Shown here: piece after piece, positions 1 through 64,000 of the stretch | How positions within the stretch are numbered: position 1 is the first letter of the stretch | Layout of the letters: each line of letters opens with the position of its first letter | Assembly: GCF_039655875.1 (NCBI RefSeq) | Contig: NZ_JBBYXK010000002.1 | Span: 124,001 to 188,000, forward strand | Source: Emcibacter sp. SYSU 3D8 | GTDB lineage: Bacteria; Pseudomonadota; Alphaproteobacteria; SMXS01 | Length of the DNA: 64,000 bases | Direction: 5' to 3' | Notes under the pieces: model-generated | What the model was told of the DNA's origin: nothing | The model's database searches: none | What the model saw: only the letters and a program-made list of their open reading frames with translations | Position numbers and translations under genes: made by a program

Positions 1-663
1 TGCGGCCGAGGCACCCAGCGGCGCGTGCTGCACCAGCCTTCCCTCGCGGATGAACAATATTTCGGTGGCGTAGTCCTCGAGCTCGGACAGAATGTGCGAC
101 GACACCAGCAGGGTCATGCCCTGGTCGCGCAGTGTCTTGAGCAGTTCGGACAGATCGTGCCGGGCCTCCGGATCGAGGCCGGAGGCCGGCTCGTCCAGGA
201 TCAGCACGGTGGGATCGTGAATCATGGCCTGGGCGATGCCCAGACGCTGGCGCAGGCCGCGCGAGAGGGTACCGGACAGCGCGCCCATGCGATCGGACAG
301 CTCGACGCGGGCCGCCGCGCGCGCCACCGACGCGCCCACATTCTCGGGCGGCACGCCGCCGGCCATGGCCGCATAGCGCAGGCAGCGTTCCACCGTCAGG
401 TCGCGGTAGACGCCGAAGAAGTCGGACAGGTAGCCGATGCGCTTGTGCACCTCGCGCGGATGCTCTGCGGTGTCGATACCGTCGATCTCGATACTGCCGG
501 AATAGGGCAGCTCCAGCGCCGCCAGGCAGCGCATCAACGTGGTCTTGCCGGCGCCATTGGGACCGATCAGGGCGGCGATGGCGCCCTGGCCGATGGTGAA
601 GCTGACATCCGAAAGCGCGCGCAGGTTCGGGTATTCATAGGTGACGGCGTTGGCGACAATCAT
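1..663 (-). CDS. ABC transporter ATP-binding protein (3' end cut by window edge)
   Basis: The first 221 codons of an ABC ATPase run off the left edge. The Walker A motif GPNGAGKTTL is at about residues 37-46, an LSRGLRQRLGIAQ signature follows at about 135-147, and Walker B is LILDEPASGLDPEAR, with the H-loop histidine in VSSHILSELE. The order and the short N-terminus fit an ABC-2 type exporter ATPase, whose permease would lie off the left end. The substrate cannot be told. The ATG at 661-663 begins MIVANAVTYEYPNL, a normal family start. A long open frame on the other strand (25-768) is a shadow of this gene. Confidence 0.9.
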   Translation of the reverse strand, partial: MIVANAVTYEYPNLRALSDVSFTIGQGAIAALIGPNGAGKTTLMRCLAALELPYSGSIEIDGIDTAEHPREVHKRIGYLSDFFGVYRDLTVERCLRYAAMAGGVPPENVGASVARAAARVELSDRMGALSGTLSRGLRQRLGIAQAMIHDPTVLILDEPASGLDPEARHDLSELLKTLRDQGMTLLVSSHILSELEDYATEILFIREGRLVQHAPLGASAA

Positions 664-742
664 GGAGGTTCCGGTCTGAAGGGCCAAGGCAGCCTGCCCG
701 CGTTCGAGAGACCGCGCGCTGCCCTGGTGCGCGCCCACAATA

Positions 743-1483
743 TCAGGGTGCGCGGCGGGCGGCGATGAGGAACTCCTTGTTCCCCTCCGGTCCGGTAATC
801 GGGCTTTCGGCGATGCCCAGCACGCTCCAGCCGGGTTGGGCGCCGAGCCAGTCGCGGATCATGTCGCAGACTTCCTCGTGCAGCGCCGGGTCGCGCACCA
901 CGCCGCCCTTGCCCACCTGCCCCTTGCCCACCTCGAACTGGGGCTTGATGAGCGCGATCAGGAGAGCGCCGGGGGCGGCCAGGGCCATGGGCGCGGGCAG
1001 CACGGTCCGCAGACCGATGAAGCTGGCGTCGCACACCACCGCGCCAACCGGCTCGGGAATTTCCAGCGCGGTCAGGTGGCGGGCGTTGGTCTTCTCCAGC
1101 ACCACCACGCGCGGATCCTGGCGCAGCGACCAGGCCAGCTGGCCGTGGCCGACATCGACGGCATAGACACGCAACGCACCGTGATGCAGCGCCACATCGG
1201 TGAAGCCGCCGGTGCTGGCGCCCACGTCGAGCACCACCATGCCGGTGATATCCAGGTCGAAATGCTTCAGGGCGTGATCCAGCTTGAGGCCGCCGCGGCT
1301 GACCCAGGGATGGTCGCGGCCCTTGACCGCGAGCGGCGCGTCCTCGGCGAGAGTCTGCCCCGCCTTGGCGATGCGCTCGGTGCCGGTATAGACCGCACCC
1401 GCCATGATCAGGGCCTGGGCGCGGCTGCGGCTTTCCACCAGGCCGCGGTCAACCAGCAGGACATCTACACGAATTTTCGCCAT
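743..1483 (-). CDS. tlyA: TlyA family rRNA (cytidine-2'-O)-methyltransferase
   Basis: This protein has 246 residues. An S4 RNA-binding domain occupies about residues 1-62 (RVDVLLVDRGLVESRSRAQ), followed by an FtsJ/RrmJ-type methyltransferase. The S-adenosylmethionine loop is VLDVGASTGGFTD, and the later CDASFIGL and LIKPQFEVGKGQ segments hold the conserved Asp and Lys. TlyA proteins 2'-O-methylate ribosomal RNA; older annotations call them hemolysins. The ATG at 1483 has GGAAGG five bases upstream. It lies downstream of dxs on the same strand with a 51-base gap, a common alphaproteobacterial arrangement. Confidence 0.92.
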   Translation of the reverse strand: MAKIRVDVLLVDRGLVESRSRAQALIMAGAVYTGTERIAKAGQTLAEDAPLAVKGRDHPWVSRGGLKLDHALKHFDLDITGMVVLDVGASTGGFTDVALHHGALRVYAVDVGHGQLAWSLRQDPRVVVLEKTNARHLTALEIPEPVGAVVCDASFIGLRTVLPAPMALAAPGALLIALIKPQFEVGKGQVGKGGVVRDPALHEEVCDMIRDWLGAQPGWSVLGIAESPITGPEGNKEFLIAARRAP

Positions 1484-1534
1484 CGAGGCCTTCCAGTCCC
1501 CTCTCCGCCCGGGAGAGGTTAAACGGGCGGCGGC

Positions 1535-3448
1535 TTATGCGCTTTCCTGGCGAATCGCCGCGGCGTCCAGGCCCATGGCAACCAGCGCCTTCTCGACGAT
1601 CTGCTGGGCGTTGAGGCCGGCAACGGCGTACATCACTTCGGGCTTGTCGTGATCGATGAAGATGTCGGGCAGGGTCATCGTCCGCACCTTCAGGCCCTTG
1701 TCCAGCCGACCATCCTCGGCGAGGAAATGCAGCACATGGGCGCCGAAGCCGCCGATGGCGCCTTCCTCGATGGTCAACAGCACCTCGTGTTCCTTGGCCA
1801 GCCGCCGGATCAGGTCGTGATCGAGCGGCTTGGCGAAGCGGGCATCCGCGACGGTGGTCGAGAAGCCGCGCGCCGCCAGCATGTCGGCCGCCAGCAGGGA
1901 TTCCTGCAGGCGCGTGCCGAGCGACAGGATGGCCACTGACGAGCCTTCGCGAATCACGCGGCCCTTGCCGATCTCGAGCGGAATGCCCCTCTCCGGCATC
2001 TCGATGCCGACACCCTCGCCGCGCGGATAGCGGAACGCGGAGGGCCGGTCATCGATGGCGGCCGCTGTGGCCACCATATGCACAAGCTCTGCCTCATCGG
2101 CAGCGGCCATGACCACGAAGCCCGGCAACGTCGCCAGGTAGGTCACGTCGAACGAGCCGGCATGGGTCGGCCCGTCGGCGCCCACCAGTCCGGCGCGGTC
2201 GATGGCAAAGCGCACCGGCAGCGACTGGATCGCCACGTCGTGGACGACCTGGTCGTAGGCGCGCTGCAGGAAGGTGGAATAGATCGCGGCGAACGGCCGG
2301 TAGCCTTCCGAAGCGAGACCCGCGGCGAACGTGACGCCGTGCTGCTCGGCGATGCCGACGTCGAAGCAGCGTTCCGGGAATCGCTCGGCGAACAGGTCGA
2401 GGCCGGTGCCCGATGGCATGGCGGCGCTGATGGCGACGATCTTGTCGTCCGCCTCGGCCTCCTTGATCAGCGCGTCGGCGAATACGCGGGTGTAGCTGGG
2501 CGCGTTGGCCTTGGCCTTCACCTGGGCGCCGGTCACCACGTCGAACTTGGAGACGCCATGATACTTGTCGGCGGCGGCTTCGGCCGGCGGATAGCCCTTG
2601 CCCTTCTGGGTCACCACATGGACCAGCACCGGGCCGTCGATCTCGTCGCGGACATTCTTCAGCACCGGCAGCAGATGGTCGACATTGTGACCGTCGATGG
2701 GGCCGATGTAATAAAAGCCCAGTTCCTCGAACAGGGTCCCGCCGGTCGCCATGCCGCGGGCATATTCTTCGACCTGCTTGGCGCGGCGTTCGATGGACTT
2801 GGGAAACTTGCTGGCGATCTGCTTGGCGATCTCGCGCAGACCCAGATATTGCCGTGACGACAGCAGCCGCGCCAGATAGGCGCTCATGGCGCCGACGGGC
2901 GGCGCGATCGACATGTCGTTGTCGTTGAGGATGACGATCAGCCGCTTGTCCATGGAGCCGGCGTTGTTCATGGCTTCATAGGCCATGCCCGCACTCATGG
3001 CGCCGTCGCCGATCACCGCGATGACGTTGTTGCTGTCGCCGGACAGGTCGCGCGCTACCGCCATGCCCAGACCCGCCGAAATCGACGTGGAACTGTGCGC
3101 GGCGCCGAACGGGTCGTATTCGCTCTCGGCGCGCTTGGTGAAGCCGGACAGGCCGCCGCCCGAGCGCAGCGTATGCATCTCGTTGCGCCGGCCGGTCAGG
3201 ATCTTGTGCGGATAGCACTGATGGCCCACGTCCCAGATCAGTCTGTCGCTCGGCGTGTCGAACACGTAGTGCAGCACGGTGGTGAGTTCCACGACGCCAA
3301 GGCCCGCGCCGAGATGGCCGCCGGTGCGCGACACCGTATCGATGGTGGCGGTGCGCAACTCGTCCGCTACCTGGCGCAGCTGCTTGGACGGTAGCCTGCG
3401 GAGATCCGCCGGCGTCTGGATGGTATCGAGAAGAGGAGTCTGACTCAT
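1535..3448 (-). CDS. dxs: 1-deoxy-D-xylulose-5-phosphate synthase
   Basis: DXS condenses pyruvate with glyceraldehyde 3-phosphate using thiamine diphosphate, the entry step of the MEP isoprenoid pathway. It is cytosolic and has 637 residues from the ATG at 3448. Landmarks are [14 protein letters not shown] near residue 80, the ThDP/Mg motif beginning GDGAMSAG near 150, and [11 protein letters not shown] in the pyrimidine-binding domain. A TTG at 3466 overlaps the ispA stop as TTGA and would add six residues; I chose ATG because family members begin close to this point. It sits just downstream of ispA, so precursor and prenyl-chain synthesis are co-transcribed. Confidence 0.96.
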
Positions 3449-3462
3449 CGGGCGGGCAACCT

Positions 3463-4380
3463 TCAATGCCGGCGGTTGATGACGAAATGGGGCAGCAGGC
3501 GAAGCAGCTCGGCCTTTTCGTCGAACATCTCCAGGTGGAGGCCGGCCTGATCGGCCAGCATCTGCGCCTGGGTGCGGGCGCGCTCGACGCCGAGCAGCGA
3601 CACAAAGGTGGCCTTGCCGGCGTCGCCGTCCTTGCCAACCTTCTTGCCCACTTCTTCCTCGGTGCCTTCCACGTCGAGCAGGTCGTCGACGATCTGGAAG
3701 GCGAGCCCCAGATCGTGGGCGTAGTTCTGCAGCGCCTGGCGCTGATCCTTGGTGGCGCGGCCCATGATGGCGCCCGCCTCGACGGCGAAACGGATCAGCG
3801 CACCGGTTTTCATCTGCTGCAGCCGGGTGACCGCGCCGATGTCCAGTTCCTCGCTCTCGGCCAGCAAGTCGATCATCTGACCGCCGACCATGCCGTGGGC
3901 GCCCGCCTCGCGCGCCATGGCGTGGACCAGTTCGGCGCGGACCAGCGGATCGTGATGGGTGCGCGGATCCGAGACGATCTCGAAGGCATAGGTCAGCAGC
4001 GCATCGCCTGCCAGAACCGCGGTCGCCTCGTCATATTTCTTGTGAGTCGTCGGCATGCCGCGGCGCAGGTCGTCATCGTCCATGCAGGGCAGATCGTCGT
4101 GCACCAGTGAATAGGTGTGGATGCACTCCAGCGCGCAAGCCACGCGGGTAGACCGTTCTGTCGGCACCTCGAACAATGTTGCGCTGGCCAGCACGAGGAA
4201 GGGGCGCAGCCGCTTGCCGCCCGCGAGAGTGGCGTAGCGCATGGCCTCCATCAACCGGGCTTCCTTGCCCTCTGCCGGCGGCAGGATGCGCTCGAGCGCC
4301 TGATCGATGGCCTCGGCCACCTTGCCCATCTCGGCCTGCAGCACGGCGATATCGGGTGTTGCGTTCAAATGCTGGCTCAC
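3463..4380 (-). CDS. ispA: Polyprenyl (farnesyl) diphosphate synthase
   Basis: This class of enzyme condenses isopentenyl diphosphate with allylic diphosphates to make farnesyl diphosphate. There are 305 residues from a GTG at 4380, which follows the xseB stop by four bases. The first aspartate-rich motif is [16 protein letters not shown] and the second is [12 protein letters not shown], both intact. GGKRLRP near the N-terminus binds diphosphate. An open frame extends further upstream but overlaps xseB, so I reject it. The chain length of the product cannot be proved from sequence; FPP is the usual product for the copy between xseB and dxs. Confidence 0.94.
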
Positions 4381-4384
4381 CGGC

Positions 4385-4642
4385 TTACCCGATGTCCGCT
4401 GGTTGCGTCGACAGGCTGCCGTCGCCGGCGACCACAACCTTTTCGATCCGCGCCTGGGCGTCGGCCAGCTTGGCCGCGCAATGCTGCTTCAGCTGCGCGC
4501 CGCGTGTGTACATCTCGATCGACTCCTCCAGCCCGACGCGGCCGCCTTCGAGCTTCTGGACCACCGCCTCGAGCTCCGAAAGGGCCTGTTCGAATGTCAT
4601 GCTGGCGATGTCATCGGGTTGTGTCGTCTGCGTATCCGCCAT
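4385..4642 (-). CDS. xseB: Exodeoxyribonuclease VII small subunit
   Basis: XseB is the small subunit of exonuclease VII, which degrades single-stranded DNA to oligonucleotides; several copies bind one XseA. The 85 residues contain the family core TFEQALSELEAVVQKLEGG and a helical C-terminal half. The ATG at 4642 is preceded by AAGGAAAC, a good ribosome site. A GTG eight codons upstream (4666) encodes a near duplicate of the first residues (MADTQ twice) but lacks a site of its own. It is the first gene of the xseB-ispA-dxs-tlyA run, and xseA is not in this window. Confidence 0.93.
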   Translation of the reverse strand: MADTQTTQPDDIASMTFEQALSELEAVVQKLEGGRVGLEESIEMYTRGAQLKQHCAAKLADAQARIEKVVVAGDGSLSTQPADIG

Positions 4643-4675
4643 CACGTTTCCTTGTGTATCCGCCACTTGCAGCCT

Positions 4676-5611
4676 TCAACCGTGCCGCATGAGAGAACGG
4701 ACATGCCCCGCGGCGCTGGCCGCGAGGTCTTTCAGGTTATAGCCTCCTTCCAAAGTAGAGACGACTCGCCCGCCACACAAGCTTTCCGCTGCAGCGCACA
4801 GCATATCGGTAGCGGCCTCGAAATCCTCCGTCGCCACGTTCAGACCGGCCAGCGGGTCGCCTTCATGGGCATCGAAGCCGGCCGAAATCATCAGCAGATC
4901 GGGCCGGAAATGCGCGAGCGCGGGAATGATCCTGCCGCCCAGCGCCTCCAGGAACGCCGCGCCGCCGCTGCCTTCGGCCAGCGGCACGTTGACGATGTTG
5001 CCAAGACCGGTCTCCCCGCTTCCGCCGGTCCCCGGATAGAACGGCCATTGGTGGCAGGATGCGTAGAACAGGTCCGGATCGGATTCGAACAATTCCTGCG
5101 TGCCGTTGCCGTGATGAACGTCGAAATCGACCACGGCGACACGCTTCATGCCGTGCATGGCCCGCGCCTCCAGCGCGCCGATGGCGACGTTGTTATAGAG
5201 ACAAAATCCCATGGGACGGGTCGACTCCGCGTGATGGCCCGGCGGCCGCACGGCGCAGAAGGCATTGCCCGCCTCGCCGCGGGTTACCGCTGCGACAGCG
5301 CGGCAGACCGCCCCCGCGGCCCGGCGCGCGGCCAGTTCCGAGCCGCGCGAGACGATGGTGTCGGCATCTATCCGCACATAGCCCTCGCCCGCCTGGGCCG
5401 CAGCCGACGCGACCAGCGCCAGCACCTCGGCCGGATGGGCACGGAGAATCTGGGCGTCGGTCGCGGCAGGCGCCGCGTCGCGTTTCAGATCGCGAAATCC
5501 CTCATCCTCGAGCGCCCGCAGCACGGCGCGCAGCCGGTCGGCGGATTCGGGATGGCCGGCAGACGTGTCGTGGCCAAGGCAGTCGGGATGGGAGATCAGC
5601 AACGTGGTCAT
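4676..5611 (-). CDS. Histone deacetylase family protein (class II type)
   Basis: This is a 311-residue arginase/deacetylase-fold metalloenzyme. The zinc site and catalytic histidines are visible in RPPGHHAE, DFDVHHGNGTQELF and SAGFDAHEGDPLAGL. Bacterial relatives deacetylate acetylpolyamines or other small acetylamides, and the substrate here is unknown. An upstream codon gives a 12-residue extension, but ATG 5611 begins MTTLLISHPDCLGHD, where the family starts. It lies immediately upstream of xseB on the same strand, an order seen repeatedly in alphaproteobacteria. Confidence 0.92.
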   Translation of the reverse strand: MTTLLISHPDCLGHDTSAGHPESADRLRAVLRALEDEGFRDLKRDAAPAATDAQILRAHPAEVLALVASAAAQAGEGYVRIDADTIVSRGSELAARRAAGAVCRAVAAVTRGEAGNAFCAVRPPGHHAESTRPMGFCLYNNVAIGALEARAMHGMKRVAVVDFDVHHGNGTQELFESDPDLFYASCHQWPFYPGTGGSGETGLGNIVNVPLAEGSGGAAFLEALGGRIIPALAHFRPDLLMISAGFDAHEGDPLAGLNVATEDFEAATDMLCAAAESLCGGRVVSTLEGGYNLKDLAASAAGHVRSLMRHG

Positions 5612-5676
5612 GGCGCCGATGATGAGTGAGGAAGAGCCACCCTTCAAGGACCGAGGCTGCCGGGCGGTCCGTCTCC

Positions 5677-7371
5677 CTACTGGGTAGCCTTGCCCGCCGT
5701 TTCGCGCTTCGCCGCCTCTTCCGCCACCAGTTCCTTCTTCGACAGCTTGCCGACAGCGGTTTTCGGCAGTTCCGCGCGGAACTCGATCTCGCGGGGTATT
5801 TCATGCTTGCCGATTTCGCCGTGCAGGAACTCGGTGAGCTTTTCGGCATCGAGGGTATTGTTGATGTCCTTGAGCACCACGAAGGCCTTGGGCGCCTCGC
5901 CGAGATAGTCGTCGGGAATGCCGATCACGGTGACTTCCTTGACCGCAGGATGCCGGTGGATCGCCTCCTCGACCACGCGCGGAAACACGTTGAAACCACC
6001 CACCAGGATCAGGTCCTTCATCCGGTCGATGATGAAGGTGTAGCCGTCGGCATCCATGTAGCCGACGTCGCCCGAGCGCAGCCTGCCGTCGACGATCGCT
6101 GTGGTGGTGGCGTCGTGGTTGTTCCAGTACCCTTTCATCACCTGTGGACCGGCGATGCAGATCTCGCCCGTCTCGCCGACCGGCAGCACCCTGTGCGGAT
6201 TTTCGCGGTCGACGATGACGATATCGGTCTGCGGCAGCGGCAGGCCGATGGAGCCTTCCTTGTTGACGCCCGTTTCGGGTCCGCAGGTGGCGGTCGGCGA
6301 ACATTCGGTGAGGCCATAGCCTTCGAGGATCTTCACGCCCGTGACGCCCTCGAAATGGTGGCGCACCTCGTTCGGCAGCGGCGCGCCGCCGGACATGGCC
6401 CATCGCACCGACGCAAAGGACTCCCGGTTTACCCGGGGATGGTTGGCAAGTGCGGTGAACATGGTGGGCACGCCAGGCAGCGAACTGGGCCGCTTGGCGA
6501 TGACATCATCGACCACCGCGTCCAGTTCGAATTTGGGGTGCAGCACGATCCGGCAGCCGGTCATGGTGCCCATCACCAGGATCGTGGTCATGGCGAAGGC
6601 GTGGAAGAACGGCAGGGCGCCCAGAGTGGTCTCGTGCCCCGACTCGAAGTCGGGGAACCACACCCGGTTCTGGCAGCCATTGATGTAGACATTGGCGTGG
6701 GTGAGCATGGCGCCCTTGGGCACGCCGGTCGTGCCGCCGGTATATTGCAGCACCGCCACGTCCTCGGCCGGGTCGATGCGGACCGGATCGAAGGCGCCGT
6801 CATTGTCGAGCAGATCCTGCCACGCCACGTGACGGTCATCCCACCGCCGGGTGGCGATGGCGCCCCGCTTGAACAACCGGAAGGCGGTTCCCTTCAGCAG
6901 CGGCATGGCATCCGACAGCCGCGACACGACCAGCCTGGTCAGCCGGCTCTGGTCGATCATGTCCCGCGCCTTCGGATAGAGCAGCTCCAGGTCGAGCGTC
7001 ACCATAATGTCGGTATCCGAATCCTCGATCTGGCCAAGCAGTTCATGCTCGGAATAGAGCGGGCTGTAGTTGACGACGGTGCCGCCCGCCTTCAGCACGG
7101 CGAAGTAGCTGACCACCTGTTGCGGACAATTGGGCAGGAACAGACCTACCTTGACGCCCTTGCGAACGCCCAGCGCCTGGAAGCCCTTTGCTGCGCGGGC
7201 GACCATTTCGAGGGTCTGGGTATAGGTGAATTCGCGGCCGAAGAAATCGAGATGCACGTTCTCGGGCCATTGCGCCGCCGCAGCATCGAGTGCGGCATAG
7301 ACTGGCCGGGCCTCGAAGGCCTGGTGCCAATCCACGTTGGGCGGATAGTGCGCAAGCCAGGGACGTTCCAT
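5677..7371 (-). CDS. fadD: Long-chain fatty acid-CoA ligase
   Basis: This 564-residue AMP-forming acyl-CoA synthetase activates fatty acids with ATP and CoA for beta-oxidation or lipid use. The P-loop-like motif is YTGGTTGVPKGAML, with A8/linker signatures EGYGLTECSP, SGDVGYMDADGY and a C-terminal catalytic lysine in TAVGKLSKKEL. The length and the N-terminal MERPWLAHYPPNVDW match FadD-type ligases, which often begin with this PW.xxYP pattern. A GGGGCTGACG stretch precedes the ATG. It is the most upstream gene of the left minus-strand run. Confidence 0.93.
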   Translation of the reverse strand: MERPWLAHYPPNVDWHQAFEARPVYAALDAAAAQWPENVHLDFFGREFTYTQTLEMVARAAKGFQALGVRKGVKVGLFLPNCPQQVVSYFAVLKAGGTVVNYSPLYSEHELLGQIEDSDTDIMVTLDLELLYPKARDMIDQSRLTRLVVSRLSDAMPLLKGTAFRLFKRGAIATRRWDDRHVAWQDLLDNDGAFDPVRIDPAEDVAVLQYTGGTTGVPKGAMLTHANVYINGCQNRVWFPDFESGHETTLGALPFFHAFAMTTILVMGTMTGCRIVLHPKFELDAVVDDVIAKRPSSLPGVPTMFTALANHPRVNRESFASVRWAMSGGAPLPNEVRHHFEGVTGVKILEGYGLTECSPTATCGPETGVNKEGSIGLPLPQTDIVIVDRENPHRVLPVGETGEICIAGPQVMKGYWNNHDATTTAIVDGRLRSGDVGYMDADGYTFIIDRMKDLILVGGFNVFPRVVEEAIHRHPAVKEVTVIGIPDDYLGEAPKAFVVLKDINNTLDAEKLTEFLHGEIGKHEIPREIEFRAELPKTAVGKLSKKELVAEEAAKRETAGKATQ

Positions 7372-7734
7372 GCGTCAGCCCCTGCCTGCGCGGCCAAGCT
7401 TCACCATCTGCCACATGTCGAGGCCTCCTCGCCGTTCTGGTTGCGCCATTCTGCCGCATTCCAGGACATGTCGCTGCAAATACCGCGTTGCCAGGTTTTC
7501 CCGCCGCGCCGATCGCTTGCAAAGGTCCGCGCGCCGCCCCATGTTCCATCCATGAGGTCCGATCTCCATATTCGTTTTTGCATCCGCGCCGGTCATACCA
7601 GATTCGGCGCGCCTGCCCCGGCTAGCCGCGCCTAAGGCGCTCTCCGCTTCCGGGGCCAAACCCAGCATCGATCCGAATCAGAGCGTCAACAACGCCGGCA
7701 GCGCGGCCTGTCTGCGCGCGTATGGAGCATGGCC
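7372..7734. other. Intergenic stretch between divergent fadD and rnk
   Basis: About 360 bases separate the divergent starts of fadD and rnk, so both promoters must lie here. I found no convincing -35/-10 pair, terminator or RNA. An open frame on the minus strand (7375-7668) has no family resemblance and no ribosome site. Confidence 0.5.
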
Positions 7735-8124
7735 ATGAATCCGACCCTTCCGCCCATTATCGTCACCGAGACCGATTTCGATTTTCTCTGCAACCTCACG
7801 GCGACGCGCGGCGGCGCGCTGTCCGAGGTAATGAGCTTTCTGGAGCAGGAACTGGAGCGCGCCGACGTGGTGCCCGATCCCTACCTGCCGGCCGATGCGG
7901 TGCGTCTGCATTCGCGGGTCACCTACCGCGATCTGGTCGCGGACCTGCAGCGCACGGTGACGCTGTCCTATCCGCACGAGGAGGACATCTCGCGCGGTCT
8001 GGTCTCGATCCTGACGCCGGTGGGCGCCGCGTTGCTGGGACTGCGGGTCGGCCAACGCATCGCATGGAGAAGCTGGGCCGATACACCACGAGAGCTGGAG
8101 GTATTGGCGGTGGAGCCGGGCTGA
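7735..8124 (+). CDS. rnk: Rnk-like nucleoside diphosphate kinase regulator (GreA/GreB C-domain)
   Basis: A 129-residue protein of the Rnk family, which combines a short helical N-terminus with a GreA/GreB-like FKBP-fold domain. The C-terminal half, VTLSYPHEEDISRGLVSILTPVGAALLGLRVGQRI, is characteristic. Family members bind RNA polymerase or influence nucleoside diphosphate kinase; the exact role here is inferred only. Two in-frame ATGs exist, and the second (7735) lies seven bases after GGAG whereas the first sits one base after it. It converges on the hydrolase gene that ends at 8128. Confidence 0.85.
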   Translation: MNPTLPPIIVTETDFDFLCNLTATRGGALSEVMSFLEQELERADVVPDPYLPADAVRLHSRVTYRDLVADLQRTVTLSYPHEEDISRGLVSILTPVGAALLGLRVGQRIAWRSWADTPRELEVLAVEPG

Positions 8125-8127
8125 CGC

Positions 8128-9231
8128 TCAGACCATCAGCGGCGCGACGTCCGGTCCTTCATGCTGTTCCGGATGGGCCCGCTGGGCCAGGCTCGGATCG
8201 ATGCTGCGGTAGCGATAGCGGCCCTCCTCATCGAGGAATCGCTCGAGCCGGCCGCGCCCCATGAGGCAATGCAGGTGGGCGATGCATTCGCCCAGCGCCA
8301 GCATGATCTGGAATGAATCCAGCGCACGAGAGAACATCACCGGCAGCAAATCGTGCGCGGTTTGCGGCGTGACGCACTTCTCCTCGCACGCCAGCATCCG
8401 GTCCTCGTGGTGGTCGATCAGGTAAAGCAGCCTCGCATGCAGGCCGTAGAACGGCCGGTTGTGCGAGGGCAGGACGAAGGCGGTGTCCGGCAGCAGCGCC
8501 AGGAACTTGTGATGCGAGTCCAGCCAGTAGGACAGCGGGTCCTCCTCGGGCTCGTTGGCGTTGACGCTGACATTCGAGGTGATTCGCGGCAGTACCTGGT
8601 CGCCCGAGATCAGCACGTCGAGTTCGTCGCAATAGAGGCAGACATGCTCGGGCGAATGGCCGCTGCCGGTGACAACGCGCCACTGGCGGCCGCCAATGGT
8701 CAGCACCTGATCGTCGATCAGCCGATGATAGCCGACCGGCATGGGCTCGACATTGTTGCTGAAACCGCCCCAGCCCCGGGCCTTGATCTCGGCCAGAATG
8801 GGCTCGGGAATGCCGCCGCGTTCATAGAACAGGATCGCCTCGGGCGGCAGCACCCGCGCGTTCTCGTTGGAGAAGGTGCGGGCGTAGAAATATTCGGTGC
8901 GGCTCATCAGCAGCGGTGCGTTGAAATGGCGGCACAGCCAGCCTGCCTGCCCCAGATGATCCGGATGCATGTGGGTGGCGATCACCCGTGTGATGGGCTT
9001 GCCGTCCAGTTCCTTGTCGAAAATCCGCAGCCAGAAGTCGCGGGTCTTGTCGCCGCGAATACCGGTATCGACCAGCACCCAGCCGTCGCCGTCCTCGAGC
9101 AGGTAGAGATTGATATGATCCAGCGCGAAAGGCAGCGGCATCTGCAACCACTTGATGCCGGGCGCGATGACGCGCGTTGTGCCGGGAGCCGGCAGATCGT
9201 CGAACGGGTAGGTGAGGCTGGGCTTATCCAC
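8128..9231 (-). CDS. MBL-fold metallo-hydrolase
   Basis: A 367-residue metallo-beta-lactamase-fold enzyme. The metal-binding motif THMHPDHLGQ is near residue 88. Further ligands are likely the His in TGSGHSPEHVCLY, the Asp in LISGDQVLP, and a late SHNRP. It has a C-terminal helical domain of about 100 residues as in BLACT/LACTB2-like hydrolases. Relatives cleave thioesters, phosphodiesters or lactones, and nothing here fixes the substrate. The start is GTG 9231; the nearby ATG at 9242 is out of frame. Confidence 0.85.
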   Translation of the reverse strand: MDKPSLTYPFDDLPAPGTTRVIAPGIKWLQMPLPFALDHINLYLLEDGDGWVLVDTGIRGDKTRDFWLRIFDKELDGKPITRVIATHMHPDHLGQAGWLCRHFNAPLLMSRTEYFYARTFSNENARVLPPEAILFYERGGIPEPILAEIKARGWGGFSNNVEPMPVGYHRLIDDQVLTIGGRQWRVVTGSGHSPEHVCLYCDELDVLISGDQVLPRITSNVSVNANEPEEDPLSYWLDSHHKFLALLPDTAFVLPSHNRPFYGLHARLLYLIDHHEDRMLACEEKCVTPQTAHDLLPVMFSRALDSFQIMLALGECIAHLHCLMGRGRLERFLDEEGRYRYRSIDPSLAQRAHPEQHEGPDVAPLMV

Positions 9232-9280
9232 GTCTTTACCATGCGGTAATCAAGAGCGGGCATCGTAGAGAGGAAGCCTG

Positions 9281-10333
9281 GTGAAACCAACCGCCAATCG
9301 CCCGGCGGCGGCAAACCGTTCCGCTTTGGCTGAAAGCGATTTAGATATGGTGGAGATGAACAGACCAGCGCCATCGGAACATGCGATCTTCAAGGCCGGC
9401 CCGGCGACCACCGCCCGCGCCGTGGCGCTGCTGCGCGCCGGACAGCCCCTTGGCCTGCCGACAGAGACAGTCTATGGCCTTGCCGCCGACGCCTGCGATG
9501 ACCGGGCGGTGGCGCGTATCTTCGAAATGAAGGGCCGGCCCACCTTCAACCCGCTGATCATCCATGTGGCGGACATGGCGCAGGCCGAGGCGCTGGTCGA
9601 GCTGACGCCGCTGGCCCGGCGCATCGCCGCGCGGTTCTGGCCCGGTCCCCTGACCCTGGTGCTGCCGCGCCGGACCGGATGCCCGGTTTCGCTGCTCGCT
9701 TCGGCCGGCCTCGACACCCTGGCGATCCGGATGCCGGCCCATCCGGCGGCGCGCGATATCCTGCGCGCCTTCGGCGGACCGCTTGCCGCGCCCAGCGCGA
9801 ACCGGTCGGGCCATGTCAGCCCGACGACGGCCCGGCACGTGATCGAGGAATTGCCCGTCGCCATGGTGGTTGACGGCGGCCCGTGCACGGTCGGCCTGGA
9901 ATCAACCATCGTCGGCTTCGATGGCGAGCGGCCGGTGCTGCTACGCCCCGGCGGAATCGCCGCCGAGGACATCAAGGAACTGGCCGGCGTGGCGTTGCTG
10001 CGCCATGCGCCGGAACAGGGGGTCACGGCGCCGGGACAATTAAGCAGTCATTACGCGCCCGATGCCGCCCTGCGGCTGGATGCACGGGATGTCCGGAGCG
10101 GCGAGGCGCTGCTGGCGTTCGGGGCACCGCTTCCGGGTGCACAGGTCACGCTCAACCTCAGCCCGTCAGGCGACCCGGCCGAGGCGGCAGCCAACCTGTT
10201 CGCCATGCTGCGGGCACTTGACCATCCCGGCGTTACAGCCATTGCCGTCATGCCGATCCCGGAGACCGGCCTCGGCCTTGCCGTCAATGACCGGTTGCGC
10301 CGCGCCGCCGCACCGCGGGAGGGCCGGCCATGA
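9281..10333 (+). CDS. L-threonylcarbamoyladenylate synthase (Sua5/TsaC family)
   Basis: This enzyme makes threonylcarbamoyl-AMP from threonine, bicarbonate and ATP for the t6A37 modification of ANN-decoding tRNAs. The YrdC domain spans roughly residues 40-230, with LPTETVYGLAADA, KGRPTFNPLIIHV, and SANRSGHVSPTTA. A Sua5 C-terminal domain follows, giving the long Sua5 form (350 residues). The GTG at 9281 has GAGAGGAAG at good spacing. ATGs at 9347 or 9356 would remove a disordered leader but have weaker sites. Its stop overlaps the next gene as ATGA, so the two are translationally coupled. Confidence 0.93.
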   Translation: MKPTANRPAAANRSALAESDLDMVEMNRPAPSEHAIFKAGPATTARAVALLRAGQPLGLPTETVYGLAADACDDRAVARIFEMKGRPTFNPLIIHVADMAQAEALVELTPLARRIAARFWPGPLTLVLPRRTGCPVSLLASAGLDTLAIRMPAHPAARDILRAFGGPLAAPSANRSGHVSPTTARHVIEELPVAMVVDGGPCTVGLESTIVGFDGERPVLLRPGGIAAEDIKELAGVALLRHAPEQGVTAPGQLSSHYAPDAALRLDARDVRSGEALLAFGAPLPGAQVTLNLSPSGDPAEAAANLFAMLRALDHPGVTAIAVMPIPETGLGLAVNDRLRRAAAPREGRP

Positions 10334-11745
10334 GCATCGACGCGCTGAAGCGGCTGCTGGGACCGGGCGGCTACATCGACGATCCCGCCGACATGGCGCC
10401 CTACCTGACCGAATGGCGCGACCGCTGGCATGGCGACACGCCGCTGGTCGCGCGGCCCCGCGACACGCCGCAGGTGGCCGCGATCGTTGCCCATTGCGCG
10501 GCAGCGGGCATCAAGCTGGTGCCGCAGGGCGGACATACCGGTCTGTGCGGCGGCGCCATGCCCCATGCCGGCGCCGGCGAGGTAGTCGTGTCGCTGGGGC
10601 GGATGAACCGGGTCCGCGCCGTTGATCCGGAAGGCTTTACCATGACGCTCGAGGCCGGCGTGGTGCTCGCGGCGGCGCAGCAGGCGGCGGTGGAAGCCGA
10701 CCGGCTGTTTCCACTCAGCCTGTCCTCCGAAGGTTCGGCCCAGATCGGCGGCGTGTTGTCGACCAATGCGGGCGGCAATGCGGTGTTGCGCTATGGCAAT
10801 GCCCGCGATCTGGTGCTGGGGCTTGAAGTCGTGCTGGCCGACGGCCGGGTCTGGAATGGCCTGCGCGGCCTGCGCAAGGACAACACCGGCTATGACCTGA
10901 AGCAATTGTTTCTCGGCGCCGAGGGAACCCTTGGGATCATCACGGCGGCCGTGCTGAAGCTTTTCCCGGCGCCGCGGCAGCAGGAAACGGCCCTGGTCGC
11001 AGTGCCGGACGTCGAAGCGGCGATCCGGCTGCTGTCACTGGCGAGGGAAGCGTCAGGCGACCGGGTCAGCAGCTTCGAACTGATCCCGCGCCTGGGCCTG
11101 GAATTCGTGGTGAACCACATGCCGGGGAACCGCGATCCGCTGACTTCGCCGTCGCCCTGGTATGTGCTGATCGACCTGACCACCGCCGCGCCCGGCACGG
11201 ATCTGCAAGGCGCCATGCAATCCCTGCTGGAGCGGGCGCTGGAGCGCGGCCTGGTCGCCGATGCCGCCGTCGCCCGGTCGGTGGCGCAGCGCGCCGACCT
11301 GTGGCGGTTGCGCGAAAGCCTGTCGGAATCGCAGAAATACGAGGGCGGCAGCATCAAGCACGATGTCTCGGTGCCCATCGCACGCATCCCCGAGTTCATC
11401 CGCAAGGCCACCCGTGCCGTCGAGTTGCTGATCCCGGGCATTCGCGCCGTCCCGTTCGGCCATATGGGCGACGGCAACATCCACTTCAACCTGTCGCAGC
11501 CGCTCGGGATAGACAGACAGGTTTTTCTGGATCGCTGGGAGCAAATCAACGTGGTGGTGCACGACATTGTCGCGGCGCTGGAGGGCAGCATCAGCGCCGA
11601 GCATGGCGTGGGCCAGCTCAAGGTCGACGAGATCGTCCGCTACAAGAGCCCGGTGGAGATGGAACTCATGCGGCGTATCAAGCGGGCCATGGACCCGGAC
11701 AACATCCTGAATCCGGGCAAACTTGTCACACTCTCCGACGATTGA
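10330..11745 (+). CDS. FAD-binding oxidoreductase (GlcD / D-2-hydroxyacid dehydrogenase type)
   Basis: A 471-residue flavoprotein of the PCMH/VAO superfamily. The FAD-binding loop is VPQGGHTGLCGGAMP near residue 63. The FAD-linked oxidase C-terminal domain contains PFGHMGDGNIHFNLSQP and SAEHGVGQLK, with the histidines that bind metal and substrate in this family. Relatives oxidise D-lactate, D-2-hydroxyglutarate or other D-2-hydroxyacids. It overlaps the preceding Sua5 gene by four bases, a pairing that looks operonic rather than functional. Confidence 0.92.
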   Translation: MSIDALKRLLGPGGYIDDPADMAPYLTEWRDRWHGDTPLVARPRDTPQVAAIVAHCAAAGIKLVPQGGHTGLCGGAMPHAGAGEVVVSLGRMNRVRAVDPEGFTMTLEAGVVLAAAQQAAVEADRLFPLSLSSEGSAQIGGVLSTNAGGNAVLRYGNARDLVLGLEVVLADGRVWNGLRGLRKDNTGYDLKQLFLGAEGTLGIITAAVLKLFPAPRQQETALVAVPDVEAAIRLLSLAREASGDRVSSFELIPRLGLEFVVNHMPGNRDPLTSPSPWYVLIDLTTAAPGTDLQGAMQSLLERALERGLVADAAVARSVAQRADLWRLRESLSESQKYEGGSIKHDVSVPIARIPEFIRKATRAVELLIPGIRAVPFGHMGDGNIHFNLSQPLGIDRQVFLDRWEQINVVVHDIVAALEGSISAEHGVGQLKVDEIVRYKSPVEMELMRRIKRAMDPDNILNPGKLVTLSDD

Positions 11746-11838
11746 TGCACCAGCCGTGCCCGCATCGCTCATACCGCTGGAAAACAACCGGTCTGCCCGG
11801 GTAAAAAGGGGAACAAGCCTGTTCTCGGGAGGAATTCG

Positions 11839-13593
11839 ATGAAGCGTGGCGTCATGGGCGCCATTGCCGCCGTCGGTATCGCCGCGGCGATCCTGCTCGC
11901 GCTGCCTGCACTCATCGGATATTCGGCCGAGGAATCGCTGCGCGCCACGCTGAAGACCATTTCGCAGCAGGGCGCCTACCGGATCGAGCTGGTCGATTTC
12001 CGGCGCGGCTGGTTCAGCTCCCATGCCCGCAGCAAGCTCGTGCTGGAAGGCCAGTACGCCGACACCCTGGAACAGACACTGGGCCTGGATCCCGGCACGG
12101 CGCTGGAGGTGAGGTTCGCTCACACCATCAGCCATGGCCCGATCCTGCTGCGCGGGGCGTTCCCCTATATCGGCTATGCCTATGCCGAGACCGAGTTACG
12201 CCTGCCCCAGATGATCGAGCAGCTTCTGTCGCAGTATCTGCAGGGCAAGCCCTTCCTGACCTTCCGCACTACATTCGGCCTGTTCGGCCGCTCCACCACG
12301 ATGGTCAGCAACCCGGATTACACGGGCGCGATGGGGCCGCACACATCGGTGCAATGGGACGGCGCCTCGGGCCGGATCGGCGCCGAGCGGCGGGCCTTCA
12401 ATGTGCGGCTCGACATGCCGTTGTTCAAATGGGAGGCCGGCGAACGGCTGTTGTTGCTCCGCGGCATGGCGGTCCGGAGCGCGCAGAAGAAGCGCGGGCG
12501 CCATATCTGGCTCGGCGATACCGACGCGCACGTCAACGAAGTACGGCTGATGAATCCGGAATCCGGCGAATCCGTCCGGATCGACGACCTGGACTACAAG
12601 GTCAGGGCGGCTGCGGACGGCGCCGAGCGCCTGGATGCCAGCGCCGTTTTCGGCATCGGCGCGGCCGAGTTCGAGGGGGGCACCCTGGGCCCAAGCGCCT
12701 GGACCCTCGAAGTCAACAACCTGTCGGTCAGTGCGCTCGACGATGCCTACGACCTGTACAACAAGTTCCTGGATTCCGGCGACCGGCCGCAGGTGCAACG
12801 GGACGTCCTGAACCAGTTCCTCAACACGTCGCTGACCGGACTGTTGTCGTCGCCGGTGGAACTGCGTACCGCTGTCGCCATCAATATCGACGGGCCATTC
12901 GCCATCTACAAGGGCACGACGGCGCTGAGCGTCGACGGCAAGGACGGCGACGTGACCATCGCGATCGATCAGCAGATCGACGCGCTCGACTATGACGAGA
13001 TCAGGATGACCGAGGGCACCGGCCGGCTGCGCCTGGCCCGGCTCGACGGCAACATGCTCGGCGAACTCTATGGCGACTTCGTGCGCATCGTCGCGACGGG
13101 CCTTCCCGAGGCGCAGCAGGAAGAGGAAATGGCCCGCATGATGAGCCAGAAGGGCCCTGCCATCATCCGCCCCCATACCCGGCTCCATCTGGAGAACGTG
13201 GCGATCACCATGCCCGTGGGCACAGCGACCGCGAGCGGCGAACTTGGCTTCAAGGGCGATGCGCCGCTGGATTATTCCTCGGTTGAAAACGTGGTCCGGC
13301 GGCTGGAAGGCTCGCTCAAGGCCCGCGTCTCCAATGACGCCCTGGTCTGGGCGTTGACCCGCAGCAGCGCCCGGACGCTGCGCGCCCGGCTGCGCGAGCA
13401 GGGCCGGGATCTGTCCGAAGACATGATCACGAGCCTGGCCGCCACCACGGCGCGGACCGATCTCGCCAAGCTGGAGCGCCAGTCCGTGGTGCGCAAGGAC
13501 GGCGACGCCTATGTGCTCGAGGCATTGTTCCGCGACGGCAAGGTGGTGCTGAACGGCGTGTCACGCCCCGATCTGGCGCCCAAGGTTCCATGA
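11839..13593 (+). CDS. DUF945 (YdgA-type) exported or inner-membrane protein
   Basis: A 584-residue protein of the DUF945/YdgA family. A single hydrophobic N-terminal segment (about residues 5-27) is followed by a long beta-rich body. The typical opening is a Tyr and two Glu after the anchor, then YRIELVDFRRGWFSSHARSKL, which matches the family's repeated 'Y.R.WF.S.A' pattern. The function is not established. GGGAGGAATTCG precedes the ATG. The stop codon overlaps the start of a 42-residue membrane ORF. Confidence 0.82.
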   Translation: MKRGVMGAIAAVGIAAAILLALPALIGYSAEESLRATLKTISQQGAYRIELVDFRRGWFSSHARSKLVLEGQYADTLEQTLGLDPGTALEVRFAHTISHGPILLRGAFPYIGYAYAETELRLPQMIEQLLSQYLQGKPFLTFRTTFGLFGRSTTMVSNPDYTGAMGPHTSVQWDGASGRIGAERRAFNVRLDMPLFKWEAGERLLLLRGMAVRSAQKKRGRHIWLGDTDAHVNEVRLMNPESGESVRIDDLDYKVRAAADGAERLDASAVFGIGAAEFEGGTLGPSAWTLEVNNLSVSALDDAYDLYNKFLDSGDRPQVQRDVLNQFLNTSLTGLLSSPVELRTAVAINIDGPFAIYKGTTALSVDGKDGDVTIAIDQQIDALDYDEIRMTEGTGRLRLARLDGNMLGELYGDFVRIVATGLPEAQQEEEMARMMSQKGPAIIRPHTRLHLENVAITMPVGTATASGELGFKGDAPLDYSSVENVVRRLEGSLKARVSNDALVWALTRSSARTLRARLREQGRDLSEDMITSLAATTARTDLAKLERQSVVRKDGDAYVLEALFRDGKVVLNGVSRPDLAPKVP

Positions 13594-13718
13594 CCTTGTG
13601 GACGCGTATCAAGCGTCACCTGAAGGTGGCCGGCATCGCCGCCGCCTTCGGCCTGACCGGCTACATGATCCTGATGGGTCTGAGCCACATCGCCTGGCAC
13701 TTCGGCTTTCATACCTGA
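13590..13718 (+). CDS. Small single-pass membrane protein coupled to the DUF945 gene
   Basis: A 42-codon frame starts in the ATGA overlap with the preceding DUF945 stop. It reads MTLWTRIKRHLKVAGIAA and continues with one hydrophobic helix (about residues 12-36) flanked by basic residues on the N-terminal side, ending HFGFHT. The four-base overlap, the positive-inside charge and the stop just before a convergent gene support a real gene. I do not recognise a family. It may be a small partner of the DUF945 protein. Confidence 0.55.
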   Translation: MTLWTRIKRHLKVAGIAAAFGLTGYMILMGLSHIAWHFGFHT

Positions 13719-13760
13719 GCCTGACCGGCCCCGCCGGTAACGCTGGCTGTTGCGCGGGCG

Positions 13761-14450
13761 TCAGGGGCGACGCAGCCGGCGGTACATCAGCGTCAGCAAT
13801 TCCGACATTTCGCCCATCACCCGCGACATCCGCGCCTGATCCTGGCGGAGCTGGTCCACCTCCCGCGGCGGCGCGGGCTCGGCGGCCGCGGCCTGGGGGC
13901 CCGGCAACCCCAGCTTGACCACGTCCTGCAACGTCTTGTGCGCCTGCTGCAGCAGAATGTCCTTGCGGCGCATTTCGTCGGCATGCTGCTGGCGGGTTGC
14001 GACCAGTTCGGACCGCAGAAACTCGATTTCGGCGGTCATGCTGCGGTGATGGCGCTCGATCCCCTCGAGCAGGGGCGTGAGCTGGCGCCCCAGCGCTTCG
14101 GGAGGCGCGGGCTGCTCGGATTCGTGGGGGCTTGCCTTCGTGGCCTTGGCGCGCAGCGCCGCATTCTCGCGCTCCAGGCGCTCCCTGGCCTTGCGGCGCA
14201 GATCCTGCTTTTCCTGTGCCGCATGGGCCCGGGCGGCAGCAGCCGCCTGGACCTCGGGGTCCAGGTAAACGAACCAGTTGTTGCCTATTTTCGTCGCCCG
14301 CAGCTTGCCCTTCTTGACCTGTTTGAGCAGGTCCCGCGGCTGTGTATCCAGCACGCCGGCAGCGTCCTTGAGGGTGGCCCAGCGGCCCAGAGCGGGGTCG
14401 ACGGCAGAGTCTATCAAGCAATACTCGCACTTGGGTGGCGGTCCCGGCAT
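13761..14450 (-). CDS. Helix-turn-helix plus coiled-coil protein, unknown function
   Basis: A 229-residue protein. Residues 20-62 (RWATLKDAAGVLDTQPRDLL and following) look like an excisionase/MerR-like winged HTH with a tyrosine-containing wing. A charged helical stretch (about residues 68-180) rich in Glu, Arg and Gln is probably coiled coil, and the C-terminus is basic. It could be a DNA-binding structural or partition-like protein. It is divergent from the hydrolase at 14480 with only 29 bases between starts, so their promoters overlap the coding regions or each other. Confidence 0.6.
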   Translation of the reverse strand: MPGPPPKCEYCLIDSAVDPALGRWATLKDAAGVLDTQPRDLLKQVKKGKLRATKIGNNWFVYLDPEVQAAAAARAHAAQEKQDLRRKARERLERENAALRAKATKASPHESEQPAPPEALGRQLTPLLEGIERHHRSMTAEIEFLRSELVATRQQHADEMRRKDILLQQAHKTLQDVVKLGLPGPQAAAAEPAPPREVDQLRQDQARMSRVMGEMSELLTLMYRRLRRP

Positions 14451-14479
14451 ACTCGCACAACTCCAGGAAGGGAACCAGC

Positions 14480-15358
14480 ATGTCCGGCACCGCCGCCCCC
14501 GAACGTACCGCCACCTACCGCTCGGCCGACGGCCTGGAACTGTTCTACCGGGATTTCGGCGACGCCGCGGCCAAGGGCACGCCGGTGCTCTGCCTGCCCG
14601 GCCTGACCCGCAACTCGCGGGATTTCGTCACGCTGGCGACGCGGCTTTCGGCGGACCGCCGGGTGATCTGTCCGGACCTGCGCGGGCGCGGCTTCTCGGC
14701 CTATGATCCGGCCTACCAGAACTATGCGCCCGGCGTCTATGTGAAGGACGCCCTGACCCTGCTGGCCGAACTGGGCATCGACCGGTTCGTGGCGATCGGC
14801 ACGTCGCTGGGCGGCGTGATCACCATGGTGCTGGCGGGCGTCAAGTCGGTCACTTTGGCGGGCGCGGTGCTGAACGATGTGGGGCCGGTGCTTGGCCCGG
14901 GCATCGCCCGTATCCAGTCCTATACGGGCAAGGCCGATCCGGTGGCGACCTGGGACGACGCCGTGGAGCAGGCGAAATTCGTCTATGGCCCGTCGCTGAC
15001 AGGACTTTCCGACGCGGATTGGGCTGCCTTCGCCCGGCGCGGGTACCGCGAGGACGGCGGCATCATCCGCCTGGATTACGACCCCAGGATCGGCGACGCC
15101 ATCCGAGAAGCGCCGCCGCCCGCGCCGGATGCCGATCCCTGGCCGTTGTTCGAGCGCCTGAAGGACGTGCCGACCGTGGTGCTGCGCGGCGCGCTTTCCG
15201 ACATCCTGGAGCAGGACGTGTTCGAGGACATGGGCCGGAGGATCTCCGATGCCCGGCTGGTGCTGGTCCCGGACCGCGGCCACGTACCGCTGCTCGACGA
15301 GCCGGACGTGACGCCGGCCATCGACCAGTTGCTCAGGGACGCGGACGCGGCGGGCTGA
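14480..15358 (+). CDS. Alpha/beta-fold hydrolase
   Basis: A 292-residue alpha/beta hydrolase. The oxyanion segment is CLPGLTRNSRDF, the nucleophile elbow is IGTSLGGVI (Ser near residue 100), an acid lies in LRGALSDIL, and the catalytic His is in DRGHVPLLDEP. The substrate is unknown; the family covers esterases, lactonases and haloperoxidases. An open frame extends to 14435, but the ATG at 14480 has AGGAAGGG at ideal spacing. Confidence 0.88.
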   Translation: MSGTAAPERTATYRSADGLELFYRDFGDAAAKGTPVLCLPGLTRNSRDFVTLATRLSADRRVICPDLRGRGFSAYDPAYQNYAPGVYVKDALTLLAELGIDRFVAIGTSLGGVITMVLAGVKSVTLAGAVLNDVGPVLGPGIARIQSYTGKADPVATWDDAVEQAKFVYGPSLTGLSDADWAAFARRGYREDGGIIRLDYDPRIGDAIREAPPPAPDADPWPLFERLKDVPTVVLRGALSDILEQDVFEDMGRRISDARLVLVPDRGHVPLLDEPDVTPAIDQLLRDADAAG

Positions 15359-15361
15359 GCC

Positions 15362-15886
15362 TTACCGGTAAGGCCGCTGCCCGCCCAGGCGCGCGTCGCG
15401 GGCCGGCGGACTTTCCATCTCGATGATGTCGACCTTCCGGGCGTGCAGATCGGCGCCCACATATTGCTGGTAGGTGAGCGGCACCGGCTGGCGTCCGCCG
15501 AGCTGGGCATAGACCTCGTCGCACATCGTATCGACCGGGCGGCCGTTCTCTTCGATGGTGCAGGGGAAGTTGACCTGCAGGTCACGGCCGGCAAGGCGCT
15601 GGCAGCGGCTCATCTGGGTGGCGAATCTGGGGTCGTAGGGCGGCAGCTTCTGCTTGATCGCCGTCGCGAAGCTCATCTGGCTCATGGCCAGGGCTTGATC
15701 CATGCAGATCTTCATCTTCGGCGGCAGCATCACCCAGGCCTCCTGCGCCGCCCTTTCCTTCTTGCCCCTGGCCTCGACCATGGACGGATCGTTGATGTAC
15801 TGCGCCTGTGCGCTGGACGCGATCAGCGCCAGCATGATGCCGGCCGCAATGGCCATGCCCCGATTGCGAATTCCGTGACCGACCAT
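15362..15886 (-). CDS. Exported hypothetical protein with conserved cysteines
   Basis: A 174-residue protein with a signal peptide: basic start MVGHGIRNRG, hydrophobic core, and a likely cleavage after SSAQA near residue 27. The mature part holds cysteines in KICMDQA, MSRCQRL, NFPCTIEE and DTMCDEV, which could form two disulfides in the periplasm. I do not recognise the family. The start at 15886 follows GAGGGG, and the upstream in-frame ATG at 15907 has none. It converges tail-to-tail with the hydrolase, three bases apart. Confidence 0.65.
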   Translation of the reverse strand: MVGHGIRNRGMAIAAGIMLALIASSAQAQYINDPSMVEARGKKERAAQEAWVMLPPKMKICMDQALAMSQMSFATAIKQKLPPYDPRFATQMSRCQRLAGRDLQVNFPCTIEENGRPVDTMCDEVYAQLGGRQPVPLTYQQYVGADLHARKVDIIEMESPPARDARLGGQRPYR

Positions 15887-15961
15887 GTTCAACCCCTCGC
15901 TGGTCATTTCAGCGGTAAGATAGCAGATGGCGGCGGCAGGAAACTACGGTCTTGCCGAGCC

Positions 15962-16801
15962 TCAATCCATCCTGAGGCCGCCGTCCACGTTCAGGGTCTG
16001 GCCGGTGACATAGGAGGCATCGGGACTGCACAGGAACGCCACCGCCGCCGCCTGTTCCGACGGCTGGCCCTGGCGGCCCATGGGAATGGCGACGCGCACG
16101 CCCTTCTTCACCTCGGTGAAGTCGCGCTGGTACAACTCGGCCGAGCGCTTGAAGGTGCTGTCCATCATGTCGGTGTCGGTGGAGCCGGGGCAGACGCAGT
16201 TGACGCGGATGCCCTGCTTGGCCAGTTCGATGGCCATCTGCTGGGTCAGGCCGATCACCGCGAATTTGGACGCGCAATAGGCGCCGTAGAGAGGCAGGCC
16301 GACCCGGCCGGCCATGGACGAGATGTTGACGATGGCGCCGCCATTGCCGGACTTCAGCATGGCTTTCGCGCCCAGCTTCGACACCAGGTAGACGCCGTTC
16401 AAATTGACGTCGACGGTCGAGTACCAGAGCTCGTCCGACATCTCGATGATCGACGCCGCGCCCGCGTCGCTGGGCACGCCGGCATTGTTCACGACCGCAT
16501 AGACCGGGCCGAGCTGCTTCTCGGTTTCGGCCATCAGATTCTCGACCTGGTCGCGCTTGGTGACGTCGCACAGGATGGCGGCCGCCTTGCGGCCCATGGC
16601 GCGAATTTCCTCGGCGACACTTTCGGCGGCTTTCCAGCCTTCCGCCTTTTCGTGATCCGGATAGGTCGACGGGTCGCGCGGGAACGCGGACACCGCCACG
16701 TCGAAACCGTCCTGCGCCAGCCTGAGCGCGATGGCGCGTCCCAGGCCGCGCTTGCGGCCCGCGCCGGTGACGATGGCTACCTTGCCGTTGGAATCCGCCA
16801 T
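15962..16801 (-). CDS. SDR family NAD(P)-dependent oxidoreductase
   Basis: A 279-residue short-chain dehydrogenase. The nucleotide loop is [14 protein letters not shown], with two extra residues compared with the usual TGxxxGxG. NNAGVPSD follows, and the catalytic Ser and YCASK tyrosine/lysine ([18 protein letters not shown]) are present. PG motif residues CPGSTDTDM come later. The true ATG at 16801 follows AGGGAGAGATC; a longer frame to 16912 lacks support. It shares a transcription unit with the upstream GST gene. Confidence 0.9.
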
Positions 16802-16818
16802 GATGATCTCTCCCTTGT

Positions 16819-17472
16819 CTAGGATGCGCGTGCGGCCAGCATGGCCTTGAAGGTGGTATCCATGTCGTCGAGGATGCGGCCGCAAATCTGATGCTTGCTC
16901 ATGTTCCACCAATAGGCATCGAGCTTGGGATAGCCGGCCAGCGGCTCGCTGTCGCCAAAATGCGACATGATGTAGTGGACGAAGAACAGGATCGGCGGGA
17001 TGGCGCAGTCGGCCAGCGTCAACTCGCCGCCGACGGCGAATTCCTCGCCCTCCATGAATCCTTCCAGCAACGCCAGGCCGCTGCGGGTGCCGGCAAGGCC
17101 AGTGTCTGAAAGCGCCTTTTGCCGCGTCACCGGATTGAGCTGGGGAAACAGGCTGAACATGGGAACGACGATGTAGATATCGCCGACACGGTTGATCAGC
17201 CGGACCCTGCCGCGGGCGGCCAGATCCGCCGGCAACAACGGCTTCTGCGGAAATTTTTCCTCGATATATTCGCAGATCACTTCGGATTCCGGCAGGGTGA
17301 CGCCGCCATCGACCATGGCTGGCACCTTGCCGATGGGATTGATCCGCAGATAGTCCTCGGACCGGGTCGACCCGCCCGGCGGCAGCTCCTGCTCATAGGC
17401 AACGCCCTTGTGATGCAGTGCCGCGCGCACGCGGGATACGAAGGGCGAAAACGACGGCCCGTAAATCTTCAT
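16819..17472 (-). CDS. Glutathione S-transferase family protein
   Basis: A 217-residue GST. The thioredoxin-like N-domain begins [20 protein letters not shown] and carries the glutathione-binding [13 protein letters not shown] and [15 protein letters not shown]. The helical C-domain follows. GGGGA lies before the ATG at 17472. It is followed after 17 bases by the SDR gene, so the two may act on one substrate, which cannot be named from sequence. Confidence 0.9.
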
Positions 17473-17557
17473 CAATTTCCCCGTTCAGGTCCGGGGCCAA
17501 TTTGTAATGGGCTTTCGGGTGCGGGGAAACGGGAAAGCGGCCTGCCGCGCTATGGCT

Positions 17558-18595
17558 TCAGGCCGCGACCTCCAAAGGGGCGAGGTTCTCCACGAATTGA
17601 CGGGTGCAGGCCTCCCAGCTGAAGGTCTGGGCGAAGGCGAGGCAAGCCTGCGGGTCGAGCCTGAGGGCGCCGGCGATGGCGGTGCCCAGATCGTCGGACA
17701 GGCAGCCGACGGCATCGCGTGCCGCATGATCCTCGCGGCAGGCCTTCTCGCCCAGCACGTCGAGCGGCCCCGGCACCGGATAGGCGGCCACGGGCACGCC
17801 GCAGGCCAGCGCCTCAAGGATTACGAGACCGAACGTGTCGGTCCTGCTGGGAAACACGAACACGTCGCTCTGGGCGTAATAATCGGCCAGTTCCGCGCCC
17901 TGTTTGACGCCGGTAAAGATGACGTCGGGATATTCGGCGCGGAGTTCGTCGAGCTGGGGACCGTCGCCGACGACGACCTTGGTGCCCGGCAGGTCAAGAC
18001 TGACGAAGGCCTCCAGGTTCTTCTCGACCGCGACCCGCCCCACATAGGTATAGACCGGCCGCAGCAGATCGAGGTCGGTCTTCTCGCGGGGATGGAACAC
18101 CGTCATGTCGACGCCGCGCGAGAACAGGGCGGTGCGGCCAAAGCCCCGCTCCTCCAGTTCCCGGCGCAGGGATTCGGTGGCGGCCATCACCCGGTCCGAC
18201 GGCTTGTGGAACCGGCGCAGCATGGCATATCCCCACGACAGCGGGATGTGGAACCGGGCGGCGATGTATTCGGCAAACCTGGTATGGAACGCGGTGGTGA
18301 AGCTGAGATCGGCCTTGAGGCAGATGCGCCGCGCCGTCCAGCCCAGCGGGCCCTCGGTGGCGATGTGGACCGCGTCGGGCGCGAAATCGGCGATCATCGC
18401 CCGTAGCCGCCGGCGCGGCAGCACCGCCAGCCGGATCTCCGGATAGGTCGGCATGGCCATGGTGCGGAACAGGTCGGGCGTGATCATCAACACCTCGTGT
18501 CCGAGCTTCAGCAATTCGGTCCGGGTGGTGTCCAGCGTACGCACCACGCCGTTGACCTGGGGGAACCAGGCATCGCTGACGATGCAGATCTTCAT
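17558..18595 (-). CDS. GT4 glycosyltransferase, likely diacylglycerol glycosyltransferase (Agt-like)
   Basis: A 345-residue GT-B enzyme of family GT4. The N-domain opens KICIVSDAWFPQVNGVVRTL, the acceptor-loop style of lipid glycosyltransferases. The donor-site EX7E motif is in SRTDTFGLVILEALACGVP. It lies 46 bases downstream of a PlcP-like metallophosphoesterase. In marine and soil alphaproteobacteria, plcP-agt pairs replace phospholipids with glycolipids under phosphate limitation, so I infer glycosylation of diacylglycerol. The sugar donor cannot be told. Confidence 0.82.
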   Translation of the reverse strand: MKICIVSDAWFPQVNGVVRTLDTTRTELLKLGHEVLMITPDLFRTMAMPTYPEIRLAVLPRRRLRAMIADFAPDAVHIATEGPLGWTARRICLKADLSFTTAFHTRFAEYIAARFHIPLSWGYAMLRRFHKPSDRVMAATESLRRELEERGFGRTALFSRGVDMTVFHPREKTDLDLLRPVYTYVGRVAVEKNLEAFVSLDLPGTKVVVGDGPQLDELRAEYPDVIFTGVKQGAELADYYAQSDVFVFPSRTDTFGLVILEALACGVPVAAYPVPGPLDVLGEKACREDHAARDAVGCLSDDLGTAIAGALRLDPQACLAFAQTFSWEACTRQFVENLAPLEVAA

Positions 18596-18641
18596 GAACG
18601 GTCCTCGTCTGGAACATGTCCGGGAAAGGGAGGTCGCGCCA

Positions 18642-19616
18642 TCAGGCGGTGACGGGGTCTGCCGGCGCGGGCGCGGTCTTGCCGACCAGTTCGTAGCGTT
18701 CGGTCATCTCGAGCCAGTGGATGATCTCCAGCCGGCCATCGATATGCTCGACCAGCGCGGTGCAGCTTTCCACCCAGTCGCCGTCGTTGCAGTAGAGGAC
18801 GCCGTTCATCGTGCGCATCTCGGCATGGTGGATATGGCCGCAGATGACGCCATCGAGCCCGCGCTCGGCGCATTCGTGCGCCACGGCATCCTCGAAGCGG
18901 CTGATGAATTCCACCGCGTTCTTGACCTTGTGCTTCAGATAGGCCGACAGCGACCAGTAGGAGTAGCCCAGGCGGCGGCGGGCGACGTTGACCAACCGGT
19001 TCACCGCCAGGGCCGCGTTGTAGGCGTGGTCGCCCAGGAAGGCGAGCCAGCGGGCATGCTTGACGACCGCGTCGAAGGCGTCGCCGTGCACCACCAGGAA
19101 GCGGCGGCCATCGGCCATCTGGTGAACGGCCTCGTTGGTGACCAGCACGCCGCCGAAAAAGTGCCCGGCGAAATCGCGCAGGCCCTCGTCGTGGTTGCCG
19201 GTGATATAGATCACCTCGGTGCCTTTGCGCGCCTTGCGCAGCACCTTCTGGACCACGTCGTTGTGGGCCTGGGGCCAATACCAGCTTTTCTTGAGGCGCC
19301 AGCCGTCGACGATGTCGCCGACCAGATAGAGCCTGTCGGATTCGGTGTATTTCAGGAAATCGAGCAGGGCATCGGCCTGCGATCCCCTGGTGCCGAGATG
19401 GATGTCGGAGATCCAGATGCTGCGGTAGCGGAGGTCGCCCTCCTCCAGCGGCGGCTTGGGAAGCGCGGCAACAGTGCGGCGCGCGCTGCCGCGGACGGTG
19501 CCTGACGAGGATCGGCCCTGCCAGTCTTCCGACGAGATGTCCCGTCTCGACGTTTCTGCCTGGATCATAAAACCGTAATCTTTCTTGCTATGATCCCGAT
19601 GGTCGCTTAATTCCAT
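18642..19616 (-). CDS. PlcP-like metallophosphoesterase (often annotated UDP-2,3-diacylglucosamine diphosphatase)
   Basis: A 324-residue calcineurin-like phosphoesterase. Metal ligands are visible in WISDIHLGTRG, VGDIVDGWRL, ITGNHDEGLRD, VHGDAFD and ICGHIHHAEM. The RLKKSWYWPQAHNDVVQK stretch matches my memory of PlcP, the phosphate-starvation phospholipase C of Sinorhizobium, better than LpxH. The product would be diacylglycerol for the downstream GT4. I start at ATG 19616; an open frame to 20042 would run through the divergent lipid kinase and is rejected. ATG 19568 is an alternative. Confidence 0.82.
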   Translation of the reverse strand: MELSDHRDHSKKDYGFMIQAETSRRDISSEDWQGRSSSGTVRGSARRTVAALPKPPLEEGDLRYRSIWISDIHLGTRGSQADALLDFLKYTESDRLYLVGDIVDGWRLKKSWYWPQAHNDVVQKVLRKARKGTEVIYITGNHDEGLRDFAGHFFGGVLVTNEAVHQMADGRRFLVVHGDAFDAVVKHARWLAFLGDHAYNAALAVNRLVNVARRRLGYSYWSLSAYLKHKVKNAVEFISRFEDAVAHECAERGLDGVICGHIHHAEMRTMNGVLYCNDGDWVESCTALVEHIDGRLEIIHWLEMTERYELVGKTAPAPADPVTA

Positions 19617-19649
19617 GTCTTCAAAATACCTCCAGTCAGTTACATTTTT

Positions 19650-20552
19650 ATGTCCAACGCAGAACAAGCCGGTCAGCCGCGACGATTTCTTGTGATTTTG
19701 AACCCCATCGCCGGGCGGCGGCGACAGGTATTCTTGCGCAAGACCATCGAGACCTTGGAGCGGGCAGGTTTCATTGTCACCATCGCGGCGACGACGCAGC
19801 GGGGCGATGCCGAAGCCATGGCCCGAAGCGCCGCGACGGGCGACGACCGGCCCGACGCGGTCGTCGCGGCAGGCGGCGACGGCACCATCAACGAGGTGGC
19901 GAACGGCCTCGCCGGCACCGGCATGATCATGGGCATCATCCCGATGGGCACGGCGAATGTGCTGGCCAGCGAGCTGGGCATCGGCGCGTGGTCCGGACCG
20001 GTGTCGCGGACGCTGATCGACGGTGTGGCCAAGCCGATCCACATGGGCGACATCGACGGCCGCCGCTTCCTGATGATGGCCGGCGCCGGCTATGACGCGC
20101 GGGTGACGGCGCGGATCGATCCCGTCATCAAGTATCGCTGGGGCAAGGCCGCCTATGGCCTCGCCGGCCTGCTTGAATGGCTGGAGCCGCCGGCCGCGCC
20201 GTTCGAGGTGGTCGTCGACGGCCGGTCATACGAGACCGCCTGGATGATCGCCGCCAACGGCCGGCGCTATGCGGGCCGCTACATCGTCGCGCCCATGGCC
20301 CGGCTCGACGCGCCGTCGCTCACCGTCTGCCTGATGCCGGGTGCCGGGCGCCGCGACATGCTCCGTTACCTGGCCGCCATCGGCCGCGACCGGCTGGACC
20401 GGGAGAAGGACGTGCAGTTCATCGAGGCACAGGAGGTGCTGGTGCCGAAAGCACCAGGCGCGCTGATCGAGATCGACGGCGACTTCCACGGTCCCGGCCC
20501 GGCACGCCTCGCGCTGGCCCCGGACACCCTGAACCTCGTCCAGCCCCGCTAG
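19650..20552 (+). CDS. Diacylglycerol kinase family lipid kinase (YegS/BmrU type)
   Basis: A 300-residue lipid kinase with the nucleotide motif VAAGGDGTINEVANGL near residue 75 and GTANVLASELG. It ends ALIEIDGDFHG, as family members do. Such enzymes phosphorylate diacylglycerol, phosphatidylglycerol or sphingoid bases at the membrane. It is divergent from plcP with only 33 bases between starts. Together with plcP and the GT4 it could control the diacylglycerol pool. No ribosome site is obvious before the ATG. Confidence 0.88.
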   Translation: MSNAEQAGQPRRFLVILNPIAGRRRQVFLRKTIETLERAGFIVTIAATTQRGDAEAMARSAATGDDRPDAVVAAGGDGTINEVANGLAGTGMIMGIIPMGTANVLASELGIGAWSGPVSRTLIDGVAKPIHMGDIDGRRFLMMAGAGYDARVTARIDPVIKYRWGKAAYGLAGLLEWLEPPAAPFEVVVDGRSYETAWMIAANGRRYAGRYIVAPMARLDAPSLTVCLMPGAGRRDMLRYLAAIGRDRLDREKDVQFIEAQEVLVPKAPGALIEIDGDFHGPGPARLALAPDTLNLVQPR

Positions 20553-20553
20553 C

Positions 20554-22062
20554 TCAACCTTCCGGCGTCGTCAGCGACACGCCGAGCAGGGCGCGGCGCT
20601 TCAGCCAGGCGCTGGCCCGGTAGCGCGGGTCGCCGTAGAACGCGTACATGGCGTCGAGGATGCCCAGAACCGTGCTGGCGCCGAGCGCGTCGCCGAACTC
20701 CAGCGGCCCCTTGGGATAGCCGAGACCGAGCCGCACGGCTGCGTTGATGTCGTCGGGCGTGGCGATGCGCTGCTGGGCGATCTCGCAGCCCACATTGACG
20801 ATGCAGGCGATCACCCGCTGGGCGATGAAGCCCGGGCTGTCATGGATCACCGTCACCGCCTCGGCGGCCGTCGCGAACAGCGCATGGGCGCCGTCGCGGA
20901 TTTCCGGCCTGGTCACCGGCGTGGTCATAAGCGTGCGGTGGGTGGCGAGGCCGAACAGCGGGTCGATGGCAACGGTGTTGGCCGGGTCGATGCCCAGCTC
21001 CAGCGCGGTGGTTGTAGCGTCCTTGCCGATGGGCGAGACGATGCTGACCACGCCGTCGCCCGGCTCGGACACGACGGAGACGCCGTTCGCCTTGGCGAGC
21101 GCGGTGACGATGTCCTGTACTTCAGTGGAGGCTTTCGCGGCCCAGACGGCTTTCGGCAGCGCGGTGGGCGCGGGAGCGCGCGGGAAGGTGCTGCGCTTGC
21201 CGTCCGCATATTCATAGAAGCCGCGGCCGGTCTTGCGGCCGTAGAGGCCGGCGGCGACGCGCTGCGGCGCCAGCGGGTTCGGCACGTAACGCGGCTCGTT
21301 GAAGAACTGCTGCCAGATGCTGACCATCACCGGGAACGACACGTCGAGGCCGGTCAGGTCGAGGAGTTCGAAGCAGCCCATGCGGAAGCCGCAGGCATCG
21401 CGCAGCACGTCGTCGATCACCGGATATTCGGCGACGCCTTCCGACAGGATGCGGAAGCCCTCGGTGTAATAGGCGCGGCCGGCATGGTTGACCAGGAAGC
21501 CGGGCGTGTCCTTGGCGCCGACCGGGCGGTGGCCCATGGCGTTCGCCAGCGCGTTCAGGCGGTCGATGGCCCAGTCCTCGGTCATCAGCGCCTTCACCAC
21601 CTCGACCACCTTCATCAGCGGCACCGGGTTGAAGAAGTGGAAGCCGGCGACGCGGCCCGGCTTCTTGCAGGCGGCGGCAATGGCGGTGACGCTGAGCGAG
21701 GAGGTGTTGGTGGTGAGGATGCAGTCGTCCGAAACGATGGCCTCCAGGTCGGCAAACACCTGCTTCTTCACGTCGAGATTTTCCAGGATCGCCTCGACCA
21801 CCACGGTGCAGTCGGCGAAGCCCTCGAGACTGTCGGCCAGGGTCAGATTGGCCTTGGCGGCGTCGGCGGCGGCCTGATCCATCTGGCCCTTCTCGGCGGA
21901 CCGGTCCAGCATCTTGCCGATGAAACCGGCGGCTTCTTCCATGGCGGCCCGGTTCATGTCGAACAGGCGCACCGGGCAACCGGCCTGGAGGGCGATCTGG
22001 ACGATGCCGCGGCCCATGGCGCCGGCACCCAGGACGCCGACGATTTCGTTCTGCTTGGTCAC
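20554..22062 (-). CDS. 3-hydroxyacyl-CoA dehydrogenase (PaaH-like)
   Basis: A 502-residue NAD-dependent enzyme oxidising L-3-hydroxyacyl-CoA in fatty-acid or phenylacetate degradation. The Rossmann motif GVLGAGAMGRGIVQIAL opens the protein, the catalytic histidine lies in GFHFFNPVPLMKVVEVV, and the C-terminal helical domain occurs twice (about residues 185-285 and 410-495), the layout of PaaH/PaaC. No other paa genes are nearby, so the pathway is uncertain. The start is a GTG with GGGGGAACTC before it. Confidence 0.9.
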   Translation of the reverse strand: MTKQNEIVGVLGAGAMGRGIVQIALQAGCPVRLFDMNRAAMEEAAGFIGKMLDRSAEKGQMDQAAADAAKANLTLADSLEGFADCTVVVEAILENLDVKKQVFADLEAIVSDDCILTTNTSSLSVTAIAAACKKPGRVAGFHFFNPVPLMKVVEVVKALMTEDWAIDRLNALANAMGHRPVGAKDTPGFLVNHAGRAYYTEGFRILSEGVAEYPVIDDVLRDACGFRMGCFELLDLTGLDVSFPVMVSIWQQFFNEPRYVPNPLAPQRVAAGLYGRKTGRGFYEYADGKRSTFPRAPAPTALPKAVWAAKASTEVQDIVTALAKANGVSVVSEPGDGVVSIVSPIGKDATTTALELGIDPANTVAIDPLFGLATHRTLMTTPVTRPEIRDGAHALFATAAEAVTVIHDSPGFIAQRVIACIVNVGCEIAQQRIATPDDINAAVRLGLGYPKGPLEFGDALGASTVLGILDAMYAFYGDPRYRASAWLKRRALLGVSLTTPEG

Positions 22063-22195
22063 GAGTTCCCCCGTTGTTCACTGCTTGGTAAGGTGGGGCG
22101 GTTCATAGCACAGCCGGTTCGGCCGCACCAAGCACCGAGGCTGGGATTCGTGCCGGCACCTTCGCTATGCTGGGGCGGGAAACGGGAGAACGACC

Positions 22196-23053
22196 ATGAC
22201 ATTCGCCAAAGGCGGCCTGGTGGAAGCCGAGTGGCTTGCCGCGCACCTCGACGATCCGACCCTGCGCATCTATGACTGCACCGTGTTCCTGACGCCGGGC
22301 GGCGACGGCACGGTGAAGATCGAGAGCGGCAGGGCGCACTGGGAGCAGGGTCACATTCCCGGCGCCGGCTTCCTCGACCTGATCTCCGATCTGTCCGATA
22401 CCGGGCAGGCACTGCGCTTCATGATGCCGTCGGCAGAAAAGTTTGCCAGCGCGATCGGCAAGGCGGGCCTGGGCGACGACAGCCACGCCGTCCTCTATTG
22501 CGCCGGGCCACCCATGTGGGCGACCAGAGTGTGGTGGATGCTGCGCGCCTTCGGCTTCGACAACGCCGCCGTGCTGAATGGCGGGTGGAGCCGCTGGAAG
22601 GGCGAAGGCCGCGCGCTGTCGGTCGATCCGCCCCGCTATCCGCCCGCGATATTCACGCCAAAGCCGCGCCCCGGGCTGTTCGTCGGCAAGGACGACGTGG
22701 CCGCCGCCATCGCCGACGGCCAGACCTGCGTGCTCAACAGCCTGTCGCGCGAGATGCACGCCGGCAAGGTGGCGACGGGCCCGCGCCCCGGCCGCATCGC
22801 CGGCAGCGTCAACCTGCCCGCCATGGATCTGCTGGGGGAGGACCTGCGCCTGCTGGACGACGCCGTGCTGCGCGAGCGGCTGGGCGGCGTTGCCGGAAGT
22901 GACGGCAGGATCATTACCTATTGCGGCGGCGGCATCGCCGCGACGCTGACCGCCTTCGCCCTCGCCCGGCTGGGCTACGAGGATGTCGCTGTCTATGACG
23001 GCTCCATGTCCGAATGGTCGGCTGATCCGGCCGCCCCCATGGAGGTGGGATAA
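22196..23053 (+). CDS. Sulfurtransferase, two rhodanese domains
   Basis: A 285-residue tandem rhodanese protein of the thiosulfate/3-mercaptopyruvate sulfurtransferase type. The N-domain has GHIPGAGFLDL and a degenerate loop YCAGPPMWATR. The C-domain carries the persulfide-forming cysteine in TYCGGGIAAT (near residue 242). The classic loop is CGSGVTA or CRxGx[R/T], so this variant leaves thiosulfate versus mercaptopyruvate open. GGGAGAACGACC precedes the ATG. Confidence 0.88.
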   Translation: MTFAKGGLVEAEWLAAHLDDPTLRIYDCTVFLTPGGDGTVKIESGRAHWEQGHIPGAGFLDLISDLSDTGQALRFMMPSAEKFASAIGKAGLGDDSHAVLYCAGPPMWATRVWWMLRAFGFDNAAVLNGGWSRWKGEGRALSVDPPRYPPAIFTPKPRPGLFVGKDDVAAAIADGQTCVLNSLSREMHAGKVATGPRPGRIAGSVNLPAMDLLGEDLRLLDDAVLRERLGGVAGSDGRIITYCGGGIAATLTAFALARLGYEDVAVYDGSMSEWSADPAAPMEVG

Positions 23054-23218
23054 CGCTTTTCAGCCTGTTTTCCGCCAGGCCGGTATTGCATATCGCGTTA
23101 CCACGCCCATTTTTATAACTCCCCCCGTGCAATGCGGTTTTCCGCTTGTCCCGCAATAATTTCGCCCGCCCTTCCCCGCCGATGTTACCATTCCGGGTAA
23201 GCTGAGGAACGCCCTTCG

Positions 23219-25069
23219 ATGGAGTGGATCGACCACATCATAATGCTCTCGTCCGGCCTGATTGTGCTGAGCATTCTGGTCGGGTTGGTCTCGACCCGTT
23301 TCGGGGCGCCGCTGCTGCTGGTGTTCCTGATCCTGGGCATGCTGGCGGGTGAAGATGGACCCGGCGGCATTTATTTCGACAACTTCCATGTGGCCTACGC
23401 GGTCGGCAGCCTGGCGCTGGCCATCATCCTGTTCGACGGCGGCCTGCGTACCGAGCGCAAGGATTTCCGCGACGTGCTCGCACCCGCCGCGACACTGGCA
23501 AGCGTGGGCGTGGTGATCACCGCCGCCATCGCCGGGCTGGCAGCGAAATGGTTCATGGGCGTCGGCTGGATCGAGGGGCTGCTGGTCGGCTCCATCGTGG
23601 CCTCAACCGACGCCGCGGCGGTGTTCTTCCTGCTCAATGTCCGCGGCGTGCGGCTGAGGGACCGGCTGCGCGCCACGTTGGAGGTGGAAGCCGGCCTGAA
23701 CGATCCCATGGCCGTGTTCCTGACCATTACCTTTCTGACCATCCTGCAGGCGAGCAATGCCAGCCCGATGGACACGGCGCAGACGCTGATGACCCACGCC
23801 ATCGTCCAGTTGCTGGGCGGCGTCGTGTTCGGGGTGCTGGGCGGCAGCCTGCTGCTGACCATGGTCAACCGCCTGAACCTGTCCGCCGGTCTCTATCCGG
23901 TTCTGGCGGTCGCAGGCGGCCTGCTCGTGTTCGCCGCGGCCCAGTCCTTCGGCGCCAGCGGCTTCCTCGCCGTCTATCTGGCGGGCTATGTGTTCGGCCG
24001 GCGCCGGCACAAGGCAACCCAGCTGATCGAGCGGTTCACCGACGGCATGGCATGGCTCAGCCAGATCGCCATGTTCCTGATCCTGGGACTGCTGATCACA
24101 CCCTCGAAGCTGCTGCCCATGCTGGCGGCGTCCATCGGCATTGCCGCCGTGCTGATCTTCATCGCCCGCCCGGTGGCGGGCTTCGTGTGCCTGTGGCCGT
24201 ACAAGTTCAGCCCGCGCGAGATCGGCTTCGTGTCGTGGGTCGGCTTGCGGGGCGCGGTGCCGATCTATCTGGGCACCATCCCGATCCTGGCCGGTGTCCC
24301 CGGCTCGCAGGAATGGTTCAGCGTGGTCTACATGGTGGTGATCACCTCGCTGGTGGTGCAGGGATGGACCATCGGGCTGTCGGGCCGCTGGCTGAACGTG
24401 GTGCTGCCGCCGCGCCCCGCCGCGCCGCCACGGATCGACATCGACCTGCCGCACGACATCGGCAAGGGCATGATGGCCTATACGGTCCAGCCCGACAGCC
24501 TGGCCATGCGGCGCAGCATGGCGCGCCTGCCACTGCCCGACGAGGTCTCGGTAGTCTCGATCATCCGTGACGGGACGATCAGGGGTGCGAGCGAGGTGGA
24601 ACATCTGGCTCCCGGCGACGACGTCCTGCTGCTGACGCCGTCCGAGCATGTGGCGCTGCTCGACCGGGTGTTCGGCACCAAGGGCGGCGCCCGCGACACG
24701 GCCGTGGACCTGCTGGGCGAGTTCACCTTCGCCGCCGATACGCCGGTGGGCGCGGTGACCGAGATTTACGATGCCGTGGTGCCGGCGAACCAGCGCGACG
24801 TGCCGCTGGGGCAGTTCATGGAGACCCATCTGCTGACCCGGCCCAGTGCGGGCAAGCGCCTGCGGCTGGGCGCCATCGAATTGATCGTGGCCGAGACCCG
24901 CAAGGACCGCGTCACCCGCGTCGCCATCGAACTGGAGCCCATGGAAGGCTCGATCAGGCGCTTCGACCCCTGGCTGATCTGGATGCGATCCGTGTTGTGG
25001 CTGCCGCTCGAGCGGCGGCTGCTGGCCATTCTGCCAAAAATTCCAAAGCCGGTCTGGTGGGGCCGGTAA
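23219..25069 (+). CDS. nhaP2: Potassium/proton antiporter (CvrA/NhaP2 type)
   Basis: A 616-residue CPA1 antiporter that expels K+ in exchange for H+ across the inner membrane. About twelve hydrophobic segments fill residues 1-400, with the ion-site motif SIVASTDAAAVF and AGLNDPMAV. A TrkA-C domain (about 420-490, with VSIIRDGTIRGASEVEHL) and a CorC/HlyC-type transporter-associated domain (about 500-590) follow, the NhaP2/CvrA layout. GAGGAAC lies before the ATG. Confidence 0.93.
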   Translation: MEWIDHIIMLSSGLIVLSILVGLVSTRFGAPLLLVFLILGMLAGEDGPGGIYFDNFHVAYAVGSLALAIILFDGGLRTERKDFRDVLAPAATLASVGVVITAAIAGLAAKWFMGVGWIEGLLVGSIVASTDAAAVFFLLNVRGVRLRDRLRATLEVEAGLNDPMAVFLTITFLTILQASNASPMDTAQTLMTHAIVQLLGGVVFGVLGGSLLLTMVNRLNLSAGLYPVLAVAGGLLVFAAAQSFGASGFLAVYLAGYVFGRRRHKATQLIERFTDGMAWLSQIAMFLILGLLITPSKLLPMLAASIGIAAVLIFIARPVAGFVCLWPYKFSPREIGFVSWVGLRGAVPIYLGTIPILAGVPGSQEWFSVVYMVVITSLVVQGWTIGLSGRWLNVVLPPRPAAPPRIDIDLPHDIGKGMMAYTVQPDSLAMRRSMARLPLPDEVSVVSIIRDGTIRGASEVEHLAPGDDVLLLTPSEHVALLDRVFGTKGGARDTAVDLLGEFTFAADTPVGAVTEIYDAVVPANQRDVPLGQFMETHLLTRPSAGKRLRLGAIELIVAETRKDRVTRVAIELEPMEGSIRRFDPWLIWMRSVLWLPLERRLLAILPKIPKPVWWGR

Positions 25070-25095
25070 TCCGGCGACGCCGGCTCGCCCCCGCC

Positions 25096-25482
25096 CTAAA
25101 GCTTGGCCACGCCGTCGATCTCGACGATCAGGTCCCGGTGGGCCAGTTCGCGGACGCCGATGGCGGTCCAGGTGGGATAGGGATCGTTGACGTAACGGTC
25201 CTTCACCTCGGCGAACAGGGCAATGCTGTGCTGCAGCTCGATGTGGTAGCTCTTCATGTCGACCAAATTGTCGAAGGTCGCGCCGACCTCGTCGAGGATC
25301 GCCTTCATGTTCTCGAAGCAGAGTTCGAACTGGGCCTCGTGGTTCCGGGGGATCGAGCCTTCGGGCATGATGCCGATGGCGCCCGAAATGTAGAGCGTGT
25401 CGCCAACCAGCAGCCCGGGCGAGTAATGCCAGTTGTCGTGCAGGCTCTTCAGCCGGTCGGGTACGATCATCTTCTTCTGCAT
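25096..25482 (-). CDS. RidA family protein
   Basis: A 128-residue RidA/YjgF-fold protein. Family members trimerise and hydrolyse reactive enamines or imines. Typical segments are YSPGLLVGDTLYISGAIG, FENMKAILDEVGATFDNLV and PTWTAIGVREL. The arginine near residue 105 that canonical RidA uses to bind the substrate carboxylate appears as VRELAH, so the arginine is probably kept though its surroundings differ. AGGAGCGAG precedes the ATG. Confidence 0.87.
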   Translation of the reverse strand: MQKKMIVPDRLKSLHDNWHYSPGLLVGDTLYISGAIGIMPEGSIPRNHEAQFELCFENMKAILDEVGATFDNLVDMKSYHIELQHSIALFAEVKDRYVNDPYPTWTAIGVRELAHRDLIVEIDGVAKL

Positions 25483-25575
25483 GACTCGCTCCTGTTCGGT
25501 TGGATCATCTCCCTATCGGGACAGCCCGAAAGGGAGATGATCGATCCTGAGTTGCCGGAGCAGCCTGGGGCTGCT

Positions 25576-26337
25576 CTAGAGACCGCCGGTCACCGGCCAG
25601 ATCTGACCGGTAATCCAGCCGGATGCGGGCGCGGCGAGATAGACGACGGCCGCACCGATATCCATGGGCGTGCCGAAGCGGCCCGCCGGTATGTTCGCCT
25701 TCTTCAGCAGGTCCGGCAGGCCGGATTCGTCGATACCGAGCGCGTTCATCACCACCTCGGTCGGAATCCAGGCCGGCTCGATGGCGTTGACCCGCACGCG
25801 CGGCGCCAGCTCGCGGGCGAAGGTCTCGGTCAGGCTGTTCACCGCCGCCTTGGCCGCGCCGTAATGGCCGCTGCCCGGCACCGGGCCACGCGCCGCCCGC
25901 GACGAGATGTTGATGACCGCGCCGCCGTCCGCCATTTGCTTCACCGCCGCGACCGTGCCTGCCCAGACAGAAGTGAGATTGGTGTCCATGCAGTGGTGCC
26001 ATGAGTCGGGCGAGGCGCCGGTCAGCGGCCCCATATAGGTCGAGCCGCCGGCATTGTTCACCCAGATGCTGAGCTTGCCGAAATTGTCGACAGCGGCCTG
26101 CGCCAGCGCGTCCAGCGACTGGGCATTGGTGACGTCGGTGGGCACGGCAAGCGCCTTGCCGCCACTGGCGACGATATCGGCGGCGACCCGTTCGACATCG
26201 TCCTTGCGCCGCGCCGCAAGCACCACCGCCGCACCCGCCTCGGACAGCGCATGGGCGATGCCCTCGCCGATGCCGCGGCCGCCGCCGGTGACCACCGCCA
26301 CCTGACCGTCGAGCCTGTACTGGTCGAGAATGCCCAT
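25576..26337 (-). CDS. SDR family oxidoreductase, second of a tandem pair
   Basis: A 253-residue short-chain dehydrogenase with VTGGGRGIGEGI, NNAGGSTYMG, catalytic Ser in NISSRAARG and HYGAAKAA (Tyr and Lys). It closely resembles its upstream neighbour along the whole length, so the pair arose by tandem duplication. The start ATG overlaps the neighbour's stop as TGATG. A long frame reading back through the neighbour (to 27105) is a shadow, not a fusion. Relatives include 7-alpha-hydroxysteroid and 3-oxoacyl dehydrogenases; the substrate is unknown. Confidence 0.9.
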   Translation of the reverse strand: MGILDQYRLDGQVAVVTGGGRGIGEGIAHALSEAGAAVVLAARRKDDVERVAADIVASGGKALAVPTDVTNAQSLDALAQAAVDNFGKLSIWVNNAGGSTYMGPLTGASPDSWHHCMDTNLTSVWAGTVAAVKQMADGGAVINISSRAARGPVPGSGHYGAAKAAVNSLTETFARELAPRVRVNAIEPAWIPTEVVMNALGIDESGLPDLLKKANIPAGRFGTPMDIGAAVVYLAAPASGWITGQIWPVTGGL

Positions 26338-27101
26338 CAGTGACCTCCGGTCACGGGCAGCATCTGGCCGGTCACCCAGCCGGAGGCAGGCGAGCACAGA
26401 TAGACCACGGCGGCGCCGATATCCTGCGGCTTGCCGAAGGTGCCCATGGGAATGGCAAGCTGCTTGGCGAGCGCCGGCAGTCCGCTTTCGTCGGCGACGC
26501 CCAGCGCGGCCATCATCACCTCGGTGGGGATGTAGCCCGGCATGATGGCGTTGACCCGGATATTGGGCGCCAGTTCGCGGGCAAAGGTCTCGGTCAGGCT
26601 GTTGACGGCGGCCTTGGCCGCGCCGTAATGGCCGCTGCCCGGGATCGGACCGCGCGCCACCAGCGACGAGATGTTGACGATGGCGCCGCCCTCGGTCATC
26701 CGCTTGACCGCAGCGACCGTCGCCGCCCAGACGGCGGTGATGTTGAGGTCGACACAATCCTGCCAGTCCTTGGCAGACAGTTCGGTCAGCGGTCCCATGG
26801 CCCGCGAGCCGCCGGCGTTGTTCACCAGGATGGTCAGCTTGCCGAAATTGTCGACGGCAGCCTGTGCCAGTGCCTCGAGCGCCTGGGAATTGGTGACATC
26901 GGTCGGCACGGCGATCGCGCGCCCCCCCTTGGCGTTGATGTCGGCGGCAACCTTTTCCACCTCGGCGGCGCGGCGGGCGGCTACCACCACGGCGGCGCCC
27001 GCGTCGGACAATGCGTGTGCAATGCCCTCGCCCAGGCCGCGTCCACCACCGGTGATAACCGCGACCTGCCCGTCGAGCCGATACTGCTCCAGAACTCCCA
27101 T
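26337..27101 (-). CDS. SDR family oxidoreductase, first of a tandem pair
   Basis: A 254-residue short-chain dehydrogenase with VITGGGRGLGEGI, NNAGGSRAMG, Ser in NISSLVARG and HYGAAKAA. It is a paralogue of the next gene, with most differences in the substrate-loop region around residues 185-215, which suggests altered specificity after duplication. GGGGAGAG precedes the ATG. Confidence 0.9.
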   Translation of the reverse strand: MGVLEQYRLDGQVAVITGGGRGLGEGIAHALSDAGAAVVVAARRAAEVEKVAADINAKGGRAIAVPTDVTNSQALEALAQAAVDNFGKLTILVNNAGGSRAMGPLTELSAKDWQDCVDLNITAVWAATVAAVKRMTEGGAIVNISSLVARGPIPGSGHYGAAKAAVNSLTETFARELAPNIRVNAIMPGYIPTEVMMAALGVADESGLPALAKQLAIPMGTFGKPQDIGAAVVYLCSPASGWVTGQMLPVTGGH

Positions 27102-27238
27102 GCAACTCTCCCCGTTAATGCTCGTTGAAGTTTAGCACACCGCACCGGACGCACAGGCGAAAAGGCGGCCCCATTGGGAAAACGGCTCCCGCGTTCACAT
27201 ATTCTGTTGTGGGAGTGAAACCGAATCGGAGGAAGGAA

Positions 27239-27697
27239 ATGGCGAAGCTATCGAGTCTGATTTTGCCAGCGATCCTGGCGCTGGGGCTGTCCCTGCCGGC
27301 GGGCGCCGCGCCCGCCGAGCCTGAAGGCGACCCCGCGGAGCCGGCGCCGCTGGCAGACCCCGCCACAGTCAGGCCCACTGCGACCGTAGGATTCTCTCCG
27401 GCCATGAAGGACACGATCCGCGCCTATTACAAGGGCAAGGGATGTGCTCGCGGCATGGCCGAGCCTGTGGCCGGCTGCATCCCACGCCGCGATCCGTCGA
27501 CGGCACCGCGCTACAGCGTCGGCAAGCCGTTGCCATCGGGCATGGAGGCCGCACCGCTGCCGAAGCCTTTGGCCAGTGCGATGGCGGCACCCGAAGGATA
27601 CGGCTTCGGTCTCGTGGATGGCGATGTGCTGCTGCTTGCCGACGACAACAGGCGGGTTGCCGACACCTATCCGGCGATCGACCCCGCGGCACCCTAG
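27239..27697 (+). CDS. Exported CigR/RcnB-like small protein
   Basis: A 152-residue protein with a signal peptide ending near LPAGAAPA. The mature part follows the pattern I know from CigR/RcnB-like proteins: a YYKGKGCARGMA segment, a second Cys-containing CIPRRDP, VGKPLP, then a C-terminal GLVDGDVLLLADDNRRVADTY. CigR of Salmonella is a virulence-related membrane protein, and the role outside it is unknown. GGAGGAAGG sits directly before the ATG at 27239. It converges with the chorismate mutase/dehydratase gene. Confidence 0.66.
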   Translation: MAKLSSLILPAILALGLSLPAGAAPAEPEGDPAEPAPLADPATVRPTATVGFSPAMKDTIRAYYKGKGCARGMAEPVAGCIPRRDPSTAPRYSVGKPLPSGMEAAPLPKPLASAMAAPEGYGFGLVDGDVLLLADDNRRVADTYPAIDPAAP

Positions 27698-27726
27698 GCC
27701 GGGCTGCCCGGCGCCGGCGGTTACAG

Positions 27727-29058
27727 TTATTTCGCCGCCGCGGCGCCGGTTCTCGAAGACGGATCGTGATTGTTGGCGGCAGGCGCCGGCGCCTTCTTGA
27801 GATATTTGTCGAACGTCGCCTTGAGCGTGCCGTCGGCCGTGATCTTGTCCAGCCACGCATCCACCGCGCGCAGCAGCGCCTCGTCCTGCGGCATGACATA
27901 GGCTTTCTCGGTCAGGTTGAAGGCCCCTTTCATGGCGGCGCAAAGCTTGGGGTTGCGCGCCGCCTGCCACTGGACCTCGATCTTGTCGGTGACCATGACG
28001 TCGGCCCGGCCGGCGGCGACCTCGTCGAAGATGCGGGTGTTGTCGGGGAAAACGGTGACGTCGGCGTTGAGCAGCTTGGCCTGGGCAAAGCGCTCGTTGG
28101 TGCCGCCCGGATTGACGATGACCTTCACGCCCTTGCGGTTGATCTCCTCCAGCGTGTCGTATTTCTGTTCGTCGCCGCAGCGGACGATAGGCGTCTTGCC
28201 GTCATTCAGGTAGCTGCGGCTCTGGAAGGCTTCGCGCTGACGCTCCTGGGTCCTGCTGATCCCGCCCATGCCGATGTCGAACTTGCTGGACTTGAGGTCC
28301 TGCATCAATGTCGGCCATGTGGTCTGCACGAATACCAGTTCGACATCCATGCTGGCGGCAAGGTTGCGGGCCAGGTCCACATCGATGCCCGACCAGCCGT
28401 CGGCGGTCCTGATGGTGAACGGCGCATAATCGCCGGTGGTGCCGACACGCAATTGCTTGCGCGCCATGATACGGTCGAGCAGCGAGCCCTGCGCCGCATA
28501 GGCGACCTTGCGGGCCGTTTCGGCAATCCCGGACAGGGCGCCGGGCGCCAGGCCTCGCTGATGGGCGGCGGTATTGAGGATGGACAGCAGATGGTCGCGC
28601 TGGTCCGGCACGTCGAGCAACGGCCGCACCAGCACCAGCTGGGCGAGGATCGCGTCACCCGCCCGCGCGATCGAGGGCCGCAGCACGCTGTTCAGATCAA
28701 GGTCGGGCTGGGCGGCGGGAAGACCATTGGTCTTCCAGACCGCGAACCAGCGGCGCTGAACCGCCTTCGACGCTTCCATCTGGGCCGACAGGAACGGACG
28801 CGCCGTCGGAAAGTCCAGCCCTGACGTCTCGGCCTGGGCGGCCGCGGCATCAAGCACCCGGGCCTCCTGTTCGAGATCCTCGATCGGCCTGCCGTGACGC
28901 CACTTCCACGCCGCGACGTGTTCGCCCAGATCGAGCCGGTAAAGGATCAGGTCGGCGAAGCGCTGGATTTCCGGCGCCGGCGGCTGATCGGCGGACGCCG
29001 TCCGCATCCCTGTGACCAGGGCCAGCGCGAGTACGACGATGCCGAGCATCGACTTCAT
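27727..29058 (-). CDS. pheC: Exported chorismate mutase (AroQ) fused to cyclohexadienyl dehydratase (PheC)
   Basis: A 443-residue periplasmic protein. The signal peptide is about residues 1-23 (ending RTASA). Residues 30-110 resemble secreted gamma-class AroQ: YRLDLGEHVAAWKWRHG with Arg41 and Lys52, then PIEDLEQEARVLD. Residues about 195-425 have the periplasmic-binding-protein fold of PheC: VGTTGDYAPFT, QTTWPTLMQDL, FDIGMGGIS, NPGGTNERFAQ. Chorismate mutase makes prephenate, which PheC converts to phenylpyruvate (or arogenate to phenylalanine), so one polypeptide could do both steps outside the cytoplasm. Where I recall IEDxxR in the mutase family, this has IEDLEQ. A generic amino-acid-binding protein is the alternative reading. 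GGGAGAAGTC precedes the ATG. Confidence 0.82.
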   Translation of the reverse strand: MKSMLGIVVLALALVTGMRTASADQPPAPEIQRFADLILYRLDLGEHVAAWKWRHGRPIEDLEQEARVLDAAAAQAETSGLDFPTARPFLSAQMEASKAVQRRWFAVWKTNGLPAAQPDLDLNSVLRPSIARAGDAILAQLVLVRPLLDVPDQRDHLLSILNTAAHQRGLAPGALSGIAETARKVAYAAQGSLLDRIMARKQLRVGTTGDYAPFTIRTADGWSGIDVDLARNLAASMDVELVFVQTTWPTLMQDLKSSKFDIGMGGISRTQERQREAFQSRSYLNDGKTPIVRCGDEQKYDTLEEINRKGVKVIVNPGGTNERFAQAKLLNADVTVFPDNTRIFDEVAAGRADVMVTDKIEVQWQAARNPKLCAAMKGAFNLTEKAYVMPQDEALLRAVDAWLDKITADGTLKATFDKYLKKAPAPAANNHDPSSRTGAAAAK

Positions 29059-29142
29059 GACTTCTCCCAACATGGCCTTTGGTGGCGGCTCCCGATCATA
29101 TATGTGAATGCCCCGGCGGCGCCACAATGTCAGACCGCGTGC

Positions 29143-29589
29143 TCAAGCGCGCGTCAGGTATGTCTCGAGATTGGTCCGGAAGGCATCCGACAGCCGCTCG
29201 CCCTTGCGGGTTTCGCGGCTGATATGAACCATGGTGAGCAGCGCCGTGGCCATGCAGGTCTCGCCCAGAAAGATACCCTGCCCCATCGCGAACGAGCTGT
29301 TGCCGATGCGATCGACGCGGGTGCCGACCGTCAATTCGCCGGTCTCACGGATTTCCTGCAGATAGCGGATGGTCTGTTCGGCCACGACGAACCCGCCGAT
29401 CGCATCGGCGGGCAATTGCTGGCGGATGGTGAGGTTCAGCAGCCGGTAACGGCCTTCCTCCAGATAGGCGGCGATCACGCTGTTGTTGACATGCGCCTGC
29501 TGATCCAGGTCGCGGATGCGCACCAGGATCGGCGTGAATACGGCGTAGCTGGCCCGGCGCGCCAGCGCATCCCAGTCGGTGTTGCTCAT
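29143..29589 (-). CDS. Acyl-CoA thioesterase, hot-dog fold (4HBT type)
   Basis: A 148-residue hot-dog-fold protein. IRDLDQQAHVNNSVIAAYLEEGRYR matches the 4-hydroxybenzoyl-CoA thioesterase signature, with the catalytic Asp in the RDLDQQAHVNN segment. Such enzymes hydrolyse acyl-CoA thioesters. It lies seven bases downstream of an SDR gene on the same strand, consistent with an acyl-CoA or ketone pathway operon. Confidence 0.86.
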   Translation of the reverse strand: MSNTDWDALARRASYAVFTPILVRIRDLDQQAHVNNSVIAAYLEEGRYRLLNLTIRQQLPADAIGGFVVAEQTIRYLQEIRETGELTVGTRVDRIGNSSFAMGQGIFLGETCMATALLTMVHISRETRKGERLSDAFRTNLETYLTRA

Positions 29590-29596
29590 GGACGGC

Positions 29597-30376
29597 TCAA
29601 TAGATCGTGTACGCGCCGTCGATCACCAGCGTATCGCCGGTGTGGAATCGCGACGCGGGACTGGCCAGATAGACGGCGATGGCAGAGAAATCCTCGCCGT
29701 CGGCCCAGCCGCCCATGGGCACGCGGCTGATGACGTTCTCGTTGAACTTGTCCCAGCCCTGGGCGCCCGCAGTCATTTCCGAACGCACCCAGCCGGGGCA
29801 GATGCTGTTGACCGTGATCTTGTATCGCGCCAGCTCGACCGCCATGGCGCGGCACATGGTGACGACCGCCCCCTTGGTGGCGGCATAGTGCTCGTTGCGT
29901 GCGGCGCCGTGTATGGCGGCGGTCGATGCGATACCCACGAGGGAGCCGCCGCCATCGCCGTTCTTGGCACGCTCGACCATGTGGCGAGCCGCCTCGCGCA
30001 GGGTGAACAGCACGCCATGCAGATTTACCCCTTCCATTTTCCGGAAGTCCTCGATGGAGATGTCGAACAGATCCTTGCGCCTGATCGAGATTCCCGCATT
30101 GGCGATGGCCTGATCGAGCCGGCCGAACTCCTTCAGGATATCGGCCACACCCGCCTTCACCGCATCCTCGTCGGATACATCGATCACCGCGGCACGCACG
30201 TCGCCGCCATGCTGCCTGAGGCGCTCGGCAGCCCGGGCGTTCTTTTCCTCGTTGGTGCCCCAGATCACCACGGACGCACCATGCATGGCCAGGCCCTCGG
30301 CCATGCCGATGCCGATGCCGCCATTGCCGCCGGTGACCAGCGCCACCTTGCCCTTCAGATCGAACAGATTCTTCAT
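29597..30376 (-). CDS. SDR family oxidoreductase
   Basis: A 259-residue short-chain dehydrogenase with VTGGNGGIGIGMA, NAGISIRR, catalytic Ser in GIASTAAIHG and HYAATKGA, and CPGWVRSEM. The sequence style is that of gluconate 5-dehydrogenase or 2-deoxygluconate 3-dehydrogenase relatives. GGAGGCAGCG lies before the ATG. It is upstream of the thioesterase in the same run. Confidence 0.9.
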   Translation of the reverse strand: MKNLFDLKGKVALVTGGNGGIGIGMAEGLAMHGASVVIWGTNEEKNARAAERLRQHGGDVRAAVIDVSDEDAVKAGVADILKEFGRLDQAIANAGISIRRKDLFDISIEDFRKMEGVNLHGVLFTLREAARHMVERAKNGDGGGSLVGIASTAAIHGAARNEHYAATKGAVVTMCRAMAVELARYKITVNSICPGWVRSEMTAGAQGWDKFNENVISRVPMGGWADGEDFSAIAVYLASPASRFHTGDTLVIDGAYTIY

Positions 30377-30450
30377 CGCTGCCTCCGCACTGGACCGGCC
30401 GGCACGCTAGACCGGATCGGCCCCCGGGAAAAGCCCCGATGGACCGGGCA

Positions 30451-31614
30451 TCAAGGCGAGGCGGCGGCCGACGCAGCCTTCAGGTCGAGCCGGAAGGTCA
30501 GGAACTCGGCCGGCCGGAGCGGCGCGAATCCCACCACCATGTTGACGTTTCCCTGCCTGATGTCGGCGTCGGTCGTGGTCTGGCGCCCGCACTGGACGAA
30601 CCAGGCGTCGCGGGGCCTGGAACCGATTAATGCGCCTGCCCGCCACAAGTCTTCCAGGAACCCGTCGGCGCTGGCGCGCAGGCCCTGCCACAGCGGCTCG
30701 TCGTTCGGCTCGAACACCGCCCAGTCCAGGCCCCGGCGCAACGAGCGTTCGATGAACAGCACCGTGCGCCGTACGGCCAGGTAGCGCCATTCCGGCTCGG
30801 CCGACAGGGTGCGCGAGCCCCAGACCAGCGGGCCGGCCGAACCCATGGCGCGAATCACATTGATGCCCTGGGGATTGAGGAGTTCCTGCCGCTGGGCGGT
30901 AACGACGGTGTCGAGACCCGCGCCGGAAATGGTGGCGCCTGGTCCGGCCGGCGCCTTCCACACGCCGCGCTCCCGTCCAAAGCGCGAGATGATGCCAGCA
31001 ACGCTGCCGCTGGGCCCGGCATCGGCGTGATTGGACAGCCTGAGGCGAGGGTAATAGAGCGCCGTATCGGGCGAACGAAGCGGCGCGGCCCCGAGCAGCC
31101 AGGCCGTCATGTCGGCGTCGCCCGACAGGCCGGGCGGCGGATCGACCAGCAGGGTGGCGCGGTGAAGCCGGCAGACGGCAAGCGCCTTTTCGTACAGCGC
31201 GACGGCGCGGTCCGCCACATGGACCGCATCGGGCATGCACAGCAGGTCAAACAAGTCGGTGCGGGACGCGGCCAGCACATTGAGGCCCTCTTCCAGCGAC
31301 GCCCCGGAATTGCTGGGCGTGCGCACCAGCAGCGCCCCGCCGCCGCCATTCAGGAAGAACTGGGAGACCGCCATCGGCGCTTCGCCCAGGCCCCGGCCCC
31401 CGCCAAAATCCCGCTCGAACTCGAACTGGCTGGAAACAGCGACCGCCTTGCCGGTCGGCCCGTGCGAAAAGGCGCCGACGAAAGCGCAAATGCCGGTTTC
31501 CGCTGCCGCGACCGGCCGCGGCGGAACGCCGGTCAAGCCGGCTTCAACACCCGCGGCCTCGGGCATGGACCGGGTCATGGAGCGCATCCAGCGGACGACC
31601 TGCTTGAGAGCCAT
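30451..31614 (-). CDS. Phage-tail-sheath-like protein, isolated gene
   Basis: A 387-residue protein with the contractile tail sheath pattern. The N-terminal part has CAFVGAFSHGPTGKAVAVSS, FERDFGG and AVSQFFLNGGGGALLVRT. The C-terminal part has LVWGSRTLSAEPEWRYLAVRR, then RRGLDWAVFEPNDEPLW and DIRQGNVNMVVGFAPLRPAEF, matching sheath proteins of phages and extracellular contractile injection systems. No tube, baseplate, spike or ATPase gene is near it. The middle domain is short compared with phage sheaths. It may be an exapted remnant. No clear ribosome site precedes the ATG. Confidence 0.8.
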   Translation of the reverse strand: MALKQVVRWMRSMTRSMPEAAGVEAGLTGVPPRPVAAAETGICAFVGAFSHGPTGKAVAVSSQFEFERDFGGGRGLGEAPMAVSQFFLNGGGGALLVRTPSNSGASLEEGLNVLAASRTDLFDLLCMPDAVHVADRAVALYEKALAVCRLHRATLLVDPPPGLSGDADMTAWLLGAAPLRSPDTALYYPRLRLSNHADAGPSGSVAGIISRFGRERGVWKAPAGPGATISGAGLDTVVTAQRQELLNPQGINVIRAMGSAGPLVWGSRTLSAEPEWRYLAVRRTVLFIERSLRRGLDWAVFEPNDEPLWQGLRASADGFLEDLWRAGALIGSRPRDAWFVQCGRQTTTDADIRQGNVNMVVGFAPLRPAEFLTFRLDLKAASAAASP

Positions 31615-31711
31615 GCGCGAGGATTGCGCGCCAACATGGCGAATTTAAGGGCCAGATATCGTGCCCGGCGAGCATCAACGACGACCGCCGCCAGGGCGCT
31701 TCAATCGAATT

Positions 31712-32896
31712 CTAGCGCCATTTTTCTGCCGCCGTGCGCAGCCACACCTTCACCGGTTGGGGCAGCCTGGACCGCAGCCGGGGCCTAAGGCCCGCCGCCA
31801 TGTTCCAGCGCGCCATGTCCAGGGCCGGCGCAACCGGCGGACGCGCTGCATCCAGCCGGTCCAGCAGCGCGGCGTAGGCGTCCATCTGACGCTCGAGGGT
31901 GAACCGCGTCGCGGCTGTCGCCGCCGCGGCCGCCGACAGGCGGTGAAGCAATGGCCGGTCCTGCGCCAGCCGGCGCAGCGCCGCCGTGGCCGACGCGGTC
32001 TGGCCAATGGGAAACAGCAGCCCGTCGTGACCGTCGGTAACGGCGGCGTCGGTCACGCCCCTGATCTGGGACGCCACGGGAACACAGCCGCTGGCCATCG
32101 CCTCCAGCAGCACCAGCGCGAAGCCTTCGGTGCGGCTGGGAAACAGCAGCACGTCGCTACGGCGATACAGGCCGGCCAGGACGTCCTGGCTCACGGGGCC
32201 GGTGAACGACACCTTGTGAGGAATTCTGGCGAGGCGGCGCTCCAGCGCAGCGCGATCGGCGCCGTCACCCGCCACGGTCAGCTCCAGAGTGACGTCGCCC
32301 AACGGCGCCAGGATGTCGGGGATCCAGAGGCAGCCCTTATCCGCATCGGCCAGCCGGCCGGCCACCAGGACGCGCAGCACGCCGTCATCGGGACGTTCCC
32401 GGCCTTCTGCAGCGAACGGCGCGCCGACGCCGTGCGGGATCAGCGACACCCTTGCCGCATCGAAGCCCCAATCCGCTGGCAGGTCCTCGTGCATCCGGGG
32501 CGCGATGGCGATGGTGTGGTGGAGCCAGTCGCGGATCGCCCGCGCCCATGTATACATGCCGTTGCCGATGCCATGGAGGATCAGCACCTTCGTCATGCTC
32601 TCGGGCAGATAACGGGCAAGATTTGCCGTATGAGGCTCGACCAGGATGTTGAAGAACACCCCGTCGTAGCCGCCGTCCATGACGGCCCGGTAGAGCGCCC
32701 CGGCAAGCTGGCGGTCAGTCAGGCCGGCACGGTCGATCAGTGTGCCGGCGCCGGAATCATGAACCGGTTTGCGGTCGCGAACCCCGATGCGCTTCAACTC
32801 GATGCCGCGGGGCGCCAGCCCGGCGGCCAGCACATTATAGAATGTGGTCACACCGCTCAGATGCGCCGGCCCGAAAAACGCATATTTCTTGCTCAC
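31712..32896 (-). CDS. GT4 family glycosyltransferase
   Basis: A 394-residue GT-B glycosyltransferase. The N-domain opens YAFFGPAHLSGVTTFYNVLA. The C-domain has LVAGRLADADKGCLW and the EX7E donor motif in SRTEGFALVLLEAMASGCVP. The acceptor is unknown and could be a cell-surface polysaccharide or lipid. It starts at GTG and is upstream of the tail-sheath gene on the same strand (97-base gap). Confidence 0.87.
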   Translation of the reverse strand: MSKKYAFFGPAHLSGVTTFYNVLAAGLAPRGIELKRIGVRDRKPVHDSGAGTLIDRAGLTDRQLAGALYRAVMDGGYDGVFFNILVEPHTANLARYLPESMTKVLILHGIGNGMYTWARAIRDWLHHTIAIAPRMHEDLPADWGFDAARVSLIPHGVGAPFAAEGRERPDDGVLRVLVAGRLADADKGCLWIPDILAPLGDVTLELTVAGDGADRAALERRLARIPHKVSFTGPVSQDVLAGLYRRSDVLLFPSRTEGFALVLLEAMASGCVPVASQIRGVTDAAVTDGHDGLLFPIGQTASATAALRRLAQDRPLLHRLSAAAAATAATRFTLERQMDAYAALLDRLDAARPPVAPALDMARWNMAAGLRPRLRSRLPQPVKVWLRTAAEKWR

Positions 32897-32986
32897 GCCC
32901 GCCCCATGCCGATCCCTCCTGTGGAGAATGGGCAGAATGACGGCTCAGGCAACGCCGGTCATCCATTATCCAGCCAGGACGCCGAA

Positions 32987-33010
32987 GGGCCGCCGCAAAT
33001 GCGGCGGCCC
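32987..33010 (-). terminator. Hairpin terminator candidate
   Basis: A perfect 10-bp inverted repeat, GGGCCGCCGC and its complement, encloses an AAAT loop. It lies downstream of the glycine-zipper gene that ends at 33079. The tail on that strand is only slightly T-rich, so termination strength is uncertain; the other strand reads TGTTTG after the stem. Confidence 0.6.
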
Positions 33011-33078
33011 TGTTTGCGTGAATAGGGGTTGGCGGGGCTTTCAGGTAAACCGGTTCGGCGACGGTGCCGGCCGATTTC

Positions 33079-33384
33079 CTAGCGGCACTTCACGTCACCG
33101 CGGTCGATCTCGCGGCCGACCAATGCGCCGGCGCCGGCGCCGACCACTGTGCCCAGCACCTTGTCCCGATGACCGGCGACCGCGTTGCCGACGATGGCGC
33201 CGCCGACCGCACCAGCTATGGCGCCGCCAGTGCCCTTGTCGCGTTTGCAGTGGCGGTCATAGTCGCGGCCGTGATGGCGGTCATGGTAGCCGTCATGGCG
33301 ATAGTCGCGGTGATGACGGTCGCCCGCCACGGCCGGACCGGCGACACACAAGGCCAGGACCGTGGCCAGAATGGCTTTTTTCAT
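33079..33384 (-). CDS. Exported glycine-zipper 2TM domain protein
   Basis: A 101-residue protein with a signal peptide (MKKAILATVLALCVAGPAVA). A His/Asp/Arg/Tyr-rich segment (residues 22-50) is followed by a glycine zipper, GGAIAGAVGGAIVGNAVAG and VVGAGAGALVGREID. Such 17-kDa-antigen-like domains insert in the envelope; the charged part might bind metal. AGGAG precedes the ATG at 33384. This is the last host gene before the integrated element. Confidence 0.8.
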   Translation of the reverse strand: MKKAILATVLALCVAGPAVAGDRHHRDYRHDGYHDRHHGRDYDRHCKRDKGTGGAIAGAVGGAIVGNAVAGHRDKVLGTVVGAGAGALVGREIDRGDVKCR

Positions 33385-33604
33385 GACGTTAACTCCTATA
33401 TGGCGGATTGGCGCGCGCGGCGCCTGCTCCATAACCGGTGATAACGCCGGCGGTGGTGCAAAGTTGCGGCCGCTGTGGTTCAAAGTTGTGGCAAAGAGGA
33501 GTTTTTGCAGGCCTACCCGCGACGCCGGCAGGTTTCACCGGCACACGGCGCTGCCATCAGCGGCAGGCCATATCACACTGGATTCATTGGGATTGGTCCG
33601 CGGC

Positions 33605-33652
33605 TGGCGCTCCCTAGGGGACTCGAACCCCTGTTTTCGCCGTGAGAGGGCG
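33605..33652. repeat. Left attachment repeat (tRNA-Glu 3' fragment)
   Basis: This 48-base segment is identical to 55355-55402. It covers the tRNA from the anticodon stem through the CCA end, and the left neighbour sequence cannot complete a cloverleaf. It marks the left end of the element, 137 bases before the integrase start. Confidence 0.93.
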
Positions 33653-33676
33653 GCAAAGCGCACTTTCACGAACATA

Positions 33677-33778
33677 TGCGAACATTTCATCCTTCCTGAA
33701 CACCGCAGAAAGCCTTAGATTTACAGTCGCGTGCGTTCGTCGATGTTCGCACAGGGATTTACAGGAAAATTACAGGAC
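33677..33778. promoter_or_regulatory. Inverted and shared repeats between att site and integrase
   Basis: TGCGAACAT (33677-33685) recurs inverted as ATGTTCGCA (33743-33751). A 23-base segment at 33756-33778, built of two TTACAGGA-like units, recurs with one mismatch at 55286-55308 inside the other end of the element. Such pairs at both ends are what integrase arm-type sites look like. They also precede the integrase gene and could regulate it. Confidence 0.55.
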
Positions 33779-33789
33779 GACGCCAATCC

Positions 33790-35115
33790 ATGGCCAGAAC
33801 GGTCCGAAACGCCAAGATCGACAGCCGCTCCGGACGCGCCGGGCTCAAGGTCCGGCACGAGCCCTACTGGACTGTGCTGACGGGTGGCCGGGCGCTCGGC
33901 TACCGGAAGGGCAAGGTGGGCACCTGGGTCGGCCGCTACCGCACCGAGCAGGGGGAGCGCTATCACAAGTCGCTCGGTGTCGCCGACGATGCGCTCGACG
34001 CGAACGGCGAAGACATCCTGTCATATGCTCAGGCGCAGGAGCGAGCGCGCGACTGGTTCAAGGACCTGGAGCGGCGGCTGACTCACGGCATCGCCAAGGA
34101 TCAGGTCTACACCGTCGGCCGGGCTTGTGACGACTACCTCAACTGGTTTGAAACCCACCGGAAGTCGCACATTCAGACGAAGAGCGTCATCGACCAGTTT
34201 ATCCAACCGGAGCTGGGCGATATTGAGGTCAACAAGCTCACCAAGAAGCGGATCGAGGAATGGCAGAGGCAGCGGACCAAGGATAAGGCCAGGGTCCGAA
34301 GCCGCCGCGGGGAGCCGCTCCAGTTCAAATCCAAGGACGATCCGGAAGCCGAGCGGCGCCGGAAAAGCACCGCGAACCGACAGTTGACGGTCCTGAAAGC
34401 CATCCTGAACCGCGCCTTCGATGATGCCAGAGAAACCGGCGTCTCGAGCGATGACGCCTGGCGAAAGGTGAAGCCGTACAAAGATGTTGAGCGCGCCCGT
34501 GTTCGGTGGCTCGCCGACGACGAGTTGTCCCGCTTCCTGTCGGCGGCGGCGAAGGTCGGTCACAACGAGGATCCGGGCCTATTCGAGTTCGCGAAGCTCG
34601 CGACGGGCGCGCTTCTCCTTGGCGCCAGGTATGGCGAGTTGGTCAAGGGCCGGGTGGCCGACTTCGACCCTGCTGCCGGCACGGTGTTCATTCCGGAATC
34701 GAAGTCCGGCAAGGCGCGGCATGTCGTGCTGACCGACGAAGGTCGAGAGTTCTTCACCGCGCTCGTTGCGGGTCGTCCGGGGGATGCATTGCTGTTTCGT
34801 GATGCGAGTGGCAATGCCTGGGGCAAGTCCCAGCAGGCGCGGCCGATCACCGAGCTTTGCGCCAGGGCCAAGATCGCCCCGGCAATAGGCGTCCATGCTC
34901 TTCGTCACACCTACGCCTCGAGGCTGGTTTCACGCGGAGTGCCCTTGATGGTCGTCGCGCAGCAGCTAGGCCACGCCGACACGCGGATGGTCGAGAAGCA
35001 TTATGGGCACCTCGCCCCGAACTACGTCACAGACACGGTGCGCGCCAACTTTGGCGAGTTGGGGCTCAAGCGGCCTGCGGTCGTGACCCTAGGCAGCGGG
35101 AGAACGTCAGCGTGA
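33790..35115 (+). CDS. int: Tyrosine-type site-specific integrase
   Basis: A 441-residue tyrosine recombinase that would insert and excise the element at tRNA-Glu. An arm-binding N-domain and SAM-like core-binding domain (about residues 108-190) precede the catalytic domain. Catalytic residues are seen in GARYGELVKG (Arg), ESKSGKARHV (Lys), HALRHTYASRL (His-x-x-Arg), QQLGHADT (His) and EKHYGHL (Tyr nucleophile). All are intact, so it may be active. Its stop overlaps the next gene's GTG. Confidence 0.95.
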   Translation: MARTVRNAKIDSRSGRAGLKVRHEPYWTVLTGGRALGYRKGKVGTWVGRYRTEQGERYHKSLGVADDALDANGEDILSYAQAQERARDWFKDLERRLTHGIAKDQVYTVGRACDDYLNWFETHRKSHIQTKSVIDQFIQPELGDIEVNKLTKKRIEEWQRQRTKDKARVRSRRGEPLQFKSKDDPEAERRRKSTANRQLTVLKAILNRAFDDARETGVSSDDAWRKVKPYKDVERARVRWLADDELSRFLSAAAKVGHNEDPGLFEFAKLATGALLLGARYGELVKGRVADFDPAAGTVFIPESKSGKARHVVLTDEGREFFTALVAGRPGDALLFRDASGNAWGKSQQARPITELCARAKIAPAIGVHALRHTYASRLVSRGVPLMVVAQQLGHADTRMVEKHYGHLAPNYVTDTVRANFGELGLKRPAVVTLGSGRTSA

Positions 35116-35906
35116 GAGACGGACGCCAGGACAACGTTGTCAACCTCAGGGGGGCCTTTCAGTGGGAGGAACTGGTCGACACGGTTAGCGGTCAAGACGC
35201 GAAAGGCTTGGTGACAACCGACTATGTCGAACGCATATCCGCTGCGATCGCGCGTCGCGCGGGCGTTGAGCCAGCGCGCTCCCTTCAATGGCTGCTAGAC
35301 CGAATTCGCTTCGTGGTCGCCGGCGTTCTCCTTGCTCTGCGAGACGACGAGCGAGCGCCGATTGAAAGTCCAAAGGCAACCAGAATTCTGCTGGACACCT
35401 TGGCCGCAGCGTCTGCCTCTGCGGCGGATGCTGCTCGCGCCATCATCGAATCCCCCAGCGCACAGAGTGCACTTTGGCGCGAACTCGGGGCGGAAATTGC
35501 TGCGGCGCCTGACCATGACCCCATACAGGAAATCGAAGCGATCACCACCAGTCTGGACGTGATGCGGCGTCAAGGTCATTCCCTATCACTGATCGCGAAG
35601 CGTGCGGCGGAAGCAGAAGCGGAAAGGATGCTCTCCTATCGGCTGGAAAAAATATTTCTTGCCGAGCGGGATTTCGCATCCGCCCTCCTGACGCTCATTT
35701 ACAAGGTATATCTGGACAAAATACCGACACTATCAAATGAAGAAACCGCCGATTCTCGAGAGGGTTCATATTACTGGTTCGTGAAATCTATATTGAGCCA
35801 CATCGGGCTCGGACACCTTAGTCATGCTACTCTTAGTAAGAGATTAAGGCTGCATATTCAGAATTTAAAGTCGGGAAACATCCAAGCGGATTTCATCGAG
35901 GATTAG
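35112..35906 (+). CDS. Unknown protein coupled to the integrase
   Basis: A 264-residue protein with no family I recognise. The GTG start at 35112 overlaps the integrase stop as GTGA, so translation is probably coupled. The protein is largely helical and Ala-rich in the first 150 residues, and then contains ERMLSYRLEKIFLAERDF and an aromatic YYWFVKSILSHIGLGHL. The last 250 bases are much richer in A and T than the neighbours, a sign of a different origin. An open frame starting at 34857 inside int is rejected. Confidence 0.6.
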   Translation: MRDGRQDNVVNLRGAFQWEELVDTVSGQDAKGLVTTDYVERISAAIARRAGVEPARSLQWLLDRIRFVVAGVLLALRDDERAPIESPKATRILLDTLAAASASAADAARAIIESPSAQSALWRELGAEIAAAPDHDPIQEIEAITTSLDVMRRQGHSLSLIAKRAAEAEAERMLSYRLEKIFLAERDFASALLTLIYKVYLDKIPTLSNEETADSREGSYYWFVKSILSHIGLGHLSHATLSKRLRLHIQNLKSGNIQADFIED

Positions 35907-35998
35907 GACCAAGAGAGTCCCCACGCGGCCGTGTTTAAGTGTTTGCATTCGCCGAGTTTCTCCCTTGCTCGGCGAGTCACAACATGAGGAACACCGCC

Positions 35999-36190
35999 AT
36001 GAAACTCATTCACGTAAACGCCGTGTGCGGCAGGACCGGGCTGGGGCGCACGAAGGTCTACGAGCTCCTCAATGCCGGCCGGATCAGGTCCGTGAAAATC
36101 GGCGACCGTCGGCTGGTCGAGGAGGGTTCCGTCGACGAGTTCATCCAGTCGCTACTTGACGAACAGAACCCCGGCAGCAAGGCCGCCTAA
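35999..36190 (+). CDS. AlpA/excisionase-like HTH DNA-binding protein
   Basis: A 63-residue winged-HTH protein: VNAVCGRTGLGRTKVYELLN is the helix-turn-helix and VKIGDRRLVEEGSVDEFI the wing and trailing helix. AlpA-type proteins act as excisionases or activators of integrase in satellites such as P4. The ATG at 35999 has AGGA about ten bases upstream, and ATG 35984 is a possible longer start. Confidence 0.75.
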   Translation: MKLIHVNAVCGRTGLGRTKVYELLNAGRIRSVKIGDRRLVEEGSVDEFIQSLLDEQNPGSKAA

Positions 36191-36198
36191 ATAGAAAA

Positions 36199-36227
36199 CC
36201 CCGCCGCGGGGGCGAACCGCGACGGGG
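36199..36227 (+). terminator. Hairpin after the AlpA-like gene
   Basis: Arms CCCCG/CGGGG and CGCGG/CCGCG with one C-A mismatch enclose GGGCGAA. Following bases CTTGAATTTCTT are moderately T-rich. The hairpin resembles the one at 44740-44763 in stem and in the conserved loop part CGAA. Confidence 0.55.
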
Positions 36228-36264
36228 CTTGAATTTCTTCGAATACCTCCACGACGAGGCGACC

Positions 36265-36483
36265 ATGAAACTAACCCGAAGCGCATCAAGGGGCAAGAAC
36301 GCACACGCGGCGGCCCCGGACTTCAGCGCCGAAATTGCCCGCCGGCTTCTCGCGTTCTGCCCGATATCCGGCCCTGACGCGTGCTTTCTCCACAAGGTCG
36401 CGAACGGCGCGCGGCTCTCCCCAACCGGCCATGACCGACTGATTGATGCGGTCTGGCGGATCGAGTGCGGAGGCCAGGCATGA
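36265..36483 (+). CDS. Small hypothetical protein of the replication operon
   Basis: A 72-residue protein starting MKLTRSASRGKNAHAA. It has no recognisable domain. The predicted C-terminal half is helical with GHDRLIDAVWRIECGG. It opens a tight operon, and its stop overlaps the next start as ATGA. The ATG is preferred over a TTG at 36229 that lies inside the hairpin region. Confidence 0.5.
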   Translation: MKLTRSASRGKNAHAAAPDFSAEIARRLLAFCPISGPDACFLHKVANGARLSPTGHDRLIDAVWRIECGGQA

Positions 36484-36656
36484 CGAAGCACACTGACCAG
36501 CAAATGGGCAAACCGCCAGCCTGGAAGTATCCCACAACTCCGAAGCGCCGGACGCGGAAGTCGATCAAGACGTCGAGCAGATGTTGCCGGCCGAAGCGCA
36601 AGGTCGATGCCGAGCGGCGCCGGAAGCTTGCCGCCATCTGGGCCGGGAGTTGTTGA
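36480..36656 (+). CDS. Short basic hypothetical protein
   Basis: A 58-residue, very basic protein (runs such as TPKRRTRKSIK and KRKVDAERRRKLAA) that could bind nucleic acid. It overlaps its neighbours at both ends (ATGA with the gene before, TGATG with the initiator after), which is the main support for its being real. Confidence 0.45.
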   Translation: MTKHTDQQMGKPPAWKYPTTPKRRTRKSIKTSSRCCRPKRKVDAERRRKLAAIWAGSC

Positions 36657-37570
36657 TGCTCGACGAGGCCGAGGAACGCAAAGGCTATTACCGGCGCAAG
36701 CTGGAATTTGTCGAACGGATGGCGAGAGACCACGAACTGAACGCCGCCGCCTTGCGGGTTGGGATTGCCCTTACGTCTTTTGTAAATTGGTCGCGCGGCT
36801 ACGCTTGGCCCAGCCTGGAACTCCTCGCAGAGCGAACCGGTCTCGCTCGGCGGTCTGTAATAAGGGCCATCGAGTTGCTCGTCAGGCATCGATGGTTCGA
36901 GGTAGAGCGGCCGGACGATGGTCGATACTCGACCAACAATTACTGGCCTTGCCTGGACCGAGAGAACCTTAGGCAGACGGCGGAGGAGGAAGAGAACCCA
37001 GGCGCAGCCAGCAGTGACCAATTCGTCACCTCTGATGGGCCGGCGGCAGGGGTGACCAATTCGTCCGGCAGGGGTGACCAATTCGTCATTTCAGGGGTGA
37101 CCAATTCGTCCGGCAGGGGTGACCAATTCGTCACCCAACCTGTAGAAAGACCTGTTGAAGCTACCTGTTTAAAAGAGCAGGCCGCTGACGCGGCATTTAC
37201 AGGGGATTTTCAGGAAGAAGAACGCAGGCCAAGACCGAAGCCTCCCTCCGCTGAGAGCGGTATTGCCCGAGCAGCGGACAATGTAGTTCTGCTGCACCGA
37301 AACAGCGAAGACGCCGGGGACGATATTAAGCGGGAACTCGACCTGGCCAGTCGACCAGACGCGCGTGAGGCACTTACGGCCTGGGCACAACTCACTGTGG
37401 ACCTCGCCGAGATGGTTCTGGATAGAGCGACGCTGCTGCAACGTCAGATCCTCGCCCAAGCGTATCGAAGCTATGACGAGGGCAGAGTGCGAGAAATCTA
37501 TCACCAAATCTCTTGCGGGATGCCGGATGCGGGCCTCCCGGCCTTCCCCCAACGCAAACCCCTTTTTTGA
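36656..37570 (+). CDS. Replication initiator-like HTH protein containing iterons
   Basis: A 304-residue protein. Residues 8-100 form a winged-HTH of the HTH_36 type (SLELLAERTGLARRSVIRAI) typical of phage and plasmid initiators. Residues about 120-160 are encoded by iteron DNA and read as repeats of VTNSSGRGDQFV. The C-terminal third (ARPDAREALTAW-like region to the end) is helical, perhaps for helicase contact. The layout parallels lambda O: DNA-binding domain, origin-encoded linker, partner domain. The ATG at 36656 follows GGGAG and overlaps the previous stop. Confidence 0.75.
   Translation: MLDEAEERKGYYRRKLEFVERMARDHELNAAALRVGIALTSFVNWSRGYAWPSLELLAERTGLARRSVIRAIELLVRHRWFEVERPDDGRYSTNNYWPCLDRENLRQTAEEEENPGAASSDQFVTSDGPAAGVTNSSGRGDQFVISGVTNSSGRGDQFVTQPVERPVEATCLKEQAADAAFTGDFQEEERRPRPKPPSAESGIARAADNVVLLHRNSEDAGDDIKRELDLASRPDAREALTAWAQLTVDLAEMVLDRATLLQRQILAQAYRSYDEGRVREIYHQISCGMPDAGLPAFPQRKPLF
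37014..37132 (+). repeat. Five iterons inside the initiator gene (candidate origin)
   Basis: GTGACCAATTCGTC occurs exactly at 37014, 37052, 37074, 37097 and 37119. Copies 2-5 are 22-23 bases apart, about two helix turns, and each is preceded by GGG. The unit is nearly a palindrome about AATT. This is the pattern of initiator-binding iterons. Confidence 0.85.
37138..37174 (+). other. Three 12-13-mers next to the iterons (candidate unwinding region)
   Basis: ACCTGT recurs at 37138, 37150 and 37163, each followed by an A/T-rich tail (AGAAAG, TGAAGC, TTAAAA). The spacing of 12 and 13 bases recalls the 13-mers of DNA unwinding elements, placed directly after the last iteron. Confidence 0.6.
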
Positions 37571-37583
37571 GGATCACCCTCAC

Positions 37584-37844
37584 ATGAGCGACGACCAAAC
37601 AAACGACGAGATCCTGATAGGCCACTTCGAAAAGAACCGGGTCGAGGACGTCCGGGCGCGCTTCTGCACCTACCACGGCAGGCGCTATCTGGACATCCGA
37701 GCCTTCGCCACCAGCAATGCCACCGGCGAGCGGGTGCCGACGCGGAAGGGCATCGCGCTCGATCCCGACAAGCTCGAGGAACTGCGCGACTTGGTCGACC
37801 TGGCGATCGAGGCGCGCGACGGAGGCCGACATGCTGCTGGATGA
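37584..37844 (+). CDS. PC4/p15-like single-stranded DNA-binding protein
   Basis: An 86-residue protein whose segment FEKNRVEDVRARFCTYHGRR, then YLDIRAFATSNATGERVPTRKGIAL and a final helix (DKLEELRDLVDLAIEA), matches the PC4/p15 fold of bacterial YdbC-like proteins. These dimers bind single-stranded DNA. Placed right after the initiator and origin, it may act in replication or recombination of the element. The start at ATG 37584 fits the usual family N-terminus. Confidence 0.75.
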   Translation: MSDDQTNDEILIGHFEKNRVEDVRARFCTYHGRRYLDIRAFATSNATGERVPTRKGIALDPDKLEELRDLVDLAIEARDGGRHAAG

Positions 37845-38289
37845 TGTTCCCGCAGACGTCGCCGCCATCGCCGAAGCCCCACCGGTCCTGGGCGCGCTCC
37901 CCCTGGAATGGCGACAGGAAGCCGTCTACCTGGCGCGACGGATCTGGCCGGCATCTTGGCTGAACAGGTTCATCATCTTGCTCAGCATCGACGCCTACTT
38001 GGTCAAGGCCGAGGCGAGACACGCCACCGCGCGGCCGTCGCGAGCAACAGTCGTTGCCGTCATTCTGGAAGTCTGGAACGCGCCGTGGATCGAGACGCCC
38101 AGCGCGGCGTTGATCTACGGCATGTGTGATGCCAGCGCCCGGCCGGAATGGCGTGCTGCGGCGCAGGACTGGGCCTCATTGCACGGCTACGGCTGGCTGC
38201 TGGACCGCCTGGACGCTGGGGATCCGGGTATCCGGCAAGCGCTCGTGGACCTCGAGGCCGGCCAATACCGGCCCGTGCTGGCGAGCTGA
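37831..38289 (+). CDS. Hypothetical protein of the replication operon
   Basis: A 152-residue protein, Ala- and Trp-rich (LEWRQEAVYLARRIWPASWL; RPEWRAAAQDWASLHGYGWL). It has no family I recognise. GGAGGCCGAC precedes the ATG, which lies inside the 3' end of the PC4 gene (14-base overlap), so the genes are co-translated. Confidence 0.6.
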   Translation: MLLDDVPADVAAIAEAPPVLGALPLEWRQEAVYLARRIWPASWLNRFIILLSIDAYLVKAEARHATARPSRATVVAVILEVWNAPWIETPSAALIYGMCDASARPEWRAAAQDWASLHGYGWLLDRLDAGDPGIRQALVDLEAGQYRPVLAS

Positions 38290-38294
38290 CGGCC

Positions 38295-38483
38295 ATGGAG
38301 AGGCATCTGATATTCGCCCGCCGCGGCGCCGACGGCAATCATGTCGAGATCGTGCATCACGACCTCGACGGCGATGAGGGCCGAACTCTCGTCCTGCCGC
38401 TCACCCGGGAGGAAGCGTTGCGGCTCGCCGTGGACGCCCTCACGCTGGCCGTGGGGTTGCCGAGAGCAGGGGAGCCGACATGA
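38295..38483 (+). CDS. Small hypothetical protein
   Basis: A 62-residue acidic protein (GNHVEIVHHDLDGDEGRTLV; LTREEALRLAVDALTLAVG). Its start follows the previous stop by five bases and its stop overlaps the next start as ATGA. It has no known domain. Confidence 0.55.
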   Translation: MERHLIFARRGADGNHVEIVHHDLDGDEGRTLVLPLTREEALRLAVDALTLAVGLPRAGEPT

Positions 38484-38881
38484 GCCTTCCGGCACACCTT
38501 GCCCCTGTCGTGTTCGGAATGGTTGCTACAATGCGTCCATTGGGCTGGGCAGACCGACTCGCGTTCATCGCCTGGCGCCGAAACACCTACGAAAACTTCA
38601 GACTATGCTTCGGCACCACAGAGGGCCTGGAAGGCTTCCCACCATTCGGCGTCGTGCTCGAGGACGTGCTGGAGGCGCTGGGTTGGCCGCGAATCGACTG
38701 CTTCGACGCCGCCGCGCTATACGGGCTCGTCGAGGACCAACATTTGAGGATGGCGGCCTGGCAATGGGCAACCGGTGCTGGTTACGTCGAGGCTTTGCAC
38801 GGCTTCACAAGCGCCCCTGATGCCTATCTGGCCCAACGGAAGCACGACGCCGCTGAGCGGGTCTCGTCGACCGTACACTGA
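38480..38881 (+). CDS. Hypothetical protein, last gene of the replication operon
   Basis: A 133-residue protein with MSLPAHLAPVVFGMVATM at the start and aromatic-rich helices (ADRLAFIAWRRNTYENFRLC). It has no recognised family. It is coupled to the gene before by ATGA and followed by 136 bases without features before the DprA-like gene. Confidence 0.6.
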   Translation: MSLPAHLAPVVFGMVATMRPLGWADRLAFIAWRRNTYENFRLCFGTTEGLEGFPPFGVVLEDVLEALGWPRIDCFDAAALYGLVEDQHLRMAAWQWATGAGYVEALHGFTSAPDAYLAQRKHDAAERVSSTVH

Positions 38882-39017
38882 GCCCGACGCCAAATTTCGC
38901 GCGCGCGCCCGCGTCGGTCCAGTGGTGTGTGTCCAGATGGAACCAAGAGCTCCCGCGAACGATTCACATGGACCGGCCGCGACGGTTCGTTATCATCGGT
39001 TGAAAGGGGTGTGAGGC

Positions 39018-39914
39018 ATGACGAGAAGCCTGTTTGCAGAGAGAGACGGCGGGCCAGCTGTGGCCCCTATTTCGCCGCGGCGGGAACTCGGGGCATACGA
39101 GGCGCTGTGGCTTGAGGACGGCGCAAGTTTCAAGACCATTGCTGAGCGCTTCCAGCGCGATCCCTCTGCGCTTCCCGGCGACTTCGTCAGCCACCAAGAG
39201 GCAGATGCCCGCGCTGGCGAGGTGCTGGATATCCTGAAGACGGCTGGTGTGCATCAGTTCGGCGTCAGGATACATCACGCTGGCGACTACCCGGCCAAGC
39301 TCCGCGACGCGAAATATCCTGTCGAGATGCTGTACTTTCAAGGCACCTGGGAACTCTCGGAGACCCGTTGTGTCGCGGTGGTAGGGAGCCGGGAGGCAAC
39401 AGACGAGGGTAAGCGCCGGGCAGCGCGCCTGGCAGCGGAATTGGTCAGGAAAGACTTCACAGTGGTCTCTGGCCTTGCGACCGGGATTGATACCGCCGCC
39501 CACCAGGCCGCGCTTGAGCAGGGTGGCCGCACCATCGCGGTAATCGGTACGCCGTTGGGCACCTACTATCCGCGGCAAAACCGCGAACTCCAAGACCGGA
39601 TAGCGAATGACTTCCTCCTGATCTCACAGGTGCCGGTTCTGCGGTATAAGGCCCAGGCGGTGCCCCAGAACAGGCTGTTCTTCCCTGAGCGTAACGTCAC
39701 GATGAGCGCGCTAACCGAGGCCACGATCATCGTCGAGGCCGGCAACACCTCCGGGACGTTGACCCAGGCGCGGGCGGCGCTTCACCAGGGCCGGAAACTA
39801 TTCATCCTCGATTCCTGCTTCGAGCGGACGGATATCACCTGGCCGGCGCGTTTCGAGAAGGAAGGTGCTATACGCGTTCGGACCCCAGACGACATCTGGG
39901 CTGCCCTTGGCTGA
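39018..39914 (+). CDS. DprA-like protein (ShosA-like, candidate antitoxin)
   Basis: A 298-residue protein with a DprA/Smf Rossmann domain: VAVVGSREATDEGKRRAARL, VSGLATGIDTAAHQAAL, IGTPLGTYYPRQN and a late NTSGTLTQARAAL. Canonical DprA loads RecA on incoming DNA. In the ShosTA system a DprA-domain protein (ShosA) neutralises a phosphoribosyltransferase toxin (ShosT). The next gene here is a phosphoribosyltransferase and the two overlap, so I read this as ShosTA-like. The C-terminal winged helix of chromosomal DprA is absent. GTGAGGC precedes the ATG. Confidence 0.8.
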   Translation: MTRSLFAERDGGPAVAPISPRRELGAYEALWLEDGASFKTIAERFQRDPSALPGDFVSHQEADARAGEVLDILKTAGVHQFGVRIHHAGDYPAKLRDAKYPVEMLYFQGTWELSETRCVAVVGSREATDEGKRRAARLAAELVRKDFTVVSGLATGIDTAAHQAALEQGGRTIAVIGTPLGTYYPRQNRELQDRIANDFLLISQVPVLRYKAQAVPQNRLFFPERNVTMSALTEATIIVEAGNTSGTLTQARAALHQGRKLFILDSCFERTDITWPARFEKEGAIRVRTPDDIWAALG

Positions 39915-40572
39915 TCCGCTTCGCCTCAGCCTGATCGACGACGGCAACCGGGGCGACCACTCGCACCTGACCGCGCAGGATACCTGTTACTACCTCCGCG
40001 AATACACGAGCCACGCCGGCTTCGCGGCAGGCGCGACAAACAACCTGATCTCCAACCTGAAGAAGAAGCCCAGCGAGAGCCACAGACCAGGATTCCATTA
40101 CAAGGCCCGCGCAGTCGCCGAATGTACCCGCGATCTGGCCTCGGCGTTGAACCCCGAGTGGCTCGACAATGCGACGCTGGTGCCGGTCCCCAGCTCCAAG
40201 GCGCGATCCCATCCCGATTTCGACGACAGGGTGACGCGGATTTGCAGGGGCATCCGGCCGGGTAACATCGATGTGCGGGAATTGGTCGTTCAAGATGCGT
40301 CGATGATTGCCTCCCATGAAGCCGGTTTCCAGCGGCATACTATCCAGGACCTGCTTGCGGTCTACTCGATCGATGAGAGCCTGGTGAACCCTGAGCCAAA
40401 GGCAATCGGAATCGTCGATGACGTGCTCACCGCTGGCACGCATTACCGCGCCATGCACACCGTCCTCAGCAACCGCTTCCCCAGCGTCTCGATTGTCGGA
40501 GTGTTCATCGCAAGACGGATTTTTCCGCCGCAGGTCACGCTCCAAGACCTGCTGGCACGACAGAAGAAGTAG
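39865..40572 (+). CDS. Phosphoribosyltransferase-domain protein (ShosT-like, candidate toxin)
   Basis: A 235-residue protein with a type I PRTase fold. The PRPP loop is AIGIVDDVLTAGTHYRAMHT and a ComF-like VPVPSSKARSHPDFDDRV precedes it. N-terminal residues 20-70 are family specific (TAQDTCYYLREYTSH). Paired and overlapping with the DprA-like gene, it resembles ShosT, whose expression is toxic. The start is uncertain: GTG 39865 lies close behind GAGAAGGA, while TTG 39907 would shorten it by 14 residues and keep a small overlap. Confidence 0.78.
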   Translation: MLYAFGPQTTSGLPLADPLRLSLIDDGNRGDHSHLTAQDTCYYLREYTSHAGFAAGATNNLISNLKKKPSESHRPGFHYKARAVAECTRDLASALNPEWLDNATLVPVPSSKARSHPDFDDRVTRICRGIRPGNIDVRELVVQDASMIASHEAGFQRHTIQDLLAVYSIDESLVNPEPKAIGIVDDVLTAGTHYRAMHTVLSNRFPSVSIVGVFIARRIFPPQVTLQDLLARQKK

Positions 40573-40832
40573 TACGTCAGACAGCAAGAAGGGTGTCCAT
40601 CCCACATGGCGCAGGTTCTGGTTGATGGAAGAGAGGTAGCCCCGGGCGGCGATCTGCCCGTTAGGACCGTCGCCGTCACGTCCGAAACGGCTCCCGGGGC
40701 GTGAGTCGAATATGCCACGTCTGGCACCGCGGCTCCACTCTCTGCTTCGCCGTATCTCGATCTGGGCCTTCTCAGCCGCGCGGCGGCGTGTCCTAATAGG
40801 CAGATATCAACGTTGACTATTCGGAGGCTCGC

Positions 40833-41720
40833 ATGGCGCCGACCGCACGATGGATTTTAGGGCTGATGGTCATGTTCGCCGGCATGGGGCTGATGGGCTC
40901 TGCCGGGTTCATGCCGGGCCTCATCGCCTTGATTGGTGGCCTGGTGATAGTGCCACCCACAGGCCAATTCATTGCCCGCGCCATCCCCGCCCTGGGCGAA
41001 ACCAGGAGAGCATTTGGCTGGGGCGCAGCGCTTCTGCTCGTTGGCGTGGTGTGGGCTGGCGCGAACGTGCAGCCGGATCGCGAGCCACCGCCGGCGCCAC
41101 CACCGGAGAAAGCCGTCAAGTCTTCGGCGGGCGCTGAGATCGCGTCCATGCCAGAGCCTCAGCCCGTGGCCGACGTCAGCAGCAAGATCGACCCGTCCGC
41201 GGCTTTCCTGATCGAGGGTGGAGGCTGGGATCGCACCCGAGAGGCCTGGGGCGCCGAGTGGATCCGGCGGATCAATGCCGCGATGCCCAAGGCGGCCCTG
41301 AAGGTCGCTAGGTCTGACGAGTGCGACTACGTCGAGATGGTTGGCCTGTCAGATAGTCGCAGCATCCCGCGCCAGAGCTTCAGCTTCTATGCCGACTGCC
41401 GGAACGGCAAGCGCTTCTACGTCACGGAGGACGAGCTGAAGTCAGAGGCGGCGGCCGTGTCGAACAACGCCAAGACGGCGGCCATTGGAGATACCCAAGC
41501 GATATCTGCTTGCGAGGATTCAGTGAAGATGCAGCTGCATTATCCCTCGACCCTGGACCGGCATATGTTCAGCACCAGCGTCTATCGGGCGCCACAGGGG
41601 AACGTGGCCGTGGACTTCGACTTCGACGCCAAGAACGGGCTCGGAGCCGAGCTGCCGCATCACGCCCGCTGCATCATCGACGACAGGGGAATCCATCCCG
41701 CCGAAATCTCCACCCGTTGA
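40833..41720 (+). CDS. Membrane-anchored hypothetical protein
   Basis: A 295-residue protein. Two or three hydrophobic segments fill residues 7-80 (WILGLMVMFAGMGLMGSAGF; GWGAALLLVGVVWAG). A Pro-rich linker (REPPPAPPPEK) leads to a soluble domain with three cysteines (DECDYV, ADCRNG, SACEDS) plus a late HHARCIID. I do not know the family. GGAGG lies five bases before the ATG. Confidence 0.6.
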   Translation: MAPTARWILGLMVMFAGMGLMGSAGFMPGLIALIGGLVIVPPTGQFIARAIPALGETRRAFGWGAALLLVGVVWAGANVQPDREPPPAPPPEKAVKSSAGAEIASMPEPQPVADVSSKIDPSAAFLIEGGGWDRTREAWGAEWIRRINAAMPKAALKVARSDECDYVEMVGLSDSRSIPRQSFSFYADCRNGKRFYVTEDELKSEAAAVSNNAKTAAIGDTQAISACEDSVKMQLHYPSTLDRHMFSTSVYRAPQGNVAVDFDFDAKNGLGAELPHHARCIIDDRGIHPAEISTR

Positions 41721-41772
41721 GGTGGAGTGACACGTGTTCAGGCGAGCTGGTCAAAGACAATTACGGCCCGTT

Positions 41773-42168
41773 CTACTCATTCCGCCGTGCGGCGCCGCGA
41801 CCGCGATGCTGGCTTAGCGGTTCGCTGACATCTCTCAAAATTCGACCATCTCTGGTCGTTATTGTTTCGCGATACCAATCGTTCAAACGATCGACGGAGC
41901 GAGAGACGCGGACCCAATCGTTCTCATCGCGGTTGTATTCCCAGCCATCGAAACTTTCAGCGATCGCTGACTTTTTCTTGCCTTGGCGCTCTCCTGGACG
42001 CCGATGCTTCATCGACCACGAGTCAAGCATTTCGATAGTCTCGACGACGGTATCGTCGAACACCCGCGAGCTGGATCCACACTCCGGGCACGGCGGGCGA
42101 CTAGCCCCCGTCATTTCCGCTGGGGTGTTCAATTGGACGCCGCAGCCTCCACATTTCGCGATGTTCAT
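41773..42168 (-). CDS. Zinc-ribbon hypothetical protein
   Basis: A 131-residue protein that opens with two CxxC pairs, AKCGGCGVQLNT and PPCPECGSSS, forming a zinc ribbon. The C-terminal part is charged and Trp/Tyr-containing (FDGWEYNRDENDWVRVSRSV). The role is unknown. It ends the minus-strand run 43814-41773. Confidence 0.6.
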   Translation of the reverse strand: MNIAKCGGCGVQLNTPAEMTGASRPPCPECGSSSRVFDDTVVETIEMLDSWSMKHRRPGERQGKKKSAIAESFDGWEYNRDENDWVRVSRSVDRLNDWYRETITTRDGRILRDVSEPLSQHRGRGAARRNE

Positions 42169-42183
42169 GCCGGCATTCCTCGC

Positions 42184-42495
42184 TTACTCGCAGCCCACTC
42201 CATCGCCGTCGCGGTCCAGGTGCTTGCCGTAGCCCGGATCGCCGGCCCGCACCGGTGCTGCTCCGGCGGCGCGCGCGGCGGCACAATTACTGAATGACCG
42301 TGAGCCGCCGCCATATGCCGGCTGCACCCTCTGCTGGGGCTGCGCTGCCTGCGGCCCTCGGTGGCAGTGATATTCCCCGGTCTTCCGATTGTTATGGCAT
42401 CCCTCGGCGTTGAGGCCGCCGCCGTGGGAGTGAGCGGGCGCCGCCGTTAGTGCAATCAGGGCCGCCGCCAGGACCGCCAGACGCTGGAACAGCAT
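42184..42495 (-). CDS. Exported protein with YHYH-like and Excalibur calcium-binding motifs
   Basis: A 103-residue protein with a signal peptide (MLFQRLAVLAAALIALTAAPAHS). Next is HGGGLNAEGCHNNRKTGEYH, a motif found in many small exported proteins, and a C-terminal Excalibur domain: FSNCAAARAAGAAPVRAG, then DRDGDGVGCE, with the DxDxDG calcium site. ATG 42495 follows AGGTGAAG; a GTG at 42507 overlapping the previous gene is less likely. Confidence 0.78.
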   Translation of the reverse strand: MLFQRLAVLAAALIALTAAPAHSHGGGLNAEGCHNNRKTGEYHCHRGPQAAQPQQRVQPAYGGGSRSFSNCAAARAAGAAPVRAGDPGYGKHLDRDGDGVGCE

Positions 42496-42496
42496 C

Positions 42497-42817
42497 TCAA
42501 TCTTCACCTACGTAGCCGCCGGCGGGCGTCAGCTTGCAGCGGCTACCGCCAACGTAAGAGCCGTCGGGACAGAGGGTGGTCCGGCCGCTTCGGCCGGTTC
42601 CGACATAGCTGCCATTCGGTGCGAGTCTTGGCTGACCGCCTACAAAGCTGCCATCCGGCGCCATGCGTGGATTGCCTCCAACATAGCTGCCATCCGGTGC
42701 CAGTCGGCACGGGCCAGACGATACATATGAGCCGTCGGGGCACAGCGTCGCCGCCTGCGCTGTTGCCGATGCCAAGAGAAAAATAGTCGAAATTGTCGAG
42801 ATGAGAATCCTTGTCAT
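42497..42817 (-). CDS. Exported PDGSYVGG-repeat protein
   Basis: A 106-residue protein with a signal peptide (MTRILISTISTIFLLASATAQA). It is then almost entirely a repeat of about 11 residues: CPDGSYVSSGPCRLAPDGSY is followed by five more copies of (A/C)PDGS(Y/F)VGG-like units. The function is unknown; such repeats appear in small alphaproteobacterial exported proteins. GGGGGAAGCC precedes the ATG, and the same 17-base leader recurs at 47977-47993. Confidence 0.7.
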   Translation of the reverse strand: MTRILISTISTIFLLASATAQAATLCPDGSYVSSGPCRLAPDGSYVGGNPRMAPDGSFVGGQPRLAPNGSYVGTGRSGRTTLCPDGSYVGGSRCKLTPAGGYVGED

Positions 42818-42885
42818 GGCTTCCCCCAAGAAAGCGTGACGCCCATCCGCTTAATGTAGCATCGAAACGACCGGCGCGCTCCTGC

Positions 42886-43557
42886 TTAGTCGTGGAAATG
42901 GCCTCGCGGCGGCTCGACTGGCTCCTTAGCCACCAGCAGCTCGAGTTCTTGGTTCCGGACGTTGCCGACCAGCTTGTTCGCCGGCCGGATCTGTATAGGC
43001 CCTTGGTAGGGCTTCAGCAGCGAGACATCCGGCGTGGCCAGCCATTGGGCAGCCTGTTCGTGCTCGAGGATCACCGGCATGCGGCCGTGGATGTGCCGGG
43101 TCTGGTCACAGGCTTCTGTGATGACGATGCTGCACGATGGCCTCCCATATCGTCCAGGAGGGGCGTACAGGCCCGCGAAGCTCAGCACCTCGCCATCGGG
43201 CCGGGTGAAGTGCCAAGGCTGCTTGTCCCCCTTCTGCCCGGACCACTCGTACCAGCCCGACGCCGGCACGACGCAGCGCCACTTCTCAAGCGACGGCTTC
43301 CAGAGCTTGCTCGTCTCAATGGTGTCGGTCCTGGTGTTGAAGGTCGCGGCCTTCAGCGGCTCAGCCGACCACGGCGGCACCAAGCCCCAGCGCGCCATCT
43401 GGCCGACATTACCCTCGGCGCCGGCGGTGACCATCAGGACATCCTGCGTCGGCACGACATTGTAGGCCGGCTCGAGGTTGGTCTACGGCGCGGAGATCAG
43501 GCTGTAGTAGGCGTGGACCTCGTTCCAAATGTAGCACCGCGTCATCCGGCCGCACAT
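42886..43557 (-). pseudogene. SOS-response-associated peptidase (SRAP/HMCES) with an in-frame amber codon
   Basis: SRAP proteins cross-link to abasic sites in single-stranded DNA through the cysteine at position 2. The frame opens MCGRMTRCYIWNEVHAYYSL, then reads TAG as codon 25 (43483-43485), then continues TNLEPAYNVVPTQDVLM to the usual end. The rest is intact: ASGWYEWSG, HGRMPVILE and a full C-terminus. With the amber, the catalytic Cys2 is separated from the body. A restart inside the frame would lack the catalytic residue. A sequencing error or amber suppression are alternatives. Confidence 0.85.
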
Positions 43558-43559
43558 GG

Positions 43560-43814
43560 TCAGGGCTCCTTCTTCTCCGGCGCCGTCACCTGTGTCGCGC
43601 AGCCCCGCCACATGCTGTCATCGGCTCGGCCCAGAATATCGCCGAGTTCCAACAGCGCGTCGTTGGCACGGCAGGCCGCCTGATACTCTGGCTGCTCGAA
43701 ATAGTAGTTCAACGTCACCTGGTTGATGACTCGCCGAGCGGCTCCGATCGTTTTGACGACCTCGGCTTTCTGATCGTCGCGCAGACCCGTCCGCTTGAAC
43801 CGCCTGCGGCCCAT
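43560..43814 (-). CDS. Hypothetical protein upstream of the SRAP gene
   Basis: An 84-residue basic protein (MGRRRFKRTGLRDDQKAEVV) with a mainly helical body, FEQPEYQAACRANDALLELG. It has no known family. GGAGAGGGTGC precedes its ATG, and it ends two bases before the SRAP start codon, so the two are one transcript. Confidence 0.55.
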   Translation of the reverse strand: MGRRRFKRTGLRDDQKAEVVKTIGAARRVINQVTLNYYFEQPEYQAACRANDALLELGDILGRADDSMWRGCATQVTAPEKKEP

Positions 43815-43914
43815 GCACCCTCTCCGACTCGATTGTGCTTGTTTCGTTCCGGTTTGCGCGCCTGTCTAGTACGAGTCAATCTTCTACGGGGTTGGCGAAT
43901 CAGAGGAGGGGAAT

Positions 43915-44223
43915 ATGGCAACGAATCCTGGCAGATTAAGAGTGGCTCTAATGATGATTGCGGCTGTCTCTGTGGCGGCATGTCATCACCAGACTGCTGA
44001 AGAGAAAGAAGCTGACCAGCGAAACAAAATACTCGCGCGGCCCGCCACGATGAAAGATCTGATCGCCTTAGCAAATGGCTTCTCCCCATTGGTCAATCGG
44101 GCAGATGAACTAGAGCAGGAAATTGATTGGTTGCAGGAAACGGTGGAAGTGCAACAACGCCAATTGGACAAACAAAAAAGCCGAATTGAGGATCTTGAGA
44201 ACAATATTAGGTACCTGCACTGA
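43915..44223 (+). CDS. Small coiled-coil lipoprotein
   Basis: A 102-residue protein with a lipobox SVAACHHQ (Cys near residue 23) after a hydrophobic leader, so it should be lipid-anchored in the envelope. Residues 60-100 form a heptad-like coiled coil (ADELEQEIDWLQETVEVQQR). The base composition is AT-richer than its neighbours. A spanin-like role is possible but unproved. AGGAGGGG precedes the ATG. Confidence 0.62.
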   Translation: MATNPGRLRVALMMIAAVSVAACHHQTAEEKEADQRNKILARPATMKDLIALANGFSPLVNRADELEQEIDWLQETVEVQQRQLDKQKSRIEDLENNIRYLH

Positions 44224-44730
44224 GGAGAATGGCACACTGGAGGCCAAGCCGCTAAGGCTTGCTAACTGAGACCTACCGACATTTGGCCCGAACGTTGCAA
44301 TCCAGCGACCCTCTGACTATTCTTGCCGACGGCGGCCGGGATCGCTCCGGGCGTAGAGAGACTGGGCTCGCTCACAGTTTCACCGGCCGCAACCCCCCTC
44401 TTCAACTCGCCATACACCTTCCCAGACGAATAAGAGCTCATTTTCCCAGATCTATGGATTTTTCGGCGTGTGTCGGTCCGCGCGTAGTGGCGGGGGTGGG
44501 GTGCCTGGTGCCGGGGGGGGGTGTCTGAGACGGGCCCGGATAGGCATATGCCCTAGAATCGGCACAGAGAGTCACTGACGCGCTTGTCGGTGTTTCCGCT
44601 ATCTCACAGCGGTGCGCCTCATCTTGCGCACCAGTGAGCCTCAGCGCCCGAGCAAACGGCATCCCATATCTGGTGCTTGCGCAGGATCGGCGCGCAATGG
44701 GTGGACACGACGCATCCCGACGTCATCGGC
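44224..44730. other. Noncoding stretch with a small hairpin and a G-run
   Basis: About 500 bases have no convincing gene. A short hairpin (AAGCC...GGCTT near 44245-44260) could end the lipoprotein transcript. Two open frames (44259-44528, 44438-44662) lack ribosome sites and sensible protein composition. A G-rich stretch at 44491-44521 ends in nine Gs. Confidence 0.45.
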
Positions 44731-44763
44731 AAATAGAAACCCCGCCGGCGCGAACCGGCGGGG
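44731..44763 (-). terminator. Rho-independent terminator of the 45715-44787 operon
   Basis: A perfect 9-bp stem, CCCCGCCGG with CCGGCGGGG, encloses CGCGAA. On the minus strand it is followed by TTTCTATTT. It lies 24 bases past the stop at 44787. Confidence 0.8.
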
Positions 44764-44786
44764 CTCTGCAGGCGTGGTTGATGCGC

Positions 44787-45113
44787 CTAGGTGTATGCCG
44801 GTTCCCGGTCGTCATCCTGCATGATGACGGGATAAACCCAGTTGTTGCCGACGGGGACGGGAGCACCCCATGCCCAGTCCAGGGCCAGCCCTTCATCCTC
44901 CATGTCCTCCTCCTGGGCACCGAATGCCGCGAGGGCGTCGACCAGTTCGGCCGGCGCTGGTGTGAGGAGATATTCCCGACCGTCGGGAAGCCGGATCAGG
45001 TCAGAGGTTGCCACGATGCGGGCCAGCGCCCACCGTTCTTCCAAGGTCACGCCATCCGGCGCAGCCTCGGGAAGGACCGGCGCGAACCGGCCCCCACCCT
45101 TGGTGTTCCGCAT
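44787..45113 (-). CDS. Hypothetical protein, second gene of an XRE-divergent pair
   Basis: A 108-residue acidic protein (APAELVDALAAFGAQEEDME; DWAWGAPVPVGNNWVYPVI). It has no domain I recognise. Its ATG overlaps the preceding stop as TAATG, so it is translated with the 200-residue protein upstream, and a terminator follows. Confidence 0.58.
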   Translation of the reverse strand: MRNTKGGGRFAPVLPEAAPDGVTLEERWALARIVATSDLIRLPDGREYLLTPAPAELVDALAAFGAQEEDMEDEGLALDWAWGAPVPVGNNWVYPVIMQDDDREPAYT

Positions 45114-45715
45114 TACTCTCCGCTCGCCTTGTGTGGTGTGCAGCCTACCGCTTCATGCGCCTGGTCGACACTGAGACCATGCTTGGCGAATGCCTTCTCG
45201 ACGGCATCAACCTCACCCACGGTCGGTCCCCATGCCTTTCGCACCGGGCGATCATCAACCACAGCTCCAGAATTGATCAGTCGGCTAAATGCCCATCGGG
45301 CTCGCTTGAGCGCGTCGATGTCATTCGTCGACGGCCCATCCCCGGATTCCAGTTCCTCGATTACCCAGTCGAGCCGGGCCATGGCATCAGCCTTGGTGTG
45401 AAGCATTTTAGGATGGTCGCTCCTCAGCACGTCGTACATGGTGCCCATGACGAGACCCGCGATTACCTCCTCAACCTTCGACAAGGCCTCGCAGCTTTGC
45501 AGTGCGCGGAGGGTATGCACGGTGACGTATGCCTCGGCAGCACTGATCGACTGCCAATCAACGGACACCACATGCTCGTGGTAGACCTCTTCGATGGTCT
45601 GATCGAAATCGATTTCGAGCCCCTCGGGAATGTGGGGAAGGATCGCGGCGCGGAACCTGTCGAAGATCGGGGAGATTGACGCGGGTGTGATCGTGGTAAT
45701 CTGTTTCTCAGCCAT
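45113..45715 (-). CDS. Hypothetical protein, first gene of an XRE-divergent pair
   Basis: A 200-residue mainly helical protein (ITPASISPIFDRFRAAILPH; KVEEVIAGLVMGTMYDVL). It has no family I recognise. GAGGAGGCC precedes the ATG. The next gene upstream, on the other strand, is a small XRE regulator with a palindromic control region between them, so this pair is probably under its control. A toxin-antitoxin or phage-control role is open. Confidence 0.58.
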   Translation of the reverse strand: MAEKQITTITPASISPIFDRFRAAILPHIPEGLEIDFDQTIEEVYHEHVVSVDWQSISAAEAYVTVHTLRALQSCEALSKVEEVIAGLVMGTMYDVLRSDHPKMLHTKADAMARLDWVIEELESGDGPSTNDIDALKRARWAFSRLINSGAVVDDRPVRKAWGPTVGEVDAVEKAFAKHGLSVDQAHEAVGCTPHKASGE

Positions 45716-45793
45716 GATGGCCTCCTCGGAAGGTTGTCAGGGTTAGGCCCGGCGTGGAGGTTGCCGCCTCTCACCGGGCCGACTACTGCACAT

Positions 45794-45860
45794 TTGCCTT
45801 GCGCTGTAGTTACCTATATAATAGTTGATGTACATGATAACATCAACGGAATTATAGGTA
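45794..45860 (+). promoter_or_regulatory. Promoter with nested operators for the XRE regulator
   Basis: The -35 TTGCCT (45794-45799), a 17-base spacer and the perfect -10 TATAAT (45817-45822) read toward the XRE gene. Two 8-bp perfect inverted repeats are nested around a common region: TACCTATA (45811) with TATAGGTA (45853), and GTTGATGT (45824) with ACATCAAC (45840). The outer left arm overlaps the -10, so bound repressor would block the promoter. Confidence 0.8.
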
Positions 45861-45864
45861 AGAT

Positions 45865-46098
45865 ATGACGCTTTTCGATGCACGGCTCTGCAAGGCCGCC
45901 CGTACGCTGCTCGACTGGTCCCGAGAAGACCTCGCCAAAGCCTCAGGTGTCGGAATCAGCACCGTTTCTGAATTTGAGCGCGGCGACCGCGCAACGTATG
46001 AGGCCAGCAAGGCCCGGATGAAGTCTGCACTCGAAGCTGCAGGCGTCGTGTTCCTCACAATCGGCGATATCGACGGGCTGGGCGTGCGTCGGCGTTGA
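45865..46098 (+). CDS. XRE family transcriptional regulator
   Basis: A 77-residue single-domain regulator with a Cro/C1-type HTH (SREDLAKASGVGISTVSEFE). A C-terminal stretch VFLTIGDIDGLGV is typical of small phage and island XRE proteins. The ATG sits five bases after a TATAGGTA operator arm, with AGGT as ribosome site. It probably represses its own promoter and that of the divergent gene pair. Confidence 0.85.
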   Translation: MTLFDARLCKAARTLLDWSREDLAKASGVGISTVSEFERGDRATYEASKARMKSALEAAGVVFLTIGDIDGLGVRRR

Positions 46099-46103
46099 CA
46101 GTC

Positions 46104-47279
46104 CTATAGGGGTTCGATGGCGGCAAAGTGCCCACCGCGCCGAACGGACTTGACCGCACCCATTCCCTCGAGCGCGGCAACGGGGTCCACATCCGCCAGG
46201 CGATCGAAGTCGATGCGGCACCACGTCTCTCGGTCCACCCGGACAGCCAGGATGTAGACATCGACCACAGCGCCGGTTGCCGGGTCAGGTCGCTGCACAT
46301 AGGCGGATGCTGTCAGCCGGTCTAGCGTCGCCATGGTGGCGAAGGCCTCGCCGATGACGCGGAACAAGGTGCCGTGCGCGAGGCGCGCGAAGTCCCGCCT
46401 GATCTGGGCGTCACTGCGTTCCTTGAACGTCACCTTGAACCCCCGGCCGGCAACAGACGCGATCTTGCGGGGTATGTCGTCTTCGTCGGGGAGGTCGACG
46501 TCGAGCTGCAGCGATCTCCCGTCTTCGGAGAGGTCGAAGTCGACGAGCGTCTCCTTTGGCCAGGCGATTTGCCCCAGCGCAGCCGTGAACAGCTTCTCCA
46601 TGGCGTCGGGATCGCCGCGCTCAAGCCGGCCCAGCAGTGCGAGCCAGTCGGCCGCATCCTCGGCGTGCTTCTTCAATCTTCCCTCCCACGTCGTCAGAGC
46701 TTCGGAATGCTGGCGCTCGGCAATGAAATTGGAGGCTTCGATATCGGCGCGTCGGCCCAGGAGCTTGTCGAACCAGGTGATGCCTCGGAGAACCGGCGCG
46801 GCGGGGCGCGGCTCGCCGAACGCATCGAGTTGACGGAACCGTGGCAGGCGGGGGTCGGGTGTTGAAAGGTGGATATCCACACAGCAGGTGTAATCGGCGT
46901 TGAGTTCGTCGACCTCGGCCTGAAGCCACTCTGAAAGCTTGTCACCCTGCTGCTCCCTAGCGGCCTTCACCAGCCGCGCAGGTGCTTCGGCGCCGTCGGC
47001 AGTCAGAAACCTCACCGAACCGTCGTCATGCAGTTCAAGACGCATCGGCACACTGGTCGTTTGGGCAGCGGGCGAACGCGAGCGCCGCGAAGATGGCGAG
47101 TCTAGCCGCTGGCGATAGGATAGGCCTGTGCCAGGGATGCCAGCGTTTCCGTAGATACCCTGCCGCCCCAATGTCACCGATGCGCCACGCGGTCCAGCCG
47201 ACAAGCTGGCACCTCGCATCCCGAAGTTTAGACGGACGCCAGGCATGAGGCGGACGCTGCGCCGGAACCTAAGCCCCAT
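46104..47279 (-). CDS. DUF4236 domain protein
   Basis: A 391-residue protein. Residues 1-55 are a DUF4236 domain: MGLRFRRSVRLMPGVRLNFG, then SLSAGPRGASVTLGRQGIY and GTGLSYR. The rest is a soluble body of unknown function, with an acidic beta-rich segment (DFDLSEDGRSLQLDVDLPDE). The role of the family is unknown. The start at 47279 follows GGAGGCTGTC; a much longer open frame upstream is rejected. It is divergent from the nuclease gene. Confidence 0.78.
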   Translation of the reverse strand: MGLRFRRSVRLMPGVRLNFGMRGASLSAGPRGASVTLGRQGIYGNAGIPGTGLSYRQRLDSPSSRRSRSPAAQTTSVPMRLELHDDGSVRFLTADGAEAPARLVKAAREQQGDKLSEWLQAEVDELNADYTCCVDIHLSTPDPRLPRFRQLDAFGEPRPAAPVLRGITWFDKLLGRRADIEASNFIAERQHSEALTTWEGRLKKHAEDAADWLALLGRLERGDPDAMEKLFTAALGQIAWPKETLVDFDLSEDGRSLQLDVDLPDEDDIPRKIASVAGRGFKVTFKERSDAQIRRDFARLAHGTLFRVIGEAFATMATLDRLTASAYVQRPDPATGAVVDVYILAVRVDRETWCRIDFDRLADVDPVAALEGMGAVKSVRRGGHFAAIEPL

Positions 47280-47436
47280 GACAGCCTCCGGCCGGAAGCA
47301 AGGCGGTCGTGGCAGTTTGGATGAAAACAGGCATGAACATGTTGACCTCCCCCAATATGGGCGGAGCATAGCACAGAGCGGCCGCGCGCCAACTGACGGC
47401 GGCGGTCCGCTCGGCTTGAAGCGTCTGGAGGGTGCA

Positions 47437-47925
47437 ATGAGGTGGATATGGGCGGCTGCTCTGATGGTCCTGTTTTCGTCGCCCGCGGCATTGGCGGACG
47501 TCCGTGTCCATGACGGCGACACCATCACGCTCGATGGCACCAAGATCCGCATTGCCGCTATCGACGCACCGGAATTGGACCAGAAGTGCGCCACCGAGTC
47601 CGGCCGGTGCATGCCCTGCGGTGCCGTCTCCAAGGGCTATCTGTTGAGCCTGTTGGCAAAGGGCGCACCGGTCTGTGTCCGGATCGACACCGACCGTTAC
47701 GGCCGCGCCGTCGCCACGTGCACGGTCAATGGCCGGGATATTGGCGAGGCCATGATCCGGAGCGGCAATGCCGTGGCTTACACCCGGTATCTGGTGGGCG
47801 ACCAGGCGAGGCGCTATCCGGCGGCCGAAGCCGCGTCTAAGAAGGGCCGTCGCGGAATCTGGGCCGGCAGGTACGACATGCCGGAGCGGTGGCGCCGAGG
47901 CGAACGCATTAAGTGCGAGAAGTAG
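47437..47925 (+). CDS. Exported thermonuclease (staphylococcal nuclease-like)
   Basis: A 162-residue protein with a signal peptide (MRWIWAAALMVLFSSPAALA) and an SNase domain. The catalytic strand VHDGDTITLDGTKIRIAAID has the Asp and Arg residues of the calcium and phosphate site, then APEL and a later DRYGRAVATC with a second Arg. It would degrade DNA or RNA outside the cytoplasm. GGAGGG precedes the ATG; an open frame to 47245 overlaps the divergent gene. Confidence 0.87.
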   Translation: MRWIWAAALMVLFSSPAALADVRVHDGDTITLDGTKIRIAAIDAPELDQKCATESGRCMPCGAVSKGYLLSLLAKGAPVCVRIDTDRYGRAVATCTVNGRDIGEAMIRSGNAVAYTRYLVGDQARRYPAAEAASKKGRRGIWAGRYDMPERWRRGERIKCEK

Positions 47926-47989
47926 CTGGAACCCCGAGGCGGGGTGTACCATCAAAGTGTTTGAGCGAGTCGTTTCCTTGGGGGAAGCC

Positions 47990-48097
47990 ATGAATTGTTT
48001 CCAAGCCACGACATTCTTCGGGACCGCCTTACTGGTCCCCTCCATGACAGTTCCGGCCGGGGGATGCGGCAGCCTTTCAAGCACGCCTTGCTACTAA
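47990..48097 (+). CDS. Possible small secreted peptide
   Basis: A 35-codon frame, MNCFQATTFFGTALLVPSMT and 15 more residues ending SSTPCY. It has a good ribosome site (GGGGGAAGCC) shared with the PDGSYVGG gene and ends three bases before the next start. Three cysteines are present. Short length keeps confidence low. Confidence 0.35.
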   Translation: MNCFQATTFFGTALLVPSMTVPAGGCGSLSSTPCY

Positions 48098-48100
48098 GCC

Positions 48101-48400
48101 ATGGTTACCGCGAAACCATGGGCTGGGCGGTTACTACTGGTTCTGGTGCTGTGTGCAGTTTCGTCGCCCCTGTATGCCGCTGACCTAAAGACGATCCCCG
48201 ATCTTTGCAGAGACCTGGAATCCGGTATTACTACGCTGGCGCGAGAGGCACCCAAGCAACGTAGCGGGATAGTGGGCAATCCCGACCAACAGAGCCGATT
48301 GAACATATTGGCCCAAGCGGACAGCATGGACGAAGCTCGGTTCAGGGAAGAAGCTTCTTGGGCTCGATTGGGGTGTGCACAGATTCTCTACGGCAGATAG
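48101..48400 (+). CDS. Exported hypothetical protein
   Basis: A 99-residue protein with a signal peptide (MVTAKPWAGRLLLVLVLCAV, cleavage near LYAAD). Two cysteines are in the mature part (PDLCRDLES, RLGCAQI). It has no known family. It may be co-transcribed with the small ORF before it. Confidence 0.5.
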   Translation: MVTAKPWAGRLLLVLVLCAVSSPLYAADLKTIPDLCRDLESGITTLAREAPKQRSGIVGNPDQQSRLNILAQADSMDEARFREEASWARLGCAQILYGR

Positions 48401-48421
48401 ATGGCGCACCCGCTCCAAGCG

Positions 48422-48892
48422 CTACTGCCGGCCGTCGTCGGCGCGCTTCATCGACTTCATCACGTCAAGATGAGCCTGGCCGATGCTGATATTGATGCTG
48501 GGCCCGCCGCGCTCCCCGAAGTTGGCCGGATCGAGCATGCCGGCATACCACTTCCTGGTTTCGATCCGGAGCTTGTCCCGCTGAACCTTCACCGTGTTGG
48601 GCCGCGTCGTCCCGTCGTCGACATAGCTGTCCTTGTCCTCGGCGTCGGCGATGGCCTGGCACTCGTCGGCAAGCGCCGCGGCACGGAGCCGTTTGGCTTC
48701 GGCGAACCGCTCCTTGTTCTCGGGTGAGTTCAGGAACCGCTGGATCGAACTCTTGCCGACATGGTGCGCGTCGGCGAGCTGCTGAAAGGTCAGGCCACCG
48801 GCCCACTCGGTGAGTAGGGCGTCGACACCGACGGCCTCGAGGCGGGCCATGGCCGAGCCGGATTCCGTTGCCGGGCTGAGGTCTGTGTTCAA
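48422..48892 (-). CDS. Phage terminase small subunit-like protein
   Basis: A 156-residue protein. An N-terminal HTH, LTFQQLADAHHVGKSSIQRF, and the stretch YVDDGTTRPNTVKVQRDKLR, then RKWYAGMLDPANFGER, match small terminase subunits that recognise packaging sites. The start is TTG at 48892, chosen because GGAGG lies seven bases upstream and the codon overlaps the previous stop as TTGA. No large terminase subunit follows. Confidence 0.75.
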   Translation of the reverse strand: MNTDLSPATESGSAMARLEAVGVDALLTEWAGGLTFQQLADAHHVGKSSIQRFLNSPENKERFAEAKRLRAAALADECQAIADAEDKDSYVDDGTTRPNTVKVQRDKLRIETRKWYAGMLDPANFGERGGPSINISIGQAHLDVMKSMKRADDGRQ

Positions 48893-51800
48893 GGTATTAC
48901 CTCCATGAGCCGACGCTGGGCGTCATTGAAACGGGCGGCAGCAGCTTCGGGATCGGCGCTCGGGAATGGAGCCTTCGCGATGGGGAGGGGCGTGCTGGTG
49001 TAATTCTTGATCCCCAGCATGTGGCGCTGGGCGTCGGTCAACTTGGTAGCATCGACCGGCACCGCTCCATCCGGCATCCCGGCGGCGCGGCGCCGGCCGA
49101 CGCTGTAGTCCGTGGGATTCAGCACGGACTGTTCGCGGTCCTCCACAGCCCCCAGCGCGGCTCCGGCTGTCCAGGCATTGGGCCTGTCGGGCTCGATGCC
49201 AACGCCAAACTTGAAAGTCTTCGCCGCCAGCTTTCTCAGCGTCAACGGATCCGGGTTCTGCATCGTAGCGGCCAGATCCTTGGCAACCTCGGGGTCGAAC
49301 AGCGCCTTCTGCCAGAGGTCGTCCATCTGCCTCTTGGTCCGACCACGAACGAAGTTCATCGCGCCTTCCATCGCCGGATAGATCTTTCCGACGCGGCCGG
49401 ACTGTATGGCGTAGAGGCGTGTGCCGATCTGCGGCAGCTTCATGCCCAACGCATCCTCAGCCGCCCGGAACGGCACCTGTTGCGGGGCGGCGCCGCCGGG
49501 CTTGGGCAGTCGGTCGGCCATGGCGCGGGCGTCAGCGATGAACCTGGCATTCCTCAGATGCTCCGCCGAGAAGATCAGCCCAAGGGCCTTCTGGTTCTTG
49601 TCCAGGAAGGTGATTGTGCTTCTCGGATCGTCGAAAGGGATACGCTGCCATACCGCCGCCCGGAGGCCGTCCAACGCGGCCTTGTCGTCACGGACACGGC
49701 TCCGCAGCTTCATCGCCAAGCCCGGGTTCCGGACGGCCTCGTCGATGAGGGAGTCGGCAGACTTGGCCCCAGCCTCGACGCTCGCCAGCTTACGCTCCAG
49801 GACGTTCCGCTCGACCACACGCGCCCTGTCCGCAAGGGTCTGCTGCCGCGCCAGGAGGAGCCGGTCGGTACTTCCCACATCCTCGACGAGAGACCGCAGG
49901 TAGGGCATTTCAGAGAGCATGGAATCATGCTGGCGAACCCAAGCCGAATATCTGGCCGGGTCGATCACGCCATCCCGCACCGCGGCCTTGCGCAGGCTGT
50001 CCAGCGCCACACTTTCCAGCGCTTCGACACCTCTGACATACTCCGAACTCGCCGGATCCATGCCCTGCAGCGCCTTCGTGAATGAACGCAAGCCAGTGAC
50101 GTTGTTCGGTTTCCACAGATCGGAGGCCATGGCCTCATCGCTGAGCTTGCGGAAGCCTTCATTGTCGCGGGCGCCAAAGCTGCGCACGTCGGGCTGGCGG
50201 AAGGTCTCGATGACCTGATCTCTGTAGTCCTTCCGGAACGCGTTCCACCGCTCGGCAAGGTTCTGGTCACTCGTCCGCAACTCGGTGTTGACGATCATGT
50301 CGTCGAAATCGCGCAGTAGCCGCGAGAGGGTCGATTCCTGCATTCGGTCGGCCGGATTGCTCGACTTCTGGCTCACGTTCAGATCGTCGACGATTCGCTC
50401 CCGCAGGGCCTTCACGTCCTGGAACCGGACGGGCTGGCGAGCGGCGTCTTCCGCGCCATATCGCACGATTGCGTCCAACACCTTGGGACGATAGCTGGGG
50501 TTATCGAAGGTGCGCGGCGCATAGGTGTCGGCGACGCGCTGCTGGAAGCCCCGGAAATCGAGGGTGACATCGGCCGTGTTCAGCCCCTCGGCGATGGCCC
50601 GCTGGTTGAAGTGGTCGCGAACCGCCCGGCGCGTATCGTTTAGCGCGGCGCGCATGTTCTGGCCGGCCTGCACCAGATCGACGGACGGCACGTTACCGGC
50701 CAGCACTTCCCGTTCCGCCCGCTTCTGCGCCTGCTCCCGCTGCAGCTTGTCGGCGATGGCCTTGCTGCGAACCTGGGCGCGAGCGGCAACGGCTTCGGAG
50801 GACAGAGACGACACCGGGGCCTGCGTTTCGGCAAAGGTATCGATCGCCCGGTCCTGGGCGTCTCGCCGCTTCCTGGCGGCCTCGAGAGTGGGGCCGGTGA
50901 TGCGCTCGTCCAGATCCTTCTGGGCAGCCATGAGGGCAGGGGAGCCGGTACGCTCGGCGAGGGACAGCTCCATGCGGTCAGGACTGCCAGAGCGTGCCGC
51001 AGCTTCGTTCACTGCCCTCTCTACTTCACCGGAACGTGCAACCTCTTGCTGATAGCGCGGAAGCTCCTCGCCCAGCGTCTGGCCGACCATCTCTCTGGCG
51101 CGGGATGTCGCGGCTTTATCCGAGACGGTCGGGGCCAGAGTGCGTGCCAGTCGGCCGGCCATGAAGGTCGGCGAGAAGAACGCCGCAGCGGACAGGCCGG
51201 TGGGCGTGGCAATGGCGCCGATCATCTCTCCGGTGTCGCCGCCGACCTCCTGCCCAATACCACCACCAAGGCCGGAGACGGCCGAGAGCCCGGTTTCAAC
51301 AGCGGCGGTCCTGACGGGCGCCTGCATGGTGCCCTTGAGCATGTTCTGGCCGACCTGGCCCATCACCGTGGCGGCATCCACCGGTGCTGTGGCGTAGGAC
51401 GCCGGCTTGGCAAGCCCCATGACCTGCGGAGCGGCGACGAAGGGGAGGGAAGCACCGATGTATTCACCCGTCTTGGCCGCGACACGTTCGGCCGCGTCCC
51501 GGGGCTCAGGGGCATCGCCCAGCCGGTCGCCGATACTGCTCAGCGCGCGGTCGATCTGACGCCCGCCGGCGGACTCCAGGACAGGCTCAAGCGCCTGGCT
51601 GACCATGGGGCGCATATCGACATTGCCTTGCAGGCCCTTACCCGAAGTCATGTCCTCTAGCGCGCCCTCAGGGTCGCCAATGATGCGCCCCTGCGGGGCG
51701 ATGAAGCTGTTGACATAACTATTGGCCAGCGCCACCGGAATGCCGCCAATAGCGTCTTTCGCATGCCCGAGGCCGCGCCAGATGCCCGCGGGAACCTGCT

Positions 51801-51996
51801 GGGCAACGCTGAGGACGTCGGAGCCTTCCTGCGGTACGCGCTCCGGATTGGTGATCTGGACCTCGACCTTCTGGTAGAAGTCGGCCCGCGTCATGCCGGT
51901 CTGGGCGTAGTGCTTCCGGTACAGCGCATCCGCCAACTCCTGGTCGGGAACGTCGGCGTATGCAGGGTTCTGCTGCTTGAAGTTCTTGATGTTCAT
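48889..51996 (-). CDS. Large virion protein, likely internal/ejection protein
   Basis: A 1035-residue protein. The N-terminal 50 residues (FKQQNPAYADVPDQELADAL) are a motif found at the start of many phage internal virion proteins. A Gly/Ala-rich hydrophobic part follows (about 190-290). Long charged helices occupy residues 360-470 and 690-780. It is in the terminase-to-virion run with ATGA overlaps both sides. The ejection role is inferred from architecture and context. Confidence 0.68.
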   Translation of the reverse strand: MNIKNFKQQNPAYADVPDQELADALYRKHYAQTGMTRADFYQKVEVQITNPERVPQEGSDVLSVAQQVPAGIWRGLGHAKDAIGGIPVALANSYVNSFIAPQGRIIGDPEGALEDMTSGKGLQGNVDMRPMVSQALEPVLESAGGRQIDRALSSIGDRLGDAPEPRDAAERVAAKTGEYIGASLPFVAAPQVMGLAKPASYATAPVDAATVMGQVGQNMLKGTMQAPVRTAAVETGLSAVSGLGGGIGQEVGGDTGEMIGAIATPTGLSAAAFFSPTFMAGRLARTLAPTVSDKAATSRAREMVGQTLGEELPRYQQEVARSGEVERAVNEAAARSGSPDRMELSLAERTGSPALMAAQKDLDERITGPTLEAARKRRDAQDRAIDTFAETQAPVSSLSSEAVAARAQVRSKAIADKLQREQAQKRAEREVLAGNVPSVDLVQAGQNMRAALNDTRRAVRDHFNQRAIAEGLNTADVTLDFRGFQQRVADTYAPRTFDNPSYRPKVLDAIVRYGAEDAARQPVRFQDVKALRERIVDDLNVSQKSSNPADRMQESTLSRLLRDFDDMIVNTELRTSDQNLAERWNAFRKDYRDQVIETFRQPDVRSFGARDNEGFRKLSDEAMASDLWKPNNVTGLRSFTKALQGMDPASSEYVRGVEALESVALDSLRKAAVRDGVIDPARYSAWVRQHDSMLSEMPYLRSLVEDVGSTDRLLLARQQTLADRARVVERNVLERKLASVEAGAKSADSLIDEAVRNPGLAMKLRSRVRDDKAALDGLRAAVWQRIPFDDPRSTITFLDKNQKALGLIFSAEHLRNARFIADARAMADRLPKPGGAAPQQVPFRAAEDALGMKLPQIGTRLYAIQSGRVGKIYPAMEGAMNFVRGRTKRQMDDLWQKALFDPEVAKDLAATMQNPDPLTLRKLAAKTFKFGVGIEPDRPNAWTAGAALGAVEDREQSVLNPTDYSVGRRRAAGMPDGAVPVDATKLTDAQRHMLGIKNYTSTPLPIAKAPFPSADPEAAAARFNDAQRRLMEVIP

Positions 51997-53441
51997 TGGA
52001 ACAGACCCAGCGGGTCGTTTGTAGGCACGGTGCCTCCGTTACCGAGGCTCATGGGATCGCCGGACTGTGGCGCCATGACGGCTCCCCGGGGGTCGACGGC
52101 GAGTGGCCTGCTGCGAATCTGCTGCAACCACTGATAGATTTCGACCAGCCGCTGCCGGGCCTGCTCCGTTGAGGTGAACGGACCCCCACTCGGCAACAGG
52201 CTCTCGATGCGCCTCACGTCCGCTTCCGTGGTTCTTTTGTCGCTTTTCAGCGCGGCGATCAGATCCTGCCTCAAGGTCGCGATGTCGACGCCGACCTGGT
52301 CGGATTCCTTCTGGTAGCCACCGACGAAGGGCGCGCCGACCGCGTTCCATGCCCGGCCCGCCGCCGTCTTGACGCCGATGCCCTGCTGCCAGACGTCGCT
52401 GGCAAGCATGTCCCTGACCCGCGACGAAGCCAGATCGATCTGGTTGTTCTCCTCCGCTCGCTCCTGAGCCAGCTTCGGCGGGACATGACCTTGGGCAGCG
52501 GGCGACGGTGCGGCCTCGCTCTGGGCCTGCCCAGCCTGTCCACCGCCGTCAGGTACCCCGGGGACTGTCGTGCCGGGCGCGGTCTGGGCGTTCGGTCCCG
52601 CCAGATTGAGCTCATATGGCCGGCCAGCGCTGTCGACGCCGACCTCGATGCCGCCGTAGGCAAGGCCCTGGGCACGCTGAGGATCGACGCCCTGCTGGAT
52701 CAGGTAGTTGTAGCGCTGCTCCGCGACCGTGGGCTGGCGGGGGTGTCGGGGCTCGACGTGGGCGGGCTGGCCGTAGGCATCCGACGGCCGGGCCCAGACC
52801 ACCTGGCCGTCGCGGACGATCTTGACGGGCGTGCCTGCCTCAGGGTCCGGGGCCTTGACGCCGCCGATGCCAATGGTCTGCGTCGGGTCCAGCCGGTCCG
52901 CGGCGACGCGCATCTGGCGGCCCGATGCCGGGTCATAGGCGTCCTGGAACTGCCAGTCGGGCGCGATGCCTGCGGTGTCGACTTGACTGGCTCGCATCCA
53001 GTTCAGCATCTCCGGCGACGGCCGGCCTCCTGCCGGGTTGTAGCCGAGAAGGGTCTGCTGTGCCGTGTTCAGCGGCGACAAGCCGCCATCAGGCGAGAGA
53101 ACGCTGCCTGGCGTTACCGGCGCGGCGGCGTCGGCCGCATTGCCCATGGCCTGCTGGTCCATGCCGGTAGCTGCGCCACCACCTTGTCCCATGATGCTGT
53201 TCGGCGGCATGTAGCCGCTCTGCTGCACCAGCGCCTTCTGGTTCTCGTTGAGCGCGTCCCAGCCCGCGACGGCGAGTTGCCGCGCCGCGCGCTGTGCTTC
53301 CGCGTCCCGCTGGCTCGCGAATTTGTCGATGAGCCGTTCCCGGTCGTTCGACACACCGCCTTGCAGCGCCGCACCGATATCCCGGAACCGGGCTTGGCGA
53401 AGCAGGCGCCGCTGGTCTTCGTTGAGCGTTTCCAAGTCCAT
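51993..53441 (-). CDS. Virion-associated hypothetical protein
   Basis: A 482-residue protein rich in Gln, Ala, Gly and Pro. It starts MDLETLNEDQRRLLRQARF and repeats a similar NENQKALVQQSGY motif near residue 66. The C-terminal 100 residues are helical (GVDIATLRQDLIAALKSDKR). It lies between two virion-type genes, one base after the previous stop and overlapping the next start (ATGA). The function is not known. Confidence 0.62.
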   Translation of the reverse strand: MDLETLNEDQRRLLRQARFRDIGAALQGGVSNDRERLIDKFASQRDAEAQRAARQLAVAGWDALNENQKALVQQSGYMPPNSIMGQGGGAATGMDQQAMGNAADAAAPVTPGSVLSPDGGLSPLNTAQQTLLGYNPAGGRPSPEMLNWMRASQVDTAGIAPDWQFQDAYDPASGRQMRVAADRLDPTQTIGIGGVKAPDPEAGTPVKIVRDGQVVWARPSDAYGQPAHVEPRHPRQPTVAEQRYNYLIQQGVDPQRAQGLAYGGIEVGVDSAGRPYELNLAGPNAQTAPGTTVPGVPDGGGQAGQAQSEAAPSPAAQGHVPPKLAQERAEENNQIDLASSRVRDMLASDVWQQGIGVKTAAGRAWNAVGAPFVGGYQKESDQVGVDIATLRQDLIAALKSDKRTTEADVRRIESLLPSGGPFTSTEQARQRLVEIYQWLQQIRSRPLAVDPRGAVMAPQSGDPMSLGNGGTVPTNDPLGLFQ

Positions 53442-53442
53442 G

Positions 53443-54945
53443 TCAGTGCCCCACCCTGTTCATGAGTTGCCGGATCAGGAATTTCAGGACCGGCTTGTCG
53501 GCGATCCATGCGGCGAAGCGTTCGCCGTGCCGGAGATAGAGATCGCGGAACCATGCCGGCGCAGTGCTGAACAGCCAGGCGCGGACACGGAGCCATTCCG
53601 GATTGTCGGCGCCGTAGACCTCGCGGGCGACCCAGCAGCCGCCGAGCATGCCCATGAACTTGCCGGCGTTGTCCATGGCCATGCCGTCGTTCTTGAGCCG
53701 CATCGCCTCGACTTCGAACAGGCCCTGCGTCGGGCGGGTCTCAGTCTGCACGAGCTGGCCGGTCGCACTCTGCAGGATGCCGAGTTGCGCGGCCGGGTGA
53801 CCGATCTTCCGCAGGAACTCGAGGTATTTCTCATCTTCCATTTTCTGCTGGATGCTCTGGGTGAGGGAGCCGGCCTGCACCGCTGCCGTACCGGCGTCGA
53901 GCTTGATCCGGCTCTGGTCCGCTCCGAAATCCCCGAGCAGCCCAGCCGCCGTGACGCCCTGTTGGTTCGCGGTCAGCCCCGCCGCCTGGTTCACCTTCAG
54001 CGCCTCAAGTCCAGACGCCGCATTGCCCTGCGACGCGGCATTGGCCGCCGCCATGTTGGCCGCCGCCGCCGCCTGTTCCATCTCGGCGTTGCGGGCGCCG
54101 GTGTTGAACAACACGCTCTGGTTGGTCTTCGCGGCGTCCTGCGAATAACCGGCCTCGGCCAATGCCGCAGCCTGCGCCGCAGCCTGATTGCGGGCCTTCG
54201 CTTCCTGGTCCATGCCCAGCAGGGAGACATCGGCGCCCTGGTTGGTCTGGTCCGCCGACAACTTCCGGTTCGCGTCCTGCATGATCAGCCCGGAGGCGGT
54301 GTCGTAGCCCCTGTTGTAGAGATCGGAAACAGTCGTGCCCAGCGTGCGGTTGAACATGTCGTTGGTCTGGGCGTCGACCACCGCCTGACGGGAGCCACCG
54401 AACGCGCCGGCCTGCACTGCCCTGGCATTGTCGACGCCCCGCTGCTGTTCCCGCTGGAAGGCGAGATTGTCCATCACGGACCCGACCACGTTCTGCAGAT
54501 AGGGGTTCATGTAGGCCCCCATGTCGTAGTCCAGGAACGTGTCGGCGCCGACCTGGCCCACCAGTGAGCGATCTACGCCGCTGACGTCCGCGACCGGGGC
54601 AACCGTGGCGCCGAAGATCCCCTGCACCGGAGCGATGGAACTGGCGTTCATGGTGGCGGCCGTCATGGTCGGCGCCGTGATCTGAAGAGGCGAATAGGAC
54701 GCCTTCTGCTTCGCCAGATCGATGGCGGCGTTGATCGCGCTGGCGCCCGCCGCTGGGGCGGAATTGATGGTCGAGATGCCCCCCGTGATCGTGGAATTGA
54801 CCGGCGCGACCCTCGTTTCCTCATAGGGTGTAAACGGAATGGCGGCCGTCTTCTTGGCCTCGTCCAGCATGCCCAGCAACGCCTTCTGCGCGTATTTGGG
54901 TGTGCCCCCGCCCTTCTTGCCTCCGAGAAATCCGAGGAGGCCCAT
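53443..54945 (-). CDS. Phage virion protein with CWVAREVYG C-terminal module
   Basis: A 500-residue protein. The N-terminal part (GFLGGKKGGGTPKYAQKALL) and Ala/Gln-rich middle resemble podovirus head or ejection proteins. The last 75 residues, GGCWVAREVYGADNPEWLRV and following, form a module I recall from many phage tail and virion proteins of marine and soil phages. Its start overlaps the stop of a ribbon-helix-helix gene (TAATG). Confidence 0.7.
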   Translation of the reverse strand: MGLLGFLGGKKGGGTPKYAQKALLGMLDEAKKTAAIPFTPYEETRVAPVNSTITGGISTINSAPAAGASAINAAIDLAKQKASYSPLQITAPTMTAATMNASSIAPVQGIFGATVAPVADVSGVDRSLVGQVGADTFLDYDMGAYMNPYLQNVVGSVMDNLAFQREQQRGVDNARAVQAGAFGGSRQAVVDAQTNDMFNRTLGTTVSDLYNRGYDTASGLIMQDANRKLSADQTNQGADVSLLGMDQEAKARNQAAAQAAALAEAGYSQDAAKTNQSVLFNTGARNAEMEQAAAAANMAAANAASQGNAASGLEALKVNQAAGLTANQQGVTAAGLLGDFGADQSRIKLDAGTAAVQAGSLTQSIQQKMEDEKYLEFLRKIGHPAAQLGILQSATGQLVQTETRPTQGLFEVEAMRLKNDGMAMDNAGKFMGMLGGCWVAREVYGADNPEWLRVRAWLFSTAPAWFRDLYLRHGERFAAWIADKPVLKFLIRQLMNRVGH

Positions 54946-55103
54946 TATGCGGCCTCCTTCTCGACGTGGCGGCGCAGAGCGTCACGGACAAAGTCGGACA
55001 GCTTCCGGTCCTGACGGGCCGCGGCTTCCTTTAGACGGGTCTCAAGGCTGGCCGGCAGCATGACATGGAGATGCCGGTCGAACGATGCGGGCAAAACGGG
55101 CAT
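54945..55103 (-). CDS. Small ribbon-helix-helix (Arc/MetJ-like) protein
   Basis: A 52-residue protein reading MPVLPASFDRHLHVMLPASL, then KEAAARQDRKLSDFVRDALR, the strand plus two helices of an RHH DNA-binding domain. AGGAGG lies seven bases before the ATG at 55103. Its stop overlaps the start of the virion gene (TAATG). As the first gene of that run it may be its regulator. Confidence 0.75.
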   Translation of the reverse strand: MPVLPASFDRHLHVMLPASLETRLKEAAARQDRKLSDFVRDALRRHVEKEAA

Positions 55104-55150
55104 GTGCGCCTCCTGAACAACAGAGGTTCAGGATAGCATCGAATAGCCAT

Positions 55151-55351
55151 TAACCCATTGAAAATATTGAATTATACGCAGACGTTCGCTGGCAGTCGCC
55201 TAGGCTCTCACCTGTCCGGCGCCGGCGGCGAAATGGATTCGGAAGAGCCAATCGGGAACGCTCTATCGCCCGACATGCCACCACAGATTTACAGGAGAAT
55301 TACAGGACAGGAGGGTTTTGCGGCCAAAAGTATGACCTAACCCATTGAAAA
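55151..55351. repeat. Repeats at the right end of the element
   Basis: TAACCCATTGAAAA occurs at 55151-55164 and exactly again at 55338-55351, the second copy ending just before the att repeat. Between them, 55286-55308 repeats the 23-base segment found at 33756-33778 by the integrase. These are candidates for integrase or excisionase arm sites. I see no gene here. Confidence 0.6.
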
Positions 55352-55354
55352 GGT

Positions 55355-55402
55355 TGGCGCTCCCTAGGGGACTCGAACCCCTGTTTTCGCCGTGAGAGGG
55401 CG
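55355..55402. repeat. Right attachment repeat (3' part of tRNA-Glu)
   Basis: Identical to 33605-33652 over 48 bases; the copies first differ at 55403 (A here, G on the left). It is the tRNA 3' end from the anticodon stem to CCA. Confidence 0.93.
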
Positions 55403-55430
55403 ACGTCCTGGGCCACTAGACGAAGGGAGC
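55355..55430 (-). tRNA. tRNA-Glu (anticodon CUC)
   Basis: A 76-base gene with CCA encoded. The acceptor stem GCTCCCT pairs with AGGGAGC. The anticodon stem TCGCC/GGCGA carries loop CTCTCAC, with anticodon CTC at 55396-55394. The T-arm reads AGGGGTTCGAGTCCCCT. It is intact because the element's insertion restored its 3' end. Confidence 0.96.
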
Positions 55431-55494
55431 TTGGCCGTGAACAGGCGCACTAGATAGGCGGGATGGCCTATCGCGATCAAGGGAAATATGACGC

Positions 55495-55917
55495 TCAGGC
55501 CAGCATGACGATGGGCACCGCATCGAAGCGGCCGGCAGCCTCGTCGAGGCGGAAGGCGCCCAGGTCGCCGGCGACGCCGTCCGCCACCCCGGCGATCAGC
55601 CAGATCATGTCCGGTTCCCAGGCCTGGGCGCGGTCACGCTCGGAAGGCGCGGCGGGCGCGTCGGGGTGCGAGTGATAATGGCCGACGATTTCGCGGCCGG
55701 TACCGCGCAGCGCCTTTTGCAGCGTCAGGCGCAGGCGCATGTCGATCTCGAAGCTGTCGCGGGGCCGGGCCGACAGGTTGACGCTTTCCGCCACATCGTC
55801 GATCACCAGCGCATCGCCCTCGGCGTGGCCGATCAGCAGGCCGCAGCATTCCTCGGGATAGGCCGCCCGGGCTGCGCCCCGGATGCGGTGGGCCAGTTCG
55901 GGCGGCAGGCGGATCAT
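55495..55917 (-). CDS. JAMM/MPN metallopeptidase (Mov34 family)
   Basis: A 140-residue JAMM protein. The zinc motif GHYHSHPDAPAAPSERD has the HxHPxxxxxSxxD ligands, and the upstream catalytic Glu is in YPEECCGLLIG. Bacterial members cut isopeptide or thiocarboxylate-linked small proteins, or are uncharacterised. Its start overlaps the stop of the membrane-protein gene upstream by ATGA. Confidence 0.9.
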   Translation of the reverse strand: MIRLPPELAHRIRGAARAAYPEECCGLLIGHAEGDALVIDDVAESVNLSARPRDSFEIDMRLRLTLQKALRGTGREIVGHYHSHPDAPAAPSERDRAQAWEPDMIWLIAGVADGVAGDLGAFRLDEAAGRFDAVPIVMLA

Positions 55918-56285
55918 GGCGCCGCAGGCACGGCGCCGGGCACGAATCGCAACGAGCCCAGCACTTCGCCGGTCCGGCGATCGACCAGCAGCAGCGTGCG
56001 TCCCTCGGGCAAATCGAGCAGCACCTGGAGTTCGCCGGGACCGGCGGTCACCCCGACGACGCGCGCGCCATAGGGCACCGGCACATCCACATTACCCAGC
56101 ACCCTGGCCTGCGGGCCGCTCACGACCTCATTTGCCGTGGTCTCGGCGGGCGCTTCCTTGCCCATGCGCGCGGCGCGCAAGGCCATGGTTGTGCCGATGA
56201 CGCCGACGCAAATCATGATGGCGACGCCCAGCAGAATCACGATGATCTTGAGCGTACGCTGCTTTTGGTCCACTTGTTCGCTCAT
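55914..56285 (-). CDS. Small single-pass membrane protein (DUF6476-like)
   Basis: A 123-residue protein with one transmembrane helix (IIVILLGVAIMICVGVIGTT) after a charged start, then a beta-rich periplasmic part ending LLVDRRTGEVLGSLRFVPG. Members of this family, which I recall as DUF6476, sit beside RluD-type genes in alphaproteobacteria. Its ATG shares two bases with the divergent start. Confidence 0.7.
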   Translation of the reverse strand: MSEQVDQKQRTLKIIVILLGVAIMICVGVIGTTMALRAARMGKEAPAETTANEVVSGPQARVLGNVDVPVPYGARVVGVTAGPGELQVLLDLPEGRTLLLVDRRTGEVLGSLRFVPGAVPAAP

Positions 56286-57276
56286 GTCCCAGCTTTCCGA
56301 TCAGACGGTCGAGGCGATCATCGGCGACGGCGACGGTGGCGACCGGCTCGACAAGGCGCTCGCCGCCGCCCTGCCCGGCATGTCGCGTGCGCGCATCCAG
56401 CAGCTCCTGGCCGCAGGCATGGTCGCGCGCGTGGACGGCCATCAGGCGCGGACCATAGACAACGCCTCTGCCAAGGTCAAACCGGGGGAGCGCTACCTGC
56501 TGACCGTGCCGCCCGCCGTCGAGGCCGTGCCGCGCGGCGAAGACATTCCGCTGAATGTGGTGTTCGAGGATGCCCACCTGATCGTCGTGGACAAGCCGGC
56601 CGGCCTGGTGGTGCATCCGGCTGCGGGTCACGCGGTCGGCACCCTGGTGAACGCGCTGATCGCCCATTGCGGCGACAGCCTGTCGGGCATCGGCGGAGTC
56701 CGGCGCCCGGGCATTGTCCATCGGCTGGACAAGGACACATCTGGCCTGATGGTGGCGGCCAAGACCGACGCGGCGCACAATGGCCTGGCGGCGCAGTTCC
56801 ATGCCCACAGCATCGAGCGCGCCTACAGGGCGGTTTGCTGGGGCGCGCCGCGGCCGCGCCACGGCACCATCGAGACCCAGATCGGCCGCAGCACCGCCAA
56901 CCGCAAGAAACGGGCCGTGCTGAAGTCGGGCGGCAAGCATGCGGTCACCCATTACGCCGTGGAGGCGGTCTATGGCGACCCGTCCGCCCCGGTGGCCTGC
57001 ATGATCGAATGCCGGCTGGAGACCGGCCGGACGCACCAGATCAGGGTGCATATGGCCCATATCGGCCACACGGTGATCGGCGATCCCATGTATGGCGGCG
57101 GGCGGCGGGCGAAAGGTCTGCCCCCGGCGGCGCAGGAATTCCTCAAGACGTTCCACCGCCAGGCGCTGCACGCGGGCGTTCTGGGGTTCGAACACCCGGT
57201 GACCGGCAAGCTCTTGAAGTTCGAAAGCGAACTCCCAAGTGACATTGACGCACTGGCGCGGGCCCTGTCCGGCTGA
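56284..57276 (+). CDS. RluA/RluD family 23S rRNA pseudouridine synthase
   Basis: A 330-residue enzyme converting uridine to pseudouridine in RNA. The S4 domain (about residues 20-75, RLDKALAAALPGMSRARIQ) precedes the catalytic domain with IVHRLDKDTSGLMVAAK, whose Asp is the nucleophile. RLETGRTHQIRVHMAH is the late motif. The architecture and length fit RluD, but RluA/RluC subtypes are not excluded. The ATG overlaps the divergent gene's start, and no ribosome site is visible. Confidence 0.92.
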   Translation: MSQLSDQTVEAIIGDGDGGDRLDKALAAALPGMSRARIQQLLAAGMVARVDGHQARTIDNASAKVKPGERYLLTVPPAVEAVPRGEDIPLNVVFEDAHLIVVDKPAGLVVHPAAGHAVGTLVNALIAHCGDSLSGIGGVRRPGIVHRLDKDTSGLMVAAKTDAAHNGLAAQFHAHSIERAYRAVCWGAPRPRHGTIETQIGRSTANRKKRAVLKSGGKHAVTHYAVEAVYGDPSAPVACMIECRLETGRTHQIRVHMAHIGHTVIGDPMYGGGRRAKGLPPAAQEFLKTFHRQALHAGVLGFEHPVTGKLLKFESELPSDIDALARALSG

Positions 57277-57330
57277 CGCTGGTGCTGTCGATGGATCAAT
57301 CCGGTTCGTCGGGGGGTTAAGGGGGTGGAG

Positions 57331-57359
57331 TTGGCGTTTCCGGCGCCATCCCTTACAAT
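57331..57359 (+). promoter_or_regulatory. Housekeeping-type promoter before rpoH
   Basis: TTGGCG (57331-57336), a 17-base spacer and TACAAT (57354-57359) match the sigma-70 class consensus. Transcription would begin near 57366, so the first in-frame ATG would be at the transcript end and the second, at 57384, has an 18-base leader. Confidence 0.65.
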
Positions 57360-57383
57360 AACGAGATGAACGAGAGATCCCAG

Positions 57384-58292
57384 ATGTCCTCTGCACAACT
57401 CCCGGCCCTGCTCAGCCCGGAAGGCAGCCTGTCGCGCTACCTGCAGGAAATCCGCAAGTTTCCCATGCTGGCGCAGGAGGAGGAGTACATGCTCGCCCGC
57501 GCCTGGAAGGAACACGGCGACACCGAATCCGCCCACAAGCTGGTGACCAGCCATCTGCGGCTCGTTGCCAAGATCGCCATGGGCTATCGGGGCTATGGCC
57601 TGCCGCTGGGCGAGCTGATCTCGGAAGGCAATGTGGGCATGATGCAGGCGGTGAAGCGGTTCGACCCTGAGCGGGGATTCCGCCTGGCCACCTACGCCAT
57701 GTGGTGGATTCGCGCCTCGATCCAGGAATATGTGTTGCGCTCGTGGTCGCTGGTGAAGATGGGCACCACGGCGGCGCAGAAGAAGCTGTTCTTCAACCTG
57801 CGGCGCATCAAGGGCCAGATCGAAGCCATCGAGGAAGGCGACCTGAAGCCCGAGAACGTGGCGGAGATCGCCCGACGACTGGGCGTGACCGAGGACGAGG
57901 TGGTTTCCATGAACCGGCGCCTCACCGCGCCGGACAGCTCGCTCAATGCGCCGCTGCGCGACGAATCCGACAGCGAATGGCAGGACATGCTGGTCGACGA
58001 CGACATGGACCAGGAAGAGCGTCTGGTCGAGCGCGACGAATTGTCGCTGCGGCAGCAGCTGCTGACCGATTCCATGTCGGTGCTGAACGACCGCGAGAAG
58101 CACATCCTGACCGAGCGGCGTCTGAAGGACGCGCCGACGACGCTCGAGGATCTGAGCCAGGAATACAATATCTCGCGCGAACGGGTCCGCCAGATCGAGG
58201 TCCGCGCCTTCGAGAAGCTGCAGAAGGCCATGAAGAACGCCATGAAAGACCGCCAGATCGCCGCTGAGGAACAGCGGGCGTTGGGCGCGTAG
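57384..58292 (+). CDS. rpoH: RNA polymerase heat-shock sigma factor RpoH
   Basis: A 302-residue sigma-32. Region 2 reads LSRYLQEIRKFPMLAQEEEY, ISEGNVGMMQAVKRFDPERG and FRLATYAMWWIRASIQEYVL, with the RpoH box QKKLFFNLRR after it. Region 4 ends with EDLSQEYNISRERVRQIEVR. It directs heat-shock transcription. I start at ATG 57384 because the promoter just upstream would put ATG 57366 at the transcript end and because family members begin about ten residues before SPEG. Confidence 0.95.
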   Translation: MSSAQLPALLSPEGSLSRYLQEIRKFPMLAQEEEYMLARAWKEHGDTESAHKLVTSHLRLVAKIAMGYRGYGLPLGELISEGNVGMMQAVKRFDPERGFRLATYAMWWIRASIQEYVLRSWSLVKMGTTAAQKKLFFNLRRIKGQIEAIEEGDLKPENVAEIARRLGVTEDEVVSMNRRLTAPDSSLNAPLRDESDSEWQDMLVDDDMDQEERLVERDELSLRQQLLTDSMSVLNDREKHILTERRLKDAPTTLEDLSQEYNISRERVRQIEVRAFEKLQKAMKNAMKDRQIAAEEQRALGA

Positions 58293-58302
58293 CGGATCGG
58301 CC

Positions 58303-58851
58303 TTAAACGAGGCGGGCGAGACTGCGCCGTTCGGCGCCCTTGACCCCGTGGCTGCGGAGTTCGCCGAGGAGCTGCTGGAATCCCGTGCGGTATTTCGACA
58401 CATACAGCCTCCCCGCCGCCGTGCGCAGATAGGTGCCGAAGATCGGGTGATCGACGACCTGATCGATCTGGTTCCACGGGACAAGACGCCGCGACGCGAA
58501 CCGGCGATAGAGAATGCCGTCGGTGCCGTAACGCGCGCTGACGCAGAACAGGCCATAGACCGCGCATCCCAGCAGCACGAACATCAGCGAACCGATGGCC
58601 GGCACGAACGCCGTCGCCAGGTCCCACGGCTGCGAATTGAACGCGAGAACGATGAACAGGGCCACAAGCGCAAGGCAGGTGGCGGCGCTGCAGATGCCCA
58701 GCACCACGAGGCCGGGGGTAAGGCCGAGCACGGTCCTGCCTTCCTTGTCCACGTCAGGCGGCCGACGGCTTGCGCGCATCAGCATCATGAGGAACAGCGG
58801 CGAGAGGATCGACGTCACGACGACCGTCCCCAGCAGGATCAATAGAGTCAT
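58303..58851 (-). CDS. Inner-membrane hypothetical protein
   Basis: A 182-residue protein with three hydrophobic segments (residues 2-24, about 47-70, and 82-105). A cytoplasmic C-terminal half follows, GILYRRFASRRLVPWNQIDQ and FGTYLRTAAGRLYVSKYRTG, which resembles bacterial PH-like domains. The function is unknown. It converges with rpoH and lies four bases after the P450 stop on the same strand. Confidence 0.66.
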   Translation of the reverse strand: MTLLILLGTVVVTSILSPLFLMMLMRASRRPPDVDKEGRTVLGLTPGLVVLGICSAATCLALVALFIVLAFNSQPWDLATAFVPAIGSLMFVLLGCAVYGLFCVSARYGTDGILYRRFASRRLVPWNQIDQVVDHPIFGTYLRTAAGRLYVSKYRTGFQQLLGELRSHGVKGAERRSLARLV

Positions 58852-58855
58852 GCAA

Positions 58856-60148
58856 CTACCGTTGGCTCGGCGTGAACTCGATGTGGAGTTCCTTCAGGAT
58901 CCGCAAATGGTAGTTCGGCAGGTGGCGCAGGTCGTTCCGGCCCTCGGCCAGCCAGACTTCGTCAATGCGGTCGACGAAAGCCTTGAACCCCCAGTAAAGC
59001 TCCCGCCGCGCCAATGGTGCACCCAGGCAATGGTGAACGCCAGAACTGAATCCGAGGTGCGAACCGGCGTTCTTGCGCTCCAGATCGATCTCGTGCGGGC
59101 ACTCGAAATGCCGCGGATCCCGGTTGGCTGCGGCGAACCGCACCTGGACGATGGCGCCCTTGGGAATCGTCACGCCCCGGATTTCGGTTTCCTTGACCGC
59201 CATGCGTGTCAGGCCCTGCACCGGCCCTTCCAGGCGCACCACCTCCTCGCAGAAGGTTTTCAGGTACCGGTCGGGATCTGACTTCAGCTTGCGCCAGACA
59301 TCCGGGTTGCGCGCCAGCATCATGATGCCCGCCGACAGCGCGTTGGTGGTGGTCTCCGAGCCACCGACGAAGGTGTCCTGCATCATGTGGGCGTGCAGTT
59401 CGTTGTCGTTGAGCGGCCGGCCCCATTCGGGGATGACATTGTTGACCAGGTCCGACAGCAGGGTGCCGTCAGGCTCCCGGCGAAGCCGCTCGAACAAGGG
59501 TTGGAAATAGTGCTGGGCCTCGATCTCCATGTCTGTGGCCCACAGCACCTCGTCCTCCGACAGGCCGATGCTCTTGCCCTTGATCCAGGCGTCGGTCCAG
59601 CGCTTGATGGTCCAGACGTCCTCGTCCCGCGCGCCCATCTGGCGGCAGATGACGATCAGCGGCAGCGGAATGGCGAACTGCTTCACATATTCGCAGTGTC
59701 CATCGGCCACGAACGCGTCCATCAGATCGTTGGCGAGCCCGGACACCAGCGGCTCCAGGTCCTTGATCCGGCCGGCACGGAACGCCTTGTCGAAGGTGGC
59801 GCGCATCTCGGCATGGTTGGGATCGTCGCGGGCAGCAAGCGACGGCGCCGGCACCCAGCCCTTCTCGAGGAACCGTTCATAGGCCTTGCGCGCCGGCCCG
59901 GTCAGCGCCGCGTGGTCGTGCTCGGTGCGCCAGTTACTGAAGGTGTCCGTATCCTTGAGCACCGCGCGCAGATCGTCGTAGCGGCTGACCACGAACATGC
60001 CCGTCGCCGGATCGCGCCATACCGGCGCCGCCTCCAGCAGCAGTTCGTAGGTGGGATAGGGGCACTCCAGCACCTCGGCATCGGCCAGCGCCGCCTCGCC
60101 GATTGTCGCCGGGCGCACAGGGTCGTCCATACGGTTGATCTGCGTCAT
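58856..60148 (-). CDS. Cytochrome P450
   Basis: A 430-residue bacterial P450 monooxygenase. The heme-thiolate loop is LGFSSGVHHCLGAPLARRE (Cys near 369), the I-helix oxygen-activation site is FVGGSETTTNALS, and the ExxR pair is in CEEVVRLE. The usual Ala before GG is Val here. Electron partners are not nearby. The substrate is unknown; steroids, terpenes and fatty acids are all possible. ATG 60148 has GGAGGAACAC before it, and an upstream start at 60175 does not. Confidence 0.93.
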   Translation of the reverse strand: MTQINRMDDPVRPATIGEAALADAEVLECPYPTYELLLEAAPVWRDPATGMFVVSRYDDLRAVLKDTDTFSNWRTEHDHAALTGPARKAYERFLEKGWVPAPSLAARDDPNHAEMRATFDKAFRAGRIKDLEPLVSGLANDLMDAFVADGHCEYVKQFAIPLPLIVICRQMGARDEDVWTIKRWTDAWIKGKSIGLSEDEVLWATDMEIEAQHYFQPLFERLRREPDGTLLSDLVNNVIPEWGRPLNDNELHAHMMQDTFVGGSETTTNALSAGIMMLARNPDVWRKLKSDPDRYLKTFCEEVVRLEGPVQGLTRMAVKETEIRGVTIPKGAIVQVRFAAANRDPRHFECPHEIDLERKNAGSHLGFSSGVHHCLGAPLARRELYWGFKAFVDRIDEVWLAEGRNDLRHLPNYHLRILKELHIEFTPSQR

Positions 60149-60178
60149 GTGTTCCTCCCCAGGAGCCGATAGCATACC

Positions 60179-60670
60179 ATGAAGCTAAACGCTGACGTCC
60201 CGTGCCGCCACCTGCGCACTCTGTCAGGGCAGGACGTATCCATCGAAACAGGGATCCTTGCCGCCCTTACGCCCGGTTTGTGGTTCATTGCCGGGATCGC
60301 CGTTCTGGCTGCGCTCGGGCGGACGTCGTACTGGATGGCGGTCTATTATGGCGCCATGTCGGTCCTGAGCTATACCGTCTACGCGGGCGACAAGCAGCGC
60401 GCGGTGTCTGGCGGCCGCCGGACCCCGGAAAACATACTGCACCTGCTGGACCTGCTGGGCGGCTGGCCCGGCGGAATCCTCGCCCAGCAGGCGACGCGCC
60501 ACAAGCGCCGCAAGTCCGGGTTCATGGCCATCACCGCATTGATTGTCTGTGCCCATCTTCTCGGCTGGACATGGCTGGCCGTGAGCGGCAGGACGCTTTT
60601 CCTGACCTTGCATGACCGGAGTCTGAGTCAACCGATTGAGCAGATCGGCGAGGACTGGTGGGTGCGCTAG
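60179..60670 (+). CDS. DUF1294 membrane protein
   Basis: A 163-residue protein with three or four hydrophobic segments. The family core is YAGDKQRAVSGGRRTPENIL, then LLDLLGGWPGGILAQQATRH KRRKSGF as in DUF1294. A cold-shock domain often precedes this in other species but is absent here. It is divergent from the P450 with 30 bases between starts. Confidence 0.8.
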   Translation: MKLNADVPCRHLRTLSGQDVSIETGILAALTPGLWFIAGIAVLAALGRTSYWMAVYYGAMSVLSYTVYAGDKQRAVSGGRRTPENILHLLDLLGGWPGGILAQQATRHKRRKSGFMAITALIVCAHLLGWTWLAVSGRTLFLTLHDRSLSQPIEQIGEDWWVR

Positions 60671-60682
60671 CACCCGCCGGGC

Positions 60683-61975
60683 TCAGTCGACGAACGGGTC
60701 GTGGACCAGAATGGTGTCCTCGCGCTCGGGGCTGGTCGAGAGCATGGCCACGGGCGCGTCGATCAGTTCCTCGATCCGGCGGATATACTTGATGGCGGTG
60801 GCGGGCAGCTGGGCCCACGACCGGGCGCCCTGGGTGCTGTCCTGCCAGCCTTCAAGCGTTTCATAGACCGGGGTGACGCGCGCCTGCTTGTCGGCGCTCG
60901 ATGGCAGATAGTCGATCTGCTCGCCGTCCAGCATGTAGCCGACGCATACCTTCAGCTCGTCGAAGCCGTCGAGCACGTCCAGCTTGGTCAGGGCTATGCC
61001 CTGGATGCCGCCGACCTTCACCGCCTGGCGCACCATGACCGCGTCGAACCAGCCGCAGCGGCGCTTGCGGCCGGTGACGGTGCCGAATTCGTGGCCCCTC
61101 TCGCCCAGCTTCTGGCCTATGTCGCAAGTGAGTTCGGTGGGAAACGGACCAGAGCCGACGCGGGTGGTATAGGCCTTGGTGATGCCCAGGACATAGTCGA
61201 GCGCGCCCGGGCCGTTGCCCGCACCGCCCGCTGCCTGTCCGGCGATGGTGTTGGACGAGGTGACGAACGGATAGGTGCCGTGATCCACGTCGAGCATGGC
61301 GCCCTGCGCCCCCTCGAACAGGATACGCTGTCCGGCGCGGCGCGCCTCGGCCATGAAACGCCAGGTGGGCGCGGCATAGGGCAGGATCTTCGGCGCGATT
61401 TCCTTGATCTGGGCAAACAGATCGTCGCGGTCCACCTCGGGCTGGCCCAGCCCCCGGCGCAGCGGATTGTGGTGCGCCAGCAGCGCATCGATGCGGGTGT
61501 TGATGGCCTCGTCGTCCTCCAGATCGCAGACGCGCAAGGCGCGGCGGCCGACCTTGTCCTCATAGGCCGGCCCGATCCCCCGGCGCGTGGTGCCGATCTT
61601 GGCGCGCTCGGTGGAGGCGTCTTCGCGCATGCCGTCCAGCTCGCGGTGCAGCGGCAGGATCAGCGACGCGTTCTCGGCAAGCTGCAGCGTGTCCGGCGTA
61701 ATGTCGATGCCCTGGGCGCGGATCTTGTCGATCTCGGCGACCAGCGCCCACGGATCCACCACGACACCGTTGCCGATCACCGACGGCCGGCCGCGCACCA
61801 CGCCCGACGGCAGCAGACTCAGCTTGTAGGTCTGATCGCCCACGACCAGCGTGTGGCCGGCATTGTGGCCGCCCTGGAAGCGCACCACCACGTCGGCGCG
61901 TTCCGACAGCCAGTCGACGATCTTGCCCTTGCCTTCGTCGCCCCACTGCGAGCCGATGACCACCACGTTCGCCAC
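60683..61975 (-). CDS. purA: Adenylosuccinate synthetase
   Basis: A 430-residue GTP-dependent enzyme that joins IMP and aspartate, the first step to AMP. Features are [20 protein letters not shown] at the N-terminus, [27 protein letters not shown], and the C-terminal GTP/aspartate site. The start is GTG 61975. It lies three bases after the hisZ stop, so the two are one operon. Confidence 0.97.
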
Positions 61976-61978
61976 GAT

Positions 61979-63124
61979 TCAGACTCCTTCCACACTGCCG
62001 TTGCGGTAGACATGGCTGCATCCCAGCCGCCGTGCCTCGCGGGCGTCGTCGGCCACCGCGTCGAGTCCCGCCACCGTGCGCCAGCCACTGCTGCGCAGCC
62101 CTTCGGCCGCCTCGCGCGGCGTGCCGGCGGGCACGAACACCGCATTGGCCCGGCGCGGCTCGGGCAGCGCCCGAAGCAGCGAATCCACATAGACGGTGAA
62201 ACCCACGGCCGGCTCGAGGCTGGCCGCGCCCTGCACCTGGTAGCGGCCGCCACGGCCCAGTTCGCGGCTGCCGTTGCGGTCGAACGCGGTGAAGCAGATA
62301 CCGGTATGGTATTCGAAATTGCGGTATTCGCCGGGGTCGATGGTGAGCGTCAATGCCGGTGCTGCACCGCGCAGGGTGCCGACCATGGCGCGCAACTCCT
62401 CGACCAGCGCCGCAGCCTCGCCGGGCAGATCGAGCCCTGTCAGTGCATCCAGAGCCTTGTCTGCCTCGCCGCCTGCCAGCAACAGGGTCTCGAACACTTC
62501 GCGGACACGGCCGTCGAACACGGACAGGCCGGCCATGTCCTTTTCATCGAGCGCATCGCGGGCAATGGCAGCGCGTGCGGCGTCGAGGCCCAGCCCGGCA
62601 GAGACAGCCGGCACCAACGTCGGCACGGTCAGGTCGATGGTGAAATCGACAGCGCCGACCGAATGGAGCGCCTCGGCCGCCAGCAGCAGCACTTCCGCCT
62701 CGGCCCCGGTCGAGGCGGTGCCGATCAGCTCGATTCCCGCCTGGCCGAACTCACGCTCCGAGCGCAGCTTGCCGCTTTCGACGCGCAGCACCTGGCCGGC
62801 ATAGCACAGCCGCAGCGGACGCGGCGCGGCAGCGAGGCGCGTGGTGGCGACGCGGGCGACCTGGGTGGTCATGTCGGTCCGTACGCCCATCATGCGGTGG
62901 GAGGCCGGGTCCATCAGCCGGAACATGCGCCGGCCTTCGGCGGCGCCGACACCGGCCAGCAGGCTGTCCTCGAATTCGACCAGCGGCGGCGCCACCTGGT
63001 CGTAGCCGTGCGCCGAGAAGCAGGCCAGCAGGGCCACCACGGCACGGCTTTCCAACTCGGCGCGGGGCGCCAAGGTGTCGTGCAGGCCCTCCGGCAAGAG
63101 AGCGCGGGTCGCGGCGTCGTTCAT
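61979..63124 (-). CDS. hisZ: ATP phosphoribosyltransferase regulatory subunit
   Basis: A 381-residue class II histidyl-tRNA-synthetase-like protein without the aminoacylation function. It is the partner of short HisG and needed for the first histidine step. FRLMDPASHRMMGVRTDMTT, RLCYAGQVLR and GRGGRYQVQGAA-like segments mark the catalytic-core-derived fold. HisG is not in the window. It sits between serA and purA, a common alphaproteobacterial order. Confidence 0.94.
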   Translation of the reverse strand: MNDAATRALLPEGLHDTLAPRAELESRAVVALLACFSAHGYDQVAPPLVEFEDSLLAGVGAAEGRRMFRLMDPASHRMMGVRTDMTTQVARVATTRLAAAPRPLRLCYAGQVLRVESGKLRSEREFGQAGIELIGTASTGAEAEVLLLAAEALHSVGAVDFTIDLTVPTLVPAVSAGLGLDAARAAIARDALDEKDMAGLSVFDGRVREVFETLLLAGGEADKALDALTGLDLPGEAAALVEELRAMVGTLRGAAPALTLTIDPGEYRNFEYHTGICFTAFDRNGSRELGRGGRYQVQGAASLEPAVGFTVYVDSLLRALPEPRRANAVFVPAGTPREAAEGLRSSGWRTVAGLDAVADDAREARRLGCSHVYRNGSVEGV

Positions 63125-63182
63125 GGTTCCGAACCTAGCCCAAAGGCAGGGCCGTCGTGAGTGTTAAAACGATGTCCGTCGC

Positions 63183-64000
63183 CTAGAACGACAGCGACTT
63201 GGCCTGGCGCATCTGCGGCAGCGCACAGATTTTCTTGAGCAGATCGTCGCCAATGGGCTGGTCCACGTCGATCAGCGCGAGTGCGCCCTGGCCCGGACCG
63301 ACGCGGCCCAGGTTGAAGTTGGCAATGTTCACCCCAGCGTCGCCCAGCAGGGTGCCCAACGCGCCGATGAAGCCCGGTTTGTCGTCGTTGCGCACGAACA
63401 GCAGGTGCTCGCCAAGCTGGGCATCGATATCGATGCCCAGAATATCGACGATGCGCGGCTGCCGGTCGGCGAACAGCGTGCCGGCGATGGTGTAGGTGTT
63501 GTTGTCCTGGGTACTCACCGACAGCCTGATCAGGGTGTGATAGTCGGCTTCCCAGTTCAGCTTCTTCTCGGTGACCTCGATGCCCTTTTCCTTGGCGATG
63601 ACCGGCGCATTCACCATGTTGACCGACAGGTCGAGGATCGGCGCCAGCAGGCTCTGCAGCACGATGGCGTTGAGCGGCCGCGTGTTCAGCGCGGTGGCGG
63701 CGCCCTGATATTCCACTTCGACGCAGGCGATATTGCCCTCGACGATCTGCCCCATGAAGGAACCGAGCTGCTCGGCCAGCTTCATGTAGGGGCGCAGGCG
63801 CGGCGCTTCCTCGGCGGTCACCGACGGCATGTTGAGCGCGTTGGTAACCGCGCCGTCCACCAGATAGTCGGCGATCTGCTCGGCAACCTGCAGCGCCACG
63901 TTCTCCTGCGCTTCCTCGGTCGAGGCGCCCAGGTGGGGTGTTGCGATCAGGTTTTCGCGACCGAACAGGATATTCTCCTTGGCCGGCTCGACCTCGAACA
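63183..64000 (-). CDS. serA: D-3-phosphoglycerate dehydrogenase, C-terminal part (5' end beyond window)
   Basis: The last 272 codons of SerA, which oxidises 3-phosphoglycerate in serine synthesis. The NAD-domain end is visible as LIATPHLGASTEEAQENVAL with the catalytic His. The long form follows, with an intervening domain (about 150 residues) and a C-terminal ACT domain, LLFVRNDDKPGFIGALGTLL and VNIANFNLGR. The start lies past base 64000. Confidence 0.95.
   Translation of the reverse strand, partial: FEVEPAKENILFGRENLIATPHLGASTEEAQENVALQVAEQIADYLVDGAVTNALNMPSVTAEEAPRLRPYMKLAEQLGSFMGQIVEGNIACVEVEYQGAATALNTRPLNAIVLQSLLAPILDLSVNMVNAPVIAKEKGIEVTEKKLNWEADYHTLIRLSVSTQDNNTYTIAGTLFADRQPRIVDILGIDIDAQLGEHLLFVRNDDKPGFIGALGTLLGDAGVNIANFNLGRVGPGQGALALIDVDQPIGDDLLKKICALPQMRQAKSLSF

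Follow-up and report, generated by a model that had tools for sequence, protein, structure and literature searches.

The 64,000-nt window analysed here is a stretch of contig NZ_JBBYXK010000002.1 of Emcibacter sp. SYSU 3D8, and all coordinates are positions within it. The window carries an insertion of 21,750 bp (~21.8 kb) at a tRNA-Glu gene, bounded by an exact 48-bp repeat. The left copy, attL (33605..33652), duplicates the 3' end of the tRNA gene, and the right copy, attR (55355..55402), lies within the intact tRNA-Glu(CTC) gene (55355-55430). As this gene runs on the minus strand, its own 3' end forms the right copy. The original prediction had read a perfect 48-bp repeat beside an intact tRNA as the mark of integration, and the two exact copies, 21,750 bp apart next to a whole tRNA gene, bear this out.

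The left part of the element holds an early region encoded on the plus strand. It begins with a tyrosine integrase of 441 aa (33790..35115; PF00589, 5.5e-21), followed by a 68-aa AlpA-like excisionase/regulator (35984..36190) that matches HTH_17 above the family cut-off (5.3e-8) and phrog_66 (4.7e-5), its match to Phage_AlpA (0.004) falling below the cut-off of that family. Next is an O-like replication initiator of 329 aa (36581..37570; HTH_36, 2.6e-10; phrog_270, 3.9e-9). Inside the initiator gene, a repeat search revealed five iteron-like repeats of 22 bp on the same strand (37009..37135), and this cluster is the probable origin of replication. A PC4-type protein of 86 aa follows (37584..37844; PF02229, 1.1e-9). 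The gene at 38480 has a 33% match in another genome of the genus (G001), about 9 kb to the left of the tRNA, where no second copy of the repeat is listed.

Accessory genes occupy the middle of the element. ShosA, a DprA-like protein (39018..39914, plus strand; PADLOC, 6.1e-98; PF02481, 6.9e-58), and ShosT (39907..40572, plus strand; PADLOC, 6.2e-47) are adjacent, overlapping genes, both recognised by the PADLOC models of the ShosTA system; ShosT has no Pfam match, the phosphoribosyltransferase domain included. Genes to the right of position 41773 lie predominantly on the minus strand. They include a YedK-like SRAP gene whose open part spans 42886..43455 (minus strand; PF02586, 1.9e-44) and whose start region is cut off by an in-frame stop, so that partial decay of the element is possible. 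Two small minus-strand genes of 108 and 200 aa (44787..45715) are divergent from an HTH_3 regulator (45865..46098, plus strand); among 372 genomes of the class, relatives of the 108-aa gene were found in G213, on a stretch that is prophage-like by eye, and in G332. A DUF4236 protein (46104..47279, minus strand, start near 47279) and a staphylococcal-nuclease-like protein (47464..47925, plus strand; PF00565, 7.6e-15) complete this part. A tblastn search of phages with a 313-aa version of the DUF4236 protein found nothing.

The right end of the element is a tightly packed, open operon on the minus strand, its genes overlapping or separated by gaps of 1 and 38 bp. It is headed by an Arc-like RHH regulator (54945..55103; 56B_RHH at 3e-5, below the cut-off; phrog_6506, 0.002) and continues with three large genes, which we call ejA (500 aa, 53443..54945), ejB (482 aa, 51993..53441) and ejC (1035 aa, 48889..51996). 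The last gene encodes a terminase small subunit (TerS) of the Sf6 type (142 aa, 48422..48850; Sf6_terminase PF20901, 3.1e-14; phrog_1482, 2.4e-15), for which a structure search returned 'Terminase small subunit | Gene 1 protein' at 0.0018. Homology, strong for ejA and ejC and weak for ejB, and gene order together suggest that the three large proteins are counterparts of those encoded last in podovirus morphogenesis operons, in line with the three virion-type proteins of the original prediction. ejC matches the last gene of a prophage operon in G018 (33% over 784 aa), and ejB occupies the same position as a G018 gene to which it has a weak match (65 aa, E 0.008). Relatives of ejA occur in 9 phage records and 37 IMG/VR loci, and in 34 of the latter a relative of a podovirus tail gene lies upstream. 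In phage contig L099 the order is tail, ejA, ejB (by position), an ejC-like gene and portal, and the N-terminal 30 aa of ejC are matched there at 47%. Local ejA homology extends to Sinorhizobium phage phiM5 (29%) and Puniceispirillum phage HMO-2011 (49%), where at least two large proteins follow at the operon end; unlike the element, both phages have complete heads and tails. The phiM5 relative of ejA was detected in virions and is followed by three putative internal virion proteins that were also detected in virions. The ejA-ejB-ejC proteins are probably DNA-delivery proteins, of a tail-tip/ejection module in the case of ejA.

Other searches with these proteins were negative. In IMG/VR, scans with single proteins (ejA, ejC, TerS, initiator) and with an ejC alignment returned no relatives, and tblastn of ejC and ejB against phages found nothing. 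Profile comparisons gave no relation of ejC to HMO-2011 gp22 or phiM5 gp31, of ejB to HMO-2011 gp23, or of ejA to its G018 counterpart, and a PDB search with ejC yielded nothing below 0.3. In the PDB, the ejA family profile matched exonuclease VII and the myelin regulatory factor, both at 4e-4, as well as a subunit of a long tail fibre (0.07), and we did not build on these matches. The AlphaFold model of ejA is all helical and poor (pLDDT 61, pTM 0.28); Foldseek found no PDB match to it at E 0.001 and 20 predicted viral proteins. Since three of these are named for an intramolecular chaperone domain, the model suggests that ejA may be a tail-tip rather than an internal protein. TerS has local matches in 8 Cellulophaga phage records, and our searches revealed no further element that combines TerS with ejA-ejC.

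An operon of this kind could have been left behind by a podovirus prophage in tRNA-Glu from which deletions removed the genes for TerL, portal, capsid, tail and lysis while sparing the early region, the ejection module and TerS. Both ejA-ejB-ejC and TerS belong to the late genes of phages, and a podovirus-like prophage of the same genus (G003) has relatives of TerS (31%) and ejA (47%). The broken SRAP gene would also fit decay, as would two gaps, 868 and 972 bp long, that are poor in genes. Against this stands the position of TerS: it precedes TerL in both G018 and G003, so a simple deletion would have left TerS before ejA and not after ejC. A T7-like gene order would soften this argument. Three proteins from outside the operon likewise speak against a prophage origin, since the initiator, the PC4-type protein and the 200-aa protein find no counterpart by tblastn among 50,697 phage records at a threshold of 0.001.

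We scanned 29 ORFs of the element, including every gene kept by the predictor, with Pfam, and 19 of these also with PHROGs. Neither scan found a TerL, portal, capsid, tail-tube or protease family, and the Pfam scans revealed no lytic gene. Furthermore, tblastn of 27 podovirus proteins against the element gave matches from relatives of the three large proteins and from no others, with no trace of TerL, portal or capsid, which again argues against a decayed prophage. The absence of large terminase, portal, capsid and tube in the original prediction therefore stands, as does the content that it listed: family matches identify the integrase, the AlpA-like regulator, the initiator with internal repeats, the ShosTA pair and TerS. 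The same scans bear on the idea that the element is a small but complete phage, with head genes so divergent that they escape recognition. Such a phage would account for the virion proteins and for several proteins that have no assignment; however, the unassigned proteins outside ejA-ejC are shorter than 300 aa, except for the DUF4236 protein, and no TerL family was found, although no phage gene is better conserved than TerL. We regard a complete phage as very improbable.

To see whether the insertion has relatives at the same site, as the original prediction had proposed, we examined the seven genomes of the genus, the element's own included. Four of the six congeners (G001, G002, G003 and G005) have a single copy of the repeat beside tRNA-Glu and no element, and the G004 site yields no call either way. 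In G006, the same tRNA-Glu site holds a 12.2-kb sister element with the integrase-AlpA-initiator order. Its integrase (46%), AlpA (37% over 41 aa), PC4-type protein (55% over 64 aa) and 108-aa gene (58% over 60 aa) match those described here, and its initiator is of the same type (HTH_36, phrog_270). By eye, another repeat recurs in the G006 initiator gene in roughly four imperfect copies, with no 10-mer present three times; the element also has a DUF5681 gene. PHROGs scans of 14 of its 26 predicted proteins gave no head or tail family, none of the 27 podovirus proteins matched it by tblastn, and two of its proteins searched against phages found nothing. Close relatives with the same flanks and full head and tail operons would have pointed to a deletion product, and no such prophage was seen at this tRNA in G001, G002, G003, G005 or G006. 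This, together with the small G006 sister, whose similar core at the same site lacks recognised head and tail genes, favours a satellite, and we consider a decayed prophage unlikely.

Among nine integrase loci on genome contigs, we counted only four as att-bounded elements: the G006 element (L060) and three more at tRNA-Glu (L059, L064 and L065) of 6.0, 8.6 and 10.3 kb. The other five (L058, L061, L062, L063 and L066) were set aside, since none showed an element that has AlpA, an initiator and a boundary at tRNA-Glu. One of the three additional elements has a Terminase_2 TerS (2.6e-41) and one has DUF5681. Two of their 21 proteins match phrog_2229 'head maturation protease', a doubtful assignment that counts against the absence of head genes there; judged by mutual similarity, these are probably two L064 proteins of 106-121 aa, short for a protease. 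The same integrase also lies on a satellite-like stretch in G061 that runs into a contig end; G025, G068 (two) and G086 offered contig ends or integrases with no recognisable element, and G059, with a candidate TerL by eye only, was counted neither as an element nor as a prophage.

The integrase by itself does not mark satellites. A related integrase in L067 adjoins HK97-type portal and capsid genes, a point in favour of the decayed prophage, and in G156 and G360 the same clade lies on stretches that resemble mixed islands by eye; we therefore dropped this idea. The latter loci, and the cargo-like SNase, Excalibur, DUF4236 and ShosTA genes, would suit a non-phage genomic island, an integrative element whose phage and defence genes are acquisitions and whose mobility, if any, does not depend on phages. 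However, the 29 ORFs contain no relaxase, mobilisation or conjugation family by Pfam, and the element has an initiator with repeats, AlpA and TerS after the fashion of satellites, which makes an island a rather remote prospect.

We next compared the element with PICIs as described in PMC6092414. With Gram-negative PICIs it shares site-specific integration between att repeats, at what may be an attachment site of its own, int, an AlpA-type regulator, an initiator with repeats, TerS (found in some PICIs) and the lack of head and TerL genes. In that description a PICI attachment site is never used by prophages, and PICIs are further characterised by PICI-exclusive genes and by induction, interference and packaging into phage-like particles that all depend on a phage. 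The present element differs in its three virion-type proteins and in the mostly leftward right half, where Gram-negative PICIs are transcribed unidirectionally. The conserved PICI origin lies just behind the initiator, as two iteron sets flanking an AT-rich stretch, whereas here a single cluster lies inside the gene. The element is also larger, at 21.75 kb, than the ~15 kb given for Gram-positive PICIs, and its sisters (6.0-12.2 kb) are smaller (PMC6092414). EcCIMP1 is a PICI with AlpA regulators mobilised by phage vB_EcoP_Kapi1, a podovirus to judge by its name; its main text does not use the terms ejection, injection or virion protein, and no such module is apparent there (PMC11773190). cfPICIs carry their own capsid genes and take tails from elsewhere (PMC11389934); they resemble the element in bringing some virion proteins of their own, but the element has the ejA-ejC module and no capsid gene was found in it. 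Taken together, these genomic comparisons lead us to favour, with some confidence, a PICI-like podovirus satellite that acquired the ejA-ejB-ejC module. The satellite of the original prediction thus accounts for the locus better than a decayed prophage does, while the virion module and the mixed transcription fall outside the PICI description.

In such a satellite, a podovirus that enters the cell or is induced from a prophage would trigger AlpA, Int would excise the element, and Rep would begin replication at the repeats within its own gene. The element's TerS would pair with helper TerL and steer element DNA into helper heads, and ejA-ejB-ejC would be built into the particles, replacing the helper's proteins or beside them, so that the satellite would itself govern how its genome is delivered. 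ShosTA would protect the host from competing phages. We put forward only tentatively that the satellite supplies its own ejection proteins and TerS, relies on a helper for head, portal, TerL and tail, and so selects both the packed genome and its entry. Neither a PF03237 terminase nor a phrog_1216 portal occurs in the element's own genome, and a search of it with the G003 portal, run with no control, was empty. A phrog_2 match there (1.9e-8) is doubtful as a helper, as it lies in an 871-aa predicted protein on a stretch that is not phage-like.

Satellites are known to redirect packaging, to alter capsid size or to supply a capsid themselves. An element with TerS and podovirus ejA-ejB-ejC but lacking a shell would extend satellite control to genome delivery, and, if the reading is right, the ejection proteins could sabotage helper particles or give access to hosts closed to the helper. 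Exchange of such proteins between helper and satellite would become testable, with the small tRNA-Glu elements as a starting set; these occur in Alphaproteobacteria and, in one case, in a Bdellovibrionales MAG.

The element is integrated at a tRNA-Glu gene, as originally predicted: an exact 48-bp repeat stands at 33605-33652 and 55355-55402, with a spacing of 21,750 bp, and its right copy forms the 3' end of an intact tRNA-Glu(CTC) gene (55355-55430, minus strand). When seven genomes of the genus, including our own, were queried with the element's right flank, four of them (G001, G002, G003 and G005) displayed the tRNA with a single 48-bp copy, no second copy being listed, and no element. G003 retains both flanks: the gene found left of the element in the window (33079-33432) is present there 251 bp ahead of the tRNA. 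G001 has a match (33%) to the 38480 gene some 9 kb to the left of its tRNA. The right-flank query gave only a short match in G004, and in G006 a different element occupies the same tRNA-Glu site. Relatives carrying the same flanks together with full head and tail operons were looked for across the genus, and what we found were these four element-free sites, the small sister element of G006 and the short match of G004.

The gene content also agreed with that read earlier, down to a small terminase subunit (TerS) without a large one (TerL). The left half, on the plus strand, encodes an integrase, an AlpA-like regulator, an O-like initiator, PC4, two weakly similar proteins, ShosA and ShosT. The initiator matched phage initiator families in profile searches, and its gene holds five copies of a 22-bp repeat, which is the layout of a putative origin inside the initiator gene. 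The right half, mostly on the minus strand, comprises an Excalibur protein, SRAP, small genes, an HTH_3 regulator, a DUF4236 protein, SNase and an RHH-ejA-ejB-ejC-TerS operon that begins about 250 bp from attR and whose neighbouring genes overlap or are separated by gaps of 1 and 38 bp. The GC3 of ejA-ejC and TerS (0.80-0.86) is close to the host mean (0.85, 31 genes) and that of the initiator (0.62) and the HTH_3 gene (0.67) is lower, suggesting that the late module may have arrived separately; AlpA (0.84) and PC4 (0.82) do not share the initiator's departure from the host mean. Near a tRNA-Ser in another genome (G332; locus L134, 1435-2940), the divergent arrangement seen at window 44787-46098 is repeated by relatives of its 108-aa gene (36%) and its HTH_3 gene (42%).

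One of the claims made from the sequence was the presence of three large virion-type proteins. Relatives of ejA were matched in nine phage records; that of phiM5 has been detected in virions, and behind it lie three putative internal virion proteins, each likewise found in particles. Within the genus, G003 encodes an ejA relative (47%) preceded by genes with relatives that match tail and structural genes of phiM5; its other contig carries TerS (31%), TerL and portal, and the two stretches are probably one prophage split by contig ends, genes running right to the end of contig C2. Relatives of ejA are encoded at 37 IMG/VR loci, with a relative of a podovirus tail gene upstream in 34 (the exceptions are L085, L096 and L098). 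At 1e-4, the TerS, initiator, AlpA and PC4 of the element had no match at any of these loci, and two (L075 and L107) gave a weak integrase match (25-26%). The last late-operon gene of a podovirus-type prophage in G018, in which PHROGs recognised TerS, TerL, portal, capsid and connector, matched ejC (33% over 784 aa); the gene just ahead of it gave a weak match to ejB (65 aa, E 0.008), and the one before that matched an internal virion protein family (6e-4). In phage contig L099, the order is tail, ejA, a protein at the ejB position, an ejC-like protein (N-terminal match of 30 aa, 47%) and portal. By these comparisons, ejA-ejB-ejC correspond to the delivery-related end of an operon of podovirus type. 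The virion-type assignment stood by homology for ejA and ejC, with a weak match for ejB, and ejA may be either an internal virion protein or a tail-tip protein. A stretch like the N terminus of ejC (43% over residues 1-59) is also present in a 3997-aa open frame of G104 (L011, G104:C5:269436-269597), perhaps a large polyvalent protein.

Comparison at tRNA-Glu revealed a shared core in the 12.2-kb G006 element, which has in common with ours the integrase (46%), AlpA (37%), PC4 (55%) and an additional gene (58%). Its initiator is of the same type, 26% identical when aligned and without a tblastn match; about four imperfect repeats are visible by eye in the gene, yet no 10-mer was counted three times. 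The element also encodes a pair judged HigBA-like by eye, its antitoxin recognised by PHROGs, along with a CI-like repressor and a DUF5681 protein, and no head, TerL or tail family was recognised by PHROGs among the 14 of its 26 predicted proteins scanned. A prophage of the same host (L141, G006:C2:12001-32000) has two genes in common with the G006 element (68% and 51%), a sign of exchange; by eye it carries genes for TerL, portal and capsid-type proteins, and its terminase match was reported to contain two internal stops. Nine loci emerged when GTDB was scanned with the integrase pair. Besides G006, three lie between repeats of 46-54 bp at tRNA-Glu: L059 (6.0 kb), L064 of Acidocella aquatica (8.6 kb; a DUF927 protein and DUF5681, which may act as a TerS) and L065 of a Bdellovibrionales MAG (10.3 kb; initiator and Terminase_2 TerS). 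Among 21 further proteins from the three elements, two matched a head-protease family. At 1e-50 the integrase occurs in 8 of 372 genomes of the class, our own included, on varied stretches. In an IMG/VR contig (L067, 4330-9290), this integrase clade directly adjoins portal and capsid genes of HK97 type and a gene that looks protease-like by eye; the stretch lies at a contig end and may belong to a phage or to a capsid-forming satellite.

We favour, with some reserve, a satellite. A prophage relic, in which the element would be what remains of a decayed phage, appears unlikely to us, even though the late genes originate from phage, the SRAP gene (42886-43557, minus strand; beginning MCGR) has an in-frame stop about 24 codons downstream, two gene-poor gaps lie within the element, and the integrase relative of L067 adjoins portal and capsid genes. 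Against a relic, the sister elements are without recognised head or tail genes, and tblastn with 27 podovirus proteins revealed no remnant of TerL, portal or capsid, whose absence had been noted from the sequence. Among 50,697 phages, the initiator, PC4 and the 200-aa protein had no tblastn match at 0.001, and the integrase matched two Synechococcus phages only (1e-10; 33% over about half its length). Furthermore, TerS follows ejC in the element, whereas it precedes TerL in G018 and G003; this last argument would be weaker if T7-like gene orders were the source.

A resident helper was sought in our own genome. No PF03237 terminase was found there by a search positive in 6 of 14 control genomes, and no phrog_1216 portal by one positive in G003 and in 0 of 14 controls; the single phrog_2 match was doubtful. 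Our genome thus holds no resident helper with a PF03237 terminase or phrog_1216 portal. According to PMC11389934, satellites occur in some genomes that lack any possible helper.

The sequence shows integration at tRNA-Glu, an initiator with its own repeats, a TerS but no TerL, virion genes of delivery type but neither head nor tail genes, and a defence pair; these features suggest the following course. A helper phage would trigger AlpA activation, as demonstrated for EcCICFT073 in PMC6092414; the element would then replicate, its TerS would direct packaging using the helper's TerL, and ejA-ejB-ejC would be loaded into the resulting particles. There the module could improve entry, alter host choice or harm the helper, and the data favour none of these. 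The full-text literature (subscription papers lie outside it) was searched for satellites in combination with podoviruses, ejection proteins or internal virion proteins; the titles and abstract openings listed mention no satellite with such a module, and a paper that was the sole match of one search has the term in its references alone.

Left of the element, at 30451-31614 (minus strand), lies a lone contractile-sheath gene (tail sheath protein 2e-54, Afp2 1e-43, Pvc2 2e-43), flanked by an enzyme gene and a glycosyltransferase gene (both by eye); in G002 and G003, similar genes were seen by eye to the left of tRNA-Glu.

Follow-up and report, generated by a model that had tools for sequence, protein, structure and literature searches.

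The 64,000-nt stretch of Emcibacter sp. SYSU 3D8 DNA analysed here (the window) contains an open reading frame (ORF 36656-37570) with a helix-turn-helix domain and a set of short repeats in its middle. The question raised by this locus is whether the gene encodes a replication initiator and at the same time contains the origin on which that initiator would act, as had been proposed in a preliminary description of the DNA, where the arrangement was likened to the lambda O design.

Iteron array and adjacent repeats

The gene call is sensible, as GGGAG is located shortly upstream of the ATG. The earlier claim of five exact copies of GTGACCAATTCGTC in the middle of an HTH initiator ORF was confirmed by repeat search and by the HTH domain match (Table 1). 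All five are on the + strand, and they represent every exact occurrence of the 14-mer in the 4.07-Mb genome, each within the array 37014-37132; with up to three mismatches, 14 matches were obtained in the window, a number reached by none of 100 shuffles. Start-to-start spacing was 38, 22, 23 and 22 bp, and the 22-23-base spacing first described thus applies to three of the four gaps, the first (38 bp) being the exception. Similarly, the proposed near palindrome about AATT was found in the two outer copies, iterons 1 and 5, which match themselves on the reverse strand with two mismatches, and was weaker in the inner three. No DnaA box (TTWTNCACA) was found in the window.

Downstream of the iterons, the three ACCTGT repeats of the preliminary description were located at a spacing of 12 and 13 bp (span 37138-37168), and in 5000 codon shuffles of this stretch no 6-mer occurred three times at 10-14-bp spacing. 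The A+T content of the stretch was the maximum of the gene, yet only 0.48-0.50 per 60 bp.

The codon phases of the five iterons within the ORF were 1, 0, 1, 0 and 1. One and the same sequence thus encodes VTNS in some copies and DQFV in others, and reading it in the remaining phase would give a TGA stop. Because the copies alternate between two codon phases, selection on the iterons acts at the DNA level, and the 22/23 alternation consequently leaves the stop-bearing frame unused while the spacing stays near 22.5 bp. A 42-nt stretch of the array was duplicated exactly at an offset of 45 bp (15 codons), which suggests that the array may have grown by pairs of iterons, 15 codons per step, with the reading frame thereby kept.

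Table 1. Coordinates of the initiator gene, its repeats and the surrounding island in the window.
Feature	Position	Strand	Evidence
Integrative element, ca. 21.8 kb, inserted in the 3' end of tRNA-Glu(CTC)	33605-55402		48-bp exact direct repeat
Attachment core, left copy	33605-33652		48-bp exact direct repeat
Tyrosine integrase	33790-35115	+	Pfam Phage_integrase 5.5e-21; PHROG integrase 6.4e-51
Excisionase/AlpA-like HTH_17 protein	35939-36190	+	Pfam and PHROG matches
Replication initiator (predicted), 304 aa	36656-37570	+	HTH_36 2.3e-10; PHROG replication initiation protein 3.7e-9, O-like 1.9e-8
N-terminal winged-helix DNA-binding domain, codons 1-112	36656-36991	+	AlphaFold2 pLDDT mostly >90 to residue 100; Foldseek winged-helix matches
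Iteron array (candidate origin), encoding part of the disordered linker	37009-37135	+	Repeat coordinates and AlphaFold2 model
Iteron 1, GTGACCAATTCGTC	37014-37027	+	Repeat search
Iteron 2	37052-37065	+	Repeat search
Iteron 3	37074-37087	+	Repeat search
Iteron 4	37097-37110	+	Repeat search
Iteron 5	37119-37132	+	Repeat search
Three ACCTGT repeats (37138, 37150, 37163) with A/T tails, presumed unwinding element	37138-37176	+	0/5000 codon shuffles
C-terminal helical part, codons 199-286, presumed host replisome contact	37250-37513	+	AlphaFold2 model
PC4-like protein directly downstream of the initiator	37584-37844	+	Pfam PC4 1.1e-9
Attachment core, right copy, equal to the 3' end of tRNA-Glu (55355-55430)	55355-55402		48-bp exact direct repeat

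Predicted initiator protein

The Pfam scan of the protein returned HTH_36 and two families under their cut-offs, and no RepA_N match at E-values up to 0.1. In the AlphaFold2 model, for which distant HTH relatives formed the input alignment, a confident winged helix extended to about residue 112, followed by a low-confidence region (residues ca. 113-195) and helices at 199-286. The overall pTM was 0.42, and thus the mutual placement of the domains is not predicted. The iterons encode residues ca. 120-159 and the ACCTGT repeats residues ca. 161-171; since both fall within residues 113-195, it is the linker that the candidate origin encodes. Foldseek returned winged-helix proteins and, further down the list, the plasmid Rep/initiator structures 5kbj and 4pt7. 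No close relatives of the initiator were found in the viral, genome, phage or plasmid collections or in the order; the paired iteron pattern was absent from the genome and viral collections, and scans of the viral collection with the proteins of two relatives gave no matches.

The island and its sister element

The initiator gene is carried by an element bounded by two attachment cores (Table 1). In the sister genome G004 the element is absent, and both island flanks adjoin tRNA-Glu. PHROG and Pfam scans of the element ORFs gave no structural virion match, three long ORFs at 48889-54945 having been scanned in this test with Pfam, PADLOC and NCBIfam only. Neither a helicase nor a P-like loader for one was recognised among the island genes; those downstream of the initiator are the PC4-like gene and genes without assignment.

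The cargo includes a ShosTA defence system, with ShosA (PADLOC 6e-98) and ShosT (7e-47) side by side at 39018-40572. At 46104-47925, genes for a DUF4236 protein (-) and a Staphylococcal-nuclease-like protein (+) overlap at their ends. The three long ORFs at 48889-54945 (1035, 482 and 500 aa) are adjacent on the - strand, gave no matches to Pfam, PADLOC, NCBIfam or the sequences of the PDB, and possibly form an undescribed cargo or defence operon; their assignment as an efflux pump was dropped, being without Pfam support.

A second element was identified at the same tRNA-Glu in the sister genome G002 (L123, C92:1-14900), with identities to the window island of 46% for the integrase, 37% for the excisionase and 55% for PC4. 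Between its excisionase and PC4 genes, in the same slot as in the window, the G002 element has an HTH_36 initiator with no detectable pairwise similarity to that of the window (E = 0.61) and with palindromic in-gene repeats of its own around GTGTACCCCTGAAGGGGACAC, the sequence of which is unlike the window iterons. The difference between the two tRNA-Glu islands is most simply read as replacement of the initiator together with its origin, as one piece. When PC4 was used as an anchor for further related islands, one weak match was obtained.

In-gene arrays among HTH_36 relatives

The survey comprised HTH_36 matches found in two partly overlapping genome sets, one drawn from the class (385 genomes) and one from the phylum Pseudomonadota (398 genomes). 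In each ORF the region 3' of the HTH, of at least 100 nt, was searched (n = 93, window ORF included), and an array was called when at least three in-gene copies were present that were never reproduced in 40 codon shuffles per ORF. Arrays were found in 56 of the 93 ORFs, and in 53 of the 72 with a length of at least 205 aa. Iteron sequences vary between loci, with 121 of 181 gaps falling at 21-25 bp; 34 of the 56 arrays consist of significantly palindromic repeats, and in 40 the copies are spread over two or three codon phases. When the ORFs were clustered at 60% HTH identity, 39 groups remained, in which 74 of 116 gaps were 21-25 bp and 31 arrays were multi-phase. Three phases were used by none of the 21 arrays with a stop in one iteron frame, and by 10 of the other 35; the two-phase limit on stop-containing iterons holds, and appears to be largely forced by the open frame. 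At L044, L046, L067 and L090, 21- and 24-bp gaps replace 22/23, mostly in alternation (45 bp per two iterons) and mostly in a single codon phase.

Homologues that keep the protein and have lost the DNA repeats had been named as evidence against an origin. Most relatives displayed the opposite, retaining the arrangement with different iterons; no array was detected in 19 of the 72 ORFs of at least 205 aa, and an HTH_36 domain is thus not by itself a sign of an in-gene origin.

A GAACC element after the arrays

In an initial set of 28 arrays, the 60 bp that follow the iterons had a higher A+T content than the gene in 26 cases, and 11 loci had pairs of GAACC 10-13 bp apart, where codon shuffles predict 0.12. 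In a hold-out set of 28 arrays fetched later, such pairs were present in 9 loci (0.10 expected), and no other permutation of the GAACC letters was paired in more than three loci of either set. About a third of the relatives have the repeat; by non-redundant groups, 12 of 39 had the pair. Within 19 loci the AACC core occupied more than one codon phase, which makes the repeat a DNA feature. Repeats of (G/A)AACC every 10-13 bp just after the array, in varying phase, are seen at L030, L048, L049, L051, L054, L094, L096, L103 and others. In the limited set of literature searched, no description of the element was found.

A profile of GAACC repeats from 23 other loci did not detect the ACCTGT repeats of the window, which for this reason is not claimed as a member. 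ACCTGT pairs were found in none of the 55 other survey arrays, and the CACCC-AACC junction at the end of the window array is common to nine other loci. The ACCTGT repeats are possibly the counterpart of the (G/A)AACC of the relatives, at most in a diverged form. We consider the chances evenly balanced that a second element, conserved in sequence, is common to the HTH_36 in-gene origins: (G/A)AACC would recur at intervals of 10-13 bp immediately behind the iterons peculiar to each replicon, would be kept as DNA across codon phases and would be read by something common to the replicons, the window having a diverged form (ACCTGT, 12-13 bp). The iterons differ between replicons, but the GAACC element does not, and its reader would therefore be common to them; candidates are the host loader and some conserved region of the initiator that would work on the strand once it is open.

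Comparison with known systems

In lambda O (ori-lambda), in the Stx phages, and in P22 and L gene 18, iterons are likewise found in the middle of the initiator gene; in these phages an A/T-rich stretch comes right after them. The O genes of lambda and Stx phages are functional precedents for an in-gene origin (PMC7466680), and the in-gene repeats of lambda, P22 and L differ from one another (PMC8022706). When measured by the survey procedure, lambda gave a spacing of 20, 24 and 23 bp and three codon phases. Unlike in lambda, the carrier in the window is an island without detected virion genes, and the iteron sequence differs from that of lambda O. The lambda O design claimed at first stands as far as the plan is concerned and fails as a lambda copy, since pairwise comparison detected no similarity to lambda O, and none of the island genes was recognised as a counterpart of P, the loader in the lambda O-P pair. 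The window gene is best read as lambda-O/RepA_N-like in plan.

The likeness to RepA_N concerns the pSK41 Rep, a further functional precedent, which similarly has an N-terminal DNA-binding domain, a central origin-encoded linker, a separate C-terminal domain and boxes inside rep (PMC5703833); its origin-encoded linker is dispensable, and its C-terminal domain contacts primase (PMC5703833). The AlphaFold2 model together with the repeat coordinates gave the same three-part gene plan for the window initiator, which differs in having no RepA_N match, other iterons and an island host that is not Gram-positive.

Initiator-like HTH genes with in-gene repeats were also present in Rhodobacter phage Jorvik (gene 02, spacing 22 and 23 bp) and in Stenotrophomonas phage CUB19 (gp48, in which AACC repeats then follow), their similarity to the window protein being weak and confined to the N-terminal domain (33-35%, E about 0.02-0.03).

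Like the window island, in which the replicon is predicted, phage-inducible chromosomal islands (PICI) have an integrase, an excisionase/AlpA-like gene and their own replicon; in contrast to PICI and PLE satellites, no packaging or interference gene was recognised in the window island. PLE has a RepA_N initiator and semi-palindromic iterons (PMC7145576), its repeats being non-coding whereas those of the window are in-gene, and in Gram-negative PICI origins, which also differ from the one proposed here, an A/T region next to pri-rep has a set of iterons on either side (PMC6092414). Paracoccus plasmids with an HTH_36 Rep have predicted iteron-like oriV repeats, one of which overlaps the rep start codon (PMC3832669), and so HTH_36 alone does not settle the location of the origin.

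Discussion

ORF 36656-37570 is very probably the replication initiator of the tRNA-Glu integrative island, with the origin inside the gene. This reading, put forward in the preliminary description, is supported by the HTH_36 and O-like matches, the two-phase iterons, the adjacent repeat of highest A+T content, and the arrangement in most distant relatives. As far as sequence can tell, the case comprises the repeats, their codon phases, the domain plan, the arrangement in relatives and the apparent module replacement at the island site. The lambda-type layout is already known from phage lambda and some plasmids and is common in related genes; what the window adds is a further clear case of it rather than a different type of system.

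Once the island is excised, the N-terminal winged helix would bind the five iterons, which are imperfect palindromes, and would probably do so in dimeric form. Wrapping of the array may strain the adjoining, A/T-richer ACCTGT repeats and lead to their opening, presumably by melting, and the C-terminal part together with host proteins would then load the replicative helicase. Binding domain, sites and opening element are contiguous, and for this reason initiator and origin would move or be replaced as one module.

Winged-helix folds are mostly those of transcription factors, and palindromic sites suit a dimeric regulator, so that the array could be an operator by which the protein regulates downstream genes or itself, with no origin present. 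This is very unlikely: the PHROG matches are replication initiators, the array is placed in-gene beside a second repeat of helical period as in known in-gene origins, and the arrangement is common to most long relatives; moreover, binding could serve regulation and replication alike. There is likewise only a slight chance that the array is a former in-gene origin of an island that has stopped replicating, since the ORF is intact, the five iterons are exactly identical and the attachment sites and integrase frame are intact, against which stand an opening element that has diverged from the GAACC repeats of the relatives and is only about 50% A+T, and the lack of a recognised loader in the island. 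That the repeats are merely a protein-level linker enlarged by slippage or unequal crossing-over, without a DNA role, is scarcely credible even with a linker predicted to be disordered and a 45-bp unit duplicated exactly and in frame, for the same 14 bases give different peptides in two codon phases, 40 of 56 survey arrays occupy more than one phase, and gaps concentrate at 21-25 bp regardless of sequence.

With an initiator gene predicted to contain its own origin, the known range of lambda-type in-gene origins would come to include an integrative island with defence cargo. Some of the computational results may surprise specialists, namely how widespread the layout is, the spacing by which one frame is avoided, and the conservation of the GAACC repeats. 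The GAACC repeats and the spacing that avoids the stop frame lead to testable predictions on origin opening and evolution, and the pair of islands at one tRNA suggests that initiator and origin may be exchanged as a unit. According to the survey, the in-gene layout is common among HTH_36 initiators in Pseudomonadota, and the origins of many uncharacterised prophages and islands may therefore be readable directly from the initiator gene.
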